Shown: one piece after another, positions 1-64,000 of the stretch
How positions within the stretch are numbered: position 1 is the stretch's first letter
Layout: each line of letters begins with the position of its first letter
Assembly: GCF_910592395.1 (NCBI RefSeq)
Contig: NC_088317.1
Location: forward strand, 9,674,001-9,738,000
From: Lineus longissimus
Taxonomy: Eukaryota; Nemertea; Pilidiophora; Heteronemertea; Lineidae
DNA: 64,000 nucleotides
Reading direction: 5' to 3'
The notes under the pieces: generated by a model
Databases searched by the model: none
Told to the model about the DNA's origin: nothing
The model's input: the letters and a program-made list of their open reading frames with translations, nothing else
Translations under genes and position numbers: made by a program

Positions 1-446
1 AGCAGAGCTCGATTACACTCTCCCTTAGAAATGCGGTTTAGACCAACTCTAATTTTGTGTCTGTCTCTATTACCATTTTGGTCAAGGTAATCCTTTTTGT
101 AATATGAATTAAAACATGATCTGCAATTACCTCTATTTCCGTCTTTACCAAATTCACCATCACTTAGTAATTTAACTTCTCCACATTTACCACATTTCTT
201 GGTTTTACTTGAACCACATTCTTTACAGTAATCAAGTAGTTTATTACGCCTGTTCTTTCCAAATTCACTTTCAAGTTTTGTTACATCGCACTTAACACAT
301 TTAAATGTAGGCCCTGAAACTACTGGTTGATACTGATAAACAGGATACTGATTAACAGGATACTGATTAACAGGATACTGATTAACAGGATACTGATTAA
401 CATTGACAGTACCATAATAGTTAACGTTAAATATCTGTCCTTCCAT
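1..446 (-). CDS. HNH/zinc-ribbon protein, left copy (N-terminal part only)
   Basis: Start codon is at 446-444 and the frame is open to the window edge. It matches the first ~148 residues of the protein at 47061-47948. It begins with several NQYPV repeats encoded by a 15-bp tandem repeat (about 330-405). Four CxxC pairs follow, suggesting two zinc-binding knuckles. The HNH-like part seen in the right copy lies off the window. A mini-hairpin module begins at the extreme left edge (bases 1-13). Function is inferred only from the full right copy. Confidence 0.75.
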   Translation of the reverse strand, partial: MEGQIFNVNYYGTVNVNQYPVNQYPVNQYPVNQYPVYQYQPVVSGPTFKCVKCDVTKLESEFGKNRRNKLLDYCKECGSSKTKKCGKCGEVKLLSDGEFGKDGNRGNCRSCFNSYYKKDYLDQNGNRDRHKIRVGLNRISKGECNRAL

Positions 447-481
447 TTCTAGCTTGATTTAAAGGATAAAAAGATTTTAAA

Positions 482-1633
482 TTATGTTTTTAGGCTTTTT
501 ATTCCTGAAATTGGTAACCATTCATTGAACTTATCACCGTAACCCTTCCACTTCACTAATCCGTATTTCTTGCCTTTACTGGTCTTGTACCTTAGGATTT
601 TCTCGATCTTGTACTCTAGCTGGTCAGGATTAGGAACATAGCTCAATTCCTCTTCATAGAAATATCCTTGAATTTCTTCTTTGTGGTAATCCTCAAGCTG
701 GTAGACGATAGGGTGAGTAAAGATGATCTGTTTGATTTGGAACACCTCCTCAGTGTAGTTGGGCATGTAACCTTTACCGAAAATGGACTTGTACTTTGAA
801 ATTCTTACACTGTCACCTACTTTGTACTTTGGATCACCAAATGTCTCTTTGAGGTGAAGACCGTAAAGATTGTACCACACTGTTCCTTCGTTTTCCATCT
901 TTCTGGCGTCTACAGGTTTCATACCTATTGATGAGTGAAATGTGTCATTGTAGCCGCTGACCAGGTCATCCAGAACGTCAATCCACTTGTCAGTCTCCTT
1001 AGCGGTGAAATAACGCCACATTTTTTCTTTAAGGGTTCTATTGAATCTCTCTACTACTGCTGCCTTCTTATCAGATTTTGTGGAGAACCATTCTATGTCA
1101 TTTTCTGTTAAAAGTTCCTTGAAGTGTTTGTTGTAAAATTCTTTACCGTCATCAAACTGGATTTTCGTTGGTTTTGCTTCCTCAAATATCACTTTAAATG
1201 CATCTCTGATTTCTTCTCCCCTCTTACTCTTAACTGCTAGAGCCCAAGAAAAACGACTAAATAGATCTATGACTGTTAAAATGAATCTGAAACCCTTATT
1301 CTGTTTCTCAAATTTTTGCATGTCCACCAGATCTGCTTGCCATTGTTGATCGATGTACGATACCATTGTCTTCCTGAAGGTGAATTTCTTAATGGCCGGT
1401 TTGTGTAGTTGGTGAGTTGGTAGTGTTTCTAGAAATTCTTTCACTTCTTTTTTTTAAAGTTTTCCTGAGCGGGACTTTGTCCCTAACAACGAAGTTGTGC
1501 TCTGCTCTCGTGAAGAAGTCATATCTTCCTTGACCTGTTTCCAGATTTTACTCAAAGAACTGTAAGCCACGGGACTCTCAGGGTTGTAGTACAAATCCCT
1601 TAGATACTGCTGTGTGTCATCCTTTACATTCAT
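482..1633 (-). pseudogene. Polinton integrase with in-frame stop (left copy)
   Basis: The left counterpart of the 384-aa integrase at 45871-47025. Its ATG is at 1633-1631, only 4 bp from the divergent ATPase start. Relative to the right copy, three bases are missing in an A-rich stretch near 1453-1462, and this produces an in-frame TAA at about codon 60. The part after the stop (1444-482, 320 aa) keeps the whole catalytic core and the C-terminal chromodomain, so it could still be made if translation restarted at the methionine at 1444. Apart from the stop, the sequence is nearly identical to the right copy. A divergent mini-hairpin module lies at about 1466-1515, next to the break. Confidence 0.85.
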
Positions 1634-1637
1634 TTAA

Positions 1638-2258
1638 ATGAGTGAAGTATTTATTTACGAGCCACACAATATGTTAATTTCTGGTGTTACCAATTGTGGT
1701 AAGACATATTTTGCCCTTGACCTCTTAGAAAAGGAGTATCGGCACAAGTTCCAGAACATAGTCATTTTCTGTCCAACATATTTCAACAATAAGACATATG
1801 AAAGGAAATGGATTTACCAAGACAAGAACGTCTACATAGTTAATCCCGAAGCTGTGGCCAGTAATTTGGACCTTGTGCTTCAGTTTGCTACTCTGACCTT
1901 TGCTGGTTCTAACACAATATTCCTCATTGATGACTGTGCTAATTTGAGAGACACAAAAAAGAAGGTGTCCGAGTTATGTAATCTTGCCTTTTCCGGCAGG
2001 CACTACAATCTCACTGTTTGGTTACTAGTTCAGAAGTACAATTCAGTTGTTAAGGACTACAGAGAGAACATAAGAATTTTAGTATTATTTTTTAATAAGG
2101 ATGAATCAGCCATGAAAGATGCCTTAGAAGAAAACAGTGTTATTCCTAAGGAGAAAAGACAGTACTACATAGAAGAACTTAAGATGAAAAAAGGATCAAA
2201 ACTGATCATTAGACTACAACATCCATTTGGATTTACTCTTTCACATCAAAAATCTTAG
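1638..2258 (+). CDS. Packaging ATPase, A32/FtsK-HerA type (left copy)
   Basis: 206-aa P-loop ATPase. The Walker A motif GVTNCGKT is at residues 16-23, with the T-N before GKT typical of A32-like viral DNA-packaging ATPases. Walker B (IFLIDD) ends at residue 99. A downstream SGRHYNLTVWLLVQ segment fits the arginine/glutamine sensor region. In this family the enzyme pumps DNA into a preformed capsid. It is the only gene on this strand in this part of the element. It is divergent from the integrase (start codons share CATTTAAATG) and convergent with the 152-aa gene, whose stop codon it overlaps by 4 bp. No damage is visible. Confidence 0.85.
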   Translation: MSEVFIYEPHNMLISGVTNCGKTYFALDLLEKEYRHKFQNIVIFCPTYFNNKTYERKWIYQDKNVYIVNPEAVASNLDLVLQFATLTFAGSNTIFLIDDCANLRDTKKKVSELCNLAFSGRHYNLTVWLLVQKYNSVVKDYRENIRILVLFFNKDESAMKDALEENSVIPKEKRQYYIEELKMKKGSKLIIRLQHPFGFTLSHQKS

Positions 2259-2713
2259 TCCCGCTTCTCATCAGTGGTCTTAGTCTTTCTAACCCTAGTA
2301 AAATAATAAATTATTAACCCTAAACCACTAAGTCCTAGGATAATCCATAGGTACTCGTATTTCTTCATTTCATCACTAGGTTGGTAGTAATCACTTAATT
2401 GTAGTCGCTGAGGTAGTACAATAGTTCTTTCTGGATGTAAATGATTGTAAACAGTAAGTGCTGAATCAGTATTGTTAAAATCAATAGAAGCGTCTCTTTC
2501 TCTCTTTAATTCAAGGTTAACGAAGTCAATGGTACTTTTCCTATGCTCATCCCATTCTGTGGATGCTCTTTGCAATTGCTCTTGAGCTAAATCATGTCTT
2601 TTCACTTCAGTCTCATAGCCGTTTTTGTCTAGTTTTTTAAAAAGGTAACCGGATCCAGTGAATGCTAATCCATTGATTATTGCAGATCCAAATAACATGC
2701 CAATGCCAGCCAT
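2255..2713 (-). CDS. 152-aa membrane/coiled-coil Polinton protein (left copy)
   Basis: Family not recognised. A glycine-rich hydrophobic N-terminus (about residues 2-25) is followed by a long charged helical stretch (about 28-85) and a C-terminal membrane segment (about 121-140: LWIILGLSGLGLIIYYF) ending in a basic tail. Two hydrophobic ends around a helical middle suggest a virion or membrane-associated structural protein. Start context is attaaATG. It lies between the penton-like gene and the ATPase and overlaps the ATPase stop codon. The right copy (44791-45249) differs at a few residues. Confidence 0.75.
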   Translation of the reverse strand: MAGIGMLFGSAIINGLAFTGSGYLFKKLDKNGYETEVKRHDLAQEQLQRASTEWDEHRKSTIDFVNLELKRERDASIDFNNTDSALTVYNHLHPERTIVLPQRLQLSDYYQPSDEMKKYEYLWIILGLSGLGLIIYYFTRVRKTKTTDEKRD

Positions 2714-2735
2714 TTAATTTCAACGAATTTTAATT

Positions 2736-3512
2736 TCAATGATGTGTCGGACTTCGTCCTGAGAGCAGAGCTCGAGTTAATACCAATTGGTACTGTACAT
2801 TATGACCATTAAGATCGATGATGTCACCTTTTTCATCAGTTAAGCGAATATTCAGCTTATTGAATCTTGGTTTACAGGGAATTGCTATTGGTTTCTCAAA
2901 TGTGTATGCTATTAAATCCCCAAAATTAGCTTCCTTTATTGGTCTTGTGGTTAGCACATCAGATGCTTCACCATTACTTAATACACTATTAGATTCGATT
3001 ATGTCACAGTGAAAAACAAAATGGTTAATTGGTCTAAAATTGATGGGTTTCTCGCTTACAACATCATCCTTACTTTTATTGTCTAAAGGGTAAGGCCATT
3101 CTGATTTCATGCCAAATAATTCATTACTTTTACCAAGAAAATAGATCTGATAATGCGCCTCATTTTTTCTCTTTAGGAAGTGTAAGATGGCCTTACCTGT
3201 TGGTTCTTCAAGGTCAAATCTGACAGCACCTCTACTCATACTATTTTCTTTCAACTTATCCGCAAATACTTTTGAAAAGCTCTGTAGGTCATAGAGACCA
3301 TCTGGTAGCGTAATCTCTGCCACATCAAACCCCTTAACTTTGATTCGGTTATTCTCCCTGGCTGCACTTATGTTGTAGAATGTACAAGGTATTACTGCAA
3401 AAGTTAAAGTGATGCTACATGCATCCTGAATTTCAGTCTTTAGATTGACTGTTAAATCACTTGAACTCTGATCTGGATAGTCACTTGAATCTATGTTCAT
3501 TACAGTAATCAT
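2736..3512 (-). CDS. Penton-like / minor capsid protein candidate (left copy)
   Basis: 258 aa, rich in predicted beta strands. The N-terminal pattern (polar strand, then ITLTFAVIPCTFYNIS, then a GLYDLQSFSKVFADKL helix) and the C-terminal strand pair ending NVQYQLVLT resemble single-jelly-roll penton/minor capsid proteins of Polintons and virophages. That resemblance is by pattern only. The last residues are encoded by a complete mini-hairpin module (2749-2774). The right copy has lost one of the two hairpins, so the two proteins end differently (258 versus 255 aa). Neighbours are the capsid candidate and the ATPase, the usual morphogenesis cluster. Confidence 0.65.
   Translation of the reverse strand: MITVMNIDSSDYPDQSSSDLTVNLKTEIQDACSITLTFAVIPCTFYNISAARENNRIKVKGFDVAEITLPDGLYDLQSFSKVFADKLKENSMSRGAVRFDLEEPTGKAILHFLKRKNEAHYQIYFLGKSNELFGMKSEWPYPLDNKSKDDVVSEKPINFRPINHFVFHCDIIESNSVLSNGEASDVLTTRPIKEANFGDLIAYTFEKPIAIPCKPRFNKLNIRLTDEKGDIIDLNGHNVQYQLVLTRALLSGRSPTHH
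2749..2774. repeat. Double mini-hairpin module (complete)
   Basis: Reads GGACTTCGTCC, then TGA, then GAGCAGAGCTC: two 4-bp stems with 3-nt loops. It forms the C-terminal codons of the penton-like gene. At the same place in the right copy the GGAC/GTCC hairpin is gone, a loss of 9 bp. Confidence 0.9.
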
Positions 3513-3569
3513 TTACTTAAGCAAATTTTCGTTTTCAAATTTACCTTTTATCAAATAAGTAAATTATTC

Positions 3570-3806
3570 TTACTTCATAATATTTCTGGGTAGGATTCCT
3601 TGATCGTAAAGGTACTCTAATGTTCCATTACTAATAGCTACAGTTCCTCCCAGTTTAAGAATTTCCTCTAGGTTGGCCTGACTTGGGGGACCAATATTGA
3701 TTCTCAAGAACCTTTTCAGTAACATAGAGTAACCAATTGTTGTTGATGCCAACAGTAAACTTTGATACAGTGTATTTATGATATCTTTCTTTCCTGGTGT
3801 ATCCAT
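3570..3806 (-). CDS. 78-aa small hydrophobic Polinton protein (left copy)
   Basis: Small protein with one moderately hydrophobic segment (about residues 10-30, LYQSLLLASTTIGYSMLL) and a basic patch after it. No known family recognised. It is identical in the right copy (43707-43943), including the attaaATG start context, which supports it as a real gene under constraint. It lies between capsid and penton-like genes, so a minor virion component is a reasonable guess. Confidence 0.65.
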   Translation of the reverse strand: MDTPGKKDIINTLYQSLLLASTTIGYSMLLKRFLRINIGPPSQANLEEILKLGGTVAISNGTLEYLYDQGILPRNIMK

Positions 3807-3918
3807 TTAATTACTTAGAAAATCACTAGTAAAACTCATTTATCTAGTATTCAGTATTTAATTTAGTGTTGTACGAACTTTGTTTCAGTGTTGGAGCGAA
3901 CTTTGTTCTTGCAGCACC

Positions 3919-5175
3919 TCAGTGCTGGAGTGAAGCAATCTGAGAATTCTGGATGTTTACCTGGGCGTCAGAAACCACGAATATGTGCATTTTGTATGGT
4001 CCCTTTCCAGATTTCTTTGTAATAGATAATTGAATACCATCTTTTGTGTTCTGGAGCTTCTTTCCTGATCCGTGAAGACGATTATCCTCAGAAGTTCTCA
4101 GGTCCAACCATAAACCATAGTGATTAGAATCACCATAGTATTTTTCCATGGTCATGTTACAGTCATGAGTTTTCTTCAAATCTTCAGACATAAAATGTTT
4201 CTTGATCTCCTCCCATTGATCCATCATTCTCATTCCTTCTGGGAACACCTGATTGGCAACACCCTCTATTGTGATCTGCACTTTACTTATGTTAGGGTTT
4301 TCAAACTTCTCTGAATCTCTAGCTCCATCTACATAGTCAGACACAAATAGTAATAATAATCCTTTAATAGACATTCTTGGAAAGTTGATGTTCTCATTAA
4401 TTAGTGTTTCATTAGCAGTAACATTGACTGTCTTAAAATGGTCTACCCAATCATAAAATATTGAGAATCCAGAATTGTACTTGTTACTCAATTGACTAGC
4501 AATCATTTTGTTGGTTACGGTATCATATTCAAAACAAATATTCTCTAGTTTGTAGCCCATGCTAGCTGTGGTTGTGGTGACTATGATTTCCTCCTTTGGT
4601 GCTAAAGTTATTTCAATAATCACATCTTCTTGAATTGGAAACTTGTAAAATGGAGCATGATGATGAAATAGTTCAAAATCTAATGGTATTTTGTACTTCT
4701 TGTCAAACACTTTCTTTAAAGTCTTTTCATTTGCTGTTTCTCCAGTGACATCAGCTTCAGCGACTCCTGATCTTAATTCTCTAAGATTTTTTGACTGAAT
4801 ACCCTGAAAAACTCTACCATTTCTTTCTTCTTCTGTAAACCACAGATCTTTAAATGTAGAATAATGACTGTATTCGTCAAGGTCAAATATCTGCTCTGTT
4901 CCCCACTTAACCACCATCTTTGAAATCAGGTTTCTACCAAGATTATTTACAACACTATTTTTAGAATTACCAGAAATGGTTACATCAGCAGACAGATAAA
5001 GAGATTTAGGTACAAAGAATGTATTCTCTCGCAATGCCGGTATTCTAACATACAGTGTTTCTTTGGGGTTAGCAGATGATGGGTTATGAGTAATGATATG
5101 ATGCTGCCTCTCAGCTTTTAAACCAAGTGGAATCTTATGTGCCCTTTCGGTATTTAATAAATATCCTGTTGCCAT
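3919..5175 (-). CDS. Major capsid protein candidate (left copy)
   Basis: 418 aa, the largest gene of the morphogenesis cluster and the first from the element end. Strand-rich throughout. It ends MHIFVVSDAQVNIQNSQIASLQ, a pattern like the last strand of double-jelly-roll capsid proteins (a hydrophobic strand, then an N-x-I/S-L-x motif). It is shorter than typical Polinton capsid proteins, so the call rests on position next to penton-like and ATPase genes plus fold-like pattern. Only about three residues differ from the right copy. The region after the stop (3860-3925) carries one more copy of a GAACAAAGTTC half-module than the right element. Confidence 0.6.
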   Translation of the reverse strand: MATGYLLNTERAHKIPLGLKAERQHHIITHNPSSANPKETLYVRIPALRENTFFVPKSLYLSADVTISGNSKNSVVNNLGRNLISKMVVKWGTEQIFDLDEYSHYSTFKDLWFTEEERNGRVFQGIQSKNLRELRSGVAEADVTGETANEKTLKKVFDKKYKIPLDFELFHHHAPFYKFPIQEDVIIEITLAPKEEIIVTTTTASMGYKLENICFEYDTVTNKMIASQLSNKYNSGFSIFYDWVDHFKTVNVTANETLINENINFPRMSIKGLLLLFVSDYVDGARDSEKFENPNISKVQITIEGVANQVFPEGMRMMDQWEEIKKHFMSEDLKKTHDCNMTMEKYYGDSNHYGLWLDLRTSEDNRLHGSGKKLQNTKDGIQLSITKKSGKGPYKMHIFVVSDAQVNIQNSQIASLQH

Positions 5176-5386
5176 TTTCTATTTATTTACTAGTAAAATT
5201 ATGTACATGCAGTGAACAGTGCCAACATCATATATCAGGTAAAATGCACGGAAAAAAGCTATTGACGTGTACTTTCTGTTGGAATACAGTAAGTCATGAT
5301 TACATTAACCCATTGAACTCTAGTATTCCCTTACCATTTCACTGACCATTTCATTGCAACGCTTCACTGGGAATCTAATGAATGAT

Positions 5387-5516
5387 AGAATATATGTATT
5401 GTGGTGTCTGGTTCTTAGGGGTTTCTAAGCTATTTTGAGACAAAAAGGCCTGTAAGGGCTTTTGTTAAAATAGCTTAGAATTACCTAGATTCCTACCACC
5501 ACAATACATATATTCT
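5387..5516. repeat. 130-bp terminal palindrome of the Polinton (left copy)
   Basis: An imperfect palindrome along its whole length. The outer arms AGAATATATGTATTGTGGTG and their complement are perfect, the inner arms around TAAGCTATTTT pair with a few mismatches, and the apex is near AGGCCTGTAAGGGCT. The same 130 bp occur in the same relative orientation at 42031-42160. Homology between the two elements stops exactly at its outer edge, so this is the true element end. Read inward it begins with AG, the end dinucleotide typical of Polintons. Confidence 0.85.
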
Positions 5517-5850
5517 ACAACCAACTTACAACTGGGACGTCTAGTGGTTTTGGTCAAAATGGACACATCTCATAGGAAGACATCAAATGATTGGGTCAAA
5601 TCACAACCAAATCAACTTACACATGAGACGTCTTGTGGTTTGAACCAAAATGGACGCATCTCATTTGAAAACATCAAGTGATTGATTTCAGTTACAACCA
5701 AACCCTCTTACAAGATTCAACAAGCGGTTTCAGTCTGAATTGACATGTCGCACTTTATGACATAAAAAGACGTGACTCCAGCCACAACAGAAACCTCTTA
5801 CACAAGGTGACAGACCATGCTCACTAGAGACCAGTCAAGCAGTTCAAACA
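5517..5850. repeat. Degenerate tandem repeat, period about 90 bp
   Basis: About three and a half units, each starting near CAACTTACAA / CCTCTTACAC and containing GGACGTCTAGTGG- and GACATCAA-like segments. Units decay rightwards. It directly abuts the Polinton end and may be the target into which the element inserted. Confidence 0.7.
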
Positions 5851-6430
5851 GGCGCGGTTTACATGGCAGCCAGGTGTTAATGTGTTGTATCAATTATATT
5901 GTCATCTTGGTCACTGGGTCATGCTTTTGACTGTGACCATCATGATTTGATGATAAGTTTTTATATGGTGTCAGAATAATTATTTGGGGAGTAGAAGTCC
6001 TCAAGATACTTGCTTGTCCTCAGTAGGACAGATTTTAAAGACCAGATCAAGGTTATAGTAACATTGAAAGGGATTATAGTTTAACTGATATGGGTGTCCT
6101 TAAAAAGGCATTGTGAGATTGATTAGGGTTATCAAACCCATTCTACATTCACAGAACTAATTAAACATGAAGAGTAATAGTGTTGCAATAACAGCACTCC
6201 GAGGTGAAAAGGGGTTATAAAATAACAATAAGGATGCAGATATCACGCAACTTTCTTTATTCAGAACAAATCATATCAAAACATGTCGATTACAGCTATT
6301 CACATGCACTCATAGGCTCATATCCTTAAGTGTTTCCATCTGAACCATATTTTACCACCTTCATTACAACCCAAATTCCCGAATTCCCGAGCCAAAGATA
6401 ATGGCATAGCAAGGCTAACATTCACCAACT
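5851..6430. other. Non-coding, no recognised feature
   Basis: A/T-rich sequence without a long reading frame and without repeats that I can match elsewhere in the window. Confidence 0.6.
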
Positions 6431-7010
6431 CTATGTCGACTCTACAGCTATAGTGAGTGTCCACAGTATCTTTAGAGGCAAAGATCCACAAGGAGCAGGA
6501 TGCGTCCGTCGTCCGTCGTCCGGCGTCGTATCCTGTGGCACGTTTCTTTACCGCTTGTGCTGTGAACCTTAAACTTTCTATACATCATGCCCAAGGTCAT
6601 ATGTACCCTGACACTGAATTTCCCTTCGGTTTGATTCTTGGCTTGGTCACCAGGGGGCTAAAACCGAATTCTTAAAAAGTGCAATATCTCATTTATTATT
6701 GATTAGTTTTTGATAAAAATTTTATGGTGGGTACCCCTAGCAAGGATACATCACATATCATACGGGTTTTTGATTTGACCTACTTGTAAAGGTCACAGAG
6801 GTCAAACTCTAAAATTTCACCGATAGTAGCACGTTTTGCCTTCATTAGTCCTGCAGTCTTTAAATTTGGTATGTAGACACCTCTTATGTAGCTGAACATG
6901 TTGACCAAAAATCAGGTTGATGTGGCGTAATCTTCAAGGTCACTGAGGGGAAAGTGGTGTAAATTTGTCGTGAAGGGTGGAACATTGTACGTTATTTTAA
7001 CGGCTAAAGC
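6430..7010 (+). repeat. Dispersed repeat fragment (GTCCGTCGTCC / CACCAGGGGGC family)
   Basis: Contains the family landmarks in order: GTCCGTCGTCCGTCG, GTGGCACGTTTCTTTACCGC, GGTCACCAGGGGGC, AAAAAGTGCAATATCTC, AAGGATACATCACATATC and AAGGTCACAGAGGTCA (6790-6804). Partial copy of the roughly 1.64-kb element seen whole at 59071-60716. Confidence 0.8.
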
Positions 7011-7743
7011 TTTTTACTTGAAATTGAATAGGCCTACACATGACGTCCTAGGTCATGTGATCATTAACACAGAAGAATCAGTAAAATTGATGTTGAAAAA
7101 ATCAGCCCAAAGACAAAGAGCCAGTGCCATGTGCCTAAGTCATGTTATGAACCGACCCTCACTGGGCTCTGTTTTGTGTCACATTATGAATAGATTCAAC
7201 TGAGTGCACCAGATTCACTTGGAATAAATATCATTGAAACATGGAAGGCCTAGGCCTATTTGTTCTGTATAAATTTTGCTTTATATTTGTAATGCCTGTG
7301 CCATTGCCAGGTTTTAAACCAACCTCATTCCGCCATTTTGTTCTCTATTTGATGAGCTGAGCTTTTTGGCATTGGTCAGATAAAAGCTAGTGAAAGGCGT
7401 TTTAGGTAAGTCAAAATGCATGAGCTTGGACATGAACAGTGGTATAAATCATTATTGTTTCACTAGTGCTAACTACAGTGACAGATGATTATTATAAATT
7501 GTGGTTTTTGGAAGAAGAAAAAATCGATAATGGAGTAGACATATATGCATGTTGCATGCATACATTGTACATGTAGGCCTACATGGCATGCACAGTTGGC
7601 CTCAAGATCAGATGCACAACTCCTCATCAAGAAACTTTGTGAACTACTAGGTCTAAGGCTAATAATGTGTGTTTTTCATCATGTTCATGTCAACTGTCAA
7701 GTTCTTCCTGCTAAAGAGTAGAGTTTTATTTTACACCTAAAAG
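7011..7743. other. Non-coding, no recognised feature
   Basis: No coding potential beyond short chance frames. A small self-complementary run of TGCATG/CATGCA/ACATGTAGGCCTACATG lies at about 7548-7595. Confidence 0.55.
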
Positions 7744-7886
7744 TTCTAACGTCAGAACTCCTAATATCGTCACAAGAACGTCGTGCATATTATCGCCACT
7801 TCATTGGAAATAACGTCATGAAAGTCACGTCACAAAAGTGGCGGTATTACGCACAAGTGGCGATATTAGGAGTTCTGACGTTAGAA
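7744..7886. mobile_element. MITE-like palindromic element, 143 bp
   Basis: Terminal inverted repeats of 26 bp: TTCTAACGTCAGAACTCCTA at the left and its complement ending GACGTTAGAA at the right. An inner pair (ATTATCGCCACTT / AAGTGGCGGTATTA) extends the stem. No coding capacity. Confidence 0.75.
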
Positions 7887-8033
7887 TAGTGCAAAATCAT
7901 GTCTAGAGTAGGCCTCCGTTATTAGTGTGGATGCAGTTATAAATGATAGCCAAATAGGTGATACACATTATGCACCCTACTACTACATGTCCCACCTGTA
8001 TATATATTTACATATGATACTGTTATTTTTCAG

Positions 8034-10057
8034 CATGAATACCATCAAGGTGAAAATCCTCAACAATGAGTCTACACGTCCCAAATCCCACATATCCTCT
8101 TGCCTGATTGCAGGCAAAGACGATTTTTACGATCTTGTGTACACCAAAATGGTACACAACGCTGATATGATTGTCAAAAATGCGTCGTTACTTCTGGTGG
8201 ATACGGACATTGACAACACTAAGCATGCAATATTTGTCAAGGCAAAAAGTAAGGTTAGTACATACAGTATTCATCAATACTTTTATTCTGACTCCACAAA
8301 GACCATTTTTCGGCAGGCAATCCAAAACCATACCACCTATAATTAATCACCTCTAACACTTTATCGCTTAGTTTCACAACAAAACAAAGAAAATATATAT
8401 ATCATAAGTTAGCAGATTTTATGGAGATAGCATTACAAGTAACAACATCCGCAATACTGTTTTCCCAGATGCAGACGAAATTCAAACACTAATTAACATC
8501 AAATTTCCCCAAACCCTATGGACCTTTTGCACCAGATACCTAATAGGAGTTCAATGTTAGGTAAAAAAGAACAATATTATACCAGCTGTTCAACAACATA
8601 CTGGCGTTATAACAAGAAAACTAAAGGCTTAAGTTCCCCATTAGAAATCTTGCTTGGATCACACTACCAAACGAGTATGCGAAATAGCTCAAGACTCAGA
8701 AACCTTCAACAGCGCATTGTCCGGCAGCTTATGACATCATCACCCCTGTTGCCAATCCCTTCTTTAAAGATCCATGTACAAGAGTTCATTTCATTACATT
8801 TCAGATCTACCCAACCGAAGACTTCGCTGTGAAAGAAGATCTCATGATGCAATTTTTCCATGCACCAACTATGCCACTGGACCAATTGCAACAATCTCCA
8901 ATCAAACAAAGAGCATCATCCTTGTCAAAATAAAACAGGTAAAGACAAATGCAAATAATTTCAAAGTCCACAGATCAAGAAATATTCATACAAAAACCCA
9001 GACATTTCCAAATACCATGTATTTCGTCAACCAGCATTGACTTCCACAATTCTATAATTACAATGATCCATCACCTCACTACCACAATCCATACTCAATG
9101 TGTGTCCTTCACCTCCCTCAAGTTCAGTATTAGCAATAACCTATAATCTCACATAAACTATTTATGATATTAGATATCAGTGTCAATACACTCTATAATT
9201 CCATTTCTTCCCACAGATTTCTCCACTCAAAACAGCCCCTGATGCATCGTGGAAGCGCAAAGATATCATCATAGAGGAAGATGGGCAGGCTTCAACTTCA
9301 ACAGCAACTCTGAAGCTGTGGAACAAGTCCACTGATCTCATAGGTGACGTCCACCTTAATAAGAAAATCAAGGTAGAAAATGTTGAAATAACCGAATTCA
9401 ACATGCAAAAACACTTCCGTGACACCCCAGAAACAGCCATCACTGTAAGTACAATTTTCACCACCATTATTCTACTATTCCCACCCAACTTCACCTTTTC
9501 TTTCATCTTCATTTATAGCAGACACCTGCAAAATTAGAAGAAAAATACCCATAACCCATATCAACTATTTGGTCAACAATAGTCTCTTTCTACGCCCACC
9601 ATCTAATTCTTGTGACTCTACCACCACAACATATGGTGTTTTAGTGAACAACTCTTTGATTCCAAAACAGTTTCAGCACATAAATTAGGACATCAAAACA
9701 TCTTCAACAGGCACAGAGTTCACCATACCAGTATACTAATTATCTAACTATTATCCCAATGTAATAATACAAACTCCACTCTAATTCCAGTCTTCAGAAG
9801 ACAAATGCAATGTCAACATCATTGCAGTCTCTGGAAAAGAACTCCTTATTATTCGAAATGGCCTCCATGAAGCAGAATCGTACATCTTCGCATCAGCAGA
9901 TCCAATGCCAACTATCCCAAGCCTTCCAGCCGCAGCAAGAGCAGTTCTGTCAGGAAACACAGTCACAGAGATCATGCTCACCACTGTCAACTGGAAACCA
10001 CTTGCCACAACATCTGCCATCCCCCCTAAACCATCAGTCGCCAAAACAAAAAAGTAA
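8034..10057 (+). pseudogene. RPA-like OB-fold gene, exon-like blocks (possibly decayed)
   Basis: Several coding-looking blocks on one strand separated by AT-rich intron-like DNA. Block 1 (from 8034, behind a TTTTTCAG acceptor) encodes an alpha/beta stretch ending near 8250. Blocks at 8416-8550 and 8727-8938 show frame changes and stops. Two clean exons follow: 9217-9444 (CCACAG acceptor, ACT/GTAAGT donor) and 9791-10057 (TTCCAG acceptor, ends in TAA); they join in phase. The 9217-9444 exon reads KRKDIIIEEDGQ...ATLKLWN, then DLIGDVHLNKKIKVENVEI, the strand pattern of an RPA70-type single-stranded-DNA-binding OB fold. RPA-like genes travel with some animal Helitrons, but the Helitron here (22103-28479) does not include this gene. 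A host or transposon origin is open. Confidence 0.5.
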
Positions 10058-10199
10058 ATTTATGGACACCCCATCTGTTGCATCAACAAACTTTGAAATC
10101 ACCCATTAGTTCCGCTATTCATCATCATTATACAGGGTGACCCAAAAGAAAGCCAGAGCCTACTAAAAACTGTAACTCTACTTAGAATTTATTCCGATT

Positions 10200-10900
10200 T
10201 GGTATACTTTAACAAAGATGCCAAATACCATGGCACATTTTTACTCCTATTTCACTTACATACATGTAAGCCAATCAGTACCAGATTACTCTACATAATT
10301 TGTGATTTTATTTTTACTGCAATTCTGTTCCTGTTTTCCCTGAAACTTTCAGTCTTCAAAACATCTAAAACAGAATTCACCTGTTCTCATCGTCTTAAAT
10401 TACTGTATGCCATGTTTCTATTAACAATTTGTATGATATTTCACATACATACATGTAAGCAAATCAGTACCAGATGACTATACATAATATGTGATTTTAT
10501 TTTACTGTGATTCTCTTTTTGTTCTCCCTGAAATTTCTAGTCTTCAAAAACAGAAGACACCTAGTACTGTTCTCAGGGGCTTAAATTACAGTATGCCATC
10601 AACAATTTGTATAATATTTCACTTACATACATGTAAGCAAATCAGTACCAGATGACTATACATAATTTGTGATTTTATTTTACTGTGATTTTTTTTCCCC
10701 TAAAACTTTTAGTCTTCTAAAACTTCAAAAAAAGAAGACACCTGGTACTGTTCTCAGGGGCTTCAATTACTCTATGCCATGTTTTTTATTCCATGTTTCG
10801 ATTCACTTACATACATGTAACCTAATCAACACCACATGAGTATTCATAATACAAGTATCATTTTTTGATTTTATATTTACTGTGATTCTCTTTCAACATG
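10200..10900. repeat. Tandem repeat, period about 182 bp, four units
   Basis: The landmark ACATACATGTAA recurs at about 10261, 10445, 10625 and 10807. Each unit also contains ATCAGTACCAGAT, GTGATTTTATTTTACTGTGATT and CTGTTCTCAGGGGCTT. Units differ by small indels. Confidence 0.85.
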
Positions 10901-11269
10901 TTCAATGTTCTTTAAGATAAATAAACATTATTTTCATAAATCGGCCTTGTTAATCATTTAGATTGACTGACAGCTCATGCAGGTGTTCAAAAAGGGATGA
11001 ACATCTAATGCCAAGTGATTACTCTACAAAATCTATAGTGAACACCAGCACTCTGCTATGCTGAACCACAATGACGAGCCATCTCTTAATGCAGTTGCCT
11101 GTGCTTTGGAGAGACAGTATGCCGCTTGGTCACCATAAACGGTGAGCACAATGGCCCCTGGCCTTTTCATTAACTTTTTGCAGAGCAAGGAAATATCCAA
11201 CATTGCCTTATTATCAACATCATCATCATGTCTGAAACTTGACTTTTCCCCTAATATTAACTATATCGA

Positions 11270-11715
11270 GGCACAGCGGCGCCAGAGAATAGAGCCAAGC
11301 ACAAAATTTCATTCCACAGCTAGGGTATTAACATTTAATGTTCATCTGCCAAGTCCCAACAAGAAAGCTTGCCCAAATAGTGACTTCAGCCTACATGTAG
11401 AGAATAGAGCCAAGCACAAAATTTCATTAGGTAGCTACGGTACAAAAAATTTCATCTGCCAAGTTCCCAAAAAGAAAGCTTACCCAGATGGTGACTTAAG
11501 CCTACATGTAGAGAATAGAGCCAAGCACAAAATTTCATTACATAGCTTGGGAACAAAATGTTCATCTGCCAAGTTCCCAAAAAGAAAGCTTGCCCAGATG
11601 GTGACTTAAGCCTACATGTAGAGAATAGAGCCAAGCACAAAATTTCATTACATAGCTTGGGTACAAAATCTTTCGACTGCCATGTTCGCAATAAAAGCCT
11701 ACCCAGATGGAAACT
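11270..11715. repeat. Tandem repeat, period about 112 bp, four units
   Basis: AGAATAGAGCCAAGCACAAA recurs at about 11285, 11399, 11512 and 11622, with AAGAAAGCTTGCCCAGATGG in each unit. Repeated reading frames over this array on both strands are by-products of the repeat. The fragment at 11135-11165 (GGTGAGCACAATGGCCCCTGG) is the end of the 59071-type dispersed repeat. Confidence 0.85.
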
Positions 11716-12454
11716 TTAGCCTGTAGAGCATTATTCTGTAGAGCCAGTTGCACAAACTCCTCAAGTTCTCAAGATTGAAGGAGTGGGATTTGGTGACGGA
11801 CTCTATGAAAGACTGCTGCACCTTATGGACTGATATTTCGTTTCCTGACTTCACAAGAAGAATAAGGCACCAGCCAGTTGGATTGATCATCAAACCAAAT
11901 GTAGACATTTGAAAATGCATCTGGGTGAACATTTGCTTTATACACTGCATTATAGCCGCATGGGAATCATCTTCCTTACGCTTGCACTCAACATTCAGAA
12001 CAAAATATCCCGGGTATTCTTGCAAGTACCAAACATGATCAGGTACCACCTTATGATATTTAGGGGTAGTCGAAAGTAGCCCATCCCCGCTTCCACCAGA
12101 GCCATCAAAAATGGAGGATCGTGATGAGACACTTTTAGGGCTGGGTGGTTCCACATATCCAAGGTCCCATGTCAATGTGTCAGATTTTGGTACAAGGGCT
12201 ATTGAACTATTTGTCCTTGATGACAGCACAGGTGAGTGATGGGACATCCTCCTCACGCTGACCTGTCCAACTTCTTGAATGCATTCGAGCAGCGTGTCAA
12301 TAAAATCTTTTGCACAACCATTACCCATGTTGCCAGCTAACGCCAGATCCAATCTTGAAACCAACAACGATAGATTATCAGGTAACTCATCATCAAGAGT
12401 AACATCTGAAATAATGAGAATAACAGCATCATGCTTAGTTCCAAAAAGATTCAT
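11699..12454 (-). CDS. Unknown 251-aa protein, possible PD-(D/E)XK-like fold
   Basis: Open frame of good length with normal composition. Family not recognised. Residues around 150-190 read WYLQEYPGYFVLNVECKRKE and then SHAAIMQCIKQM, which fits the E-x-K active-site strand plus following helix of PD-(D/E)XK nucleases. The upstream catalytic acid cannot be assigned by eye. The C-terminal end runs into the 112-bp tandem array and so may be altered. An AG just before the first codons (CTACCAAG) could be a splice acceptor, so this may be one exon of a larger gene. Confidence 0.45.
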   Translation of the reverse strand: MNLFGTKHDAVILIISDVTLDDELPDNLSLLVSRLDLALAGNMGNGCAKDFIDTLLECIQEVGQVSVRRMSHHSPVLSSRTNSSIALVPKSDTLTWDLGYVEPPSPKSVSSRSSIFDGSGGSGDGLLSTTPKYHKVVPDHVWYLQEYPGYFVLNVECKRKEDDSHAAIMQCIKQMFTQMHFQMSTFGLMINPTGWCLILLVKSGNEISVHKVQQSFIESVTKSHSFNLENLRSLCNWLYRIMLYRLKFPSG

Positions 12455-12957
12455 CAGCTTGGTAGCAGAAATGTTCGAAGATTATCATTACATTTACAAG
12501 CACAAGCAAAAAATGTGATTACCATACTACCAGATAGGACTGTTGTTCAGGGTGACTCTTTGTTGGTCAAATCGTCCCACGCCATAGCTTAGTTGCCATC
12601 ACCACAATCAACAAACAACGAGTCACTCCTAAAGAACTCATGGAAAGACATCTATCTACCCATCAACCCATCCATCCCATATTCATCAAAACAACCATAT
12701 AGTCCTTGGATTTGCACAAGGACATGAATGAAGAGGAGAGAAACACCAATCCAATGGACAATATCTGTCTGTTTGTACCCAGTTGGGAGGTCTGTTGCTA
12801 AAGTCCAAATCACATAGGTCATCCCTCTCGCGTCGTGTCACTATCAAATGACGAGCCAGTGACGCAATTTAAGAGCCAGTTTTTATGAGAGTCAGGCAGG
12901 TGGTGATTCATGACCCTCTCAGATTTGTTCCAACATTTTTTTATTGGTAGATACATG

Positions 12958-14534
12958 TTACACTGGTAACCACAAAAATCTATGAAAGTGCACATTCCTC
13001 AGTGTTTTTTCTGGATTGTCCGTGAAAAGTCTGAAAAGCCCGTGATTTATCCGTGATCTTCCTAAAACAGGAAACCATCTAAAATTTTGTGAGCTCCACT
13101 GCACAGGGCCATCAGAGGAACAAAGGCACAGCTGATGAGGCATAAACATTGGTGTAATTAGGCATGTATAATGCCAAACTCTCTGAGGACCAGTGGTGTG
13201 TCATGCTAGAATGCCCTCAATTTGATTTTAGGAAAGTCCAACTTTGAGAAAGCAGGGGTGCATAAAGGCAAGTCTTTGGCACACAAATTGAAATAATGTT
13301 TAACTGATCTAACTGCTAGTATACACATTTTTACAAAATACATTTTAATACGATAGTCTGTTGTCAGGACTTGTACAAGTTAGTGATTAACACCTTCTAT
13401 GGAAAGACCAGTGAGATTTCCTTTTAACTCGGACTGCATGAAAGGTAGCATTAGTTTGTTTGTTTGTTCTCACATGTGTCATTCTGCTCTGCCATCCCCA
13501 CAGATCAAAGGGAAAGAAAAGATTCAGCATAATTACTATAGGTACTCAAACAAAATAATATAGTTGTTCTTTAAAATGAGCACAGTTTAATTGTTCTGCC
13601 AGTAAATCATATAAAGTATGCGGCTTATGTATGCACTCCTTTCTTATCTTAGTTTTAATGTCCCAGGCTTGAGTAAAGAACTACACAAATAACAATAAAC
13701 AGAGTTCAAATTGGTGTTTTTTCTTGTTAAATTACCCTGATAAATTGGCATTTGTTCATGTTTAATTACCATGGTCGTTATGCTTAATTAGGATTAATAA
13801 AAACTTTCAACTAAGTTTCCCTTTGATCTGCAATATGGTTGTCCCAAACTGCAATTAAGAACTGCAGGGATAACAATAAGCAGAGTTCAGAATTACATTT
13901 TGTTGTGCTTGATTACTATGCTCAATATACTTATTTTAATTAAGATAAGCAATTGCTTTCTACTCAGTTTTACCTTTGATCCATTAATTGCTGTTTATAA
14001 AACCAATCCTGCAAAATGGCCAAATTTTTTCATGGAACAAACGGCTGTTACTTTTTACACAATATCAGGCAAAAAAAATCAGAAGTTTTCCCATAGAAGG
14101 TGTTATTCATTAATTTGAACAAGTCTTGACAACAAACTATTATAATACTATTCTGTAAGATAAAAATCAATTACACTTTGTTTATTTACTGTTTTGTGTA
14201 TTCAATGGCAAAAGGCCTTGTTTTATGCAAATACACCCCCTTCATTCACCATGTTGGATTTTCCCACAATTCGATTGAGAGCATTCTAGCGTGACTCACC
14301 CCTGGTCCTCAAGAGTTTGGCCATATGAATGCTAATTACACCAATGTTTATGCCTCATCAGCAGTGCCTTTGTTCCTCTGATGGCCCTGTGCAGTGGAAC
14401 TCACAAAATTTTAGATGGTTTCCTGTTTTAGGAAGATCACGGATAAATCACGGGCTTTTCAGACTTTTCACGGGCAATCCAGAAAAACACGGAAGAATGT
14501 GCACTTTCATAGATTTTTGTGGTTACCAGTGTTA
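12958..14534. mobile_element. Long-TIR non-autonomous element, about 1.58 kb
   Basis: Left arm 12960-13220 and right arm about 14272-14533 are inverted copies (about 260 bp, high identity). The outermost bases are ACACTGGTAACC and its complement. Inverted reading frames in the two arms encode the same peptide by chance of duplication. The inner 1.05 kb is A/T-rich and contains a degenerate repeat (AATAAACAGAGTTCA near 13695, AATAAGCAGAGTTCA near 13877). No transposase. Confidence 0.8.
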
Positions 14535-14749
14535 ATAACGGACGGAAATCACATTTTCTATCCTCAATGGGGTCCGTTTTTAGAGGCCCCTGGAATATTG
14601 GGGTCAAAATGGGCCTAAATGGCAAAATAATGTGGTTTTTAGATGCTGGTATTAGGTTCTGTGCGCCATTCCTTAGTGAGCCACAGAGATTTTCATGCTT
14701 GTACAAATGTTGTAATTCTATTTGGTATTGACTTTATGAAAATGTGAAA

Positions 14750-15025
14750 ATGTTGGCGGCTGACTTAGGGCGCAGCCCATAGGTGGCACTGCAAAACACC
14801 ACATTTCGAAATTACACACACCTTCCAAGAGGTCGTGTGGTTTGCGCCCTAAGTCAGCCAGGGTGTTTTATGGGAATTATGATACAATTAGCACCTATTC
14901 TTTGATTTAAAATGAAAATTACGGCGGCTGACTTTGGGCGCACAAGTATAGGGGGCGCTTTTTGCTGCCTAAAGATGAAATTACCACCTTTTTGCACAGC
15001 AAGTTCTCCATGCGCCCTAAGTCGA
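14750..15025. repeat. Two small hairpin-forming repeats (GGCGGCTGACTTAGGGCGCA)
   Basis: GGCGGCTGACTTAGGGCGCA at about 14755 pairs with TGCGCCCTAAGTCAGCC at about 14842. A diverged second pair lies at about 14923 and 15011. MITE-like, non-coding. Confidence 0.65.
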
Positions 15026-15544
15026 AATTGATCAAATATAGCTCAAATAGTCACCCAGCATCTCTAGTATCAGTGGTAAGGGGGTCTATGATGGTGCCTA
15101 GACATGTTTGCATCTTTCTAGAAGGCTCATATGAAACCATGAAATTATTCTTATTACTTTTCCCCTTTTTCTCCCTTTTCTCCAAATGCGACAAGCGACT
15201 GATTTTGTGGGAGCACCTCACAAATGAAGAACTAGAGAACTCAAATGGTCGATTAGTTTTGCCTTAAATGGTACTTACTATTATCAGCAGTGTATTTAAA
15301 AGCTGGGCCTGCTCAGGTAGATTTATGTAACATTTGACAATAGTTTTGCAGCTAATATGGATGCATGTGGCTATAGCAGCAATAGTCCAGTCAAGCTGTG
15401 ACTGGACCTGGAAAAAATAGTGAGTCGATATCCCATTGTAGTTTTCCCATTGTGGTTTGATAATCATTCATCATCAGAGCCAAATTTATCAAGGGGCTTA
15501 GGTGAGTTGCTGCAGCTTAGTCCTTAACAGTCACCGCACACAGC
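15026..15544. other. Non-coding, no recognised feature
   Basis: Short frames only; no motif recognised. Confidence 0.5.
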
Positions 15545-16290
15545 GGTACAACCAAGTGCATGTTTCCTAGAGGTGCATCGCTTGGTATCACATCCCACCA
15601 GACAGTTGCAACGGAAGATACAAAGGGTGAGATCATTAGGATCTGGTGACATGTCCGATTTCAACGGCATACTTAATAGTGGTGCAGATGTTGGAGGCAA
15701 GTCTCGATCTTCAAAAGGTTTGGACCTTCTGAGTACCTTTTCTGTGAAATGTTTGTAGCGCAGTTGCCCAAGATCATTGTTGGGCTCTCCATTGCAGAGT
15801 GCAAGCAGGGCCTTTTCTCCAGCATGGACAATGTCGTCTTTATTGGCATTTTCTTACATGAAGATCTTTGCTTCATCATAGAGGCTGTTATCGCGAATCT
15901 TTGAAAGGGCAGGTGGTTTGCCCATACCATGTCATCGAGATGTAGTATCACAGCCTGAGATGGCGTGGGCAAACAGCAAGCTGCTGCTAAACCCCCCCCC
16001 CCCCCCCAGTGGTTATCCTACCCTTTTTCATATACCGTCCTCGAAGATGAGGATGATGGACGTCGCAATCAGAAAAGAATGGGTTCAGAGTCTAGCTGCT
16101 GCAGATTTCTTTTCGAGTTTTGCTTCGGCTCGGGCCTGAAATCGAGTCAGTTGCCCTGTGTGACTGCATGGTGATGAAGCAAAACAATCAGGTCCGTGTC
16201 ATCACCGACGAGAACTGTGTCCTGGGACTGAGCGGATTCAATGGCAGCTTGAACGTACATCGCCATCTCAAGTAGGCAAGATGAACACTG
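15545..16290 (-). pseudogene. Degraded transposon-associated gene (HAISGCDTTS motif)
   Basis: Read on the reverse strand, fragments in shifting frames give, in order, QSQDTVLVGDDTDLIVLL, then HAISGCDTTS, then GMGKPPALSKIRDNSLYDEAK and NDLGQLRYKHFTEKVLRR. The GDDTDLxVLLxHH plus SGCDTxS pair is common in repetitive animal proteins of transposon origin; its biochemical role is not established to my knowledge. Frame changes, an in-frame stop and a poly-C tract (about 15993-16008) break it, so it is a relic. Confidence 0.6.
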
Positions 16291-16974
16291 CTGCTATTAT
16301 ACAGAACAACTTGTAAATCCTTTTCTTTTTGTAGTCCAAGTGAAGCACAGTTCCTTCACTATCATGATCGGTGTGCAAGCTCAATGCCTTTGATCTGACA
16401 CTGTAGTTTAAAAAGTTTTGTTACATGTATGTGAATTTGATTGAAATGGTGCATACTGATATACTTTTCTATATTCATATCTTTACTTCCTTATGAATAA
16501 TTTTACTGAAGTTACAATAAATATTCTACTATTTTGGAATTACAATGCTATTTAGCCTATACACCGATCATGATAGTGAAGGGACTCTGCTTCACTGGGA
16601 CTACATCTCCTTACACACCAATCATAAAGGTGAAGGGACTCTGTATCATTGGGACTCCAAAAAGAAAGGACAATAAGTTAAAAATTTACAAGCTGTTCTT
16701 AAGTACCATGTTAGGCAAAACTAATCGATAATTTGAGTTCTCCAGATCTTCATTTGTTGAGTTCTCTGTTTACCAATACCCAATTTGGAGTACATTTTCA
16801 GTGAATTTCAAAGCAATACCTTATTTCAGTCCTAATCAGCAATCTATTCAATTTAAAAGGTGTGCCAGGCAAGACAAAAGTCAGTTCAAAAACAGTATGA
16901 TCTGTGAATTCAATGTTGGTTTAGCCATTCACCAATAAGTGTTCTTCCTGTCTAAGAGTAAGACATCAAGCCCC
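16291..16974. other. Non-coding, no recognised feature
   Basis: A short repeat of CACCGATCATGATAGTGAAGG / CACCAATCATAAAGGTGAAG lies at about 16561-16640; otherwise nothing recognisable. Confidence 0.5.
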
Positions 16975-17225
16975 GCCCCCCCCCCCCCACTCCCAGGATT
17001 TTAGGGGTACCTAATGCTTGTTCAAAGGTTTTTTCGGACGCCCCCCCCCCCCTATGTAAGGGATTGCATTTCAAAACACCCCCCTTTTCACGGGGTTTTT
17101 AAGAAATTTACACCCCCTTATGTAAGGGATGACAAAATAACACCCCCCTAATGTAAGGGACTACATATGAACACCCCCCTTATGTAAGGGAAATTGAAAA
17201 GAAATACCCCCTTATGTAGGGGAGC
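16975..17225. repeat. C-rich tandem repeat (CACCCCCCTTATGTAAGGGA)
   Basis: Five or six units of about 35 bp, each with a C5-C12 run followed by TTATGTAAGGGA. A related C/G-rich, hairpin-prone stretch lies at about 17775-18010 (CCCCTTATCTA, CCCCGTAGATGAG, then a G run). Confidence 0.75.
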
Positions 17226-18252
17226 ACCTGCCATTAGATTTGATGTCCCCTGAAACAGGGAACAATCTTTCCATGAAAGCAACACTCATGAGAGGGCCAA
17301 GGATAATGACATGTACAACAATGGCAGCCCCATGGCCACCAAATTCCCTTATATCAGTGGCTTACCAAGTCATGTGGAAGCCAGAAAAAGGTAATGTTCA
17401 GAAGACAATCCTGTTGACTGGCCAGTGCAAGGAAGGGGGCATCATAACCACAGAGAAACTGTCCTCCGATCCCATTAGACAAATCTCATGTAGCTTTGCC
17501 ATTTTGCTGCATATCCACACTGGTGTGGTGCGGCGGGGATGCGGAACTGAAGTCAACTGGTAGCTCGTCTGTTTGTAGACGAATACACATGGCTCGCTGT
17601 CATTTCCGGATATCCTTTTAAGAATGTTGATGCTCGATTGATACTCACCTATTCTCGTCACCAGCCGGCCTAACTCGATCTAATACCATACCAGTATTGT
17701 ACTTGAACAGTTAGGGACAGGGCTGGTTCGATGCTGGGTGGGAAGGCGACCACGGGGGAGACCAGAGCTTGCGTCCCGCGCGCTCTTAAACTACGGGATA
17801 TCCTGACTACCCCCTTATCTATGGCAGTCAAGGCCTGAAAGGTACCCCTTTTTGGCAGTATCTACGGGGCGTCACCAGAAAATATACCCCTTTTTAAGGA
17901 AATCGACGGGATTTCTCCCCGTAGATGAGATCATGAAAAACACCCCCTTCCCGTAGATAAGTGGGACACGCATGCGGTACCTTGGCACCCCTGAGTGGGG
18001 GGGGGGGGGCCGGGCATCAAGCATGACAAGACATTGCCATGTGGCACGACATTTTAAAAAATCTGTTTTAATCAAACACATCCTGCCTACACAATACTTT
18101 TGCAGTTCTTCCCTTTTCTCTAGTTCGCTGCTCAAATGACATTGAATGAGTTCTGCCGATTACGTAGGCCGACAACAACTGATGCTCTGCCATGGTGAAG
18201 ACTCAAATCTGAGCCAAAAAGAAATAAGTTACCTAGCTGGTATGTTCCTTAC
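17226..18252. other. No supported gene; C/G-run repeat at 17775-18010
   Basis: Only chance frames. GC content is higher than in the surroundings. The stretch at 17775-18010 looks like a diverged relative of the C-rich repeat at 16975. Confidence 0.5.
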
Positions 18253-18576
18253 CAGTGGGTTTCCATCTATTCTTCACCAACTTGTAATTTTTTCCTTCCA
18301 TTGTTTTAAACATCTTCTCCCATTCTTCATTCTCGATACACGTTTGATGTTCAAAGGACAGACCTCCGATGCACTTGCTTGATATGACAGCTTTGAACTC
18401 TTCCTCCTTAGTTTCATCAAAAAATGACGAAATTACATCAAAGTTGGTGCAAACTGGCATGACTGTTTTATCACTGTCTAAATCCTCTGGCTTTGGATGA
18501 CGTGTTAATAACTTCACAGAAAGCGGCATAGAGTTGAAGGTCAACTCTGCTTTCTTTCCAGCCTTAACCTTGGTGT
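18253..18576 (-). CDS. Exon-like block of an unknown gene, 108 codons
   Basis: An open frame is bounded on the reverse strand by a good acceptor (TTTTTTATAG, ends at 18577) and a good donor (ACTG/GTAAGG, at 18252). The peptide is acidic and hydrophilic (LDSDKTVMPVCTNFDVISSF, then EEEFKAVISSKCIGGLSFEH). Not recognised; no neighbouring exon could be tied to it. It lies just outside the giant inverted repeat. Confidence 0.4.
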
Positions 18577-18672
18577 CTATAAAAAACCGGGTCAGCACAG
18601 CCCTCGAATGGTATGAGTTGATCCAAAACTGTAACAATAAAAAGAGTTCATCATTCATTATTCTGATCTACC

Positions 18673-20880
18673 GAGGCATTCCATATGAAATCAACCTATT
18701 TAGGAAAATCTTCCCAGGTCATAGTCTCAGAATAGGCTAATTTTTACATATTTTGTAGGTTATGGGGCCAATATGAAAAGTCCAAAATATTTTTGTCATA
18801 TTCCTGACGGTTAGCCCCCAGAAGGGTAAAAAAAAGGGGGCGTGGCACCTTTTTAGGGGCGGCCGCCTATTTCCTAGCCAACTTTGAATTGCTATATCTC
18901 AGAGAGTATCAGAGATATCCTTCTAATTCTTTCAGGGATTGTTCTTCTTGGCCAAAGGACTGCTTTAAACCCATTAATTATATACTGAGACCTATTGGAT
19001 GAAAATTTGTGGGGTTTCAATATTAGACGATTTTTGTCCAAAATTGCATTTTCAGGGGGCTCTACCACCCATACTATAACAGGGTGGGGACAAATGAATG
19101 GTTGTTTTGAAAGTATCCTGTGATGACATTGTCTTGATCTAAAAGAAACATCCTGAAAGATTTAGAAGTTTCTGAAAAGTGGTCCTGAAGTTGGTCCCGC
19201 CCCCAAAATGGCCAGGTAGGAAGGGGTTAATGAGGATAAAAATAATTTTCCTCAAGCGACCTTGGTACCCTCTACTTGTGAGTAAAAAATCTTTTTCAAA
19301 CCAGCACTCCTTCCAGTGGAAATAAATAGCTTCCCTAGTCAAGTTTGGTGTGCCACTCGCCCCTATATAACATGTACATTAATGTGCATAAATGTACACA
19401 AAATCAACTTTTCCATATAATACTTTACTTATAACAGGAGGAACAACAGGTACAGTATTTGAATAGCCCTGTAAACACTAGATTGTCCATACCATTCTTC
19501 TAAGAACCATAGTCCAGTAAGTCCCATACAGTTTGGTCTACATGTAGATCACAAAACACAGTGCATGAACCGCTGATACCCTGCTTTCATCAGGTGAGGA
19601 AATGAAATAACTGCGCCCTAGGTTGATTTTGAACCATTGGTGAAGTAAACTGCACCTTCACACCTGACAATCAGTCAAATTAAGCCAGCCCTGCTTATAT
19701 TTTAGTGTTGGACCTTGTTTTCCTATTCAAGTTTGGTGTGCCACTCGTCCCTATATAACATGTACATTAATGTACACAAATGTATAGAACCAGGTTTTCA
19801 GTACCATGTGCTTGTTTTAATGATTTAAGGAATTACTAAAGGTCCAACACTTAAATATAAGCAGGGCTTGCTACATTTGACTGATTGTCAGGTGTAAGGT
19901 GCAGTTTACTTCACCAATGGTTCAAAATCAACCTAGGTCGCAATTCCTCAGCTGATGCAACAAGGATAAAAGCTGGGTATCAGCGGTTCATGCACTGTGT
20001 TTTGTGATCTACATGTAGACCAAACTGTATGGGACTTACTGAACTATGGTTCTTAGAAGAATGGTATGGACAATCTAGTGTTTACAGGGCAATTCAAATA
20101 CTGTACCTGTTGTTCCTCCTGTTATAAGTAAAGTATTATATGGAAAAGTTGATTTTGTGTACATTTATGCACATTAATGTACATGTTATATAGGGGCGAG
20201 TGGCACACCAAACTTGACTAGGGAAGCTATTTATTTCCACTGTAAGGAGTGCTGGTTTGAAAAAGATGTTTTACTCACAAGTAGAGGGTACCAAGGTCTC
20301 TTGAGGAAAATTATTTTTTTCCTCATTAACCCCTTCCTACCTGGCCATTTTGGACCCCCAAAATGTGGCATTTTGGGGGCGGGACCAACTTCAGGACCAC
20401 TTTTCAGAAACTTCTAAATCTTTCAGGATGTTTCTTTTAGATCAAGACAATGTCATCACAGGATACTTTCAAAACAACCATTCATTTGTCCCCACCCTGT
20501 TATAGTATGGGTGGTAGAGCCCCCGAAAATGCAATTTTGGTCAAAAATCGCCTAATATTGAAACCCCACAAATTTTCATCCAATAGGTCTCAGTATATAA
20601 TTAATGGGTTTAAAGCAGTCCTTTGGCCAAGAAGAACAATCCCTGAAAGAATTAGAAGGATATCTCTGATACTCTCTGAGATATAGCAATTCAAAGTTGG
20701 CTAGGAAATAGGCGGCCGCCCCCTTTTTTGGACCCTTCTGGGGGGCTAACCGTCAGGAATATGACAAAAATATTTTGGACTTTTCATATTGGCCCGATAA
20801 CCTACAAAATATGTAAAAATTAGCCCATTCTGAGACTATGACCTGGGAGCCACTTGTTGATTTCATATGGAATGCCTCTA
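18673..20880. repeat. Giant inverted repeat, arms about 1.04 kb, spacer about 0.12 kb
   Basis: Left arm 18673-19716 and right arm 19839-20880 are near-identical inverted copies, from GAGGCATTCCATATGAAATC at the outside to GTGTTGGACCTT at the inside. The 122-bp spacer itself contains another copy of CAAGTTTGGTGTGCCACTCG, also present once in each arm. No coding capacity; repeated frames in both arms mirror each other. A transcript would fold into a hairpin of about 1 kb. Fold-back element or duplication. Confidence 0.9.
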
Positions 20881-21096
20881 CCTTATAGTAACATACTGCA
20901 AGTCCTCAACTGGGATCAAATTGTGTCAAAAATGGCTGGCGATCAGGACCAAAATTGAAGGGATCGTCTCTTATTTCATTGATGCCCCAAGGGACGAAAG
21001 TATTTATGATAGTCTTTCTCTTGACGCCCTCTCCTGAAGTGAAAGAAGAAAACCAAAGACAAACAGACAGATGCTGAAGATGACCGAGGAGTAAAA

Positions 21097-22102
21097 AATG
21101 AAACGGCCAGGGGCCATTGTGCTCACCTTAGGAATATTTAGTAGACAATTAATTCATGCTAGTTACAGAAAGTGTTACTTCAGTATGTAGCCAAATAAAA
21201 AAGTTTTACGAGGTAAAATCAAAAACCATGTGCAAGTACATGTAATACTGTATGGTGGGTTAGCTGGTCCTATATTCATCAGACTGGTGCTATAATCACA
21301 ATTCTTAAAGTTTTCAGATTTGGGCCCAAGGTGGCCAAGTTGAGAATCAGATTGGACTGGAATGTGTTATCTGAGGTTATCTGACCTATACGGCCATGTA
21401 TACCCAGTTTCAGTTTCATAGCTTCAGTCGTTTTAAAAGAAACGTGCCAAAGTTACACTCTAACAGCCAATTTTTGCCGTTTGACCTCCGTGACCTTGAA
21501 AAGTAGGTCAAATTAAAAACCCGTACGATATATGATGTATCCTTGCTATGAGTACCTACGACAAAAGTTTTATCGAAAACAAGTCATAAGCAAGATATCA
21601 CACTTTTAAGACATCCACATTCGGCCCCCTGGTGGCCAAGTTGAGAATCAGATCGGACCGAAATTCAGCACCAGAGGTTATGTGATATAGGGGGTTGTAT
21701 GTACCAAGTTTCAAGTTTATAGCTATAGTGGTTAAGAAACGTGCCATAGTTCACACTCCAATGGCCAATTTACGCCATATGACCTCTGTGACCTTGAAAA
21801 GAAGGTCAAATTAAAAACCCGTATGATATGTGATGTATCCTTGCTATGAGTACTTACAAGATATCACACTTTTTAGATATCCACATTTGGCCCCCTGGTG
21901 GCCAAACTGAGAATCAGATCGGACCGAAATTCAGCACCAGAGGTTATCTGATATAGGTGGTTATATGTATTAAGTTTCAAGTTCATAGCTTTGGCGGTTA
22001 AGAAACGTGCCATAGTTAGACTCAAATGGCCAATTTACGCAATTTGACCTCTGCGACCTTGAAAAGTAGGTCAAATTGAAAACCTACCTGATATATGATG
22101 TA
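21097..22102 (-). mobile_element. Dispersed 1.6-kb repeat, part 1 (interrupted by Helitron)
   Basis: Reverse copy of the 59071-60716 family, starting AAATGAAACGGCCAGGGGCC and running through nearly three internal ~290-bp sub-repeats (CACATTTGGCCCCCTGGTGG, GAATCAGATCGGACCGAAAT, GAAACGTGCCATAG, TTGACCTCTGTGACCTTGAA). It breaks off at GATGTA (22102), where the Helitron begins, and resumes at 28480. Confidence 0.85.
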
Positions 22103-23083
22103 TCTATTTCTATACAATAAGAGAGGAAGTCCGATTCTGTGATGAACTCCTTCCAGAGATTGAAAACAGCGACAGCAATTTGGTAACTATCTGTGAGTGG
22201 ATAGAACTGCCAGTGAGGTTTTAGGCATGTGAAATTGAAGAAATTTACATGTAAAATGTGCTTTTGACAAGGAAATCCTTTGTTGAGCTGCACATTCTAT
22301 TTTTAGACATAGGGAAGCCCACTGGATTCTATTTTTAGACATAGGGAAGCCCACTGGATAATCCTGACACCTGGCTGTAGGAGGTTGGAACTAATAGTCT
22401 CGCACACAGGTAAGTACCTTTAGAAGTGCACTGTTGTTGCCTTCATATTAATCCAGTGTGCAAGACTTTTTGTTCCTCTGCAAAGACATGGTTGCTTTGT
22501 AAAACTCGAACAATAGGTAGGAAAATGACATGAATTAGCACACTGAAGTGCTATTGAGCTGTGCAGGCGTGTGGCAGGCATTGTGCTGCTTTATGCTGCT
22601 TTTGCAAGTTAGGAAGAAGTGCTGGATAGATTGTTTTGTTTGTGCCAAAATGAAAATGAAAATGCTAGGGCCTACCATCAATCATGTGATGTCCATGGCC
22701 GTAACATCATGGATGATATGCATGTTTGTTAGGGCTAGGCTTATAAATGTGTACTGTGTAGTCGTTATCAGTATAGCGGTGCCGGTGGTCATTAATAGGG
22801 CTGCTTCTGTGGATTGGCAAGTTAAGTTAAGCCAGCCAGCCAGAGGCAGAGCTGGATAGGCCCTACTACATGTAGCCTACATCCTAATTTCTGTGCCTGG
22901 GATGGGGTAAATGTGGTGTAATCATGATGGGTACATCTTAACTGTGACCTGTGGAAGTTTAGATGTGCTTTTGTGCTGGATGCATCGATGGATGGTTCTT
23001 AGTGCTCCATCTTAGGGAGGCTGTTCCATTCTTTTTTTTTAAATTCCACAAATTCCTCATTTGCCATTGTTTCCCTTTTTCAG

Positions 23084-24000
23084 GCCTGCCATTCATGCCA
23101 TTGTACCTAGGCCCCCTACAGCGATCAGAATATAATAGCATAGTGCTGCTCATAGTCACCCAATTGTCACAGCAGTCAAAGTAAGTTACATTTCAATGGT
23201 TCTTGCAAAGGATAAAATCAGGACCTGCCTCAATACTAACTCACGCAACCAGGGCGCCACAGCCTGTGCTCACCAAAGTAGAATAAAACAAACCCGATAA
23301 AATCAGGGTCATCAGCTGTGGCTCACCCCCACCATGTGCCTTGGACATTCACCCATCATTCAAGTCCATTCCTTTATCATTTTCCCCCACTTTCTTCTAG
23401 ATGTCCTCCAATCAGATGCCACCCCACTGCCGAATAGTTGCCCTCATCAAGCATCTCAGCAGTCTACAAAAAACAGTCAACAACAAACTCATGGATATAC
23501 AGGTAAAGTCCTGGACTGGCACACCATCAAACCAGCTTGACTTTCACTCTCTTGGAGCACAGTTTAACCTGTCACTAAACGCAGCATTAATCAATGCCAA
23601 CCTATTAAAAGACAACCTCATAGCTGACAACAAGCGGAAGGCCAATCCAAAATCAACACCAACAGCGAAGAAGGTCTGCTACACTACCAAACCCCAGCTG
23701 CCAAAAGCCGCCGCCGCCGCCGCCACCGCCACCACCTCACTCAAGGCGACAACACTGGCCACGCCTCAGCTGACTCAATCTCCCTCATATGCTGTTCCTG
23801 ATGCCGCTGCCATGAGGCCAACAATATCATCACCATCTTCCACACCCACTGCTTCTCAGGATCTGTGGGATGAGGTTGATGATGACACTTTGAGCCAGAG
23901 CTTCGACGACACCCTCAACAGTACAGACTTCTCAATGATCTCCACCCCAATCAAAAACGAAGATGAGGCTGCGAGTGGAAAGGCGACACCAAAAGACTAA
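23084..24000 (+). CDS. Helitron first ORF, spliced, unknown function
   Basis: Main exon 23401-24000 (199 aa from its first ATG) is preceded by TTTCTTCTAG. An upstream exon 23084-23180 (after CCCTTTTTCAG) ends AAA/GTAAGT and joins in frame across a 220-bp intron, so the protein is longer at the N-terminus. The N-terminal half is helical (RIVALIKHLSSLQKTVNNKL). The middle has a poly-Ala run encoded by GCC repeats. The C-terminus is acidic and Ser/Thr-rich (LWDEVDDDTLSQSFDDTL). No known domain recognised; a DNA-binding or accessory role is a guess. Two 36-bp copies of TTTATTTTGGAATAATAAAT follow (24016-24085), carrying AATAAA signals. Confidence 0.6.
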
Positions 24001-24157
24001 TTACCACTGATTCATTTATTTTGGAATAATAAATACAAGATATTGATGTTTTTTATTTTGGAATAATAAATACAAGATATTGATGTTTGTAAACATGCTG
24101 TCCTCACTCCTTTCTTTTTCAACTCCCCTTCAGATCTCTTAATATAAAAACTCAACA

Positions 24158-27100
24158 ATGCCAGCACACGGGAAACGAAAATCATCCCTGGATCGAAAGA
24201 GCCCCGCTGCCAAACGATCACAAACAACTCGAAATACATCAGAAAATGCAAGTCGTCGTACACTGGAACCAGCCCCAACATCTGCTCCACCAGCATATTC
24301 GTACAATGAGGACAGCTTCGTTCATTCCACAGTTATAGGTCCCATGAACATTCAGTGCAGACATTGCAAAGCCGTAAAATTCAAAGGAGAGACACCAGGA
24401 TTCTGTTGCAATAATGGCAAGCTAAAATTGCCTGAACATCCAACTCCTCCCCCATACTTGAACTCGCTCATATCCAATGCAAATGCAGATTCAACGCATT
24501 TCCTACAAAACATCCGTTCATACAACTCCGCCTTTCAAATGACGTCCTTCGGATGCAACCGATTTCTCCTTCCAGGTTGGAATCCAACCTATACTATCCA
24601 AGGTCAAGTATGCCATCGCATCGGTGATTTGTACCCAGATGCCACTGCACAGCCACAGTTCCTCCAAATATACTTCGTCCAAAACCTATCACACGAACTC
24701 AAACACCGTCAGAGCATTACTGGCAATGGAAACTTAAGAACTCACCTCATCAATGGGCTCAATTCACTCCTACATGCACAGAATAAATACATCCGACAGT
24801 TGAAAAGTGCAGTTGAATACCTCTCTCTCCAGGAGTCACAAGACCTACGAGTTGTAATTCATGAAGACAAAACACCTCAGAAGGAACATCCACGTCGATA
24901 CAATGCACCATCCGGGGACGATGTCGGTATCCTAATGCCTAATGAACCTACAGCCACAAGAGACATCATACTGCACCAACGTTCAGGACATTTGCAGCAT
25001 ATCTCAGAACTACACAGAGCGTATGATGCGCTACAATACCCAATTCTATTCCCTTACGGCACAGACGGCTACAGCATCTATTTAAAATCTGAAACAAACA
25101 AGAAAGTGACTCAAATGCAATACTATGCATACCATCTCCAGTGCCGGCCAAATAACTACATCATTCATTGTAGACACCTCTTCCAACAATTCCTGGTAGA
25201 TGTGTATTGCAAAATTGAAACTGAACGCTTACTATACCTCCGCCGAGAACAACGATCACTTCGAGCTGATTCCTATCACAATCTACGTGACTCCATCTTG
25301 AGCAATGATGCTGATCCACGCAACGTTGGTCAGCGTTTCATACTACCATCCTCATATACAGCTGGTCCACGTTACATGCACGAGAGACAACAGGATGCGA
25401 TCAGTTACGTCCGCCTTTTCGGTCGACCAAGCTTATTCATCACCACAACAACCAATACAAAATGGCCTGAAATATTGAGCAACCTCTTCCCTCATGAAGC
25501 CGCAACAGACCAACCAGATGTCGTCGTCAGAGTCTTCAACCAGAAGTTGAAGGTGCTGATGAAGTTGTTGAAACAAGGTGCCTTTGGAGATGTACAAGCA
25601 TGGCTGTGTTCTGTAGAATTTCAGAAACGCGGGCTGCCTCACGCACATCTCCTTATCTGGCTAACCCCTGCCAGTAAAATCACGCCTGACGTCATTGATT
25701 CTGTCATATCTGCTGAAATTCCTTATTCCATTCAAGACAAACAGCTGCACGAAATTGTCAAAGCCAACATGGTGCATGGCCCGTGTGGGCCGTTGAACCC
25801 AAAAAGCCCATGCATGAAGGAAGGCAAATGTACAAAAGACTTCCCAAAGAGCTTCAGGCAAGCAACAGAACAGGGTAAAGATGGCTACCCAAAATATCGT
25901 CGACGAATGCCTGAAGATGGTGGCAACACTCTGACAATTCGACGACAGCAACAAAGTCAAGCGTACGAAATCGAAATTGACAATCGCTGGATTGTACCAT
26001 TCAACCCCTGGCTGCTGAGGCAAATGAACTGCCACACCAATGTAGAAATTTGCTCCTCTATCAAGAGCATCAAGTATGTTCTGAAGTATGTGAATAAGGG
26101 CTCAGACCAGGCCATTTTCAGTATACAGAACAACGACAGGGATGAAATAAAAAAGTACCAAGATGCCAGATATGTCAGCAGTATGGAGGCAGCCCACCGC
26201 ATCTTAGGCTACCCAATGCATGAACACTTCCCGCCAGTCATGCAACTCGCCATACACCTCGAAAATGGACAACGTGTGTACTTCGACGCCAACAATGCCT
26301 TACAACATGCACTAAGTGCACCACCCAAAACCACATTAACTGAGTTCTTCGTCCTTTGCAAAACTGATCCATTTGCAGCTACACTTCTTTATGTTGAGAC
26401 TCCACAATACTACACTTGGAACAGCCAAATGAAGCAGTGGAACCGCCGTAAGCGAGGTGCAGTGCATCCACAATACCCTGGTGTTTTCAAAAGCAAATGC
26501 ATCGGCCGTGTATACACTATAAATCCTAAGCAAATGGAATGCTTCTACCTCCGCATACTTCTACACCATGTACGTGGACCTACATCATACGCCACCCTTC
26601 TCACAGTCAATGGCACAACATATGCTTCATATCGCAACGCCTGCCTAGCCCATGGACTAATAGAGGATGACTTGCATCTCCAGCGAGCATTACAAGAAGC
26701 ATGTGAAAGCCAAAGCCCGTCACAACTTCGACAGTTATTCACTGTCATCCTGGTAAACTGTGAACCTGGAAACCCTCTATCACTATGGCAGCAATTCCGC
26801 GACCAACTAGCTGAAGACTTCATCCATAAAACTGGGGACCAAGAAGACAGCCACAATCAGTGCCTTCAGGAGATAGAGAAACAACTACTCTCAATGCCAG
26901 GCAGCACAACCCTGGACAAGTATGGATTACCCATCCCAAGCGTCCAACACAATGACCACACTGTTGAATACAGACGCTACACAAATTACCCCGTAGAAGA
27001 CCAAAACCAATATGTGGCGCTCCATCAACCCACATTGACAGACGAACAACAGAACATCTACAACAGATTAGTCAACAAAGTAGACACTGCTGAACCAGGA

Positions 27101-28420
27101 CTCATCTTCCTCGATGCGCCAGGAGGCACAGGCAAAACGTATCTTCTGAAACTATTGCTAGCCAAAGTACGGTCTTCTGGTCAAGTCGCAATTGCAACAG
27201 CATCAAGTGGCATTGCAGCCACCCTACTTCCAGGAGGGAGGACTCTTCATGCCATGTTCAAAGTGCCTCTGGATGTCCAAAACCGAGACATGCCCACATG
27301 TGCCATAAGAAAAGGTACCACTCTTGCTCAAGTTATAAACAACGCCAAGTTGATCTTAGTAGACGAAGCTCCAATGGCGCATAGAACTGTTTATGAAGCT
27401 ATCGACCGAACGATCAAAGACATTACTGGGAACCAGGAACCATTTGGAGGTATCCCCACTATCTTATGTGGAGACTTCCGCCAAATACTCCCTGTAGTCA
27501 AAAACGGCACCAAATCCAACATCATCGACGCGACGTTGAAGAAATCCTACCTATGGCAAAACATACAAATACTACGCCTCCAAACGAACATGCGTGCAAC
27601 ACTGAGTTCAAACGAGGAACCACAGCAATTCTCCGACTTCCTCATGACCATTGGCGACGGCAAATACCCTGTTACTGAAATACCAGATAAAATCACATTA
27701 CCGAAAAACATACGCACAACAGACTCATTAAGTGATTTGATCCACACCATCTACGCAGATATCCAAACCAACTACAGGAACAAACAATGGCTCCTTGAAA
27801 GAGCTATCCTCGCGCCACTCAACAACACTGTCAACCAGATCAATCACGAAGTCATCAGCGCATTCCCAGGCCAAGAACTTAAATACACCGCCATCAATAA
27901 GACGCTCACAACAGAAGAAGCAGTCCACTTCCCGACAGAATTCCTTGATTCTTTGGATATACCAGGACTCCCACCACACACCCTACGGCTAAAAAAAGGC
28001 TGCCCAGTGATCATTCTTCGTTCTCTCAACCCGCCGCATATCACGAACGGAACACGCTGCACGATCTTCAAAACATACCCAAACGTCCTAGAGGTCACAA
28101 TCCTAAACGGCCCATCTTCAGGAGAAAATGCCTTCATACCCCGAATTCCACTGGTACCATCAGACAGCGACCTGCCATTTAAATTCCAAAGGCTACAGTT
28201 CCCGATGCGCCCATGCTTTGCGATGACAATAAACAAGGCCCAAGGCCAAACATTCCAGTCCATAGGCATTGACTTACAAGAAGATGTATTCTCACATGGG
28301 ATGTTATATGTGGCTCTCTCTAGAGTTGGATCCGCTACTGGACTCACCCTGCACACACCCAGATGTCCAACTAGAAATGTTGTCTTTCACGAAGTACTAC
28401 AAAGCACATCGAACACATAA
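24158..28420 (+). CDS. Helitron Rep-helicase (RepHel), 1420 aa
   Basis: Single exon, no break. A CxxC zinc-binding segment is near residue 70 (CRHCK...FCCNN). The Helitron-like N-domain includes FITTTTNTKWPEI. The HUH-type Rep nuclease shows the two-histidine motif PHAH (H495, H497) and the two-tyrosine motif YVLKY (Y640, Y644), which nick and join DNA in rolling-circle transposition. A Pif1-family SF1 helicase follows: Walker A GGTGKT 989-994, Walker B VDEAP with D1069-E1070, GDFRQILPVV, NMRA, and the C-terminal INKAQGQTF...YVALSR motifs. All catalytic residues are present, so it may be active or was until recently. Start chosen at the ATG in CAACAATG, which leaves a full-length zinc N-terminus. 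Confidence 0.95.
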   Translation: MPAHGKRKSSLDRKSPAAKRSQTTRNTSENASRRTLEPAPTSAPPAYSYNEDSFVHSTVIGPMNIQCRHCKAVKFKGETPGFCCNNGKLKLPEHPTPPPYLNSLISNANADSTHFLQNIRSYNSAFQMTSFGCNRFLLPGWNPTYTIQGQVCHRIGDLYPDATAQPQFLQIYFVQNLSHELKHRQSITGNGNLRTHLINGLNSLLHAQNKYIRQLKSAVEYLSLQESQDLRVVIHEDKTPQKEHPRRYNAPSGDDVGILMPNEPTATRDIILHQRSGHLQHISELHRAYDALQYPILFPYGTDGYSIYLKSETNKKVTQMQYYAYHLQCRPNNYIIHCRHLFQQFLVDVYCKIETERLLYLRREQRSLRADSYHNLRDSILSNDADPRNVGQRFILPSSYTAGPRYMHERQQDAISYVRLFGRPSLFITTTTNTKWPEILSNLFPHEAATDQPDVVVRVFNQKLKVLMKLLKQGAFGDVQAWLCSVEFQKRGLPHAHLLIWLTPASKITPDVIDSVISAEIPYSIQDKQLHEIVKANMVHGPCGPLNPKSPCMKEGKCTKDFPKSFRQATEQGKDGYPKYRRRMPEDGGNTLTIRRQQQSQAYEIEIDNRWIVPFNPWLLRQMNCHTNVEICSSIKSIKYVLKYVNKGSDQAIFSIQNNDRDEIKKYQDARYVSSMEAAHRILGYPMHEHFPPVMQLAIHLENGQRVYFDANNALQHALSAPPKTTLTEFFVLCKTDPFAATLLYVETPQYYTWNSQMKQWNRRKRGAVHPQYPGVFKSKCIGRVYTINPKQMECFYLRILLHHVRGPTSYATLLTVNGTTYASYRNACLAHGLIEDDLHLQRALQEACESQSPSQLRQLFTVILVNCEPGNPLSLWQQFRDQLAEDFIHKTGDQEDSHNQCLQEIEKQLLSMPGSTTLDKYGLPIPSVQHNDHTVEYRRYTNYPVEDQNQYVALHQPTLTDEQQNIYNRLVNKVDTAEPGLIFLDAPGGTGKTYLLKLLLAKVRSSGQVAIATASSGIAATLLPGGRTLHAMFKVPLDVQNRDMPTCAIRKGTTLAQVINNAKLILVDEAPMAHRTVYEAIDRTIKDITGNQEPFGGIPTILCGDFRQILPVVKNGTKSNIIDATLKKSYLWQNIQILRLQTNMRATLSSNEEPQQFSDFLMTIGDGKYPVTEIPDKITLPKNIRTTDSLSDLIHTIYADIQTNYRNKQWLLERAILAPLNNTVNQINHEVISAFPGQELKYTAINKTLTTEEAVHFPTEFLDSLDIPGLPPHTLRLKKGCPVIILRSLNPPHITNGTRCTIFKTYPNVLEVTILNGPSSGENAFIPRIPLVPSDSDLPFKFQRLQFPMRPCFAMTINKAQGQTFQSIGIDLQEDVFSHGMLYVALSRVGSATGLTLHTPRCPTRNVVFHEVLQSTSNT

Positions 28421-28450
28421 ACAACAACCCGGACTTGCCACCCTCCACAG

Positions 28451-28479
28451 ACCCACCCATTGGGTGGGTATTTTGCTAG
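28451..28479 (+). repeat. Helitron 3' terminal hairpin and CTAG end
   Basis: ACCCACCCA pairs with TGGGTGGGT. Six bases later comes CTAG, followed by host T. It lies 30 bp after the RepHel stop codon. Confidence 0.9.
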
Positions 28480-29082
28480 TCTTTGCTATGAGTACATACC
28501 ACAAAAGTTTTATCGAAAACAAGTCATTAATAAGCGAGATATCACACTTTTTAGATATCTACATTCGGCCCCCTGGTGGCCAAGTTGAGAATCAGATCGG
28601 ACCGAAATTCAGCACCAGAGGTTATGTGATATAGGGGGTTATATGTACCAAGTTTCAAGTTCATAGCTATAGTGGTTAAGAAACGTGCCATAGTTTACAC
28701 TCCAATGGCCAATTTACGCCATATGACCTCTGTGACCTTGAAAAGAAGGTCAAATTAAAAACCCGTATGATATGTGATGTATCCTTGCTATGAGTACTTA
28801 CAACAAAAGTTTTATCAAAAACAAGTCACTAATAAGCGAGATATCACACTTTTTAGATATCCACATTTGGCCCCCTGGTGGCCAAACTGAGAATCAGATC
28901 GGACCGAAAATCAGTGTCAGGGTCAGCGGACATAGGGCATTCTGTGTACCAAGTTTCAAATTCATAGCCCCAGCAGTTAAGAAACGTGCCACTGTTAGGA
29001 TACGACGCCGACGCCGACGACGACGACGACGCCGCCGACGACGGACACAGCGGTATTATATAGACTCCCCTAACGGTGAGCC
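28480..29082 (-). mobile_element. Dispersed 1.6-kb repeat, part 2
   Basis: Continuation of 21097-22102 beyond the Helitron. It holds two further sub-repeats and the CGACGACGACG-rich end, and finishes with GACTCCCCTAACGGTGAGCC, matching the start of the copy at 59071. Arginine-repeat frames here come from the CGA/CGC microsatellite. Confidence 0.85.
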
Positions 29083-29553
29083 AATGAGCCAACAGACCCG
29101 TTGATTTTGAGGATTATTAGGCCAGCATACCTATTGTTTGGGGTACCAGGTTGCGGCTTGTCACTGGAGCTAAGAATGGTTAACCATGAACATTGCGCTC
29201 CATCATAAAACTAACGTAAACTATGCGATTGCGATAAATGCAAACTCAGTCACATATTGGCAGAAATATATCCGGTTTTAAAGGGCATACAGCAAGGCTT
29301 TTTGTCATTTCCTACTATAACTAAGAGACATTATCAGAAAGGCACTAGTAGATTAACACAACACAGAAAACCCCATGCAATTTTCTCCATCCATTCCAAA
29401 GATAACCATTTACGTGTTTGAGAACTGGCCATGGAGAACCTAAGGGGACAGCTTAGCAACTGGCTTGTTAGAGCCAGGCGGCGGGTTCACCCAAATCAAT
29501 GATGTAGATCAGACTATTGCCCTTCTTGGGACTATAAAAAAAACATTATAATC
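29083..29553. other. Non-coding, no recognised feature
   Basis: No frame or repeat recognised. Confidence 0.5.
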
Positions 29554-29799
29554 CAATGAGGAACCGGAGGAACTAAAACTACAGGCGGTGCTGAGGCACA
29601 ACTCAGTCTTGACGATAGGAGGCGTCACGATATTTTCCTCTAGAACAGAGCAAATGGCGACATCATGCCTTGCGAGTGGGGGACGTAGTGACGCGACACG
29701 ACGTCACAGTCATTATTTTATCCTGGCTGCAGGTCAGCGCCTCTGTTGAACTGCCTCAGCGCAGCCTATAATCTTAGTTTCCACGGCGGTTCCTCATTG
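29554..29799. mobile_element. MITE-like element, 246 bp
   Basis: Imperfect terminal inverted repeats: CAATGAGGAACCG at the left and CGGTTCCTCATTG at the right, continuing inward with GAGGCAC / GTGCCTC-like pairing. No coding capacity. Confidence 0.7.
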
Positions 29800-30154
29800 A
29801 AATTGATACTTCAGATCTGTTTTTTATTTGCATTTGAGAAATAATTTATTGAAAATATTTGAATTTTTTGAAAATGTGCTATAATATTTGTTTTTGAGCC
29901 TGATTTTACCATTAAAAAGGGTATTTGAGTTTATGTATTAAAATGTGAAAACTATGTCAATCCCAGAAAACAACATAGACCCTCACAAATGTTCCAATTT
30001 AGATTTTTTACACAATACATGCAAATTTTTAAACTTTACTGCTTTTTTTCAAATTTGGTTATATTTACAGAAAATTGCACCAAATGCACCTACATTGTAT
30101 CGATGCAATACTTAAACTATTATACTGCATTTCTAGTTCAAAGCTATTGTACAT

Positions 30155-30189
30155 CTTACCCTATTATAAGATTCTTATAATAGGGTAAG
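30155..30189. repeat. Perfect 17-bp stem hairpin
   Basis: CTTACCCTATTATAAGA, one T, then its exact complement. Confidence 0.85.
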
Positions 30190-30229
30190 GTAATATTAAT
30201 AAAGATAAATTTATAGTGAGAAGTGCAAT

Positions 30230-30800
30230 ATCAGCCTGACCTATGTCAGGGACTTTTGAACTTTGACCTCTGTGAACTTGAAAATGAGATCAAACCAAAA
30301 ACCTGGGTGTGCTGATACATCCTCAGCAGATACACATACCATGTGAATTTTATCAAATTCGGTCAAGTTGAATAGTCAGTTATTGCCAATTTTGTGTTTT
30401 CAGCTAAGGCCCGCTAGGGGTGAAACGGTGAATCGGATGAAGACGATTTTAGATAGCGACCTGCTCCTACTGATAAGCTTTACATCACAAGTCATGCAAG
30501 TACCACATATGAAATGAAAATCTTGAAGCAGTCTCAAGTTAGAGCGTTTGTAAACGTCGTTGGTCCAGGGACTTTTGACCTTTGACCTCTTTGACCTTGC
30601 AAAATATTATACATCCTCAGCAGATTCACATACCATGTGAATTTTATCAAATTCGGTCAAGTTGAAATAATAGGACTAGGAGTTATGGCCAATTTTGTGT
30701 TTTGAGCTGATGCCCCCTAGGGGTGAAACGGTGAATCGGATCGAGGCGGTTTTAAATAGCGACCTGCTCCTAGTCCTACTGATAAGTTTTACATGTACAC
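30230..30800. repeat. Two-unit dispersed repeat (GACCTTTGACCTCTTTGACC family)
   Basis: Two diverged units of about 330 bp share CCATGTGAATTTTATCAAAT, GGGGTGAAACGGTGAATCGG and TAGCGACCTGCTCCTA. Each begins with a TGACCTCTGTGAAC/TGACCTCTTTGACC element like that of the 1.6-kb repeat, so the two families may be distantly related. Confidence 0.7.
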
Positions 30801-32329
30801 TCATGGTCATTAGTTTATGGACACCAATTTTTGCACATTTTTCTCAAAAACGGCAAATCCTCTTGAAACCCAATATCATATTAGCTATACCACACTCTTC
30901 AGAAAACGCATCAGATTACAATGTACGCACGGTTACGTACATCGCGACGTTACGTCGTGCGGAGCGCCCGGCGACATCGTTAGCTGATCGGCAGTTTGGT
31001 ACATCATACCACACTTCCTAATTCCGCAAGGGGGATTTCGCGGTACATCTTAATATTGTGATATTTTTTGACCAATCAGAGGAAGCTATCCGCTTCACCC
31101 CGCACCACGAACTTCCGGAATCAGAGAATAAACAAGTGAGTATCAACTTCGTCAATTTGACGTTTACAAAGTCCGATTTCAGCCAATCTACGACCAAAAA
31201 CGCTCAGAAAAGCTTGCGGTTAGTTATTTATAAGTCTTAAGAATACAATGAATGCAGTGATATAAAATTATTTTGCCGTTTGATATGAAAAAACGACCGT
31301 CAAAGTTGGAAGGTACAGGCCGCTTCAAATGCAAAACGGGTTCGGCGAATCCAAGTACCGTACTCTCCCGCATTAATTATTGGGATTAGTCACGTGGCCC
31401 CATTGGCGCGTTGTGATTGGTCAGTTTGCGGGACTGTTCCATTTTACTTCCTGGTTCGGGTGGAGTAGGTTGTTTTTCCATGAATTTCCTGGAATCTTTA
31501 ATTTAAATCTTATTTTGCACTGAAACTTATAGTTATAGGTTATTTTTTTAATTCAAAGCTTAATGCATTGTCAGATGTAACCCCCTCGAATAAATTGTTA
31601 GGGTCCATGATTGAATTTCAGATGTCTTGGAACTGAAAGTACACTGAATCAAGAGTAGACTATTAATACAAGACTGAATAAAGTAGGCTATCATATAAGA
31701 CCACACCAAGATCAGATATGGGAACACGGAGTTGGACAGAAAACAACAAAGAGATCTAAAATGAAACATTTGCTTTATTCTAGACTAGGAAAGAATATTT
31801 TGGGGAATATTAAAGTATTCCCTTACCGTACATGTTCCCTTCAGGTATATACATACATGTACTCTGGCCTTATGTTGTAATCTTATTTTTCAGCACTTTA
31901 TCAAATATTGATATGTTGTACATTCTTTTTCAGTCTGAGATGGGACACAACTGCACGCATGTGATGCCAGTGTTGACGTAGTTGAAGTACACAGTACCTG
32001 GAATTGGAAAGGAATGAAGGATGAAGAATCTTTAAAGGAAAATAATTTCATGTTTAATTGCCGGTTGTGCAGTGAGACAGGACTCTGATTTACTATAGTA
32101 TGACAATTATGTTGGATCTGTGTCTGTTCGAAACTTTGTTCGGATATCATGTTTTGAGCCTGGGGTTTTGAGTTTAAACACATTTCATAGATTTTAGGGA
32201 ACTGTGTTCATAAGGTAATAGGTAGGTCCTTACGGTTGAATTTTACATTTCATTACGGAGATTTTGATATATTACAAGCCAAGGTTGGTAGTAAGAAATA
32301 TTTTCCCGAGAAATTCTTTAAAAAAAATC
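30801..32329. other. No supported gene
   Basis: Short frames only. The stretch 31380-31445 is GC-richer and has CACGTG, CCCATTGGC and GATTGGTC (E-box and CCAAT-like words) that could belong to a promoter, but no gene is visible beside it. Confidence 0.4.
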
Positions 32330-32720
32330 AAAATGGCCGACGCGCAAATCCAAGATGGCCGCCACTTCAACATTTTGCCAAGTGCAACATGTGTTGTTTT
32401 CTCTGTTTCTGATTTGGTAGTTTGTTTATGCCTTCATAATATGATTAGGTTCAGTATCCTGGTGATGTACACTTACCTCGGCATTGTAAAAATCCAAAAT
32501 GGCCGCCATTGAAAATCCAAGATGGCCGCCACTCATTCCGACATTTTTGTTGAAGTGGCATCGTCACAAGCTTTCCGTAGACATATTACATGCCACACAT
32601 CTTTGCCAACTCCTGCTATAGCAGTCCGCATAAATCTAAGTGGCGGACATTTTGAATCCAAGATGGCTGCCGCCGATCCCAAGATGGCCGCCAATGGATT
32701 CGGCATGAGAAAAAAATGCC
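32330..32720. repeat. Clustered AAGATGGCCGCC words
   Basis: AAAATGGCCG/AAGATGGCCGCC occurs at about 32332, 32352, 32498, 32519, 32661 and 32681, in short spaced units. The word resembles the YY1 core (AAGATGGCGGC) and also reads as a Kozak-like ATGG; no function can be assigned. Confidence 0.55.
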
Positions 32721-34250
32721 GTCTGGAAATTTTCATCATTTTCCGCCCTTTTTTGGGCAGTGTAGACAAGAAAATAGGAGAGAAATGTGTACCTTTTAAA
32801 AATTCTTTGCCCTAGGGTAGGCCCCCCTACCCCCCTGCTAAATGACGTGTCCCACTTGTCCAAATGTACTACAAAACCCATTGTAATGGATTTGTGAAAC
32901 AATAAGAGGTCTTTATATATAAATCAATGTCATTTCGTTATTTATTGACCGATTTTCAAAATTCAAAAAACACTTTGATCCTTACCTCCAGCTCTATCAC
33001 CCTATCTAGAAATAGTGTGTGTTTTATGGAGTTTAAAAAATGGTGTGGTATAGCTAATCATATAGTTTATTCAGACCAATTGCATAACAAAGTTATTACA
33101 TAATTTTGAGAGGCATCTTTTTTTCACTTTTTTGTTGATGGATTTTTCCAAACCAAATTTACCCTACATTACCTTACACAAAGCTAAGATTTTCTGTGGA
33201 AAAAATTCGAAAAATCTCATTTTGGTTTTGAGATATATCAAATCAAAATTTTGATATTTTGATATTTTTGGTTTTTTTGCAATTGAAACTTTGAGAACAC
33301 ATTCCCAAATAATGATTGGCACCAATTTAGCACAGCTAGTAACTAATATTGCTGAGAAAAAGGTCGATACTTGGAAGTATGAACATTTTCATATTATAAT
33401 TTTGAGATGTTCCTTTAGTTGAAAACAAGAAAAAATTCACCATTCAATCAGGGGACATGATTGTGTACTACCAGGATATATAAAAAAATCAGAAAAAATT
33501 CAAAATTTTCAGAATCTCAAAATTTTGATATTTTGATATCATGAAAAGTAAATGATACTTTCAAAAAATTTCTTCACAGAAAGTCTTAACATCGTTACAT
33601 TGTATAATCTCTGTGATGCAAGATTACTTCGATTTTTTAAAATCCATCAACGTCGTCTCGATCGACGGACAGACGGATGCCCCAGATGACGACAATACCC
33701 CTCGGCAATGCCACACTGGGCTACCACACTGATACAGAATTTATCCCAGATGACTTACTTACATAAGAATCCTCCAGATGCCTCCGTCTCAACTTTGCCT
33801 TTGGTTCACCTGCACCTCCTTCATCTCCATCCCCGTCGGCCAATCTTTTTGCTCTGGTACAAACTTCATGCATGTCATGACCTTCAGCCATTTCGGCCCT
33901 AGTAAAAGGAAAGGACAGCAAAAAATATTTTTTTTAAGAGCAACTTTCCGAGATAATAAGATTGGTTGTGGAGCTGACCAACCTAGTCGACTGAGTAGGA
34001 TAGCTAGGACCTTTTGGCTTTTGTTTGTGGGGTACATGAAATGCTAAAATGAAAAAAAATATTTTCATCAGGTCCCTCTGTTAAGACTCAGTCATTGCAA
34101 TTGAGAGATTCACTTCAGGCAATCTGTTGACCCCCCTGGATTTGGCTGAAATTTGGAGAAGTTGTTGGCTATACCTCCCAGGCTTTATTTCGACCAAGTC
34201 GTTTCTCAGTCAGACCAACTCGACCCGAGTCACCCCCCCCCCAAAATTCT
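32721..34250. other. AT-rich non-coding DNA, no recognised feature
   Basis: Long stretches of TTTTGATATTTTGATAT-type sequence (about 33190-33540). Overlapping frames on both strands at 33700-34050 show no family resemblance. Confidence 0.5.
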
Positions 34251-35043
34251 GGCCCTTTTTGGGCAATTGTGGATGGTAACAACTTTGAAGCCCACAATTT
34301 TCTTACTTCAAAAGTGTCCCAAATGGAAACTTTTTGATAGTGGACGTGGTAGATGAGAATGTGTCACAACTGCGTTTTATTTAGGACACTCATAAGTGGT
34401 CAAATAGGTGGCGCTAAAGTAGCTCTGGAGAGCAATTTTCCTGAAATTGTTATGGCAGATACTGGAAACTGAAGGAGTACTCCAAATGTTTCTTTTCAGT
34501 AATTAGTTTCCTGGGAGTATCTAGATGAGATACCAATGGCAAGTTATTTGGGGTACTTTCTAATTGAATATCTACAGTGATCTAGCAATAGCATATTGTC
34601 TGTAACATGTACCAATCAGTTTTCAAGTTGACTATTGAAGTAACCGGATAAGTGTCCGAACATACTGCAGTTTTGCGAAAACAGCCATTTATGAGCTCCT
34701 GTTTCTCCTCACCTAGAAAGTACCCCAAATAACTGCCTTTGGCATTGTTTGGTATCTCATCTAGTCTAGATACTCCCAGGCAACCAATTACTGAAAAGGA
34801 ACATTTGGGGTACTCTTTTAGTTTTCATATTTTTGCCATACATGTAACAATTTCAGGAAAATTTCTCTCTGGAGCTACTTTATCGCCACCTATTCGTGTC
34901 CCAAATAAAAAGCAGTTGTGACACATTCTCATCCACCCATAGGTCCACTATGACTATCACAAAGCTTTTATTTGGGACACTCTTTAAATAAGGACATTTT
35001 GGGCTTCAAACTTGTTACCATGCACAGTTGCCCAAAAAGGGCC
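34251..35043. repeat. Fold-back element, arms about 310 bp
   Basis: Left arm 34251-34560 and right arm 34717-35043 are imperfect inverted copies (landmarks GGCCCTTTTTGGGCAA, GTGTCACAACTGC, GGGAGTATCTAGATGAGATA, TTGGGGTAC). The 156-bp spacer is non-coding. Confidence 0.8.
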
Positions 35044-35485
35044 AAAGGTGGCATAACTCCGGAACCGTCGGTCTGATTGTGGAACAATTTCAGTTTTGAG
35101 GAATGGGGGTTATAGTCAACCAACACTAAAAATTACAGCCTGATCCAGGGGTTCAACAATTCAAAGCGCCAGATATTGCCCGATTCTCTCGAGTGTCAGT
35201 CACGTTCGCAAACGGAAATCCGCGGATTTGTACTGAAGTCAGAAATGGCTTGATGTTCGGTACAAGGCAGACATGGAAATAAACACAACCTGTTTACATG
35301 TTGGAAAATGGCTGCCACTGTTTTCTCAATGTACAGGAACTCGGAATGCCCGGATTACGGGCAAGGGTTTGTTTACAAATAGAGGGGTACAAATGCTGTA
35401 CTAAATATAATAGTCACTGATGCACACAAAACTCACTTATTCGAAAGAATAAAATAACCTAACTTTCCTTGAGCATGGCAACATA

Positions 35486-35928
35486 CAGGGTCCCTCCACC
35501 AGGTACTGCAAAAAATTCAAGGATATCTCAAGGTCAGAAAAAGCGAAATTCAAATATTCCAAATTATTTTTAAACAATTCACATAAATTACGAAGACATA
35601 ACTACAAGAAAAACATAAATGAGTAATTTTGAGGATGGTGACAGTCATGGAGTTGGCAATGTGTGTGTACAGTAATCAGCTCTTCACATGTACTGGAGCC
35701 TGACCGGCAGGGAACAATCAGGATCGTAAATTAGGTTTGATGCAAAAACAACACCGCCAGGGCCCAAACAAACAAGCTCAGAAAATGAATGTAAGCCATA
35801 ACAGTTAATTCAAGGATAATCCCAGAATTTAGGCCTGAATGTACTGTAATTCAAGGAAATCAAGGTTTTCAAGGACAAAAGGCATAATTCAAGGATTTCA
35901 AGAAATTCAAGGATGTGGAGGGACCCTG
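35486..35928. mobile_element. Short TIR transposon, hAT-like, 443 bp
   Basis: Ends are CAGGGTCCCTCCAC and its exact complement, with AACATA immediately outside on both sides (35480-35485 and 35929-35934). The equivalent place in the inverted arm (about 38925-38950) lacks the insertion and has a single AACATA. Inside are several AATTCAAGGAT words. Non-autonomous. Confidence 0.8.
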
Positions 35929-35934
35929 AACATA

Positions 35935-36690
35935 AAGTCCCCCCCTAAACAATTAATCATAACTTCTAAAGTATCAATGAGAATGCAATGAAAATTGCAG
36001 GACATTATGATACCATACTTTGACACAATGGGTAAAAGTTACAGCGCAATACTTAATACGCATGAATGAGCCTCAATTGAATGAAAAGAGTGCCATTTCA
36101 AAAATAACAAGATTGGCCCAACAAGTTGTCCGCACTGAGTTGTTGACCAGTTCTTAACCAGAGGAACATTTTAAGAGGATGGTTTGGCCAGCAAATTCCC
36201 CGGATTTAAATCCGATTGAACACCTTTGGGACTAACTCAAGAGGTGAGTTTATCGCAGGATCACAGAACAATCCAACTTGAACGATTTGGCAGCATACCT
36301 GCAACGGGACTGGTGTGGATTTACATCCGACAGCAGGATACGGCACTTGATCCACAGAATGCGCAATAGGTACCTTCAAGTCATAAGAATACAGCAACAG
36401 TGGATACACCAGCTACTGAAAATGTTTAACAGTAGCCGAAATCGATCTGTAATTCGAAAAGAATACATTTTGAAAGATATACAAGGTTTTGTTATTTTTG
36501 AAATGGCACTCTTTTCATTCAATTGAGGCTCATTCATGCGTAACAATATGTATTGCGCTGTAACTTTTACCGATTGTGTCAAAGTATCTTATCATGATGT
36601 CCTGCAATTTTCAATGCATTCTCATTAATACTATAAAAGTTATGATCAATTGTTTAGGGGGGGGACTTACTTTTGTTGATGTGTATATAT
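35935..36690 (+). mobile_element. Deleted Tc1/mariner element, about 0.75 kb
   Basis: Inverted ends of about 180 bp (AAGTCCCCCCCTAAACAATT at the left, complement ending GGGGGGGGACTT at about 36669 at the right). They flank only the 3' part of a transposase gene, so the element is internally deleted. It sits directly beside the AACATA copy of the hAT-like insertion. Confidence 0.75.
36173..36445 (+). pseudogene. Tc1/mariner transposase, C-terminal fragment
   Basis: Translates to WPANSPDLNPIEHLWD, the conserved block holding the third acidic catalytic residue region of Tc1-like transposases. Stop codons follow within the next ten codons (after LWD and after LKR), then recognisable tail sequence (NDLAAYLQRDW). 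The N-terminal DNA-binding and the first catalytic parts are missing. Dead copy. Confidence 0.8.
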
Positions 36691-36771
36691 TTGAAACATA
36701 ATCCCATATAAAACAGTTTTGATTAAAGTATTTTTGACTTCATCTAAAAAGGAAAATAATGACAAAAAGTT

Positions 36772-36815
36772 GAGAATATTTGGTCACATGATGTGCCATG
36801 TGACCAAATATTCTC
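36772..36815. repeat. Near-perfect hairpin, 19-bp stem
   Basis: GAGAATATTTGGTCACATG, six bases, then the exact complement. A second copy is at about 38817-38860 within the same palindrome complex; half of it recurs at about 38200. Confidence 0.85.
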
Positions 36816-39075
36816 AGCTTTTTGTGAATGTTTTCCTCTTTATTCAGAGTCTGAAACAGATTAATGAGCTAAAGTTATTAGGAATATGATTCATTATATC
36901 ATTTCATCACTCAAATGAAGTAAAGTTACTGAATTCCTCAAAATAAGTGAGTTTTGTGTGCATCAGTGACCTTTTAGTACAGCACTTGTATACCTCTGTT
37001 GGTAAACAAACCCTTGCCCGTAATCCGGGCATTGGTTCCCCGATTCATAAGGTTTACTTAGTCAAAATTACTTCGTGGATGTGTTTATTGTGGAGTTTAG
37101 ACTCTTGTGAACATAATGGATATCAAAATGTGACGGTGGGTTCTTTGTGGGAATGTCAAATGTGCGCCCCAAAAAGGTTTAATCTCACCACTGCTGCCTT
37201 CCCCTGCGAGAACATGTACTCGGCAGGATAGGAAAGGTCTCAAACGATTATCCGCCGAGTTTCATGGCATAGCCTACATGTATGTACTAATGATTATCAA
37301 GTATCTGACATGTCTGAAAAGTGCCAAGGTTGTGTTGGGAGAGGTTTTGTTTTGGTAAAATTTGATGACTTTCCAAGTTGTTACATGGCGATTGTATTAT
37401 AGTCGGATTCATAAGTCAATGTCACTGCCCTTTTGGGTCGCTGTGCAAAAACTACTGGGCCAATTTCCTCAAAGTTTGGTTTTTCTTGAATCAAATTTTG
37501 GGAACCAAGAGGATTTTCATATTTCAGTAACCATGGTTACGAAATAAAAATGTTTGTATGTATTCGTGTACATTGACGTAGTGCATTGATTTTGACAATT
37601 TCTCCTCTGTACTGCTTATTTCTGGATGCATTTTGCTGAAACGTTCAGGTTAATTTTTTTTCGTGTGTATCTCCAAAGGTGCTAAGTTTCATTTAAAATG
37701 ATCCACAAAAAAAATCGGGGCCTGTCTGGATTACCCCAAAATGGCCGAAGGGCTCCAAAGTTGACAAATTTTTTCTTCATAATTTGCAAATCTCTAACTT
37801 GGAAATCCTCTTGGGTCCCGAAATTAGATTCAAGAAAAACCAAACTTTGAAGAAATCGGCCCAGTAGTTTTTGTACAGCGACCCAAAAGGGCAGTGACAT
37901 TTACTTATGAATCCGACTATCATGACTATAGCTCTGTACTCCGGTAGACGTACATTGGACAGCGCTTGGACTTGGAGGAATGCCCGGATTACGGCAAGGG
38001 TTTGTTTACAAACAGAGGTATACAAATGCTGTACTAAAAGGTCACTGATGCACACAAAACTCACTTATTTTGAGGAATTCAGTAACTTTACTTCATTTGA
38101 GTGATGAAATGATATAATTATACATAATCCTAATAACTTTAGCTCATTTTATCTGTTTCAGACTCTGAATAAAGAGGAAAACATTCACAAAAAGTTGAGA
38201 ATATTTGCGCTTATTATAAACCGTGAGATGCGAAATCGCGATATCTCGAGATGGGTAATCATTTTTTTTCTACTTCACTAGACCATCACAATAACCATCA
38301 TTTCCGATACCTAGGCCTACATTTATATATGTGAACTTCTTCTTTCAATGAGAGTGGGGCTAACGTCAAAACAAAGACTACGTGCAACTGTATCTTCAAA
38401 CACAGGACAAGTTGAGAACTTATTCGCATCAAATATTTCTGCAATACCGTACGCATATAGCGTCATACATGTTAGTCACCACCATACAGACAGCGATTGA
38501 CCGACACAGGGCATTGCACGCGGTGACCGTCTCGTCATGCCTAAAATAGCACTAGGTCATAAAGTCTGACCCGGCCACACTCCAAACAGAGCTATTCATC
38601 AGATCGATGTATAGTACAGAGCGAGGCATTGCATATCGGAGTATATTCAAATGGGATCATCAAAATAAGGATACCTCCCCAACGTGGCCTCGGTCTCATG
38701 AATGTTCGCCTTTTCAGGTTCCTATTTGCAATACTTCATGTGAGCGGGTGGTACTCTCACCGAGGTTGGCATCTCGCGATTTCGCACTACGCATCTCGCG
38801 GTTTATAATAAGCCGAATATTTGGTCACATGGCACATCATGTGACCAAATATTCTCAACTTTTTGTCATTATTTTCCTTTTTAGATGAAGTCAAAAATAC
38901 TTAAATCAAAACTGTTAATGGAATTATGTTTCAAATATATGTTGCCATGCTCAAGGAAAGTTAGGTTATTTTATTCTTTTGAATAAGCGAGTTTTGTGTG
39001 CATCAGTGACCTTTTAGTACAGCATTTGTACCCCTCTATTTGTAAACAAACCCTTGCCCGTAATCCGGGCATTAT

Positions 39076-39837
39076 ACTTGACGGTCGGAGTGTGATTTCA
39101 TATATTTCACAATCCAGACCAAAAAATCAAAACGGTGGTTGTCTTTCCACTGTTCCTTATCATATAGGGCCTATCTATTGGCCCTTTTTCGATCAATATC
39201 CTCTATGCCAAAGGGGGCGATGAGAAAGAAATTGTCCGAAAATGGATTCCCAGCGGCCAGTACACTGTACTACAGTGCCAATCAGTGAACAGGCTTAGCA
39301 TGCTCTGATGCTAGAAACAATCAGTTGCCGGATGCAATAATGGCCAAAGGAAAGCTTAGGCTCACAAATTACACAGCAAATGAATTGCTAAGTAACTTTG
39401 TTTCAATAACATTCAAATAATTGATCACAGGCCTAAAACATGAACACAATAATGTTCTTACCTTTTCACGTTGTCTCCAACAAGCTCAGAAACCAGGCAT
39501 GCAGCAGGCCAAGCGCGGGATTGAACGGACCGTAGGCGTAGGTCTCACTCAAGGGTTCGGAGGGTGGTTATGGTTTACATAAAAGTAGATCGTACTAAGG
39601 TCTCACTCCACAGTTTCAAATCGGCCCAAGTTCGTATTAAAATGGTGTGTTCCATTGAATCAGCCGTGCCTTGGCTACCAATCGAGCCTGTTTATTATGG
39701 AAAACATCTTTAGTGAGCTAGAGCAACAGAGATTTGGCCTCTGTCAACCAAAATGTGTTGGTCACGATGATTTCGTGTTTAGGCTAGGGTGCGAAGTGAC
39801 ACAAAGCTTGGCACTGGGTGAGATGTCCCTTCAAAAC
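39076..39837. other. Non-coding, no recognised feature
   Basis: No frame or repeat that I can support. Confidence 0.5.
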
Positions 39838-40668
39838 GTGACGTCATTTTGGGGTATTCCTGCTTCAACGGACGAATAGACCACTTTGCGCCGTTTTGAC
39901 ACCGGATTTTCTTTCTAAAATATGAAAGTACATTAAATAGCCTATCTCATGGTGGTAAGCGCATGCTCCAGATAATTCTTCTTTCTGAGTATATGCGGCA
40001 TGGACTCTGCAGACCTCAAATTTTTTTTTCCTCATTCTGGACCACCGAGCAGGATACGGGTGGTATCAAGTGTGGCGCCACCTGCTGTTAACGAAACTAA
40101 TTAAGCACTAAAATGCCCTAAAAAGCTTCCTTAAGACTCTGCCTCCATAAACATGTGCAGGTTTGGGTATCTAGTGCCAGCAGTCTGTTCCCAGCATCCA
40201 TTAGGTGATGTCTTGTGTGTCACACTAGGCACTGGCTTGACGTCGGCTTGACACACGCGTTTTGGGGTGTTCCCGGTTCAAGGGCAGAATAGACCGCTTT
40301 GCGCCGTTTTGACCCATGCCTTTCTTTCTAAAATTTAAAACTACATTAAATGGCCTATCTCCTGGTCGGCTTATGTGCCAGTAAATTTCTCCCTCCGCGT
40401 ATATTAATTCAGCGTAAACTTGGCCAACTTTTCCACATTTTTTTGCTCAATTTTGACCGCTTGCTGGAACTGAGTGGTATCAAATGTGGCGCAACCTACA
40501 GGCATCGAAACTAATCAAATGCACTAAAAGTGCCCTAGCAGTTTCCTTAGGACTCTGGCTCATTAAAAATGTGCATGTTTGGGTATCCAGTGCCAGTAGT
40601 CAGTTCACAGTATCCATTCAGGGGTTGCCTTGTGTGTCCCATGAGGCGCTGTTTTGACGTCACTTCTG
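39838..40668. repeat. Direct duplication, two units of about 410 bp
   Basis: Diverged copies share TTTTGGGGTRTTCC, CGCTTTGCGCCGTTTTGAC, TGTGGCGCCACCTRC and GTTTGGGTATC in the same order at a spacing of about 410 bp. Non-coding. Confidence 0.75.
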
Positions 40669-40984
40669 ATGGATTTCATGAAACTGTGGAGTGAGGCCTT
40701 AAGCCTGCATATGGCATATTCTAGATATCAAAATATCTCAAATCATCCACTCCAGATGCACTCAGGGTCCAATGCAGAGCTCAAAACCATGAGAATTATA
40801 CTCCTAGGGCTAATAGAGACCTCTCAGGAGCCACCAGAACATGATAGGCACTGAACTTGAATTGGCTAGAAATCGCGCATCTGTAAGTGAAATCTCTGTC
40901 AAATGCGGGTTCGCGGCTCATGTTTTCAGAGGAGCCCCAGTGCCATCCTATACATCTGAGACCCATGTGTAGCATATCAAAAGA

Positions 40985-42030
40985 CTCGCAGACGGCATGA
41001 CCACTACTGTACTTGGCGCCTTATATAGACCACTACGGCAGTGCTCGCGATCAGTCGTGAGCAGACGGCATGACCACTACAGTACTTGATACCTTTAGAC
41101 CATCACGGCGGTGACCGAGATCAATCGTGAGTAGACGGCATGACCACTACTGTACTTGACACCTTAAAGAGTCCATCACGGGGATGATCGAGATCAATTG
41201 TGAGCAGACGGCATGACCACTACTGTACTGTACTTGACACTTTATATAGACCGCTACGGCAGTGACCGAGATCAATCGTGAGCAGACAGCATGACCACTA
41301 CTGTACGTGGCACATTATATAGACCACTACGGCAGTGACCGAGATCAATCGTGAGCAGACAACATGACCACTACTGTACTTGACACCTTATATATATCAC
41401 TACGGCAGTGACCGAGATCAATCGTGAGCAGACAACATGACCACTACTGTACTTGACACCTTATATATATCACTACGGCAGTGACCGAGATCAATTGTGA
41501 GCAGACAGCGTGACCAATACTGTTCTTGACGCCTTATATAGACCACTACGGCAGTGACCGAGATCAATCGTGAGCAGACAGCATGACCACTACTGTACTT
41601 GTCACCTTATATAGACCATCAAGGCGGTGACCGAGATCAATCGTGAGCAGACAACATAACCACTACTGTACTGTAATTGACACTTTATATGGACCACTAC
41701 TGCAGGGACCGAGATCAATCGTGAGCAGACGGCATGACCACTACTGTACGTGGCACTTTATATAGACCACTATGGCAGTGACCGAGATCAATCGTGAGCA
41801 GACAACATGACCACTACTGTACTTGACACCTTATATATATCACTACGGCAGTGACCGAGATCAATCGTGAGCAGCCCGTATGACCACAACTGTACTTGTC
41901 ACCTTATATAGACCATCACGGCGGTGACCGAGATCAATCGTGAGCAGACAACATAACCACTACTGTACTGTAATTGACACTTTATATAGACCACTACCGC
42001 AGGGACCGAGATCAATCGTGAGCAGACGGC
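40985..42030. repeat. 75-bp tandem array, about 14 units
   Basis: Unit landmarks: GAGCAGACGGCATGACCACT, ACTGTACTTGACACCTTATA and CAGTGACCGAGATCAATCGT. Units vary in an ACTGTACTGTA expansion and in a few substitutions. The array ends mid-unit (GAGCAGACGGC) exactly at the Polinton terminus, so the element inserted into or at the edge of it. Confidence 0.9.
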
Positions 42031-42160
42031 AGAATATATGTATTGTGGTGGTAGGAATCTAGGTAATTCTAAGCTATTTTAACAAAAGCCCTTACAGGCC
42101 TTTTTGTCTCAAATTAGCTTAGAAACCCCTAAGAACCAGACACCACAATACATATATTCT
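42031..42160. repeat. 130-bp terminal palindrome of the Polinton (right copy)
   Basis: Same sequence as 5387-5516 in element orientation, with one visible substitution (AAATTAGC for AAATAGC). The terminal arms AGAATATATGTATTGTGGTG pair perfectly. It could fold as a terminal hairpin or act as a protein-binding origin; neither is shown by sequence. Confidence 0.85.
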
Positions 42161-42371
42161 ATCATTCATTAGATTCCCAGTGAAGCGTTGCAATGAAATG
42201 GTCAGTGAAATGGTAAGGGAATACTAGAGTTCAATGGGTTAATGTAATCATGACTTACTGTATTCCAACAGAAAGTACACGTCAATAGCTTTTTTCCGTG
42301 CATTTTATCTGATATATGATGTTGGCACTGTTCACTGCATGTACATAATTTTACTAGTAAATAAATAGAAA

Positions 42372-43628
42372 ATGGCAACAGGATATTTATTAAATACCGA
42401 AAGGGCACATAAGATTCCACTTGGTTTAAAAGCTGAGAGGCAGCATCATATCATTACTCATAACCCATCATCTGCTAACCCCAAAGAAACACTGTATGTT
42501 AGAATACCGGCATTGCGAGAGAATACATTCTTTGTACCTAAATCTCTTTATCTGTCTGCTGATGTAACCATTTCTGGTAATTCTAAAAATAGTGTTGTAA
42601 ATAATCTTGGTAGAAACCTAATCTCAAAGATGGTGGTTAAGTGGGGAACAGAGCAGATATTTGACCTTGACGAATACAGTCATTATTCTACATTTAAAGA
42701 TCTGTGGTTTACAGAAGAAGAAAGAAATGATAGAGTTTTTCAGGGTATTCAGTCAAAAAATCTTAGAGAATTAAGATCAGGAGTCGCTGAAGCTGATGTC
42801 ACTGGAGAAACAGCTAATGAAAAGACTTTAAAGAAAGTGTTTGACAAGAAGTACAAAATACCATTAGATTTTGAACTATTCCATCATCATGCTCCATTTT
42901 ACAAGTTTCCAATTCAAGAAGATGTGATTATTGAAATAACTTTAGCACCAAAGGAGGAAATCATAGTCACCACAACAACAGCTAGCATGGGCTACAAACT
43001 AGAGAATATTTGTTTTGAATATGATACTGTAGCCAACAAAATGATTGCTAGTCAATTGAGTAACAAGTACAACTCTGGATTCTCAATATTTTATGATTGG
43101 GTAGACCATTTTAAGACAGTCAATGTTACTGCTAATGAAACACTAATTAATGAGAACATCAACTTTCCAAGAATGTCTATTAAAGGATTATTATTACTAT
43201 TTGTGTCTGACTATGTAGATGGAGATAGAGATTCAGAGAAGTTTGAAAACCCTAACATAAGTAAAGTGCAGATCACAATAGAGGGTGTTGCCAATCAGGT
43301 GTTCCCAGAAGGAATGAGAATGATGGATCAATGGGAGGAGATCAAGAAACATTTTATGTCTGAAGATTTGAAGAAAACTCATGACTGTAACATGACCATG
43401 GAGAAATACTATGGTGATTCTAATCACTATGGTTTATGGTTGGACCTGAGAACTTCTGAGGATAATCGTCTTCACGGATCAGGAAAGAAGCTCCAGAACA
43501 CAAAAGATGGTATTCAATTATCTATTACAAAGAAATCTGGAAAGGGACCATACAAAATGCACATATTCGTGGTTTCTGACGCCCAGGTAAACATCCAGAA
43601 TTCTCAGATTGCTTCACTCCAACACTGA
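42372..43628 (+). CDS. Major capsid protein candidate (right copy)
   Basis: 418 aa; substitutions relative to the left copy are G/D near residue 119, T/A near 218 and A/D near 286. Strand-rich, with no signal peptide or membrane segment. The C-terminal strand (MHIFVVSDAQVNIQNSQIAS) is followed directly by the stop, as in double-jelly-roll capsid proteins. It precedes the penton-like gene and the ATPase. Start context AAATAGAAAATG is shared with the PolB N-terminal and second penton-like genes. The 3' region after the stop has one GAACAAAGTTC half-module, where the left copy has two. Identity as capsid is inferred from context and pattern. Confidence 0.6.
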   Translation: MATGYLLNTERAHKIPLGLKAERQHHIITHNPSSANPKETLYVRIPALRENTFFVPKSLYLSADVTISGNSKNSVVNNLGRNLISKMVVKWGTEQIFDLDEYSHYSTFKDLWFTEEERNDRVFQGIQSKNLRELRSGVAEADVTGETANEKTLKKVFDKKYKIPLDFELFHHHAPFYKFPIQEDVIIEITLAPKEEIIVTTTTASMGYKLENICFEYDTVANKMIASQLSNKYNSGFSIFYDWVDHFKTVNVTANETLINENINFPRMSIKGLLLLFVSDYVDGDRDSEKFENPNISKVQITIEGVANQVFPEGMRMMDQWEEIKKHFMSEDLKKTHDCNMTMEKYYGDSNHYGLWLDLRTSEDNRLHGSGKKLQNTKDGIQLSITKKSGKGPYKMHIFVVSDAQVNIQNSQIASLQH

Positions 43629-43706
43629 AACAAAGTTCGTACAACACTAAATTAAATACTGAATACTAGATAAATGAGTTTTACTAGTGATTTTCTAAGT
43701 AATTAA

Positions 43707-43943
43707 ATGGATACACCAGGAAAGAAAGATATCATAAATACACTGTATCAAAGTTTACTGTTGGCATCAACAACAATTGGTTACTCTATGTTACTGAAAA
43801 GGTTCTTGAGAATCAATATTGGTCCCCCAAGTCAGGCCAACCTAGAGGAAATTCTTAAACTGGGAGGAACTGTAGCTATTAGTAATGGAACATTAGAGTA
43901 CCTTTACGATCAAGGAATCCTACCCAGAAATATTATGAAGTAA
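43707..43943 (+). CDS. 78-aa small hydrophobic Polinton protein (right copy)
   Basis: Identical protein to 3570-3806. One hydrophobic helix, basic residues after it, and a C-terminal LEYLYDQGILPRN tail. Starts in TAATTAAATG. Perfect conservation between two otherwise diverging copies argues that it is translated. Function unknown. Confidence 0.65.
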   Translation: MDTPGKKDIINTLYQSLLLASTTIGYSMLLKRFLRINIGPPSQANLEEILKLGGTVAISNGTLEYLYDQGILPRNIMK

Positions 43944-44000
43944 GAATAATTTACTTATTTGATAAAAGCTAAATTTGAAAACGAAAATTTGCTTAAGTAA

Positions 44001-44768
44001 ATGGTTACTGTAATGAACATAGATTCAAGTGACTATCAAGATCAGAGTTCAAGTGATTTAACAGTCAATCTCAAGACTGAAATTCAGGATGCATGTAGCA
44101 TCACTTTAACTTTTGCAGTAATACCTTGTACATTCTACAACATAAGTGCAGCCAGGGAGAATAACCGAATCAAAGTTAAGGGGTTTGATGTGGCAGAGAT
44201 TACGCTACCAGATGGTCTCTATGACCTACAGAGCTTTTCAAAAGTATTTGCGGATAAGTTGAAAGAAAATAGTATGAGTAGAGGTGCTGTCAGATTTGAC
44301 CTTGAAGAACCAACAGGTAAGGCCATCTTACACTTCCTAAAGAGAAAAAATGAGGCGCATTATCAGATCTATTTTATTGGTAAAAGTAATGAATTATTTG
44401 GCATGAAATCAGAATGGCCTTACCCTTTAGACAATAAAAGTAAGGATGATGTTGTAAGCGAGAAACCCATCAATTTTAGACCAATTAACCATTTTGTTTT
44501 TCACTGTGACATAATCGAATCTAATAGTGTATTAAGTAATGGTGAAGCATCTGATGTGCTAACCACAAGACCAATAAAGGAAGCTAATTTTGGGGATTTA
44601 ATAGCATACACATTTGAGAAACCAATAGCAATTCCCTGTAAACCAAGATTCAATAAGCTGAATATTCGCTTAACTGATGAAAAAGGTGACATCATCGATC
44701 TTAATGGTCATAATGTACAGTACCAATTGGTATTAACTCGAGCTATGCTCTCAGCGACACATCATTGA
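44001..44768 (+). CDS. Penton-like / minor capsid protein candidate (right copy)
   Basis: 255 aa, same protein as at 2736-3512 with a few substitutions and a different end: the terminal module has lost the GGAC/GTCC hairpin (9 bp, three codons), leaving only TCGAGCTATGCTCTCAG at 44738-44754. The frame is kept. The C-terminal pattern LTDEKGDIIDLNGHNVQYQL is shared with the 330-aa protein at 53274, suggesting two related capsid-vertex or minor capsid proteins. Confidence 0.65.
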   Translation: MVTVMNIDSSDYQDQSSSDLTVNLKTEIQDACSITLTFAVIPCTFYNISAARENNRIKVKGFDVAEITLPDGLYDLQSFSKVFADKLKENSMSRGAVRFDLEEPTGKAILHFLKRKNEAHYQIYFIGKSNELFGMKSEWPYPLDNKSKDDVVSEKPINFRPINHFVFHCDIIESNSVLSNGEASDVLTTRPIKEANFGDLIAYTFEKPIAIPCKPRFNKLNIRLTDEKGDIIDLNGHNVQYQLVLTRAMLSATHH

Positions 44769-44790
44769 AATTAAAATTCGTTGAAATTAA

Positions 44791-45249
44791 ATGGCTGGCA
44801 TTGGCATGTTATTTGGATCTGCAATAATCAATGGATTAGCATTCACTGGATCCGGTTACCTTTTTAAAAAACTAGACAAGAATGGCTATGAGACTGAAGT
44901 GAAAAGACATGATTTGGCTCAGGAGCAATTACAAAAAGCTTCAACCGAATGGGAGGAGCATAGGAAAAGTACCATTGACTTCGTTAATCTTGAATTAAAG
45001 AGAGAAAGAGACGCTTCTATTGATTTTAACAATACTGATTCAGCACTTACTGTTTACAATCATTTACATCCAGAAAGAACTATTGTACTACCTCAGCGAC
45101 CACAATTAAGTGATTACTACCAACCTAGTGATGAAATGAAGAAATACGAGTACCTATGGATTATCCTAGGACTTAGTGGTTTAGGGTTAATAATTTATTA
45201 TTTTACTAGGGTTAGAAAGACTAAGACAACTGATGAGAAGCGGGACTAA
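44791..45249 (+). CDS. 152-aa membrane/coiled-coil Polinton protein (right copy)
   Basis: Same architecture as the left copy: N-terminal Gly-rich hydrophobic stretch, charged helix, C-terminal membrane segment, basic tail. Only a few changes (KASTEWEEH for RASTEWDEH, and P for L near residue 102). Its TAA overlaps the ATPase stop codon on the other strand (45246-45249). Not recognised; probably structural. Confidence 0.75.
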   Translation: MAGIGMLFGSAIINGLAFTGSGYLFKKLDKNGYETEVKRHDLAQEQLQKASTEWEEHRKSTIDFVNLELKRERDASIDFNNTDSALTVYNHLHPERTIVLPQRPQLSDYYQPSDEMKKYEYLWIILGLSGLGLIIYYFTRVRKTKTTDEKRD

Positions 45250-45866
45250 GATTTTTGATGTGAAAGAGTAAATCCAAATGGATGTTGTAGTCTAATGATC
45301 AGTTTTGATCCTTTTTTCATCTTAAGTTCTTCTATGTAGTACTGTCTTTTCTCCTTAGGAATAACACTGTTTTCTTCTAAGGCATCTTTCATGGCTGATT
45401 CATCCTTATTAAAAAATAATACTAAAATTCTTATGTTCTCTCTGTAGTCCTTAACAACTGAATTGTACTTCTGAACTAGTAACCAAACAGTGAGATTGTA
45501 GTGCCTGCCGGAAAAGGCAAGATTACATAACTCGGACACCTTCTTTTTTGTGTCTCTCAAATTAGCACAGTCATCAATGAGGAATAATGTGTTAGAACCA
45601 GCAAAGGTCAGAGTAGCAAACTGAAGCACAAGGTCCAAATTACTGGCCACAGCTTCGGGATTAACTATGTAGACGTTCTTGTCTTGGTAAATCCATTTCC
45701 TTTCATATGTCTTATTGTTGAAATATGTTGGACAGAAAATGACTATGTTCTGGAACTTGTGCCGATACTCCTTTTCTAAGAGGTCAAGGGCAAAATATGT
45801 CTTACCACAATTGGTAACACCAGAAATTAACATATTGTGTGGCTCGTAAATAAATACTTCACTCAT
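45246..45866 (-). CDS. Packaging ATPase, A32/FtsK-HerA type (right copy)
   Basis: 206 aa with Walker A GVTNCGKT (16-23) and Walker B LFLIDD (94-99); the only protein change seen is I/L at residue 94. As in the left copy it is divergent from the integrase, with the two ATGs in the shared palindrome CATTTAAATG (45864-45873). No damage. Confidence 0.85.
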   Translation of the reverse strand: MSEVFIYEPHNMLISGVTNCGKTYFALDLLEKEYRHKFQNIVIFCPTYFNNKTYERKWIYQDKNVYIVNPEAVASNLDLVLQFATLTFAGSNTLFLIDDCANLRDTKKKVSELCNLAFSGRHYNLTVWLLVQKYNSVVKDYRENIRILVLFFNKDESAMKDALEENSVIPKEKRQYYIEELKMKKGSKLIIRLQHPFGFTLSHQKS

Positions 45867-45873
45867 TTAAATG
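45864..45873. promoter_or_regulatory. Shared start-site palindrome CATTTAAATG (integrase/ATPase)
   Basis: The perfect 10-bp palindrome holds both divergent ATG codons, separated by TTAA. Same at 1631-1640 in the left copy. Any 5' leaders of the two genes must overlap. Confidence 0.75.
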
Positions 45874-47025
45874 AATGTAAAGGATGACACACAGCAGTAT
45901 CTAAGGGATTTGTACTACAACCCTGAGAGTCCCGTGGCTTACAGTTCTTTGAGTAAAATCTGGAAACAGGTCAAGGAAGATATGACTTCGTCACGAGAGC
46001 AGAGCACAACTTCGTTGTTAGGGACAAAGTCCCGCTCAGGAAAACTTATTAAACAAAAAGAAGTGAAAGAATTTCTAGAAACACTACCAACTCACCAACT
46101 ACACAAACCGGCCATTAAGAAATTCACCTTCAGGAAGACAATGGTATCGTACATCGATCAACAATGGCAAGCAGATCTGGTTGACATGCAAAAATTCGAG
46201 AAACAAAATAAAGGCAACAGATTCATTTTAACAGTCATAGATCTATTTAGTCGTTTTTCTTGGGCTCTAGCAGTTAAGAGTAAGAGGGGAGAAGAAATCA
46301 GAGATGCATTTAAAGTGATATTTGAGGAAGCAAAACCAACGAAAATCCAGTTTGATGACGGTAAAGAATTTTACAACAAACACTTCAAGGAACTTTTAAC
46401 AGAAAATGACATAGACTGGTTCTCCACAAAATCTGATAAGAAGGCAGCAGTAGTAGAGAGATTCAATAGAACCCTTAAAGAAAAAATGTGGCGTTATTTC
46501 ACCGCTAAGGAGACTGACAAGTGGATTGACGTTCTGGATGACCTGGTCAGCGGCTACAATAACACATTTCACTCATCAATAGGTATGAAACCTGTAGACG
46601 CCAGAAAGATGGAAAACGAAGGAACAGTGTGGTACAATCTTTACGGTCTTCACCTCAAAGAGACATTTGGTGATCCAAAGTACAAAGTAGGTGACAGTGT
46701 AAGAATTTCAAAGTACAAGTCCATTTTCGGTAAAGGTTACATGCCCAACTACACTGAGGAGGTGTTCCAAATCAAACAGATCATCTTTACTCACCCTATC
46801 GTCTACCAGCTTGAGGATTACCACAAAGAAGAAATTCAAGGATATTTCTATGAAGAGGAATTGAGCTATGTTCCTAATCCTGACCAGCTAGAGTACAAGA
46901 TCGAGAAAATCCTAAGGTACAAGACCAGTAAAGGCAAGAAATACGGATTAGTGAAGTGGAAGGGTTACAGTGATAAGTTCAATGAATGGTTACCAATTTC
47001 AGGAATAAAAAGCCTAAAAACATAA
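45871..47025 (+). CDS. Polinton integrase with chromodomain
   Basis: 384 aa, intact here. The retroviral-type (rve) core has candidate catalytic residues D102 (WQADLVDM), D162 (IQFDDGKEF) and E196 (AVVERFNRTL). The C-terminal chromodomain (about 340-384: YGLVKWKGY, then FNEWLP) would direct the integration complex to methylated histone tails. Residues about 38-58 (TSSREQSTTSLLGTKSRSG) come from a divergent mini-hairpin module between the N-terminal helix and the core; the equivalent place in the left copy has acquired a stop. It would insert element DNA with a short target duplication. Confidence 0.92.
   Translation: MNVKDDTQQYLRDLYYNPESPVAYSSLSKIWKQVKEDMTSSREQSTTSLLGTKSRSGKLIKQKEVKEFLETLPTHQLHKPAIKKFTFRKTMVSYIDQQWQADLVDMQKFEKQNKGNRFILTVIDLFSRFSWALAVKSKRGEEIRDAFKVIFEEAKPTKIQFDDGKEFYNKHFKELLTENDIDWFSTKSDKKAAVVERFNRTLKEKMWRYFTAKETDKWIDVLDDLVSGYNNTFHSSIGMKPVDARKMENEGTVWYNLYGLHLKETFGDPKYKVGDSVRISKYKSIFGKGYMPNYTEEVFQIKQIIFTHPIVYQLEDYHKEEIQGYFYEEELSYVPNPDQLEYKIEKILRYKTSKGKKYGLVKWKGYSDKFNEWLPISGIKSLKT
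45984..46039. repeat. Double mini-hairpin module, divergent, in integrase
   Basis: GACTTCGTC, CGAGAGCAGAGCAC, CAACTTCGTTG, then GGGACAAAGTCCC: three small stems, coding for the linker before the catalytic core. Confidence 0.75.
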
Positions 47026-47060
47026 TTTAAAATCTTTTTATCCTTTAAATCAAGCTAGAA

Positions 47061-47948
47061 ATGGAAGGACAGATATTTAACGTTAACCATTATGGTACTG
47101 TCAATGTTAATCAGTATCCTGTTAATCAGTATCCTGTTAATCAGTATCCTGTTAATCAGTATCCTGTTTATCAGTATCAACCAGTAGTTTCAGGGCCTAC
47201 ATTTAAATGTGTTAAGTGCGATGTAACAAAACTTGAAAGTGAATTTGGAAAGAACAGGCGTAATAAACTACTTGATTACTGTAAAGAATGTGGTTCAAGT
47301 AAAACCAAGAAATGTGGTAAATGTGGAGAAGTTAAATTACTAAGTGATGGTGAATTTGGTAAAGACGGAAATAGAGGTAATTGCAGATCATGTTTTAATT
47401 CATATTACAAAAAGGATTACCTTGACCAAAATGGTAATAGAGACAGACACAAAATTAGAGTTGGTCTAAACCGCATTTCTAAGGGAGAGTGTAATCGAGC
47501 TCTGCTCTCAGGACGAAGTCTGACTAGGACAAGGTCCAGAGAGCAAAGCTCGACCGGTAATTCATCATTCAATCTAGGATGTACAGACAATTTCTTCTCA
47601 CAGTGGTTAGAGTACCAGAGGAGTCTATCTCCAATAGGACAAAGTCCCGAGAACAGAGTTCGAATAGTAGAAGAAGAGTTGGATCATGTCTTACCAATCA
47701 AGGAATTCAAAGATAAACCTGAACTGTGCTTTGCTTGGTTTAACATTAGACCAATGTCTAAAACACAAAACAGACAGAAGAGTGCTAAAGTAGACTACAC
47801 ACTATTTAAGGATCAATTGGATAGGTCAATGGATTTCATGGTAAAAATGAGAAGTGAAAACTGGTTTGTCTTTCGAGACCAGGATGTAATACCAGATTGG
47901 AAAATAGTGATATCCATTTCGGGGATTATCTTCGTGATGAAAATATGA
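47061..47948 (+). CDS. Zinc-knuckle HNH endonuclease-like protein
   Basis: 295 aa. Residues 17-38 are NQYPV repeats. C50/C53, C74/C77, C85/C88 and C108/C111 form two probable zinc sites. Residues about 207-241 read ELDHVLPIKEF, then NIRPMSKTQNRQK, the DH...N...H/N pattern of HNH nucleases (D208, H209, N237). Two modules are inserted, at 143-166 and 190-202, between the zinc part and the HNH part. The final 16 residues are hydrophobic and differ in character. The alternative frame from 47897 encodes a better-looking tail, so a frameshift near the end is likely. Possible role: nicking or resolving element DNA. Not a standard Polinton core gene. Confidence 0.65.
   Translation: MEGQIFNVNHYGTVNVNQYPVNQYPVNQYPVNQYPVYQYQPVVSGPTFKCVKCDVTKLESEFGKNRRNKLLDYCKECGSSKTKKCGKCGEVKLLSDGEFGKDGNRGNCRSCFNSYYKKDYLDQNGNRDRHKIRVGLNRISKGECNRALLSGRSLTRTRSREQSSTGNSSFNLGCTDNFFSQWLEYQRSLSPIGQSPENRVRIVEEELDHVLPIKEFKDKPELCFAWFNIRPMSKTQNRQKSAKVDYTLFKDQLDRSMDFMVKMRSENWFVFRDQDVIPDWKIVISISGIIFVMKI
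47495..47554. repeat. Mini-hairpin modules, two in inverted order
   Basis: TCGAGCTCTGCTCTCAGGAC-GAAGTC followed by TAGGACAAGGTCCAGAGAGC-AAAGCTCGA. Encodes ALLSGRSLTRTRSREQSST in the HNH protein. Another, more degraded copy (AGGACAAAGTCCCGAGAACA) is at 47636-47665. Confidence 0.9.
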
Positions 47949-48091
47949 TTCTGCTTGATAGATTATCGAATTTAAATAATAACATGAGAATGAACCAGAA
48001 CATTAACATATGTAGTCAGACAGAAATCATAAACGAGATGATTAAGTTGAATAATAGACTTGAAAGAAATTTACTCTTTGCAGTGAATTGA
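47897..48091 (+). CDS. 64-codon open frame, probable frameshifted tail of the HNH gene
   Basis: No ATG at its beginning (first codon TTG), and it overlaps the HNH gene end by 52 bp in another frame. The peptide is a plausible amphipathic helix (LLDRLSNLNNNMRMNQN, then IINEMIKLNNRLERN). It fits either a separate small protein from a downstream ATG or the original C-terminus of the HNH protein before a one-base change. Confidence 0.4.
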   Translation: MENSDIHFGDYLRDENMILLDRLSNLNNNMRMNQNINICSQTEIINEMIKLNNRLERNLLFAVN

Positions 48092-48110
48092 TTTTATTTT
48101 ACTTAATTAA

Positions 48111-48398
48111 ATGAATAGAACTTGGGGTTACACAAAACGACCACGTAATTGGAAAGAAAGATTAGAACGATTTCATAGAGAATTAGAGGCAGAAGTAGAG
48201 TCAAAGTTGGAGCCTGGTCCCGAAAAACCTTTAAAACCTGCTGTGCCTGCTGGGTCAGAAAAACCTGTTGGGTCAGAAAAACCTGTTGGGTCAGAAAAAC
48301 CTTTAAAATTTAATGTACAACAAAAACCTGTAGTGTCTGCAGGATCAACACTAAACACTAGAAATGACAGAACAACTGATTCTAGTTATTCCCACTAA
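48111..48398 (+). CDS. 95-aa basic/proline-rich protein with GSEKPV repeats
   Basis: Starts in TTAATTAAATG. The N-terminus is strongly basic (TKRPRNWKERLERFHREL). The middle has three GSEKP repeats from an 18-bp tandem repeat at about 48253-48303. Family unknown; the basic head could bind DNA. It may be a core-like protein. Confidence 0.55.
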   Translation: MNRTWGYTKRPRNWKERLERFHRELEAEVESKLEPGPEKPLKPAVPAGSEKPVGSEKPVGSEKPLKFNVQQKPVVSAGSTLNTRNDRTTDSSYSH

Positions 48399-48402
48399 TT
48401 AA

Positions 48403-49062
48403 ATGGATGGAGACAATAAGGTTTATCCAGATTTAAGTAATTTAAACTCTGAAAGTCATTTGAACTATGAAAGGTCTGAAAAGCATACAGAAAGTAACCC
48501 TCAGGCTTTCAGACTACAACAAATATGTGAGGTTAAGAGTTTCTTAGAAAGCGAGATTGAATTTAGAAGAAAGATATTTTCAAAGTACAAAAAAGCATTT
48601 AGCGTAATTACTGGCATTAGCCACTTCCTTAATTTAACTAGCGTAGCAGCCGGATCTGTTGGTGTTTTCGCTCTAGCTGGTGTCATCACGGCACCGATAG
48701 GCTTAGCTTTGGGTGGCGTAACAATAGGTAGTGCCATTATTTCATCAGCCTTAGGCTGGGAGAAAAAGAATATTCTAAGGAAAATTGAAAAGCATGAGAA
48801 TATCAGAATGTTGGCAATTTCAAAACTGAACACAATCAATGATTTGGTTAGTAAAGCCTTAACCGATTCTCACATATCTACAGATGAGTTTACTTTGATT
48901 CTCAAGGAGAAGGAGAAATACATTTCGATGAAAAATGCCATTAGGAAAAAACAAAGGGAGGCAAGTTCAGCTGTTGATGTAGAGTCTTTAAAGAAGACTT
49001 TTTTAGAAGAAGGAAAAAAACTAGCACAGACAGAGATGCTAGAAAAACTAAAAGTTCAGTAA
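48403..49062 (+). CDS. 219-aa membrane protein, glycine-rich hairpin plus helical tail
   Basis: Starts in CTAATTAAATG directly after the previous gene (4-bp gap). Polar N-terminus to about residue 62, then a long Gly/Ala-rich hydrophobic hairpin (about 70-120: SVAAGSVGVFALAGVITAP and GLALGGVTIGSAIISSAL), then a charged helical C-terminus. This resembles a membrane-inserting or pore-forming design. Family not recognised; a virion membrane or entry role is a guess only. Confidence 0.6.
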   Translation: MDGDNKVYPDLSNLNSESHLNYERSEKHTESNPQAFRLQQICEVKSFLESEIEFRRKIFSKYKKAFSVITGISHFLNLTSVAAGSVGVFALAGVITAPIGLALGGVTIGSAIISSALGWEKKNILRKIEKHENIRMLAISKLNTINDLVSKALTDSHISTDEFTLILKEKEKYISMKNAIRKKQREASSAVDVESLKKTFLEEGKKLAQTEMLEKLKVQ

Positions 49063-49283
49063 ATCAAACAGGACCCGGACTACGTCCTAATCCTAATGTG
49101 GTGTATCACTATCACTATTATCATGACTTCGGTGTTAGGGATGAATTTCACCAAGTAACACTACCATCAGCACCACCCTATTCATTAGTTTAATCGAACT
49201 TTGTTATCTGGACGTAGTCCTAATCGAGCTATGCTCTCAAGACGAAGTCGGACTAGGACAAAGTCCAGAGAGCAAAGCTCGAC
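49063..49283. repeat. Intergenic mini-hairpin module cluster
   Basis: Spacer between the convergent 219-aa gene and PolB. GGACTACGTCC at about 49085; then 49194-49283 holds TCGAACTTTGTTATCTGGAC, GTAGTCC, TCGAGCTATGCTCTCAAGAC, GAAGTC, and an inverted AGGACAAAGTCCAGAGAGCA unit. Might serve as 3'-end or terminator structure for both genes, which is speculative. Confidence 0.8.
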
Positions 49284-52028
49284 TCAAGCGAAGTTTGAAT
49301 CGCTGTAATCTATGTAGCCTTCATAATACATTCCAAATGGTAAGGTGCTTATTCCATCTTCAAGTATGAACCTCTTGTCATCAAAAGGACTGAGGCTTTT
49401 TTTGTCAACTTCTTCCAAATAGATTTGGTGTTTATCTGATCTTAAGTGTCTCATCTTGTGGTAAAATGACCTACTCTTTTCAAGACAATCAACATAGTCA
49501 TCAAATGAGATATTTCGCCTTACTACATTCTTGGCAATACCCTTCAATTTCTTAGAATCGTAATCTTTTGTCGAACTTTGTTCTCGGGACTTTGTCCTAG
49601 TCGATCCTTGCTCTCCAGACATAGTCTTGGTCCTGTAAGCGTACATCTTACTTCTCAGGGCAATGAATTCAGTCATCTCTACTCCTCCTAGCTCATCCTT
49701 AAAGTAGCCTGGTACCTTCTTCTTACTGGTGTCATAGAGTGTATGATCTTTTGGATAATTACTAAAGTCAAAATAGTGTCTCAACTCATTTAAGTCTTTA
49801 GTCAGACTTCGTCTTGAGAGCATAGCTCGAGTTAAGTCATCAGTATTAATGTTAAGTACAAAGGAATCTGTATCTAGATACAGCAGTTCAATATTTTTCT
49901 CACCAAAGTACGGTTGAAGAACTTCATAATAGAATTCATACATTAATAATTTAGACAATTCAAGTACTGAAGCTCCTATGTAGATTGGTTTGTTGAATTT
50001 CATTGATGTTTTCCTCATGCTAATAGCAGCATTATGTTCGTCAAATACGCATATCGATGAAAACCTGGGATTGGCCATTACATTCCTGGCTCTCTCCCCG
50101 TCCGATACAAATTCAATTTCAACCCTGTTCCTTACATTCTCACAAGTTTTTCCATAGAACGCATTATTCATTAATTTAAAGTAATCTTTCTCAAAATCAG
50201 TCTTAGAATCCATACGTCTTTTAGTGTTAAAATCAATGTATGGTGCTAACCACTTTGATTGTTTAAAGCTTATCACTGAATGAACCCTCTTAAGTACCAT
50301 TCCGTGCTTGAGGTAAAATTGTAGCATTCTGTAATGCACTATGTAATTAGTTTTATCCTTTTGTGTTAGTATTAGTTTCTCTACATTTGATCTTTTATCA
50401 TCGCCCAGTAACTCTCTCTGGTAAGGACTTAATTCATCATCTTCAATAAAGAGAGATTCGGGACAGAATGGAAAGTTCCTTGACTTAAATTTAATATTTC
50501 CTGGATACTCCAAATCAACCTCTAAGAAGTAGCCTACTTCACTATCACTTGGAATTGCCATAATCTGCTCTTTACTGATAACATTCATGTTAAGTCGAGC
50601 TTTGCTCTCTGGACTTTGTCCTAGTCGGACTTTGTCCTGAGAGCATAGCTCGAGTGGATCAATATCTATCATTTCAAAACTACCATAGGGTTGAGGTTCC
50701 ATCATGGACCAGCCGTAGAGATTATTTGCGTCTACGTAGAGTAGTTTGTGGTGTTCATCTGCCTTGACATGTCTTGTTCCCATAACACCCGAAATTCCAC
50801 CTCGTATTGCTTTCTCAAAAGTAAGTAAGATGTTGGTATCAGTCAGTAGTTCTAGGTTTATTCCTGTGTACTTCAAACCAGCTTGCCAGGTTAGGCCTGG
50901 TGCCGAGTAACAGTGACATGGATCTATCTGAAAGTAGTTCAAATTGACATCCCTGAATTTCTCAAATAAATCAGCTAAAAGGATCACATCAGTTTTGAGG
51001 TAGAGGTCAATGAACTCACCGTGATTCCTGATCTTGAAATGATCCCATATTACCTTAGCCTCATCATAGGCAGAATCAGGTGCCATTTCATTTTTCAATT
51101 CGTCAAAAAACATAGACTTTTCTAGGTAAGTAACATTGTAGCTTTCATGTGATGTGTAAAAAGAGTAAGGTACTGAACCCTTCTTCCTCAATAGCTTAAA
51201 GTCAGTGGTATTTGGGAACAGCTGTCTGGTAATTTTAAAATCATCATCCAACATTGATTTGGTTATGTTGTCTAAACTGGACTGCAGGAATCTGTACGAG
51301 TCCAAAAACCTGAAACAACCGAACTGAAATGAGATGTATTCCTCTGATGTTTTGGCAAGTATTTTCAGTTTCTTATACTTCGGTAGCTTATTCATTAATT
51401 CTTTAATAAATAAGTGAGAATCGTAATTACTGAGATTGTGAAAAAACACTGGAACAAACATAGCTTTCTTTTCATTCAAATTACACGAGTTGTGAGCAGC
51501 ACCTCGATATCTACCACAGTAGTGATCATGATCCTTGACCTTGTCATATCCCAAAGGTTGATTACAATAGTAACAATGTGTTTCTAATTGATATTTATGC
51601 CAGTCGGACTTCGTCCTGAGAGCAGAGCTCGAGTCTTCATCTGTCATTGTTAGAGGAAAGTTACAGTTCAATAAATTAGAGAATTGTTCTTCCATCCTGA
51701 TTAACCAATTACAGAACACATCTACAACATCAGCACCCCTGTGAGACACATACTGGCTACTGTAAAGGTGTGTGTAGTCTGAGTGAACATAAACACCAAC
51801 AGCTGATGCATTTTGTTTAAAAAGTTTCTTTGAACTCGGTTCTTTCATCATAGGTGGCTCTACTGATACTACTGGTATGTTGCCTTCGGCAGAAGAACAA
51901 GGTTCGCTTATCGCTTCGAAATCAGCATAGATAACAAACGGAACTCTATTTTTGAATGAGTGTTTTTCAAATTTAATTTGTGACCATTTACTGTTAGGTG
52001 GAGGCAAAGTAATCTTACAGTTCTCCAC
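49284..52028 (-). CDS. polB: DNA polymerase B, exonuclease and polymerase part
   Basis: 914-codon frame of a protein-primed-type family B polymerase. Exo I DFE (D36, E38), Exo II FHNLSNYDSH, and Exo III YLKTDV. A zinc/HNH-like insert is typical of Polinton PolB (C150/C153, then DHDHYCGRYRGAAHNSC 164-180). Motif A has D433 (DANNLYGW), motif B is NNAFYG 621-626, and motif C is DTD 719-721. A KMYAYRTK motif follows. The frame has no ATG at its start (GTG, overlapping the upstream frame by 14 bp), so it is the continuation of 52015-53217 after a frame change. Modules code for short loops at residues 131-140, about 460-490, about 733-744 and near the C-terminus. It replicates the element; all catalytic residues are kept. 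Confidence 0.93.
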   Translation of the reverse strand: MENCKITLPPPNSKWSQIKFEKHSFKNRVPFVIYADFEAISEPCSSAEGNIPVVSVEPPMMKEPSSKKLFKQNASAVGVYVHSDYTHLYSSQYVSHRGADVVDVFCNWLIRMEEQFSNLLNCNFPLTMTDEDSSSALRTKSDWHKYQLETHCYYCNQPLGYDKVKDHDHYCGRYRGAAHNSCNLNEKKAMFVPVFFHNLSNYDSHLFIKELMNKLPKYKKLKILAKTSEEYISFQFGCFRFLDSYRFLQSSLDNITKSMLDDDFKITRQLFPNTTDFKLLRKKGSVPYSFYTSHESYNVTYLEKSMFFDELKNEMAPDSAYDEAKVIWDHFKIRNHGEFIDLYLKTDVILLADLFEKFRDVNLNYFQIDPCHCYSAPGLTWQAGLKYTGINLELLTDTNILLTFEKAIRGGISGVMGTRHVKADEHHKLLYVDANNLYGWSMMEPQPYGSFEMIDIDPLELCSQDKVRLGQSPESKARLNMNVISKEQIMAIPSDSEVGYFLEVDLEYPGNIKFKSRNFPFCPESLFIEDDELSPYQRELLGDDKRSNVEKLILTQKDKTNYIVHYRMLQFYLKHGMVLKRVHSVISFKQSKWLAPYIDFNTKRRMDSKTDFEKDYFKLMNNAFYGKTCENVRNRVEIEFVSDGERARNVMANPRFSSICVFDEHNAAISMRKTSMKFNKPIYIGASVLELSKLLMYEFYYEVLQPYFGEKNIELLYLDTDSFVLNINTDDLTRAMLSRRSLTKDLNELRHYFDFSNYPKDHTLYDTSKKKVPGYFKDELGGVEMTEFIALRSKMYAYRTKTMSGEQGSTRTKSREQSSTKDYDSKKLKGIAKNVVRRNISFDDYVDCLEKSRSFYHKMRHLRSDKHQIYLEEVDKKSLSPFDDKRFILEDGISTLPFGMYYEGYIDYSDSNFA
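49570..49628. repeat. Mini-hairpin modules in polB (C-terminal loop)
   Basis: TCGAACTTTGTTCTCGGGAC-TTTGTCC next to a degraded TGCTCTCCAGACATAGTCTT. Encodes SGEQGSTRTKSREQSST. Confidence 0.8.
49802..49831. repeat. Mini-hairpin module in polB (palm/thumb loop)
   Basis: CAGACTTCGTCTTGAGAGCA then TAGCTCGAG. Encodes TRAMLSRRSL, about 12 residues after motif C. Confidence 0.85.
50594..50653. repeat. Two mini-hairpin modules in polB, inverted order
   Basis: TCGAGCTTTGCTCTCTGGAC, TTTGTCC, then TCGGACTTTGTCCTGAGAGC, ATAGCTCGAG. Encodes LELCSQDKVRLGQSPESKAR between motif A and the thumb. Confidence 0.9.
51604..51633. repeat. Mini-hairpin module in polB (exonuclease domain)
   Basis: TCGGACTTCGTCCTGAGAGC then AGAGCTCGAG. 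Encodes SSSALRTKSD at residues 131-140, just before the zinc/HNH-like insert. Confidence 0.9.
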
Positions 52029-53217
52029 ATTTCTTTTTATGTTTATCTAGTGTTGACTTCCTGTAAAAGTAATTCATGCATCTCCTGCAAAGATACACTC
52101 TATGAGCTAGTGTCCTGAAGAAAAGATTGATGTCTCTTATGTACATGAAATGGTCCTTGAAATAGAGCAGATCAATGACATCATCATCATCATAATTCTT
52201 GGACAGGTAGAGAGGTTCTAGTTTTGCCTCACAGGTGCTCTTAGCCGATTCGTTCTCTAACTTGAACACATTAATCTTGAGATTATTATCACTCTCTATC
52301 TTAGGGATATCCTTTTGAATACATACAGGAAATGATTTGATTTGTACTCCGTACTGAGAGCAGAGCTCGATTTTGATATCAGTAGTTTTCGAACTCTGTT
52401 CACGTGACGAAGTCATTTGTAGCATATCGGTAGTAATATTGAATGTACTCTCGAGCTCTGCTCTCAGGACAAAGTCCGTCTCTGGATTTTCTTTCAGATA
52501 TTTAGCGGCCAATAAAGACCAGAGAAAACATTTATTGTCATTTGATTCCACATTTATTACTGCTTTTGTTTTAAATGGTAATTTAGTGTAATGACCACCT
52601 TTACACCTCTTGTAAGAACAGATGGTCATGTTACAAGACTCTATTTTATTTAAAGTAAGTCCAGAACCTTGAAAGTACCTTTCCTCAATCTGTGTCTTAA
52701 TGTAGTTTAACTGGTTGGTTATGGCATAAATTGCCTGGTTCCTTGAAATTATGCTTTCCATTGGAGACTGTATGGGGTGTGTTACACTTTCACCCTGACG
52801 ATCAATGCTCTGCTCTTCGACCAAAGGTCGATCAAACTGAGCAAATACTGATATGCTAATTTTGTGATGGTAATCATTGAGTTGAAATAATACCTCCTCT
52901 AATTTATCTCTGTATTCATACACTTGTTTAGCTTCTCTGTCAATCTTCAAACTAATGGTGACTACAGGCTTGCCAAATTGTTTTACTATTTCTATTCCAC
53001 TCACTTTCTTTATGCCATCTAGCTCGTTTTCCTCAAATGCAAGTTTCTTATCCATAGTTTTAGGGATCAGTGATGGGGCTCGGGGTTGAGCAATAGGGAC
53101 ATAATCCGGATTTAATTTACTTAAGTGACCTTTGGTTCTCCTGTGAATAGCCATATTATTGTAGGATATGTACTTGTCACATGTAGTGCAAAGTATTTTC
53201 TGATTCTTATCAGTCAT
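52015..53217 (-). CDS. polB: DNA polymerase B, N-terminal part (frameshifted from the rest)
   Basis: About 400 aa from the ATG at 53217-53215 (the frame is open a little further upstream without ATG). The N-terminus has a C2H2-type finger (ILCTTCDKYISYNNMAIHRR). The C-terminus has a C-x2-C...H...C finger (YLCRRCMNYFYRKSTLDKHKKKC). It ends in TAA just as the polymerase frame opens one base over, which fits a one-base change or a +1 shift splitting one gene of about 1,300 codons. The slippery sequence is not a classical -1 heptamer. Modules near 52349-52416 and 52451-52480 code for EL(C/E) peptides. Start context AAATAGAATG; divergent from 53274 with a 56-bp gap. Confidence 0.8.
   Translation of the reverse strand: MTDKNQKILCTTCDKYISYNNMAIHRRTKGHLSKLNPDYVPIAQPRAPSLIPKTMDKKLAFEENELDGIKKVSGIEIVKQFGKPVVTISLKIDREAKQVYEYRDKLEEVLFQLNDYHHKISISVFAQFDRPLVEEQSIDRQGESVTHPIQSPMESIISRNQAIYAITNQLNYIKTQIEERYFQGSGLTLNKIESCNMTICSYKRCKGGHYTKLPFKTKAVINVESNDNKCFLWSLLAAKYLKENPETDFVLRAELESTFNITTDMLQMTSSREQSSKTTDIKIELCSQYGVQIKSFPVCIQKDIPKIESDNNLKINVFKLENESAKSTCEAKLEPLYLSKNYDDDDVIDLLYFKDHFMYIRDINLFFRTLAHRVYLCRRCMNYFYRKSTLDKHKKKCGEL
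52349..52480. repeat. Three mini-hairpin modules in the polB N-terminal part
   Basis: Degraded CTGAGAGCAGAGCTCGA (52349-52369), TCGAACTCTGTTCACGTGAC-GAAGTC (52388-52416) and complete TCGAGCTCTGCTCTCAGGAC-AAAGTCC (52451-52480, coding TDFVLRAELES). A possible relic (CTCTGCTCTTCGACCAAAGG) is at about 52808-52836. Confidence 0.85.
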
Positions 53218-53273
53218 TCTATTTATTAGATTAAAATTTATTAAATTCAATAAATCTCTTGAATTAAATAGAA
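53218..53273. promoter_or_regulatory. 56-bp divergent intergenic region between polB and second penton-like gene
   Basis: Nearly pure A/T, with CTATTTATTAG at one side and AATTAAATAG at the other, each ending in the AAATAGA-ATG start context. It must hold both promoters. Confidence 0.55.
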
Positions 53274-54266
53274 ATGGACTTCATAATCAATGAACAAGAA
53301 TGTAATGAAGCCAAATTTGAGTACTACTTAACAGACCAATTAGACATAAAATCCATTACTTTGAAATCGATAACCTTTTACAATTCATGGTGGACAGGTG
53401 ATAACCTGCCAGCGAGTGCCCAAGTATTCATGTTTCTTTACGAAGAGTTTAAACTTAATAATCAACTGGATGCAACCATAATAGAACAGTGCATTGAAGT
53501 CCTTAACCATACACCCGATGCGACGCCAGATGAATTTTGTAAGAATTTTTTAGATAAACCCTCTATTAGAAGAATAATAAAAAACAGACAATCTACATTT
53601 CCATACTCTCGACATTTTAGTTTAAGTGAGTTTTGTAAGGTATGGCAAAAATACATAAAAGAAATTGGAATTAACCATGTGAAAATTTACTGTGATAACA
53701 ATAATTACATAACCCTTGAACTTACAAAGGATAAATACTTTTACATTAATATCATAAACTATGCTATTGTAAATAATACACCAGCTGGCAAAACATTCTC
53801 CTCAAACTTATTCGGTGTATGGAATGAGTGGTTTGGCTTTAAGCAAACTAAATTCACCAAGAAAGGAAAATACTACTCCACAAGACCACTCAACTTTTAC
53901 AGGAAATATCTATTCCTGCAAGCTAATTTGGTTGACAAGGCTAAGACCCTCTACAACAATAAACCATCTAACATTTTCTGCATCATACCTGTAAAAGATG
54001 GTGACCAAATAAAAATGCAGCGATACGAACCGAATTGTAAGAAAACGATAAATAAGTGTACTAATCACATAAAATTCGAAATCACTGATGAGAATGGTAA
54101 GCTAGTTAATTTCAGAGGAACAGAGGTTTCTTTAGAGTTAAGAATAGAGTTAAACTCTCGGGACGAAGACCGTCTAGGACAAAGTCCAGAGAACAAAGTT
54201 CGACTCGAGCTATGCTCTCAAGACGAAGTCGGACCACCTGATGAGATCATTCCATTAAAGGAATAG
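53274..54266 (+). CDS. 330-aa second penton-like / minor capsid candidate
   Basis: Start in AAATAGAAATG. The N-terminal strand pattern (LDIKSITLKSITFYNSWW) and C-terminal HIKFEITDENGKLVNFRG-TEVSLEL mirror the 255/258-aa penton-like protein, with a longer middle domain (helical, about residues 70-150). This suggests a paralogue or a fibre/vertex partner. The last ~45 residues are made of modules (54155-54233) coding NSRDEDRLGQSPENKVRL and LCSQDEVG. It overlaps the next gene's end by 20 bp. Function inferred by pattern only. Confidence 0.5.
   Translation: MDFIINEQECNEAKFEYYLTDQLDIKSITLKSITFYNSWWTGDNLPASAQVFMFLYEEFKLNNQLDATIIEQCIEVLNHTPDATPDEFCKNFLDKPSIRRIIKNRQSTFPYSRHFSLSEFCKVWQKYIKEIGINHVKIYCDNNNYITLELTKDKYFYINIINYAIVNNTPAGKTFSSNLFGVWNEWFGFKQTKFTKKGKYYSTRPLNFYRKYLFLQANLVDKAKTLYNNKPSNIFCIIPVKDGDQIKMQRYEPNCKKTINKCTNHIKFEITDENGKLVNFRGTEVSLELRIELNSRDEDRLGQSPENKVRLELCSQDEVGPPDEIIPLKE
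54155..54233. repeat. Mini-hairpin modules, three in a row (gene end)
   Basis: CGGGACGAAGACCG, AGGACAAAGTCCAGAGAACA-AAGTTCGA, TCGAGCTATGCTCTCAAGAC-GAAGTC. Codes for the 330-aa protein C-terminus. Confidence 0.85.
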
Positions 54267-54813
54267 TACATTTCTTCTCTTTAACTACAGGTTTAACAAG
54301 AGGGTTAATTGATCCCTTCATGACTGCTTCATTCGGACTTTGTCCTGAGAGCATAGCTCGATTAGGACTACGTCCAGAGAGCATAGCTCGATTCAAGCCT
54401 GATCGCTGCTCTTTACTTACTTTTTTAGGAAGTTTCTTAAACATAATGAATGCTGCTAAAATAACGGCACCTAAACCTAGTACATAGACATAAGTATTAC
54501 TACTAGATTCACGCAGTGATACATCAGTATTTTGAGATTGTGGTTCTTCTTCCTCTAATTCTTCTTCCTCCTTTTCCACAACTCTGTTGTTTGGTGAGGA
54601 GTCCTGTACTTTAAATGTCGTCTTATCCTTTTTTATCCTCTTAAATTCCTTAGATCTTCTACCCAGTTCTCTAGACCATGCTAATTGTTTCTCTGATCGA
54701 GGTTTCTTAGACACTGAAACTTTAGTCGAGCTTTGCTCTCTGGACCTTGTCCTAGTCGGACTTTGTCCTGAGAGCATATCTCGAGTAGTATCAGTTACAG
54801 TTTCAAGTTCCAT
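54247..54813 (-). CDS. 188-aa single-pass membrane protein with module-derived segments
   Basis: ATG in GATAAATG. One membrane segment (about residues 108-124: VYVLGLGAVILAAFIMF) lies between an acidic/Ser stretch and a basic stretch. The N-terminus (residues about 8-28) and the part after the membrane segment (about 138-165) are largely the products of module pairs (54726-54785 and 54333-54392). Family unknown; convergent overlap with the 330-aa gene. Confidence 0.6.
   Translation of the reverse strand: MELETVTDTTRDMLSGQSPTRTRSREQSSTKVSVSKKPRSEKQLAWSRELGRRSKEFKRIKKDKTTFKVQDSSPNNRVVEKEEEELEEEEPQSQNTDVSLRESSSNTYVYVLGLGAVILAAFIMFKKLPKKVSKEQRSGLNRAMLSGRSPNRAMLSGQSPNEAVMKGSINPLVKPVVKEKKCTIPLME
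54333..54392. repeat. Two mini-hairpin modules in direct order
   Basis: TCGGACTTTGTCCTGAGAGC-ATAGCTCGA then AGGACTACGTCCAGAGAGCA-TAGCTCGA. Codes LNRAMLSGRSPNRAMLSGQS. Confidence 0.9.
54726..54785. repeat. Two mini-hairpin modules, inverted order
   Basis: TCGAGCTTTGCTCTCTGGAC-CTTGTCC then TCGGACTTTGTCCTGAGAGC-ATATCTCGA. Same arrangement as at 50594. A decayed single copy (TTCGAACTATGTTCTCATAA) lies in the spacer at 54831-54852. Confidence 0.9.
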
Positions 54814-54862
54814 TTATCTTGGCCGAATTTAATTCGAACTATGTTCTCATAACCAGGTTAAT

Positions 54863-55714
54863 TTAGTCTTCTTTATCATCACTACCTGTGATATCTAGAC
54901 TTTCATCTATTGATTTGTCACATTCAGAGACAGTCATATTTGGTGTATTCATATTTGATGCAGTCATACTCGATGCAGTCATAGATGATTCCTCATGACA
55001 ATGACCTAAAGTAATAAGTGTTGTTGAAGCAAGTGCAGTTAATGGACCCATTCTCAAACTCAACCATCCAAGCCATTTATCCAACTCGTTAGTTATCAAA
55101 TAATCATTTCTAAGATCATGATAAAGATCATCTTCATCATCTATTGGTAATAACCACCTTGATAATTTAGTGTAAGCTTTAATTACTGTCTTACCCAAAG
55201 AATCATTAAGTCTGGCAGCCATCTTTGTTTCATACATTCTATGGTGTTTTAAGATTTCTTTTTCAGTCATATTATCTAAGTCATTAAAAGTTATTTGTTT
55301 ATTAAGGAAATCCTTGCTTTTACCAGTTGCAACTAGAATCTCTAAGTCTTGTTTGGCTTTAAGGCCACTATCAGTCAAATAGTTCAAATTTTGTTGATTG
55401 CTAGTCGGACTTTGTCCTGAGAGCGTAGCTCGAGTTGATCCTAGTTGGCAACTAGAATTGACTATTCCTTGACTGGGATTAACTATTCCTTGACTAGGAT
55501 TAACTAAATTTGAATTATTCAACTGCTTGTTTGAAACTTGTTGATTTGTAGAGCAGTTCTGTTGAAAGTTAGTTCTGTTTTGTTGGTAACTACCAGTGTT
55601 CTGTTGGTTAGAAGACCCAACTCGAGCTAAGCTCTCAGGACTCATAACACCAATCTGTTTCATCTGTTGTTCAATCACTGCAGATGTCTGACTATTCATT
55701 TGCTGATTATTCAT
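54863..55714 (-). CDS. 283-aa Q/N-rich protein with helical core
   Basis: ATG in TTTTAAATG. Residues 1-110 are Gln/Asn/Ser-rich with short repeats (NQQN, NPSQGIVNPSQGIV). About 115-215 is helical and basic (KHHRMYETKMAARLNDSLGK). A hydrophobic stretch near 230 (GPLTALASTTLITLG) is followed by MTAS repeats and an acidic tail. Modules at 55405-55434 and 55621-55641 code TRATLSGQSP and ESLARV. Family unknown; low complexity suggests an assembly or scaffolding role, which is a guess. Confidence 0.6.
   Translation of the reverse strand: MNNQQMNSQTSAVIEQQMKQIGVMSPESLARVGSSNQQNTGSYQQNRTNFQQNCSTNQQVSNKQLNNSNLVNPSQGIVNPSQGIVNSSCQLGSTRATLSGQSPTSNQQNLNYLTDSGLKAKQDLEILVATGKSKDFLNKQITFNDLDNMTEKEILKHHRMYETKMAARLNDSLGKTVIKAYTKLSRWLLPIDDEDDLYHDLRNDYLITNELDKWLGWLSLRMGPLTALASTTLITLGHCHEESSMTASSMTASNMNTPNMTVSECDKSIDESLDITGSDDKED
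55405..55641. repeat. Two separate mini-hairpin modules in the Q/N-rich gene
   Basis: Complete TCGGACTTTGTCCTGAGAGC-GTAGCTCGAG (55405-55434) and partial CTCGAGCTAAGCTCTCAGGA (55621-55641), 186 bp apart. Confidence 0.85.
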
Positions 55715-55765
55715 TTAAAATTATGGAAAAATGACTGTTAAGTGCAAAATGCTGTTTTCACAACT

Positions 55766-56905
55766 TTATTGCATCTTAACACTAGCTCGAGCTATGCTCT
55801 CAGGACGAAGTCTGGCTCGAGCTGTGCTCTCAGGACGAAGTCCGGCTCGAGCTATGCTCTCAGGACGAAGTCCGGCTGGTGTAAACTTAATACTACTGAT
55901 GCAGTTAATGTCTCGACCTGCACTAGCACCCAATAAAACGTCAAACTGCTTGTCAATATCCTGGTCATATTCCTTCTCAACCTTGTAATTCTGGAAGAAA
56001 ATACTTTGAGTGAAATCATACCATATTCTCTCCAAATCATTTACTCGCTCCTTGTTGGTTAAAAAAGGTGTAAATATTACATAATCAATTTTCAGCGTTT
56101 TAAAGGCTTGGTGTAAAAATACCTTGTAGTTAATGGTGACCTTCACACCACAGTAATGCAGAAATCTAAGGAAAGCATAGTACACTAGTCTGAGGTCAGT
56201 GATATTCTCATCGGTTAATTGCGGTTTACCAATTGCCCTGTTAATAAATTCAATGGCAAGAAACCAATCATATTCCCCACAGTGAAATTTAAAAAGCATG
56301 GCTTCACCATGTAACCCTTGGTTACATAACTTAGAGGGGAGAGTGTTAATACCCATTTTTAGGGCTGACTGAAGAGTACTTTCATATCTCTGCTTACTAA
56401 GACATTTTCTGTGACTTGAAAAGTAGCACTGTAAATACCCTTCCACAAAGTCCTTTAAATACTTAACTGCCGATTCGGACAGCCGACTCCATCCAAGTTT
56501 CCTTAGAATACTGTCAAAGTAACGTGTCTTGTTGTCAATATTGATCTCAAGAGTTTTAAAATCATCGTCGTAAGTAGTCGAATTGCAATTGGTGCAGAAT
56601 TGATACTTCACAGTTTTAGCTGCGTACCTTGCTGAATTCAAGTTTTTTTGATACTCAAAAAGGGTCCACCTTTTACAATTACGGCAGAATTGAGCATTAG
56701 TGTTGGTACTGACGTCATATTCTTTCATTCTTGGCAGGACTACTTTGCCTGTCTCAGTCAGACTTCGTCCTGAGAGCTCTGCTCGATCCATAACCCTAGG
56801 ACGAATGTATCCTTTAAGATTCTCATTGTTCCACTCGAGCTCTGCTCTCAGGACGAAGTCCGACTCACTAGAATAATAGTCTTTTAATGAGATGTATTTA
56901 TTCAT
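55766..56905 (-). CDS. 379-aa zinc-ribbon protein with module-repeat tail
   Basis: Residues about 74-108 hold C-x2-C (FCRNCKRW) and C-x2-C (FCTNCNSTT) about 29 residues apart, a zinc-ribbon spacing. A long helical region (about 125-330) follows without a recognised family; TFIIB-like proteins have such a layout, but no signature residues confirm it. Two modules lie near the N-terminus (56834-56864, coding SDFVLRAELE; 56759-56787, coding RAELSGRSL). Three tandem modules form the C-terminus (LRPESIARAG three times). Possible transcription factor. Confidence 0.6.
   Translation of the reverse strand: MNKYISLKDYYSSESDFVLRAELEWNNENLKGYIRPRVMDRAELSGRSLTETGKVVLPRMKEYDVSTNTNAQFCRNCKRWTLFEYQKNLNSARYAAKTVKYQFCTNCNSTTYDDDFKTLEINIDNKTRYFDSILRKLGWSRLSESAVKYLKDFVEGYLQCYFSSHRKCLSKQRYESTLQSALKMGINTLPSKLCNQGLHGEAMLFKFHCGEYDWFLAIEFINRAIGKPQLTDENITDLRLVYYAFLRFLHYCGVKVTINYKVFLHQAFKTLKIDYVIFTPFLTNKERVNDLERIWYDFTQSIFFQNYKVEKEYDQDIDKQFDVLLGASAGRDINCISSIKFTPAGLRPESIARAGLRPESTARARLRPESIARASVKMQ
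55786..55874. repeat. Three mini-hairpin modules in direct tandem
   Basis: CTCGAGCTATGCTCTCAGGA-CGAAGTCYGG three times at a 30-bp period (GTGCTC in the middle one). Codes the C-terminal LRPESIARA repeats. Best example of tandem growth. Confidence 0.95.
56759..56864. repeat. Two mini-hairpin modules near the zinc-ribbon gene start
   Basis: CAGACTTCGTCCTGAGAGCT-CTGCTCGA (56759-56787; second stem rearranged) and CTCGAGCTCTGCTCTCAGGA-CGAAGTCCG (56834-56864). Confidence 0.85.
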
Positions 56906-56953
56906 ATTTACATAATAATTATTTTTTTAAACATTGTTTTGATAGAAGGTCAC

Positions 56954-57649
56954 CTAAGACCTTTTATGTGATTTTACTGTTTTACGTGATTTTAAGGCTT
57001 TAACACCCCCAATTAAACCATAAATTATGGAGCTCACAATAGCAATAACTGCTATGATCAGATGTTCAGCTAGAAAGCCAACAACTGCACCAATTGTTTT
57101 CAGGAGAAATGATACGATAGAACCGATGATTCCCGGTAAAGCCGCAGCTGATTTCTTGGCTAGTTCTTTTAGCCATTCAGCAAACTTCTTGAGACCTTCT
57201 TTTACTTTATCTGGTATTGATGGTTTTGGTCCTGGTTCTGGTGTAGGTCCTGGAGTTGGGTCTGGTCCTGGAGATGGTCCTGGTCCTGGAGTTGGTTTTA
57301 CAGATTTAGTGGCACCACTTAAAGCACTACTGATACTAAGACCTAGAGTTGTAAATGTCATTACAACAGCTGTTATTATGGCGCTAATGGTTACACCATA
57401 TGTCTTAAAAAGTAACTTTATTCTGTCCTTCAGAGGAATAGTTGAATCTGGTTTCTTTAGAACATCAACAATTAAACGTTTAATTCTTCTAGTTTGTGAC
57501 TCCCTGTCATTGTCTAACCTCCATAACTTTGACTTTTCCTCATACAATTTGTCATTTAGTTCATCTATTTTCTTTTTCAACTCTCCTTTATCTTCAGAAC
57601 CTTCTTCTACAGACTCTAAATAGTCTCTTGTTAAATCATGAATTTTTAG
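56954..57649 (-). pseudogene. 3' part of an insertion-split gene (proline-rich, two membrane segments)
   Basis: Open frame of about 232 codons with no start of its own; upstream it runs into the inserted DNA. Coiled-coil-like N-part (GELKKKIDELNDKLYEEKSK), then a hydrophobic segment (ISAIITAVVMTFTTLGLSIS), a PGPGPSPGPDPTPGPTPEPG repeat, an amphipathic helix, two further hydrophobic stretches (IIGSIVSFLLKTIGAVVGFL and AVIAIVSSIIYGLIGG) and a basic end. It continues, in phase and in helical character, the frame that stops at 61474. Looks like a membrane-anchored structural protein of about 540 aa. Family unnamed. Confidence 0.7.
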
Positions 57650-57779
57650 CTCAGCTGACAAAGTCAGCGGAGCTAGTCAAATAGCTATTCGATTGGTGTC
57701 CGTCCTTCCACCCATCCTGCCATCCTTCCATCCATCCATCCATCTGTAGGCAAAGTTGGGCATTTTGTAATCATACAAC

Positions 57780-59070
57780 CGAGGCACTTCAAATCTAGTC
57801 TTGCTTATAAACACCGCAGAAAATGTTGCTTTCTGAAAAAAATTTGGGCGATTCGTCTCAAATTCAGCTCCCCAGGGGGCAAAATGCGTAAATGAAAAAA
57901 CAATTTTTTGACGCTCTATTCCAGCAGATAAAAGCTCGAAATAAAGTTGAAAAGGTCTTCATGATACAGAAGTTTTGATATAAAATAGATTAGTGTGGAT
58001 TTATATCACCAGTTGGCGGTAGTGAGCAAAACTGTTGTTTGACCCCGGATGACCCCGCTTTAAATTTCCCGCCGGTTACCTGGAGTACTATCATCAAGAA
58101 AATGGCGGTGACCTTTTTATTTCTACCGGAGCGATGATTTTGTAAGTGACAAATTTTCTTTTTAAGCCTTTACGGAAACGTATTTTGGTACGAAACTTTA
58201 CACGTTTATAGAAAAGATCAACGAGAATGTGTTCAAATGCCCTCACAACGATGAGTTCAACAGAATTTGGTCAAAACAACCTTCGAATGGAGTCAACTTT
58301 CTTTGCGAAATTGAAGCGACGACTTCATTATTTATCGTAATTTATGCAGATCTGAGTCCAGCTGATGGGCGATGTTTTGATTTGTGTTCAAACTATTGGA
58401 AACTTCGGAAATTAGTTCTATTAGTTCTACTATTCTGTAGGAGTATATTTATTATAGCCATTGATGTTGACAGCTAAAAGTTTCTTGTCCAATCACGTGA
58501 CCTCTCCAACACTCGATAATGCACTCTTTTCGTCCACGTTTTAGGCCAATCTTCGGCCTGAACATGAAATCTAATAAGCGCAGTACTTAAATCAGATGTT
58601 TCTCTCGCCTTGAAAACATTCCTGGGTAAAATCCATTGAGATTAGTCGAGTTAATCCACTTTTTCCGTGCCTAAAATCTCTGCCGCTGAATTCTATAAAT
58701 AGAAACTATTAACATCGCGGCAGTGTGGTTCCAATTGTGCGCCCTCCCACTTCACACCATGTCAGGAACTTTTACGGAGAGAGAGGGCGTGCGGTAAGAA
58801 GAATGGCCAAAATGACGTCACGTTTTCCTGGCAATGCCTCTTGCCAGACCAGTCAAGCATTGGGAAAGCATCTTTAATTCAGACAACGTTAGAACTAGAG
58901 AAACGAATATGTTAATTTGCAAAATTAAAAGCAGATTTCACCACTAACCAGCCAAATCGGAATACGACGGCGCAAAATGTTCTCGCTTTCCTCCTGCTAA
59001 AAAACCTTGTTCCCGCACTCCTATTTTAATTTATCCCAAGGAATATGATATGATCTGTTTTCACTTTTTG
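57780..59070. other. Inserted DNA without recognised gene
   Basis: Short frames only. Likely genomic sequence carried within the insertion. Confidence 0.5.
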
Positions 59071-60716
59071 GCTCAGTCACCGTAGGGGAGTCTATGCAAT
59101 ACTGCAGTGTCCGTCGTCCGTCGTCGTCGTTGTCCGTCGTATCCTAGTTCAAAAACAGTGGCACGTTTTTTAACCGCTAGGCCTATGAACTTAGAACTTT
59201 GTACACATGACCCCCTAGGTCAGATGACCCGTGACACTAAATTTCTGTCCGATCTGATTCTCTACTTGGCCACCAGGGGGCCAAATGTGGATATCTAAAA
59301 AGTGTGATATCTCGCTTATTAGTGACTTGTTTTCGATAAAACTTTTGTGGTAGGTACTCATAGCAAGGATACATCATATATCTTACGGGTTTTTAATTTG
59401 ATCTACTTTTCAAGGTCGCAGAGGTCAAATGGCGTGAATTGGCCGTTTGAGTGTAACTATGGCACGTTTCTCAACCACCAAAGCTATGAGCTTGAAACTT
59501 GGTACATATAACCCCCTATATCAGATAACCTCTGGTGCTGAATTTCAGCCTGATCTGATTCTTGACTTTGCCACCAGGGGGCCAAAACAGAAAAAGTAAG
59601 AAGTGCAATAGCCTGCTTATTAGCAAATTGTTTTTGATGAAATTTTTATGGCAGGGACCCCTAGCAAGGTTACCTCAGATGTTGCACGATTTTTCGGATT
59701 TGACGTACTTTTTAAGGTCGCAGAGGTCAAATGGCGTAAATTTGCCGTTTGAGTGTAACTATGGCACGTTTCTCAACCGCAACAGTTATGAACTTGAAAC
59801 TTTGAACAAATGACCCCCTAGGTCAGTTGACCTTTTACACTGAATTTTGGTTCGGTCTGATTATTGACTTTGCCACCAGGGGGCCCAAACTCAAAACTCA
59901 AAAAGTGTGATTTCTCGCTTATTACTGATTTGTTTTTGATAAAAGTTTCATGGTAGGTACTCCTAGCAAGGATACATCACATATCTTACGGGTTTTTGAT
60001 TTGACCCACCGTTCAAGTTCACAGAGGTCAAAGTTGAAAACTTTACCGTTCTTGGTACGTTTTGTCGTTGTTCAATGTAAAGAGTTTTAATTTTGTGTAA
60101 TGATGCATCTAAGAAGCCACTATTTGTATGCCAAGTTTCAGCCAGATCGGAATTCAAGTATGGCCGAAATTGCATGTTTTGTGGGTTTTTCCTCGTATTG
60201 TGGCAATCCAAAGGTCGTGAGTTCAAACCCCGGTCAAGGACAGCCAAAAATATTTTTATTTTTCATCTTTTCCTTTTTTCTTTTCTGAGTTCTATTTTAC
60301 ATTTTCTTCATTTTTTGATTTATTTGGTGCCATAGATTTAATTAGGCGGCCATCTTGGAAATCGTTTTTGCCGATTGCTGTAGTGTAACGAGTGATGGAA
60401 TTGTTATGGTCGGGTGGATGTGTCTACATCACATATCACCCTGGTTTGTTATTTGACCTACATGTCAGGGTTACTGAGGTCAAAGTTAAAAATATATTCA
60501 CCATTGTCATGGAGTGGCACATTTCTTCACTATCATTTTCACCTAGACTCTACAAGCTTGGAACCACAAGTCTCGGATTCACCACTTGGCCAGGGCCGGC
60601 TCTTAACTGGTCACAGATGCATGTATAAATTATGAGAGGCCTACATACTGTAGCACTTTCTGTAACTGTCTACTAAAAATACTTACGGTGAGCACAATGG
60701 CCCCTGGCCGTTTCAT
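59071..60716 (+). mobile_element. Dispersed 1.6-kb repeat, complete copy
   Basis: Starts GCTCAGTCACCGTAGGGGAG and ends CTTACGGTGAGCACAATGGC-CCCTGGCCGTTTCATTT; GCTCA(gt)CACCGTA at the ends is a short inverted repeat. After a GTCCGTCGTC microsatellite come three tandem sub-repeats of about 300 bp (GTGGCACGTTTCTYAACC, GGCCACCAGGGGGCCAAA, AAGGATACATCA, AAGGTCGCAGAGGTCAAA). The last part (60060-60716) is not repeated internally; it includes a B-box-like GAGTTCAAACCCCGG at about 60217. No protein coding. Confidence 0.85.
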
Positions 60717-60773
60717 TTGTAATTAAATGGTATTCATATAATGAGATCAATAGTAGTGTCCGTGTCAGATCCC

Positions 60774-60811
60774 ATCATGGAGGTATAAATAATTATTTAT
60801 ACCTCCATGAT
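60774..60811. repeat. Perfect 38-bp palindrome
   Basis: ATCATGGAGGTATAAATAA followed by its exact complement with no loop. Confidence 0.9.
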
Positions 60812-61473
60812 CCCATCGTTCAACTAGTCTTCTCTCCCCAGGTGCCTCACACGGACCTTCACGTCCCCATACTCAAGACCAACTCTTACAATATCGCCCT
60901 CAAAACAACCCTGGAGTCATGAATTCACAGGTGCTCCTGTGAAATCTCAGTTCTAGTTTATTTATCAAACTTTATCGAGGGTTACCCGGTTATCGAATCG
61001 AATGGATGTGTCGATCGTCGGGGCGGATCGATATGTGGTTAGGTTGTGCGTCCAAGGCGATTACTAATAGGTCATTCAGTTAGTTTGAGAAAGATCATGA
61101 TCATGAAGATGCGTGTTGTGTTATCATAACTGGAAAATAAGTTGAAGTTATTATTAGTACTACGATTCTTACATGAGTAAAAAGTAGAAGTTTTAAGCAA
61201 CACAATAATGTTACTCCCATTTTTTTCTGTAAAGCTATACTGAACTAGGGATATCTTCCGTTGCCTCCTGTAATATTTACATACCATGGCTGATTAGTTC
61301 AATCATATTTCATCCAGCTGGCAGCTCTGCATTGGAAATTTTAGTGGTATAACGTGTTCTCTTGACCTTCAAACAGTAGTATAAAGCCGATATTTACAAC
61401 TTTATACCCTCAGTCCTATGTTATTAGGTCATCCAGCTGAGCGCCAGGCCCTTGGGCCTCTTGTTTTTTCTAG

Positions 61474-62316
61474 TTCTTGTATTTGCATGTCCTTATCCCT
61501 CTTTACTGTAGCTAGATCATCACCAGCCTGTTTTAACCCTCTAAGTTCTCTCAAGGCATTTTCAGTAAAACCCAGTGATTTAAGTACATCATCATTAGAA
61601 TCTATCAGTTTATCTATTGGTTTGTTTGAACTGTTTACCTCATTAATTACTGCCTGTGTTTCAGGTGCAATTGATTGAATTTGACTTACTGGTGTTGGAC
61701 CTTCCATAGGTGCCATTCTAGGTACTTCCATAGGTGCTGGTTCATCAGGTGCAATCATACCTCTAATCATGTCAGCAAATCTAGTACCAAACTTAGTCTT
61801 TAATGTGCCTTCAGCATAGAAGCTTCCATTATCCTTAGTTAAAGGAATTAACTTCATCTTTTCTCCATTTTTATCAGGATATTCAAATAAATTTTTGTTT
61901 CCTAGTTTATCTTTTATCAAATCAAATTCAGAATTTCTAGGATTGTAATAAAGTTTGTTTCCATTGTAACTAATGTGTGGTGAAAGATTACTCAATTTTT
62001 TCTTGTCATAATTCCAGTTTGATCCTCCCAATGCTGTATCAAGTTTATCCTCTATTGTATCGTAACTTAACTCATTTTCCATCAATTCAGGGACAATACC
62101 TCTTACTCTTTCTGGTGTACTGAATGAAGTTTCAGTAGTAAAATTTCCACCTCCTGTGTTGTATGTTGTGCCGTCATCTTGAAAAGTTCTATTGGTTTCA
62201 ACTGTATTAGGATCTATCTCATCCATTTGGATATCTTCACCTCCTGTGTTGTATGTTGTGCCGTCATCTGGATAAGGGAGATTCTTTCTCATTTCTAGAA
62301 TTTGTTCAAAAGTTCC

Positions 62317-62348
<32 letters not shown>

Positions 62349-62394
62349 GTGAATCGTAATCATCCATTTCATAATTTTCACCTCCTTCAGCCAT
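61474..62394 (-). pseudogene. 5' part of the insertion-split gene
   Basis: About 307 codons from the ATG at 62394. A poly-Ser run comes from a GAT/TGA microsatellite (62318-62345). Then two copies of PDDGTTYNTGG-like sequence, a middle globular part (DLIKDKLGNKNLFEYPDKNG), and an MAP/EP-rich linker. A helical end (NALRELRGLKQAGDDLATVK) runs into the insertion, after which the frame adds a short unrelated tail. Together with 56954-57649 it would be one protein of about 540 aa: Ser-rich head, coiled coil, Pro-rich linker, membrane end. Family unnamed. Confidence 0.75.
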
Positions 62395-62424
62395 AATTAC
62401 TTATTTATCTAACCATAAAAACAA

Positions 62425-63795
62425 TCAATGTACCAACAACTGAGTAAAGCATGAATTTAATTGTTTCATGAGTATCATCCACCTTCTCAACTTTGGTGTC
62501 AAGTTTGTAGTAGTAGGAGTATTCTTTGAGGTTTCAGTTGTTTTTGGTGAATCAACATTACTCTTTGGTTTATGACTGGTCTCGAGCTTTGCTCTCAGGA
62601 CGAAGTCCGTCTTGACAGTACCAACACTACTCTTAACTCTTATTTTCTTAGAACTATTTCCTTCCATCAGTGGTGGTGGTAAGGTCTTTTTGTGGTTAAT
62701 GTCATTCTTACCGGGTTTAGCATTTTTTGGTGCTATTAAAATGTTATTATTGTACTTATCCAGCTTACCAATAACGAGTACCATATTTGATCCTATGACA
62801 TACAATCCTGGTGCTATTACATAATCTAGTCTTGTATGAGTGTCACTCACTGCTTTTTGATATCTTTGAATTGAAGTGGGAATATCAGGATGTTGATTAA
62901 TCGAATCCTTTAATAGTTTGTTAAATTCCTTCTGTGCATCCAATTCTGTACCCGGTACTCCAATTATTGGTGTTCTGGTCAACGCCTGAGCACCCAGAAT
63001 ACAGTAAACATATGTTCTTATTGTATCATTCAACCTCTCTATTCCCGGATTAGAGAAACCATTTGATTTAAATATCATGAATTGTTGATAGGTTTGACAT
63101 TCATTTTGTGTAATTACATCAAATACATTCTTGTGTCTCCTGACATGATCCTTGATGAAAATATCTGGATATTTGAAATTAGCCATTCCAGCATCCCAGT
63201 CTTTACTGAACATCGGTGGCATTCTATTTTCATGAACTTGCATGAGGAAGAAATTGATTTTAGAATCATTGATGTAATATCCGGGATCAGTTATGTTCGG
63301 GTTGTAATCAGGTACACTCCATGACCTCCAACCACCGTTATTTTCAAACACCGAGAAATCGTACTCGTCTTTTAAACCAAATTCACTCAATAACCCTCCT
63401 AGTTTCCTACGGTTAATGTTATTGTTTGTCTCATTAAAATCACTTTCACCTGGAATTGGTATCTCTAGATTCTTCATGATCTTCAATATTTGATAGTAAA
63501 CATGAAACCTGTAAATTGACCTTATCAATGGGTCACTGTGATTCAAGTGATCGTCTATTGAAATACCACAACCTGTTGTAGCAAACCAAACAGCCATGTT
63601 AAATTGGTTCTGGTAAAACGATAATGGATTCTTTTCCAGTAGCAGACAGTCTTTCTTATTTTTCAGGCTCAAAAACCCAGGTGTTATCTTAGTTTCTTGT
63701 AGGCGGAAGAAGTTATTAGTATTAACAGTTACTTCTAAATTAAAGAAGTCATAGGTGAATTGACTTTTATGTTGATTTGCTATTGGATAATACAT
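62425..63795 (-). CDS. 456-aa Polinton protein, unknown, possibly structural
   Basis: ATG in AAATTAAATG. No membrane segment or known motif. Globular, aromatic-rich N-terminal two thirds (LLLEKNPLSFYQNQFNMAVW, SIYRFHVYYQILKIMKNL), then a Lys/Ser/Thr-rich, probably unfolded C-terminus. A complete module (62581-62610) codes TDFVLRAKLE in that tail, spelled GCAAAG where the common GCATAG would give a stop. The size and position would suit a virion or minor replication protein; nothing allows a firm call. Confidence 0.6.
   Translation of the reverse strand: MYYPIANQHKSQFTYDFFNLEVTVNTNNFFRLQETKITPGFLSLKNKKDCLLLEKNPLSFYQNQFNMAVWFATTGCGISIDDHLNHSDPLIRSIYRFHVYYQILKIMKNLEIPIPGESDFNETNNNINRRKLGGLLSEFGLKDEYDFSVFENNGGWRSWSVPDYNPNITDPGYYINDSKINFFLMQVHENRMPPMFSKDWDAGMANFKYPDIFIKDHVRRHKNVFDVITQNECQTYQQFMIFKSNGFSNPGIERLNDTIRTYVYCILGAQALTRTPIIGVPGTELDAQKEFNKLLKDSINQHPDIPTSIQRYQKAVSDTHTRLDYVIAPGLYVIGSNMVLVIGKLDKYNNNILIAPKNAKPGKNDINHKKTLPPPLMEGNSSKKIRVKSSVGTVKTDFVLRAKLETSHKPKSNVDSPKTTETSKNTPTTTNLTPKLRRWMILMKQLNSCFTQLLVH
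62581..62610. repeat. Double mini-hairpin module (complete)
   Basis: CTCGAGCTTTGCTCTCAGGA-CGAAGTCCG. Its presence beyond the 3.8-kb insertion shows that 61474-64000 belongs to the same element family. Confidence 0.9.
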
Positions 63796-64000
63796 TTAAT
63801 TTACTTGAATTTTTTCCTTGAATTTTGGATAATGAAAACAGTAAAAAGGCCATTTATTTTAATGGAATAATTTCACCAGATGGAGAAAGTGTGACGTTAA
63901 CATCATGTCTCCATGGACAGAATAACATTTGCCTTTAAACCATAGTGATATTCAGTTGTACAATGGCCATATCAGATGTTGCAGTCATTAATTATTTGTG

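Follow-up and report, generated by a model that had tools for sequence, protein, structure and literature searches.

A 27-bp palindromic repeat, probably a mobile DNA micro-element, in the Polintons of Lineus longissimus

We identified a short palindromic unit in the Polintons of Lineus longissimus that is probably a non-autonomous mobile DNA micro-element of these transposons, about 27 bp in size and spread by the mechanism proposed below. Mobility of the element is well supported: it occupies many Polinton sites, each insertion adds 30 bp, and the 3-bp repeat that flanks a copy is single at empty sites.

Results and discussion

The unit and its carriers

In the window (the whole 64-kb stretch of DNA analyzed here), the unit reads C-GGAC-nnn-GTCC-TGA-GAGC-nnn-GCTC-G, 27 bp composed of two abutting 11-bp palindromes. 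It is bracketed by a 3-bp direct repeat, often AGT, so that an insertion amounts to 30 bp; the repeat of about 28–30 bp described in the initial annotation is real and is refined to 27 bp plus the flanking direct repeat. Scanning for the fixed positions of the 27-mer (21 letters; threshold score ≥13) yielded 47 matches, of which 34 were accepted as copies: the right Polinton contains 32 of them and the left one 2 (Table 1). Among these are a half unit (44739), two homologous degenerate copies (45982 and 1496), and decayed copies (52390 and 55623). The remaining 13 matches (score 13–14) were left out of the copy count. Six of them fall in the 36-kb interval that separates the Polintons, in which no score exceeded 14; this is chance level, with eight simulated windows giving on average 12.4 matches at score 13, 1.25 at score 14, and 0.125 each at scores 15 and 16. 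A copy, in some cases half or degenerate, is present at each of the 22 coordinates annotated initially, and the reported absence of the unit from the intervening 36 kb holds as well. Copies occur in both orientations and also nest beside their own kind, in tandem or head-to-head.

The carrier has the Polinton/Maverick gene set (RVE integrase, family B DNA polymerase, FtsK/A32-type ATPase, and capsid protein), with matches to rve (1.7e-11), Chromo (6.7e-8), DNA_pol_B_2 (1e-19), and Pox_A32 (6.8e-15), and a Capsid_N match (0.002) below the cut-off. No significant Pfam match was obtained for the endonuclease-VII-like ORF. The Polinton end sequence is common to positions 42031 and 5516 and to one end of the paralog L008; a right terminal repeat, looked for right of 63870, was not found. 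The block at about 57648–61463 of the right Polinton contains repeats shared with host DNA, is missing in L008, and appears to be a later insertion. The genome, in one chromosome-scale assembly, contains at least 100 near-identical copies of the capsid gene, and the identity of sampled Polinton pieces reaches 97%.

Table 1. Polintons, selected genes, and copies of the unit in the window
Feature	Position	Strand	Remarks
Left Polinton, inverted	1..5516	-	second copy, cut by window start; 98-99% identical to 42031-47506
Right Polinton	42031..63870	+	left end AGAATATATG at 42031; homology to L008 ends at 63870
Endonuclease VII/HNH-like ORF	47061..47948	+	PHROG endonuclease VII, E 7.2e-12
Family B DNA polymerase ORF	49284..51851	-	contains endonuclease-VII-like stretch, 23.1 bits vs cut-off 23.6
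Degenerate copy, left Polinton	1496..1522	-	homologous to 45982
Element, left Polinton	2748..2774	+	penton-like gene; full unit here alone, 24 of 30 paralogs being readable at this site (other 6 loci left out); half unit in 23
Half unit	44739..44765	-	second arm only
Degenerate copy	45982..46008	+	integrase gene
Element	47496..47522	-	first of head-to-head pair; endonuclease-VII-like ORF
Element	47526..47552	+	second of head-to-head pair with 47496; AGGAC subtype
Element	47636..47662	+	flanks AAT/AAT
Element	49195..49221	-	array after polB; flanks ATT/ATT
Element	49225..49251	-	array after polB; missing from 6/8 compared paralogs (L047, L049-L053)
Element	49255..49281	+	array after polB; flanks ACT/ACT
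Element	49572..49598	-	polB
Decayed element	49602..49628	-	polB
Element	49803..49829	+	polB; flanks AGT/AGT; private copy
Element	50596..50622	-	polB; head-to-head with 50626; in some paralogs absent or merged into hybrid
Element	50626..50652	+	polB
Element	51605..51631	+	polB; flanks AGT/AGT; site uninterrupted in 3/6 covering paralogs
Element	52343..52369	+	polB N-part; flanks ATT/ATT; site uninterrupted in 6/6 covering paralogs
Decayed element	52390..52416	-	polB N-part; L052 without it, inside larger gap
Element	52452..52478	-	polB N-part; flanks AGA/AGA
Probable strongly decayed copy	52799..52828		exact 30-bp indel vs paralog L053; strand not assigned
Element	54146..54172	-	end of ORF 53274-54266
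Element	54176..54202	+	array with 54146
Element	54206..54232	-	array with 54146 and 54176
Element	54334..54360	+	tandem pair with 54364; flanks ATT/ATT
Element	54364..54390	+	tandem pair with 54334; flanks ATT/ATT
Element	54727..54753	-	head-to-head pair with 54757
Element	54757..54783	+	head-to-head pair with 54727; flanks AGT/AGT
Element	55406..55432	+	flanks AGT/AGT
Half-decayed element	55623..55649	-	
Three tandem elements	55788..55874	-	period 30; every flank AGC
Element	56759..56785	+	ORF 55766-56905
Element	56836..56862	-	flanks AGT/AGT
Element	62583..62609	-	ORF 62425-63795; flanks AGA/AGA

Distribution in the genome

The 391-Mb genome contains 1,920 exact copies of the unit, compared with 0 for the reversed control. 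We placed 167 of these copies, and all lie in Polinton DNA, less than 20 kb from a Polinton gene, or in a Polinton-sampled cluster; placement was based on the copy's own flanks in 47 cases, on distance to a scored Polinton gene in 107 (approximate background 2%, the random place being redrawn for each gene), and on a sampled cluster in 13. None of the 167 was found away from Polintons, and the specificity claimed initially is borne out for these placed copies. The window and the placed copies sit on chromosome-sized contigs. On contig C1, individual clusters contain 1–16 exact copies, and the ordered list of copies begins at 8.63 Mb, so that no exact copy lies upstream on this contig.

No copies were detected in an exact-consensus scan of viral and prokaryote contigs, and single-sequence locus searches of the viral contigs (capsid-like protein and PolB) recovered no relatives. 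A profile search identified two viral and five genome loci with 30–41% identity; no copy of the unit was present in these related Polinton-type loci (L001–L007). Other small repeats are carried by L001 and L002. Among the top literature matches (open-licence PMC papers), no report of an element of this kind in Polintons stood out.

Flanking repeats, arms, and empty sites

Matching flanking triplets were found for 19 of 32 copies (the duplicate at 1496 and the half unit at 44739 being left out), whereas 5,000 shuffles gave 4.9 on average and at most 13; the flanks of 13 copies do not match. For isolated copies, the triplets match in 8 of 13 cases versus 2.8 after shuffling, 8 being attained in 2 of 5,000 shuffles. 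When loci were pooled, half of the isolated sites (11/22) had matching triplets, the first base being A in all 11. The repeats observed, AGT, ATT, AAT, AGA, AGC, and ACT, roughly follow ANT and are mostly AGT. Because the base 3′ of the element is A in 32/32 copies and matches a left A in 26/32, a unit of 28 bp with a 2-bp repeat could also be read from these flanks.

Arm pairing is kept in 95.5% of cells (both arms), the paired structure having been derived from the same sequences. Double-sided changes affect 11 cells versus 1.8 in shuffled data (0/500 shuffles), and further pair types show no excess (5 versus 4.3; 189/500). Three strands of single units fold at −3.3 to −4.5 kcal/mol, with z of about −0.1 to −0.2. 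This is no more stable than shuffled sequence, so that the arms, instead of forming hairpins, may serve as binding sites in double-stranded DNA; single-unit hairpin stability was rejected as an argument. One head-to-head pair folds strongly (−21.7 kcal/mol, z −7.9). For the two mini-hairpins described initially, arm pairing is thus conserved, and the hairpin itself is only a possible working structure.

Comparison of positions across related Polintons, as the initial annotation had proposed, showed that both positions and numbers differ: paralogs 97.9–99.5% identical vary by presence or absence of 30 bp, and the empty sites are intact. The insertion at 49803 is lacking in all 27 spanning paralogs (L075, which does not reach this position, was left out), each of which keeps one uninterrupted AGT and no excision footprint. 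The 49572+49602 site holds 0, 1, and 2 units in 3, 20, and 6, respectively, of 29 Polintons (the window and 28 paralogs), and extra 30-bp units private to paralogs occur at 49071, 49191, 49220, and 49281. PolB lengths form a 30-bp ladder in 44 of 46 sequences (7 of 53 polB rows without a 1–855 match were left out); the C-part spans 2445 to 2565, that is, up to four 10-residue inserts compared with the shortest sisters. Other paralog differences, of 6, 8, 22, 40, 50, and 70 bp, are not 30-bp units.

These features are partly those of a strict MITE, a deletion derivative that a DDE transposase of the host would mobilize, generating target duplications of 3 bp, and that ends in minimal terminal inverted repeats (CGRRC...). 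The unit is a short non-coding element with a target-site duplication and empty sites of transposon style, the target is symmetric and ANT-like, and the ends CGGACTTTGTCC and CGAGCTATGCTC both start with CG and agree at 7 of 12 positions, a partial agreement that makes terminal inverted repeats no more than possible. Nevertheless, we consider this explanation unlikely. A host transposase should also strike host DNA, whereas all placed copies are in or near Polintons, and no excision footprint is seen at 49803 in any of the 27 paralogs with an empty site. Moreover, to our knowledge, 27 bp is shorter than any known transposon with two ends brought together in cis. As a precedent for the MITE explanation, PMC4495683 describes, in Pandoravirus, a family of MITEs associated with a Tc1/mariner transposon of the host.

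Alternatively, an old repeat might be shuffled among Polintons by gene conversion, unequal exchange, and slippage, with no current transposition, the differences being sorted old variation or precise loss. The tandem arrays are indeed variable in number, a hybrid unit occurs at 50596–50652, and some sites are common to 91–94% identical Polintons and missing in nearer ones: 51605 is filled in L057 (91%) and empty in some nearer paralogs, and 52343 is filled in L059 (94%) and empty in nearer paralogs. Hence, absence is not always ancestral, and precise loss or recombination also happens. In L061 (94%), the position of the 49803 copy is occupied by another element, and two base changes private to the window lie within 40 bp of the window's copy, so that gene conversion from an unsampled Polinton could have occurred there. 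However, shuffling would not produce solitary units bracketed by target repeats at numerous unrelated positions, and the absence of the 49803 copy from 27/27 spanning near relatives and the paralogs' own extra 30-bp units also speak against it; we regard it as an improbable account of the whole pattern.

Still less probable is a working Polinton signal (a packaging, replication, recombination, or transcription site) kept at many places. The copies are numerous and their paired arms are kept, but decayed and half copies are tolerated, L001–L007 lack the unit, and paralogs differ in positions and numbers. In particular, the packaging or replication signal suggested in the initial annotation is not supported, because the unit's positions vary from one Polinton copy to another and each of the six reading frames occurs.

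Insertions in coding sequence

As initially noted, most copies lie within protein-coding genes: 29 of 32 are inside ORFs, in DNA whose coding fraction is 0.88. All six frames are used, yielding six different peptides, which identifies a DNA element rather than a peptide, and an insertion of 30 bp keeps any reading frame. The TGA spacer is changed in 6/6 copies whose frame would read it versus 7/26 others (hypergeometric 0.0019, the comparison having been counted after the data were seen). The inserts are missing from the PolB relatives that were aligned, of which 19 cover the C-part (15 of these extend to the 51605 site) and 6 the N-part, and, at several sites, from 98–99% identical paralogs, in agreement with a repeat rather than a conserved protein motif. 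The insert's peptide strings gave one match in 120 relatives, taken as chance. A peptide tag, protein-level repeat, or ancestral protein motif was therefore rejected: the ORFs stay open through the copies, but the six peptides and the absence from related proteins refute it.

Comparison with known elements

The closest known counterparts of the Lineus unit have been described from mitochondria. The unit works like two of them, double-hairpin elements (DHE) and GC clusters, but does not fit the definition of either class. DHE of fungal mitochondria are dispersed, potentially mobile elements of tens of bp with two adjacent small palindromes (PMC10085805, which cites Paquin et al. 2000 on Allomyces), and the likeness lies in this architecture, with paired arms and double changes, although single-strand folds are weak here. 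DHE are, however, mitochondrial and GC-rich, and those of fission yeasts lie mainly between genes or within rRNA genes (PMC10085805), whereas the Lineus element is nuclear, resides in Polintons, and lies mostly inside protein genes. Repetitive hairpin-forming elements (RHE) of sponge mitochondria similarly reflect repeated invasions by small hairpin repeats, with few cases in genes, but are mitochondrial and mainly intergenic (PMC2800124). Yeast mitochondrial GC clusters (GC42 and others) are palindromic micro-elements too: they have a short putative duplication of the target (AG), they merge and shuffle, sites that lack them show just one copy of the target, and their mechanism is described as open (PMC4478555). 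They differ in their 42-bp unit, AG target, and location in mtDNA (PMC4478555), as opposed to 27 bp, 3-bp ANT-like repeats, and Polintons on chromosome-sized contigs.

The resemblance to Rickettsia palindromic elements noted initially extends to the in-frame spread of palindromes in many unrelated protein genes, but not to size or coding, as the bacterial elements are about 150 bp and are said to encode a conserved peptide in a conserved open reading frame (PMC10969869), in contrast to 27 bp in six frames. Submariner MITEs of Pandoravirus salinus are likewise non-autonomous and multiplied inside a large eukaryotic DNA virus, with 10 of 30 copies within genes, but have a 243-bp consensus, inverted repeats of about 100 bp, and a TA duplication of Tc1/mariner type (PMC4495683).

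Proposed mechanism and implications

The initial proposal of a Polinton-specific mobile micro-element was upheld, as far as the comparisons extend, with respect to both density outside Polintons and a possible protein motif. We propose that the unit would be copied or released during replication of Polinton DNA outside or beside the chromosome. On that DNA, a nuclease or recombinase acting in trans might make a symmetric 3-nt staggered cut at ANT, into which the unit would be joined, gap filling then producing the 3-bp repeats. The favored candidate enzyme is the Polinton endonuclease-VII-like HNH protein (47061–47948) or the similar PolB stretch; T4 endonuclease VII cuts branched DNA. Selection would retain copies with a stop-free frame, and slippage between short repeats could prune copies.

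Given the apparent confinement to Polintons, the enzyme can be sought among a few Polinton proteins and replication intermediates. Tentatively, and at somewhat less than even confidence, the 27-bp element may be among the smallest nuclear mobile elements, limited to Polintons, copied by machinery found only where Polinton DNA replicates, and rewriting Polinton proteins, including the replicative DNA polymerase, in 10-residue steps. The copies in PolB provide an example of repeat-driven change in protein length, and an element resembling DHE and GC clusters, which are organellar in the papers cited here, is found here in a nuclear virus-like transposon. The many filled and empty sites across at least 100 near-identical capsid-gene copies constitute a natural experiment.

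Insertion of the element

Within-genome comparison of paralogous Polintons is the decisive evidence that the recurrent 27-mer C-GGAC-nnn-GTCC-TGA-GAGC-nnn-GCTC-G, two abutting palindromes that with a 3-bp flanking repeat add 30 bp to their target, is an insertion. Eight polB paralog pieces, 98.8–99.3% identical to the window, differ from it chiefly by 30- and 60-bp blocks, each consisting of one or two elements with one triplet apiece, although other indels are present too. Site 49803 (sites are named by window coordinate) is occupied in the window alone, and an uninterrupted AGT is found there in all 27 spanning paralogs (28 fetched). Such precise empty sites with a single triplet support the proposal of the initial annotation that the unit is a mobile micro-element. 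Site 51605 is empty, again with a single AGT, in three of six covering paralogs, and site 52343 is empty in six of six. At 49572/49602, the window and 28 paralogs carry no unit in 3 cases, one in 20 (one of these a hybrid) and two in 6, and other paralogs contain 30-bp units absent from the window at 49071, 49191, 49220 and 49281. The lengths of 44 of the 46 full-length polB matches fall on a 30-bp ladder (2445, 2475, 2505, 2535, 2565), with the remaining two off by 6 bp. Partial decay is seen at the penton site, where 24 of 30 paralogs could be read and 23 of these have a half unit.

The polB region shows further differences. In L061, a 94%-identical Polinton, another element subtype (L061:389) lies exactly at the 49803 place, reflecting either site reuse or conversion. 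Two base changes, at 49764 and 49788, are unique to the window in a comparison of 28 Polintons, and neither is more than 40 bp away from its private insertion. A paralogous piece, L080, has a 70-bp tandem duplication opposite window position 49906 that is unrelated to the element.

Protein alignments speak against an ancestral protein motif: in the C-terminal part of PolB, units or pairs at four places coincide with inserts of 10–24 residues missing from the aligned relatives (19 of 120 listed matches, 15 of which extend to the 51605 site), a few of which have shorter, unrelated residues at insert places other than 51605. In the N-terminal part, three units, the single units not being placed exactly, lie within a stretch about 30 residues longer than in six relatives.

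Structure and target of the unit

A scan of the window with the 27-mer yielded 47 matches, 34 of which were accepted as copies: the right Polinton has 32 and the left one 2. In the 36 kb separating the Polintons there were just six matches, with scores of 13–14, within chance, in agreement with the earlier impression that this interval is free of the unit. There are two main sequence types, CGGAC...TGA... and AGGAC...AGA.... Flanking triplets are identical in 19 of 32 copies vs 4.9 with shuffled flanks, and the repeats seen in the window are AGT, ATT, AAT, AGA, AGC and ACT. At isolated sites, pooled over all fetched loci, the triplets match in 11 of 22, every one starting with A (AGT 7, ATT 2, AGA 2), so that the target, read from either end, is roughly ANT. 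Because A directly follows the element in 32/32 copies and the corresponding left A is kept in 26/32, the unit could alternatively be defined as 28 bp long and flanked by a 2-bp repeat. Both orientations occur, singly, in inverted pairs and in tandem, as originally described; among neighbours spaced exactly 30 bp apart (n = 11), five are head to head, one tail to tail and five in the same direction.

The initial annotation read the unit as two mini-hairpins, which fits the pairing of the arms but not the stability of the lone units folded. Compensating double changes keep both arms paired (GGAC/GTCC to AGAC/GTCT; GAGC/GCTC to GAAC/GTTC), with 11 cells changed on both sides vs 1.8 expected, a value reached by 0 of 500 shuffles; in this covariation test of the window copies, the count of further pair types was no better than shuffled. 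The three single-unit strands folded were not unusually stable, whereas the one head-to-head pair folded was. The arm pairing fits a hairpin and, just as well, a palindrome that stays double-stranded and is recognized by a dimer.

Placement within genes

Most copies had been reported to lie within protein-coding genes, and 29 of 32 are indeed wholly inside ORFs; as this matches the coding fraction of 0.88, the element shows no avoidance of genes. Copies are read in each of the six frames, one frame being represented once, and the six resulting peptides are unrelated; since 27 + 3 is divisible by three, the reading frame is preserved. In counts made after seeing the data, the TGA spacer is altered in 6/6 copies in whose frame it would be read vs 7/26 others (P = 0.0019), and all three copies in which an ATA loop would yield an in-frame TAG have AGA or AAA instead. 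Selection need only weed out stops.

Distribution in the genome

The 391-Mb genome contains 1,920 matches to the exact pattern and none to the pattern read backward. The first 100 matches listed all lie on contig C1, where they form 13 tight clusters of 1–16 at 8.63–14.22 Mb; as the listing is ordered, the first 8.63 Mb of C1 hold no exact copy. Of these 100, 79 are at most 20 kb away from a scored capsid gene, in surroundings that make up ~2% of that C1 stretch, and the other 21 form six clusters, from which all eight sampled pieces contain Polinton DNA, 75–97% identical. A subtype whose first loop reads GCA served as a genome-wide sample (n = 73): 31 copies are no farther than 20 kb from a scored Polinton gene, all 39 fetched have Polinton flanks and three fall in the sampled C1 clusters. 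Together, 167 distinct places of the 1,920 were assessed (6 shared between samples), 47 from the DNA flanking them, 107 by distance, which denotes nearness to a Polinton gene rather than proof of lying inside, and 13 by a sampled cluster; many of these copies are inherited, not independent insertions. All 167 are in or near Polinton DNA or in a sampled Polinton cluster and, as far as seen in this placed sample, the element appears confined to Polintons, as first supposed.

Polintons carrying the element

The window lies on contig C10. A host ORF in it, at 11699–12454, matches a predicted protein of the ribbon worm Lineus longissimus with 100% identity across 94% of the ORF, and this single protein is the basis for naming the host. 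The right Polinton of the window encodes a chromodomain-bearing integrase, a family B DNA polymerase, an A32-like ATPase and a capsid protein (the capsid match is weak), and the inverted copy at the left edge is 98–99% identical to it. In a paralogous piece, L008, the 61.46–63.87 kb stretch directly abuts 57.65 kb (window coordinates), and the ORFs of that stretch thus belong to the same Polinton; judging from this junction, the block in between is probably a later insertion. The capsid-like gene has at least 100 genome copies with 98–100% identity (100 scored of 691 candidates). Most of 53 scored polB paralogs have one open frame of ~1258–1325 codons. The ~300-bp repeats that follow a Helitron-like ORF recur across the window, also within the block interrupting the Polinton.

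Coordinates of features in the window and in related loci
Feature	Sequence	Position
Right Polinton, left end	window	42031
73-bp tandem array reaching and crossing this end	window	40988–42135
Integrase ORF, right Polinton (384 aa)	window	45871–47025
Integrase ORF, left Polinton (later start, 294 aa)	window	482–1366
PolB, split into two ORFs	window	49284–53217
Helitron-like ORF (named by eye), then ~300-bp repeats	window	24158–28922, 6533–6832, 21315–22149, 59153–60058
Interrupted long inverted repeat (arms 143–389 bp, 88–99% complementary)	window	18712–20848, centre ~19.8 kb
Small palindromic repeats	L002	3964, 4048, 12481, 12529; also 2068, 2087, 4703
Tandem repeats (periods ~41–42 bp and 58 bp; inverted arms)	L001	5603–5851, 14334–14583

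Two relatives on viral contigs have repeats of their own: L001 carries tandem arrays, and L002 has small palindromic repeats scattered along it, GCCTTTAGGC-GTATAC... and GCAAAGC, which may be a further element of the same kind. Polinton-type polB loci L003–L007 and P0015 sit on contigs assigned to bacterial MAGs or labelled bacterial, probably through eukaryotic contamination.

Relation to known elements and possible mechanism

The nearest known kinds are mitochondrial double-hairpin elements (PMC10085805), sponge hairpin elements (PMC2800124), yeast GC clusters (PMC4478555), Rickettsia palindromic elements (PMC10969869) and Pandoravirus MITEs (PMC4495683), but the Polinton unit differs from them in location, length, target or frame. 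It works like the double-hairpin elements, the sponge hairpin elements and the GC clusters; for the GC clusters, putative AG duplications are described and intron endonucleases are proposed (PMC4478555). Among the titles and abstract openings listed from the open-licence PMC literature, none describes a unit of this type in Polintons.

The element shows a target repeat and precise empty sites, occurs in both orientations, inserts in a nested fashion and is partly decayed in places; in the placed sample it is restricted to Polintons, and its hybrid units arise by deletion. Diverged Polintons carry the element at sites 51605 and 52343, which are empty in closer ones; precise loss or recombination therefore also happens, which counts against a gain-only history. 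The main rival explanation, that a host transposase moves the unit, is at odds with its tiny length and with its confinement to Polintons in the placed sample. This restriction points to an agent acting solely on Polinton DNA, which might be a Polinton-encoded endonuclease VII-like HNH protein or a similar stretch of PolB. The HNH protein was recognized by a PHROG match, with no significant match in Pfam, and the PolB stretch resembling endonuclease VII scores just under the Pfam cut-off. Since T4 endonuclease VII cleaves branched DNA, the HNH protein and the PolB stretch are our preferred candidates for the enzyme that would move the element within the Polintons.
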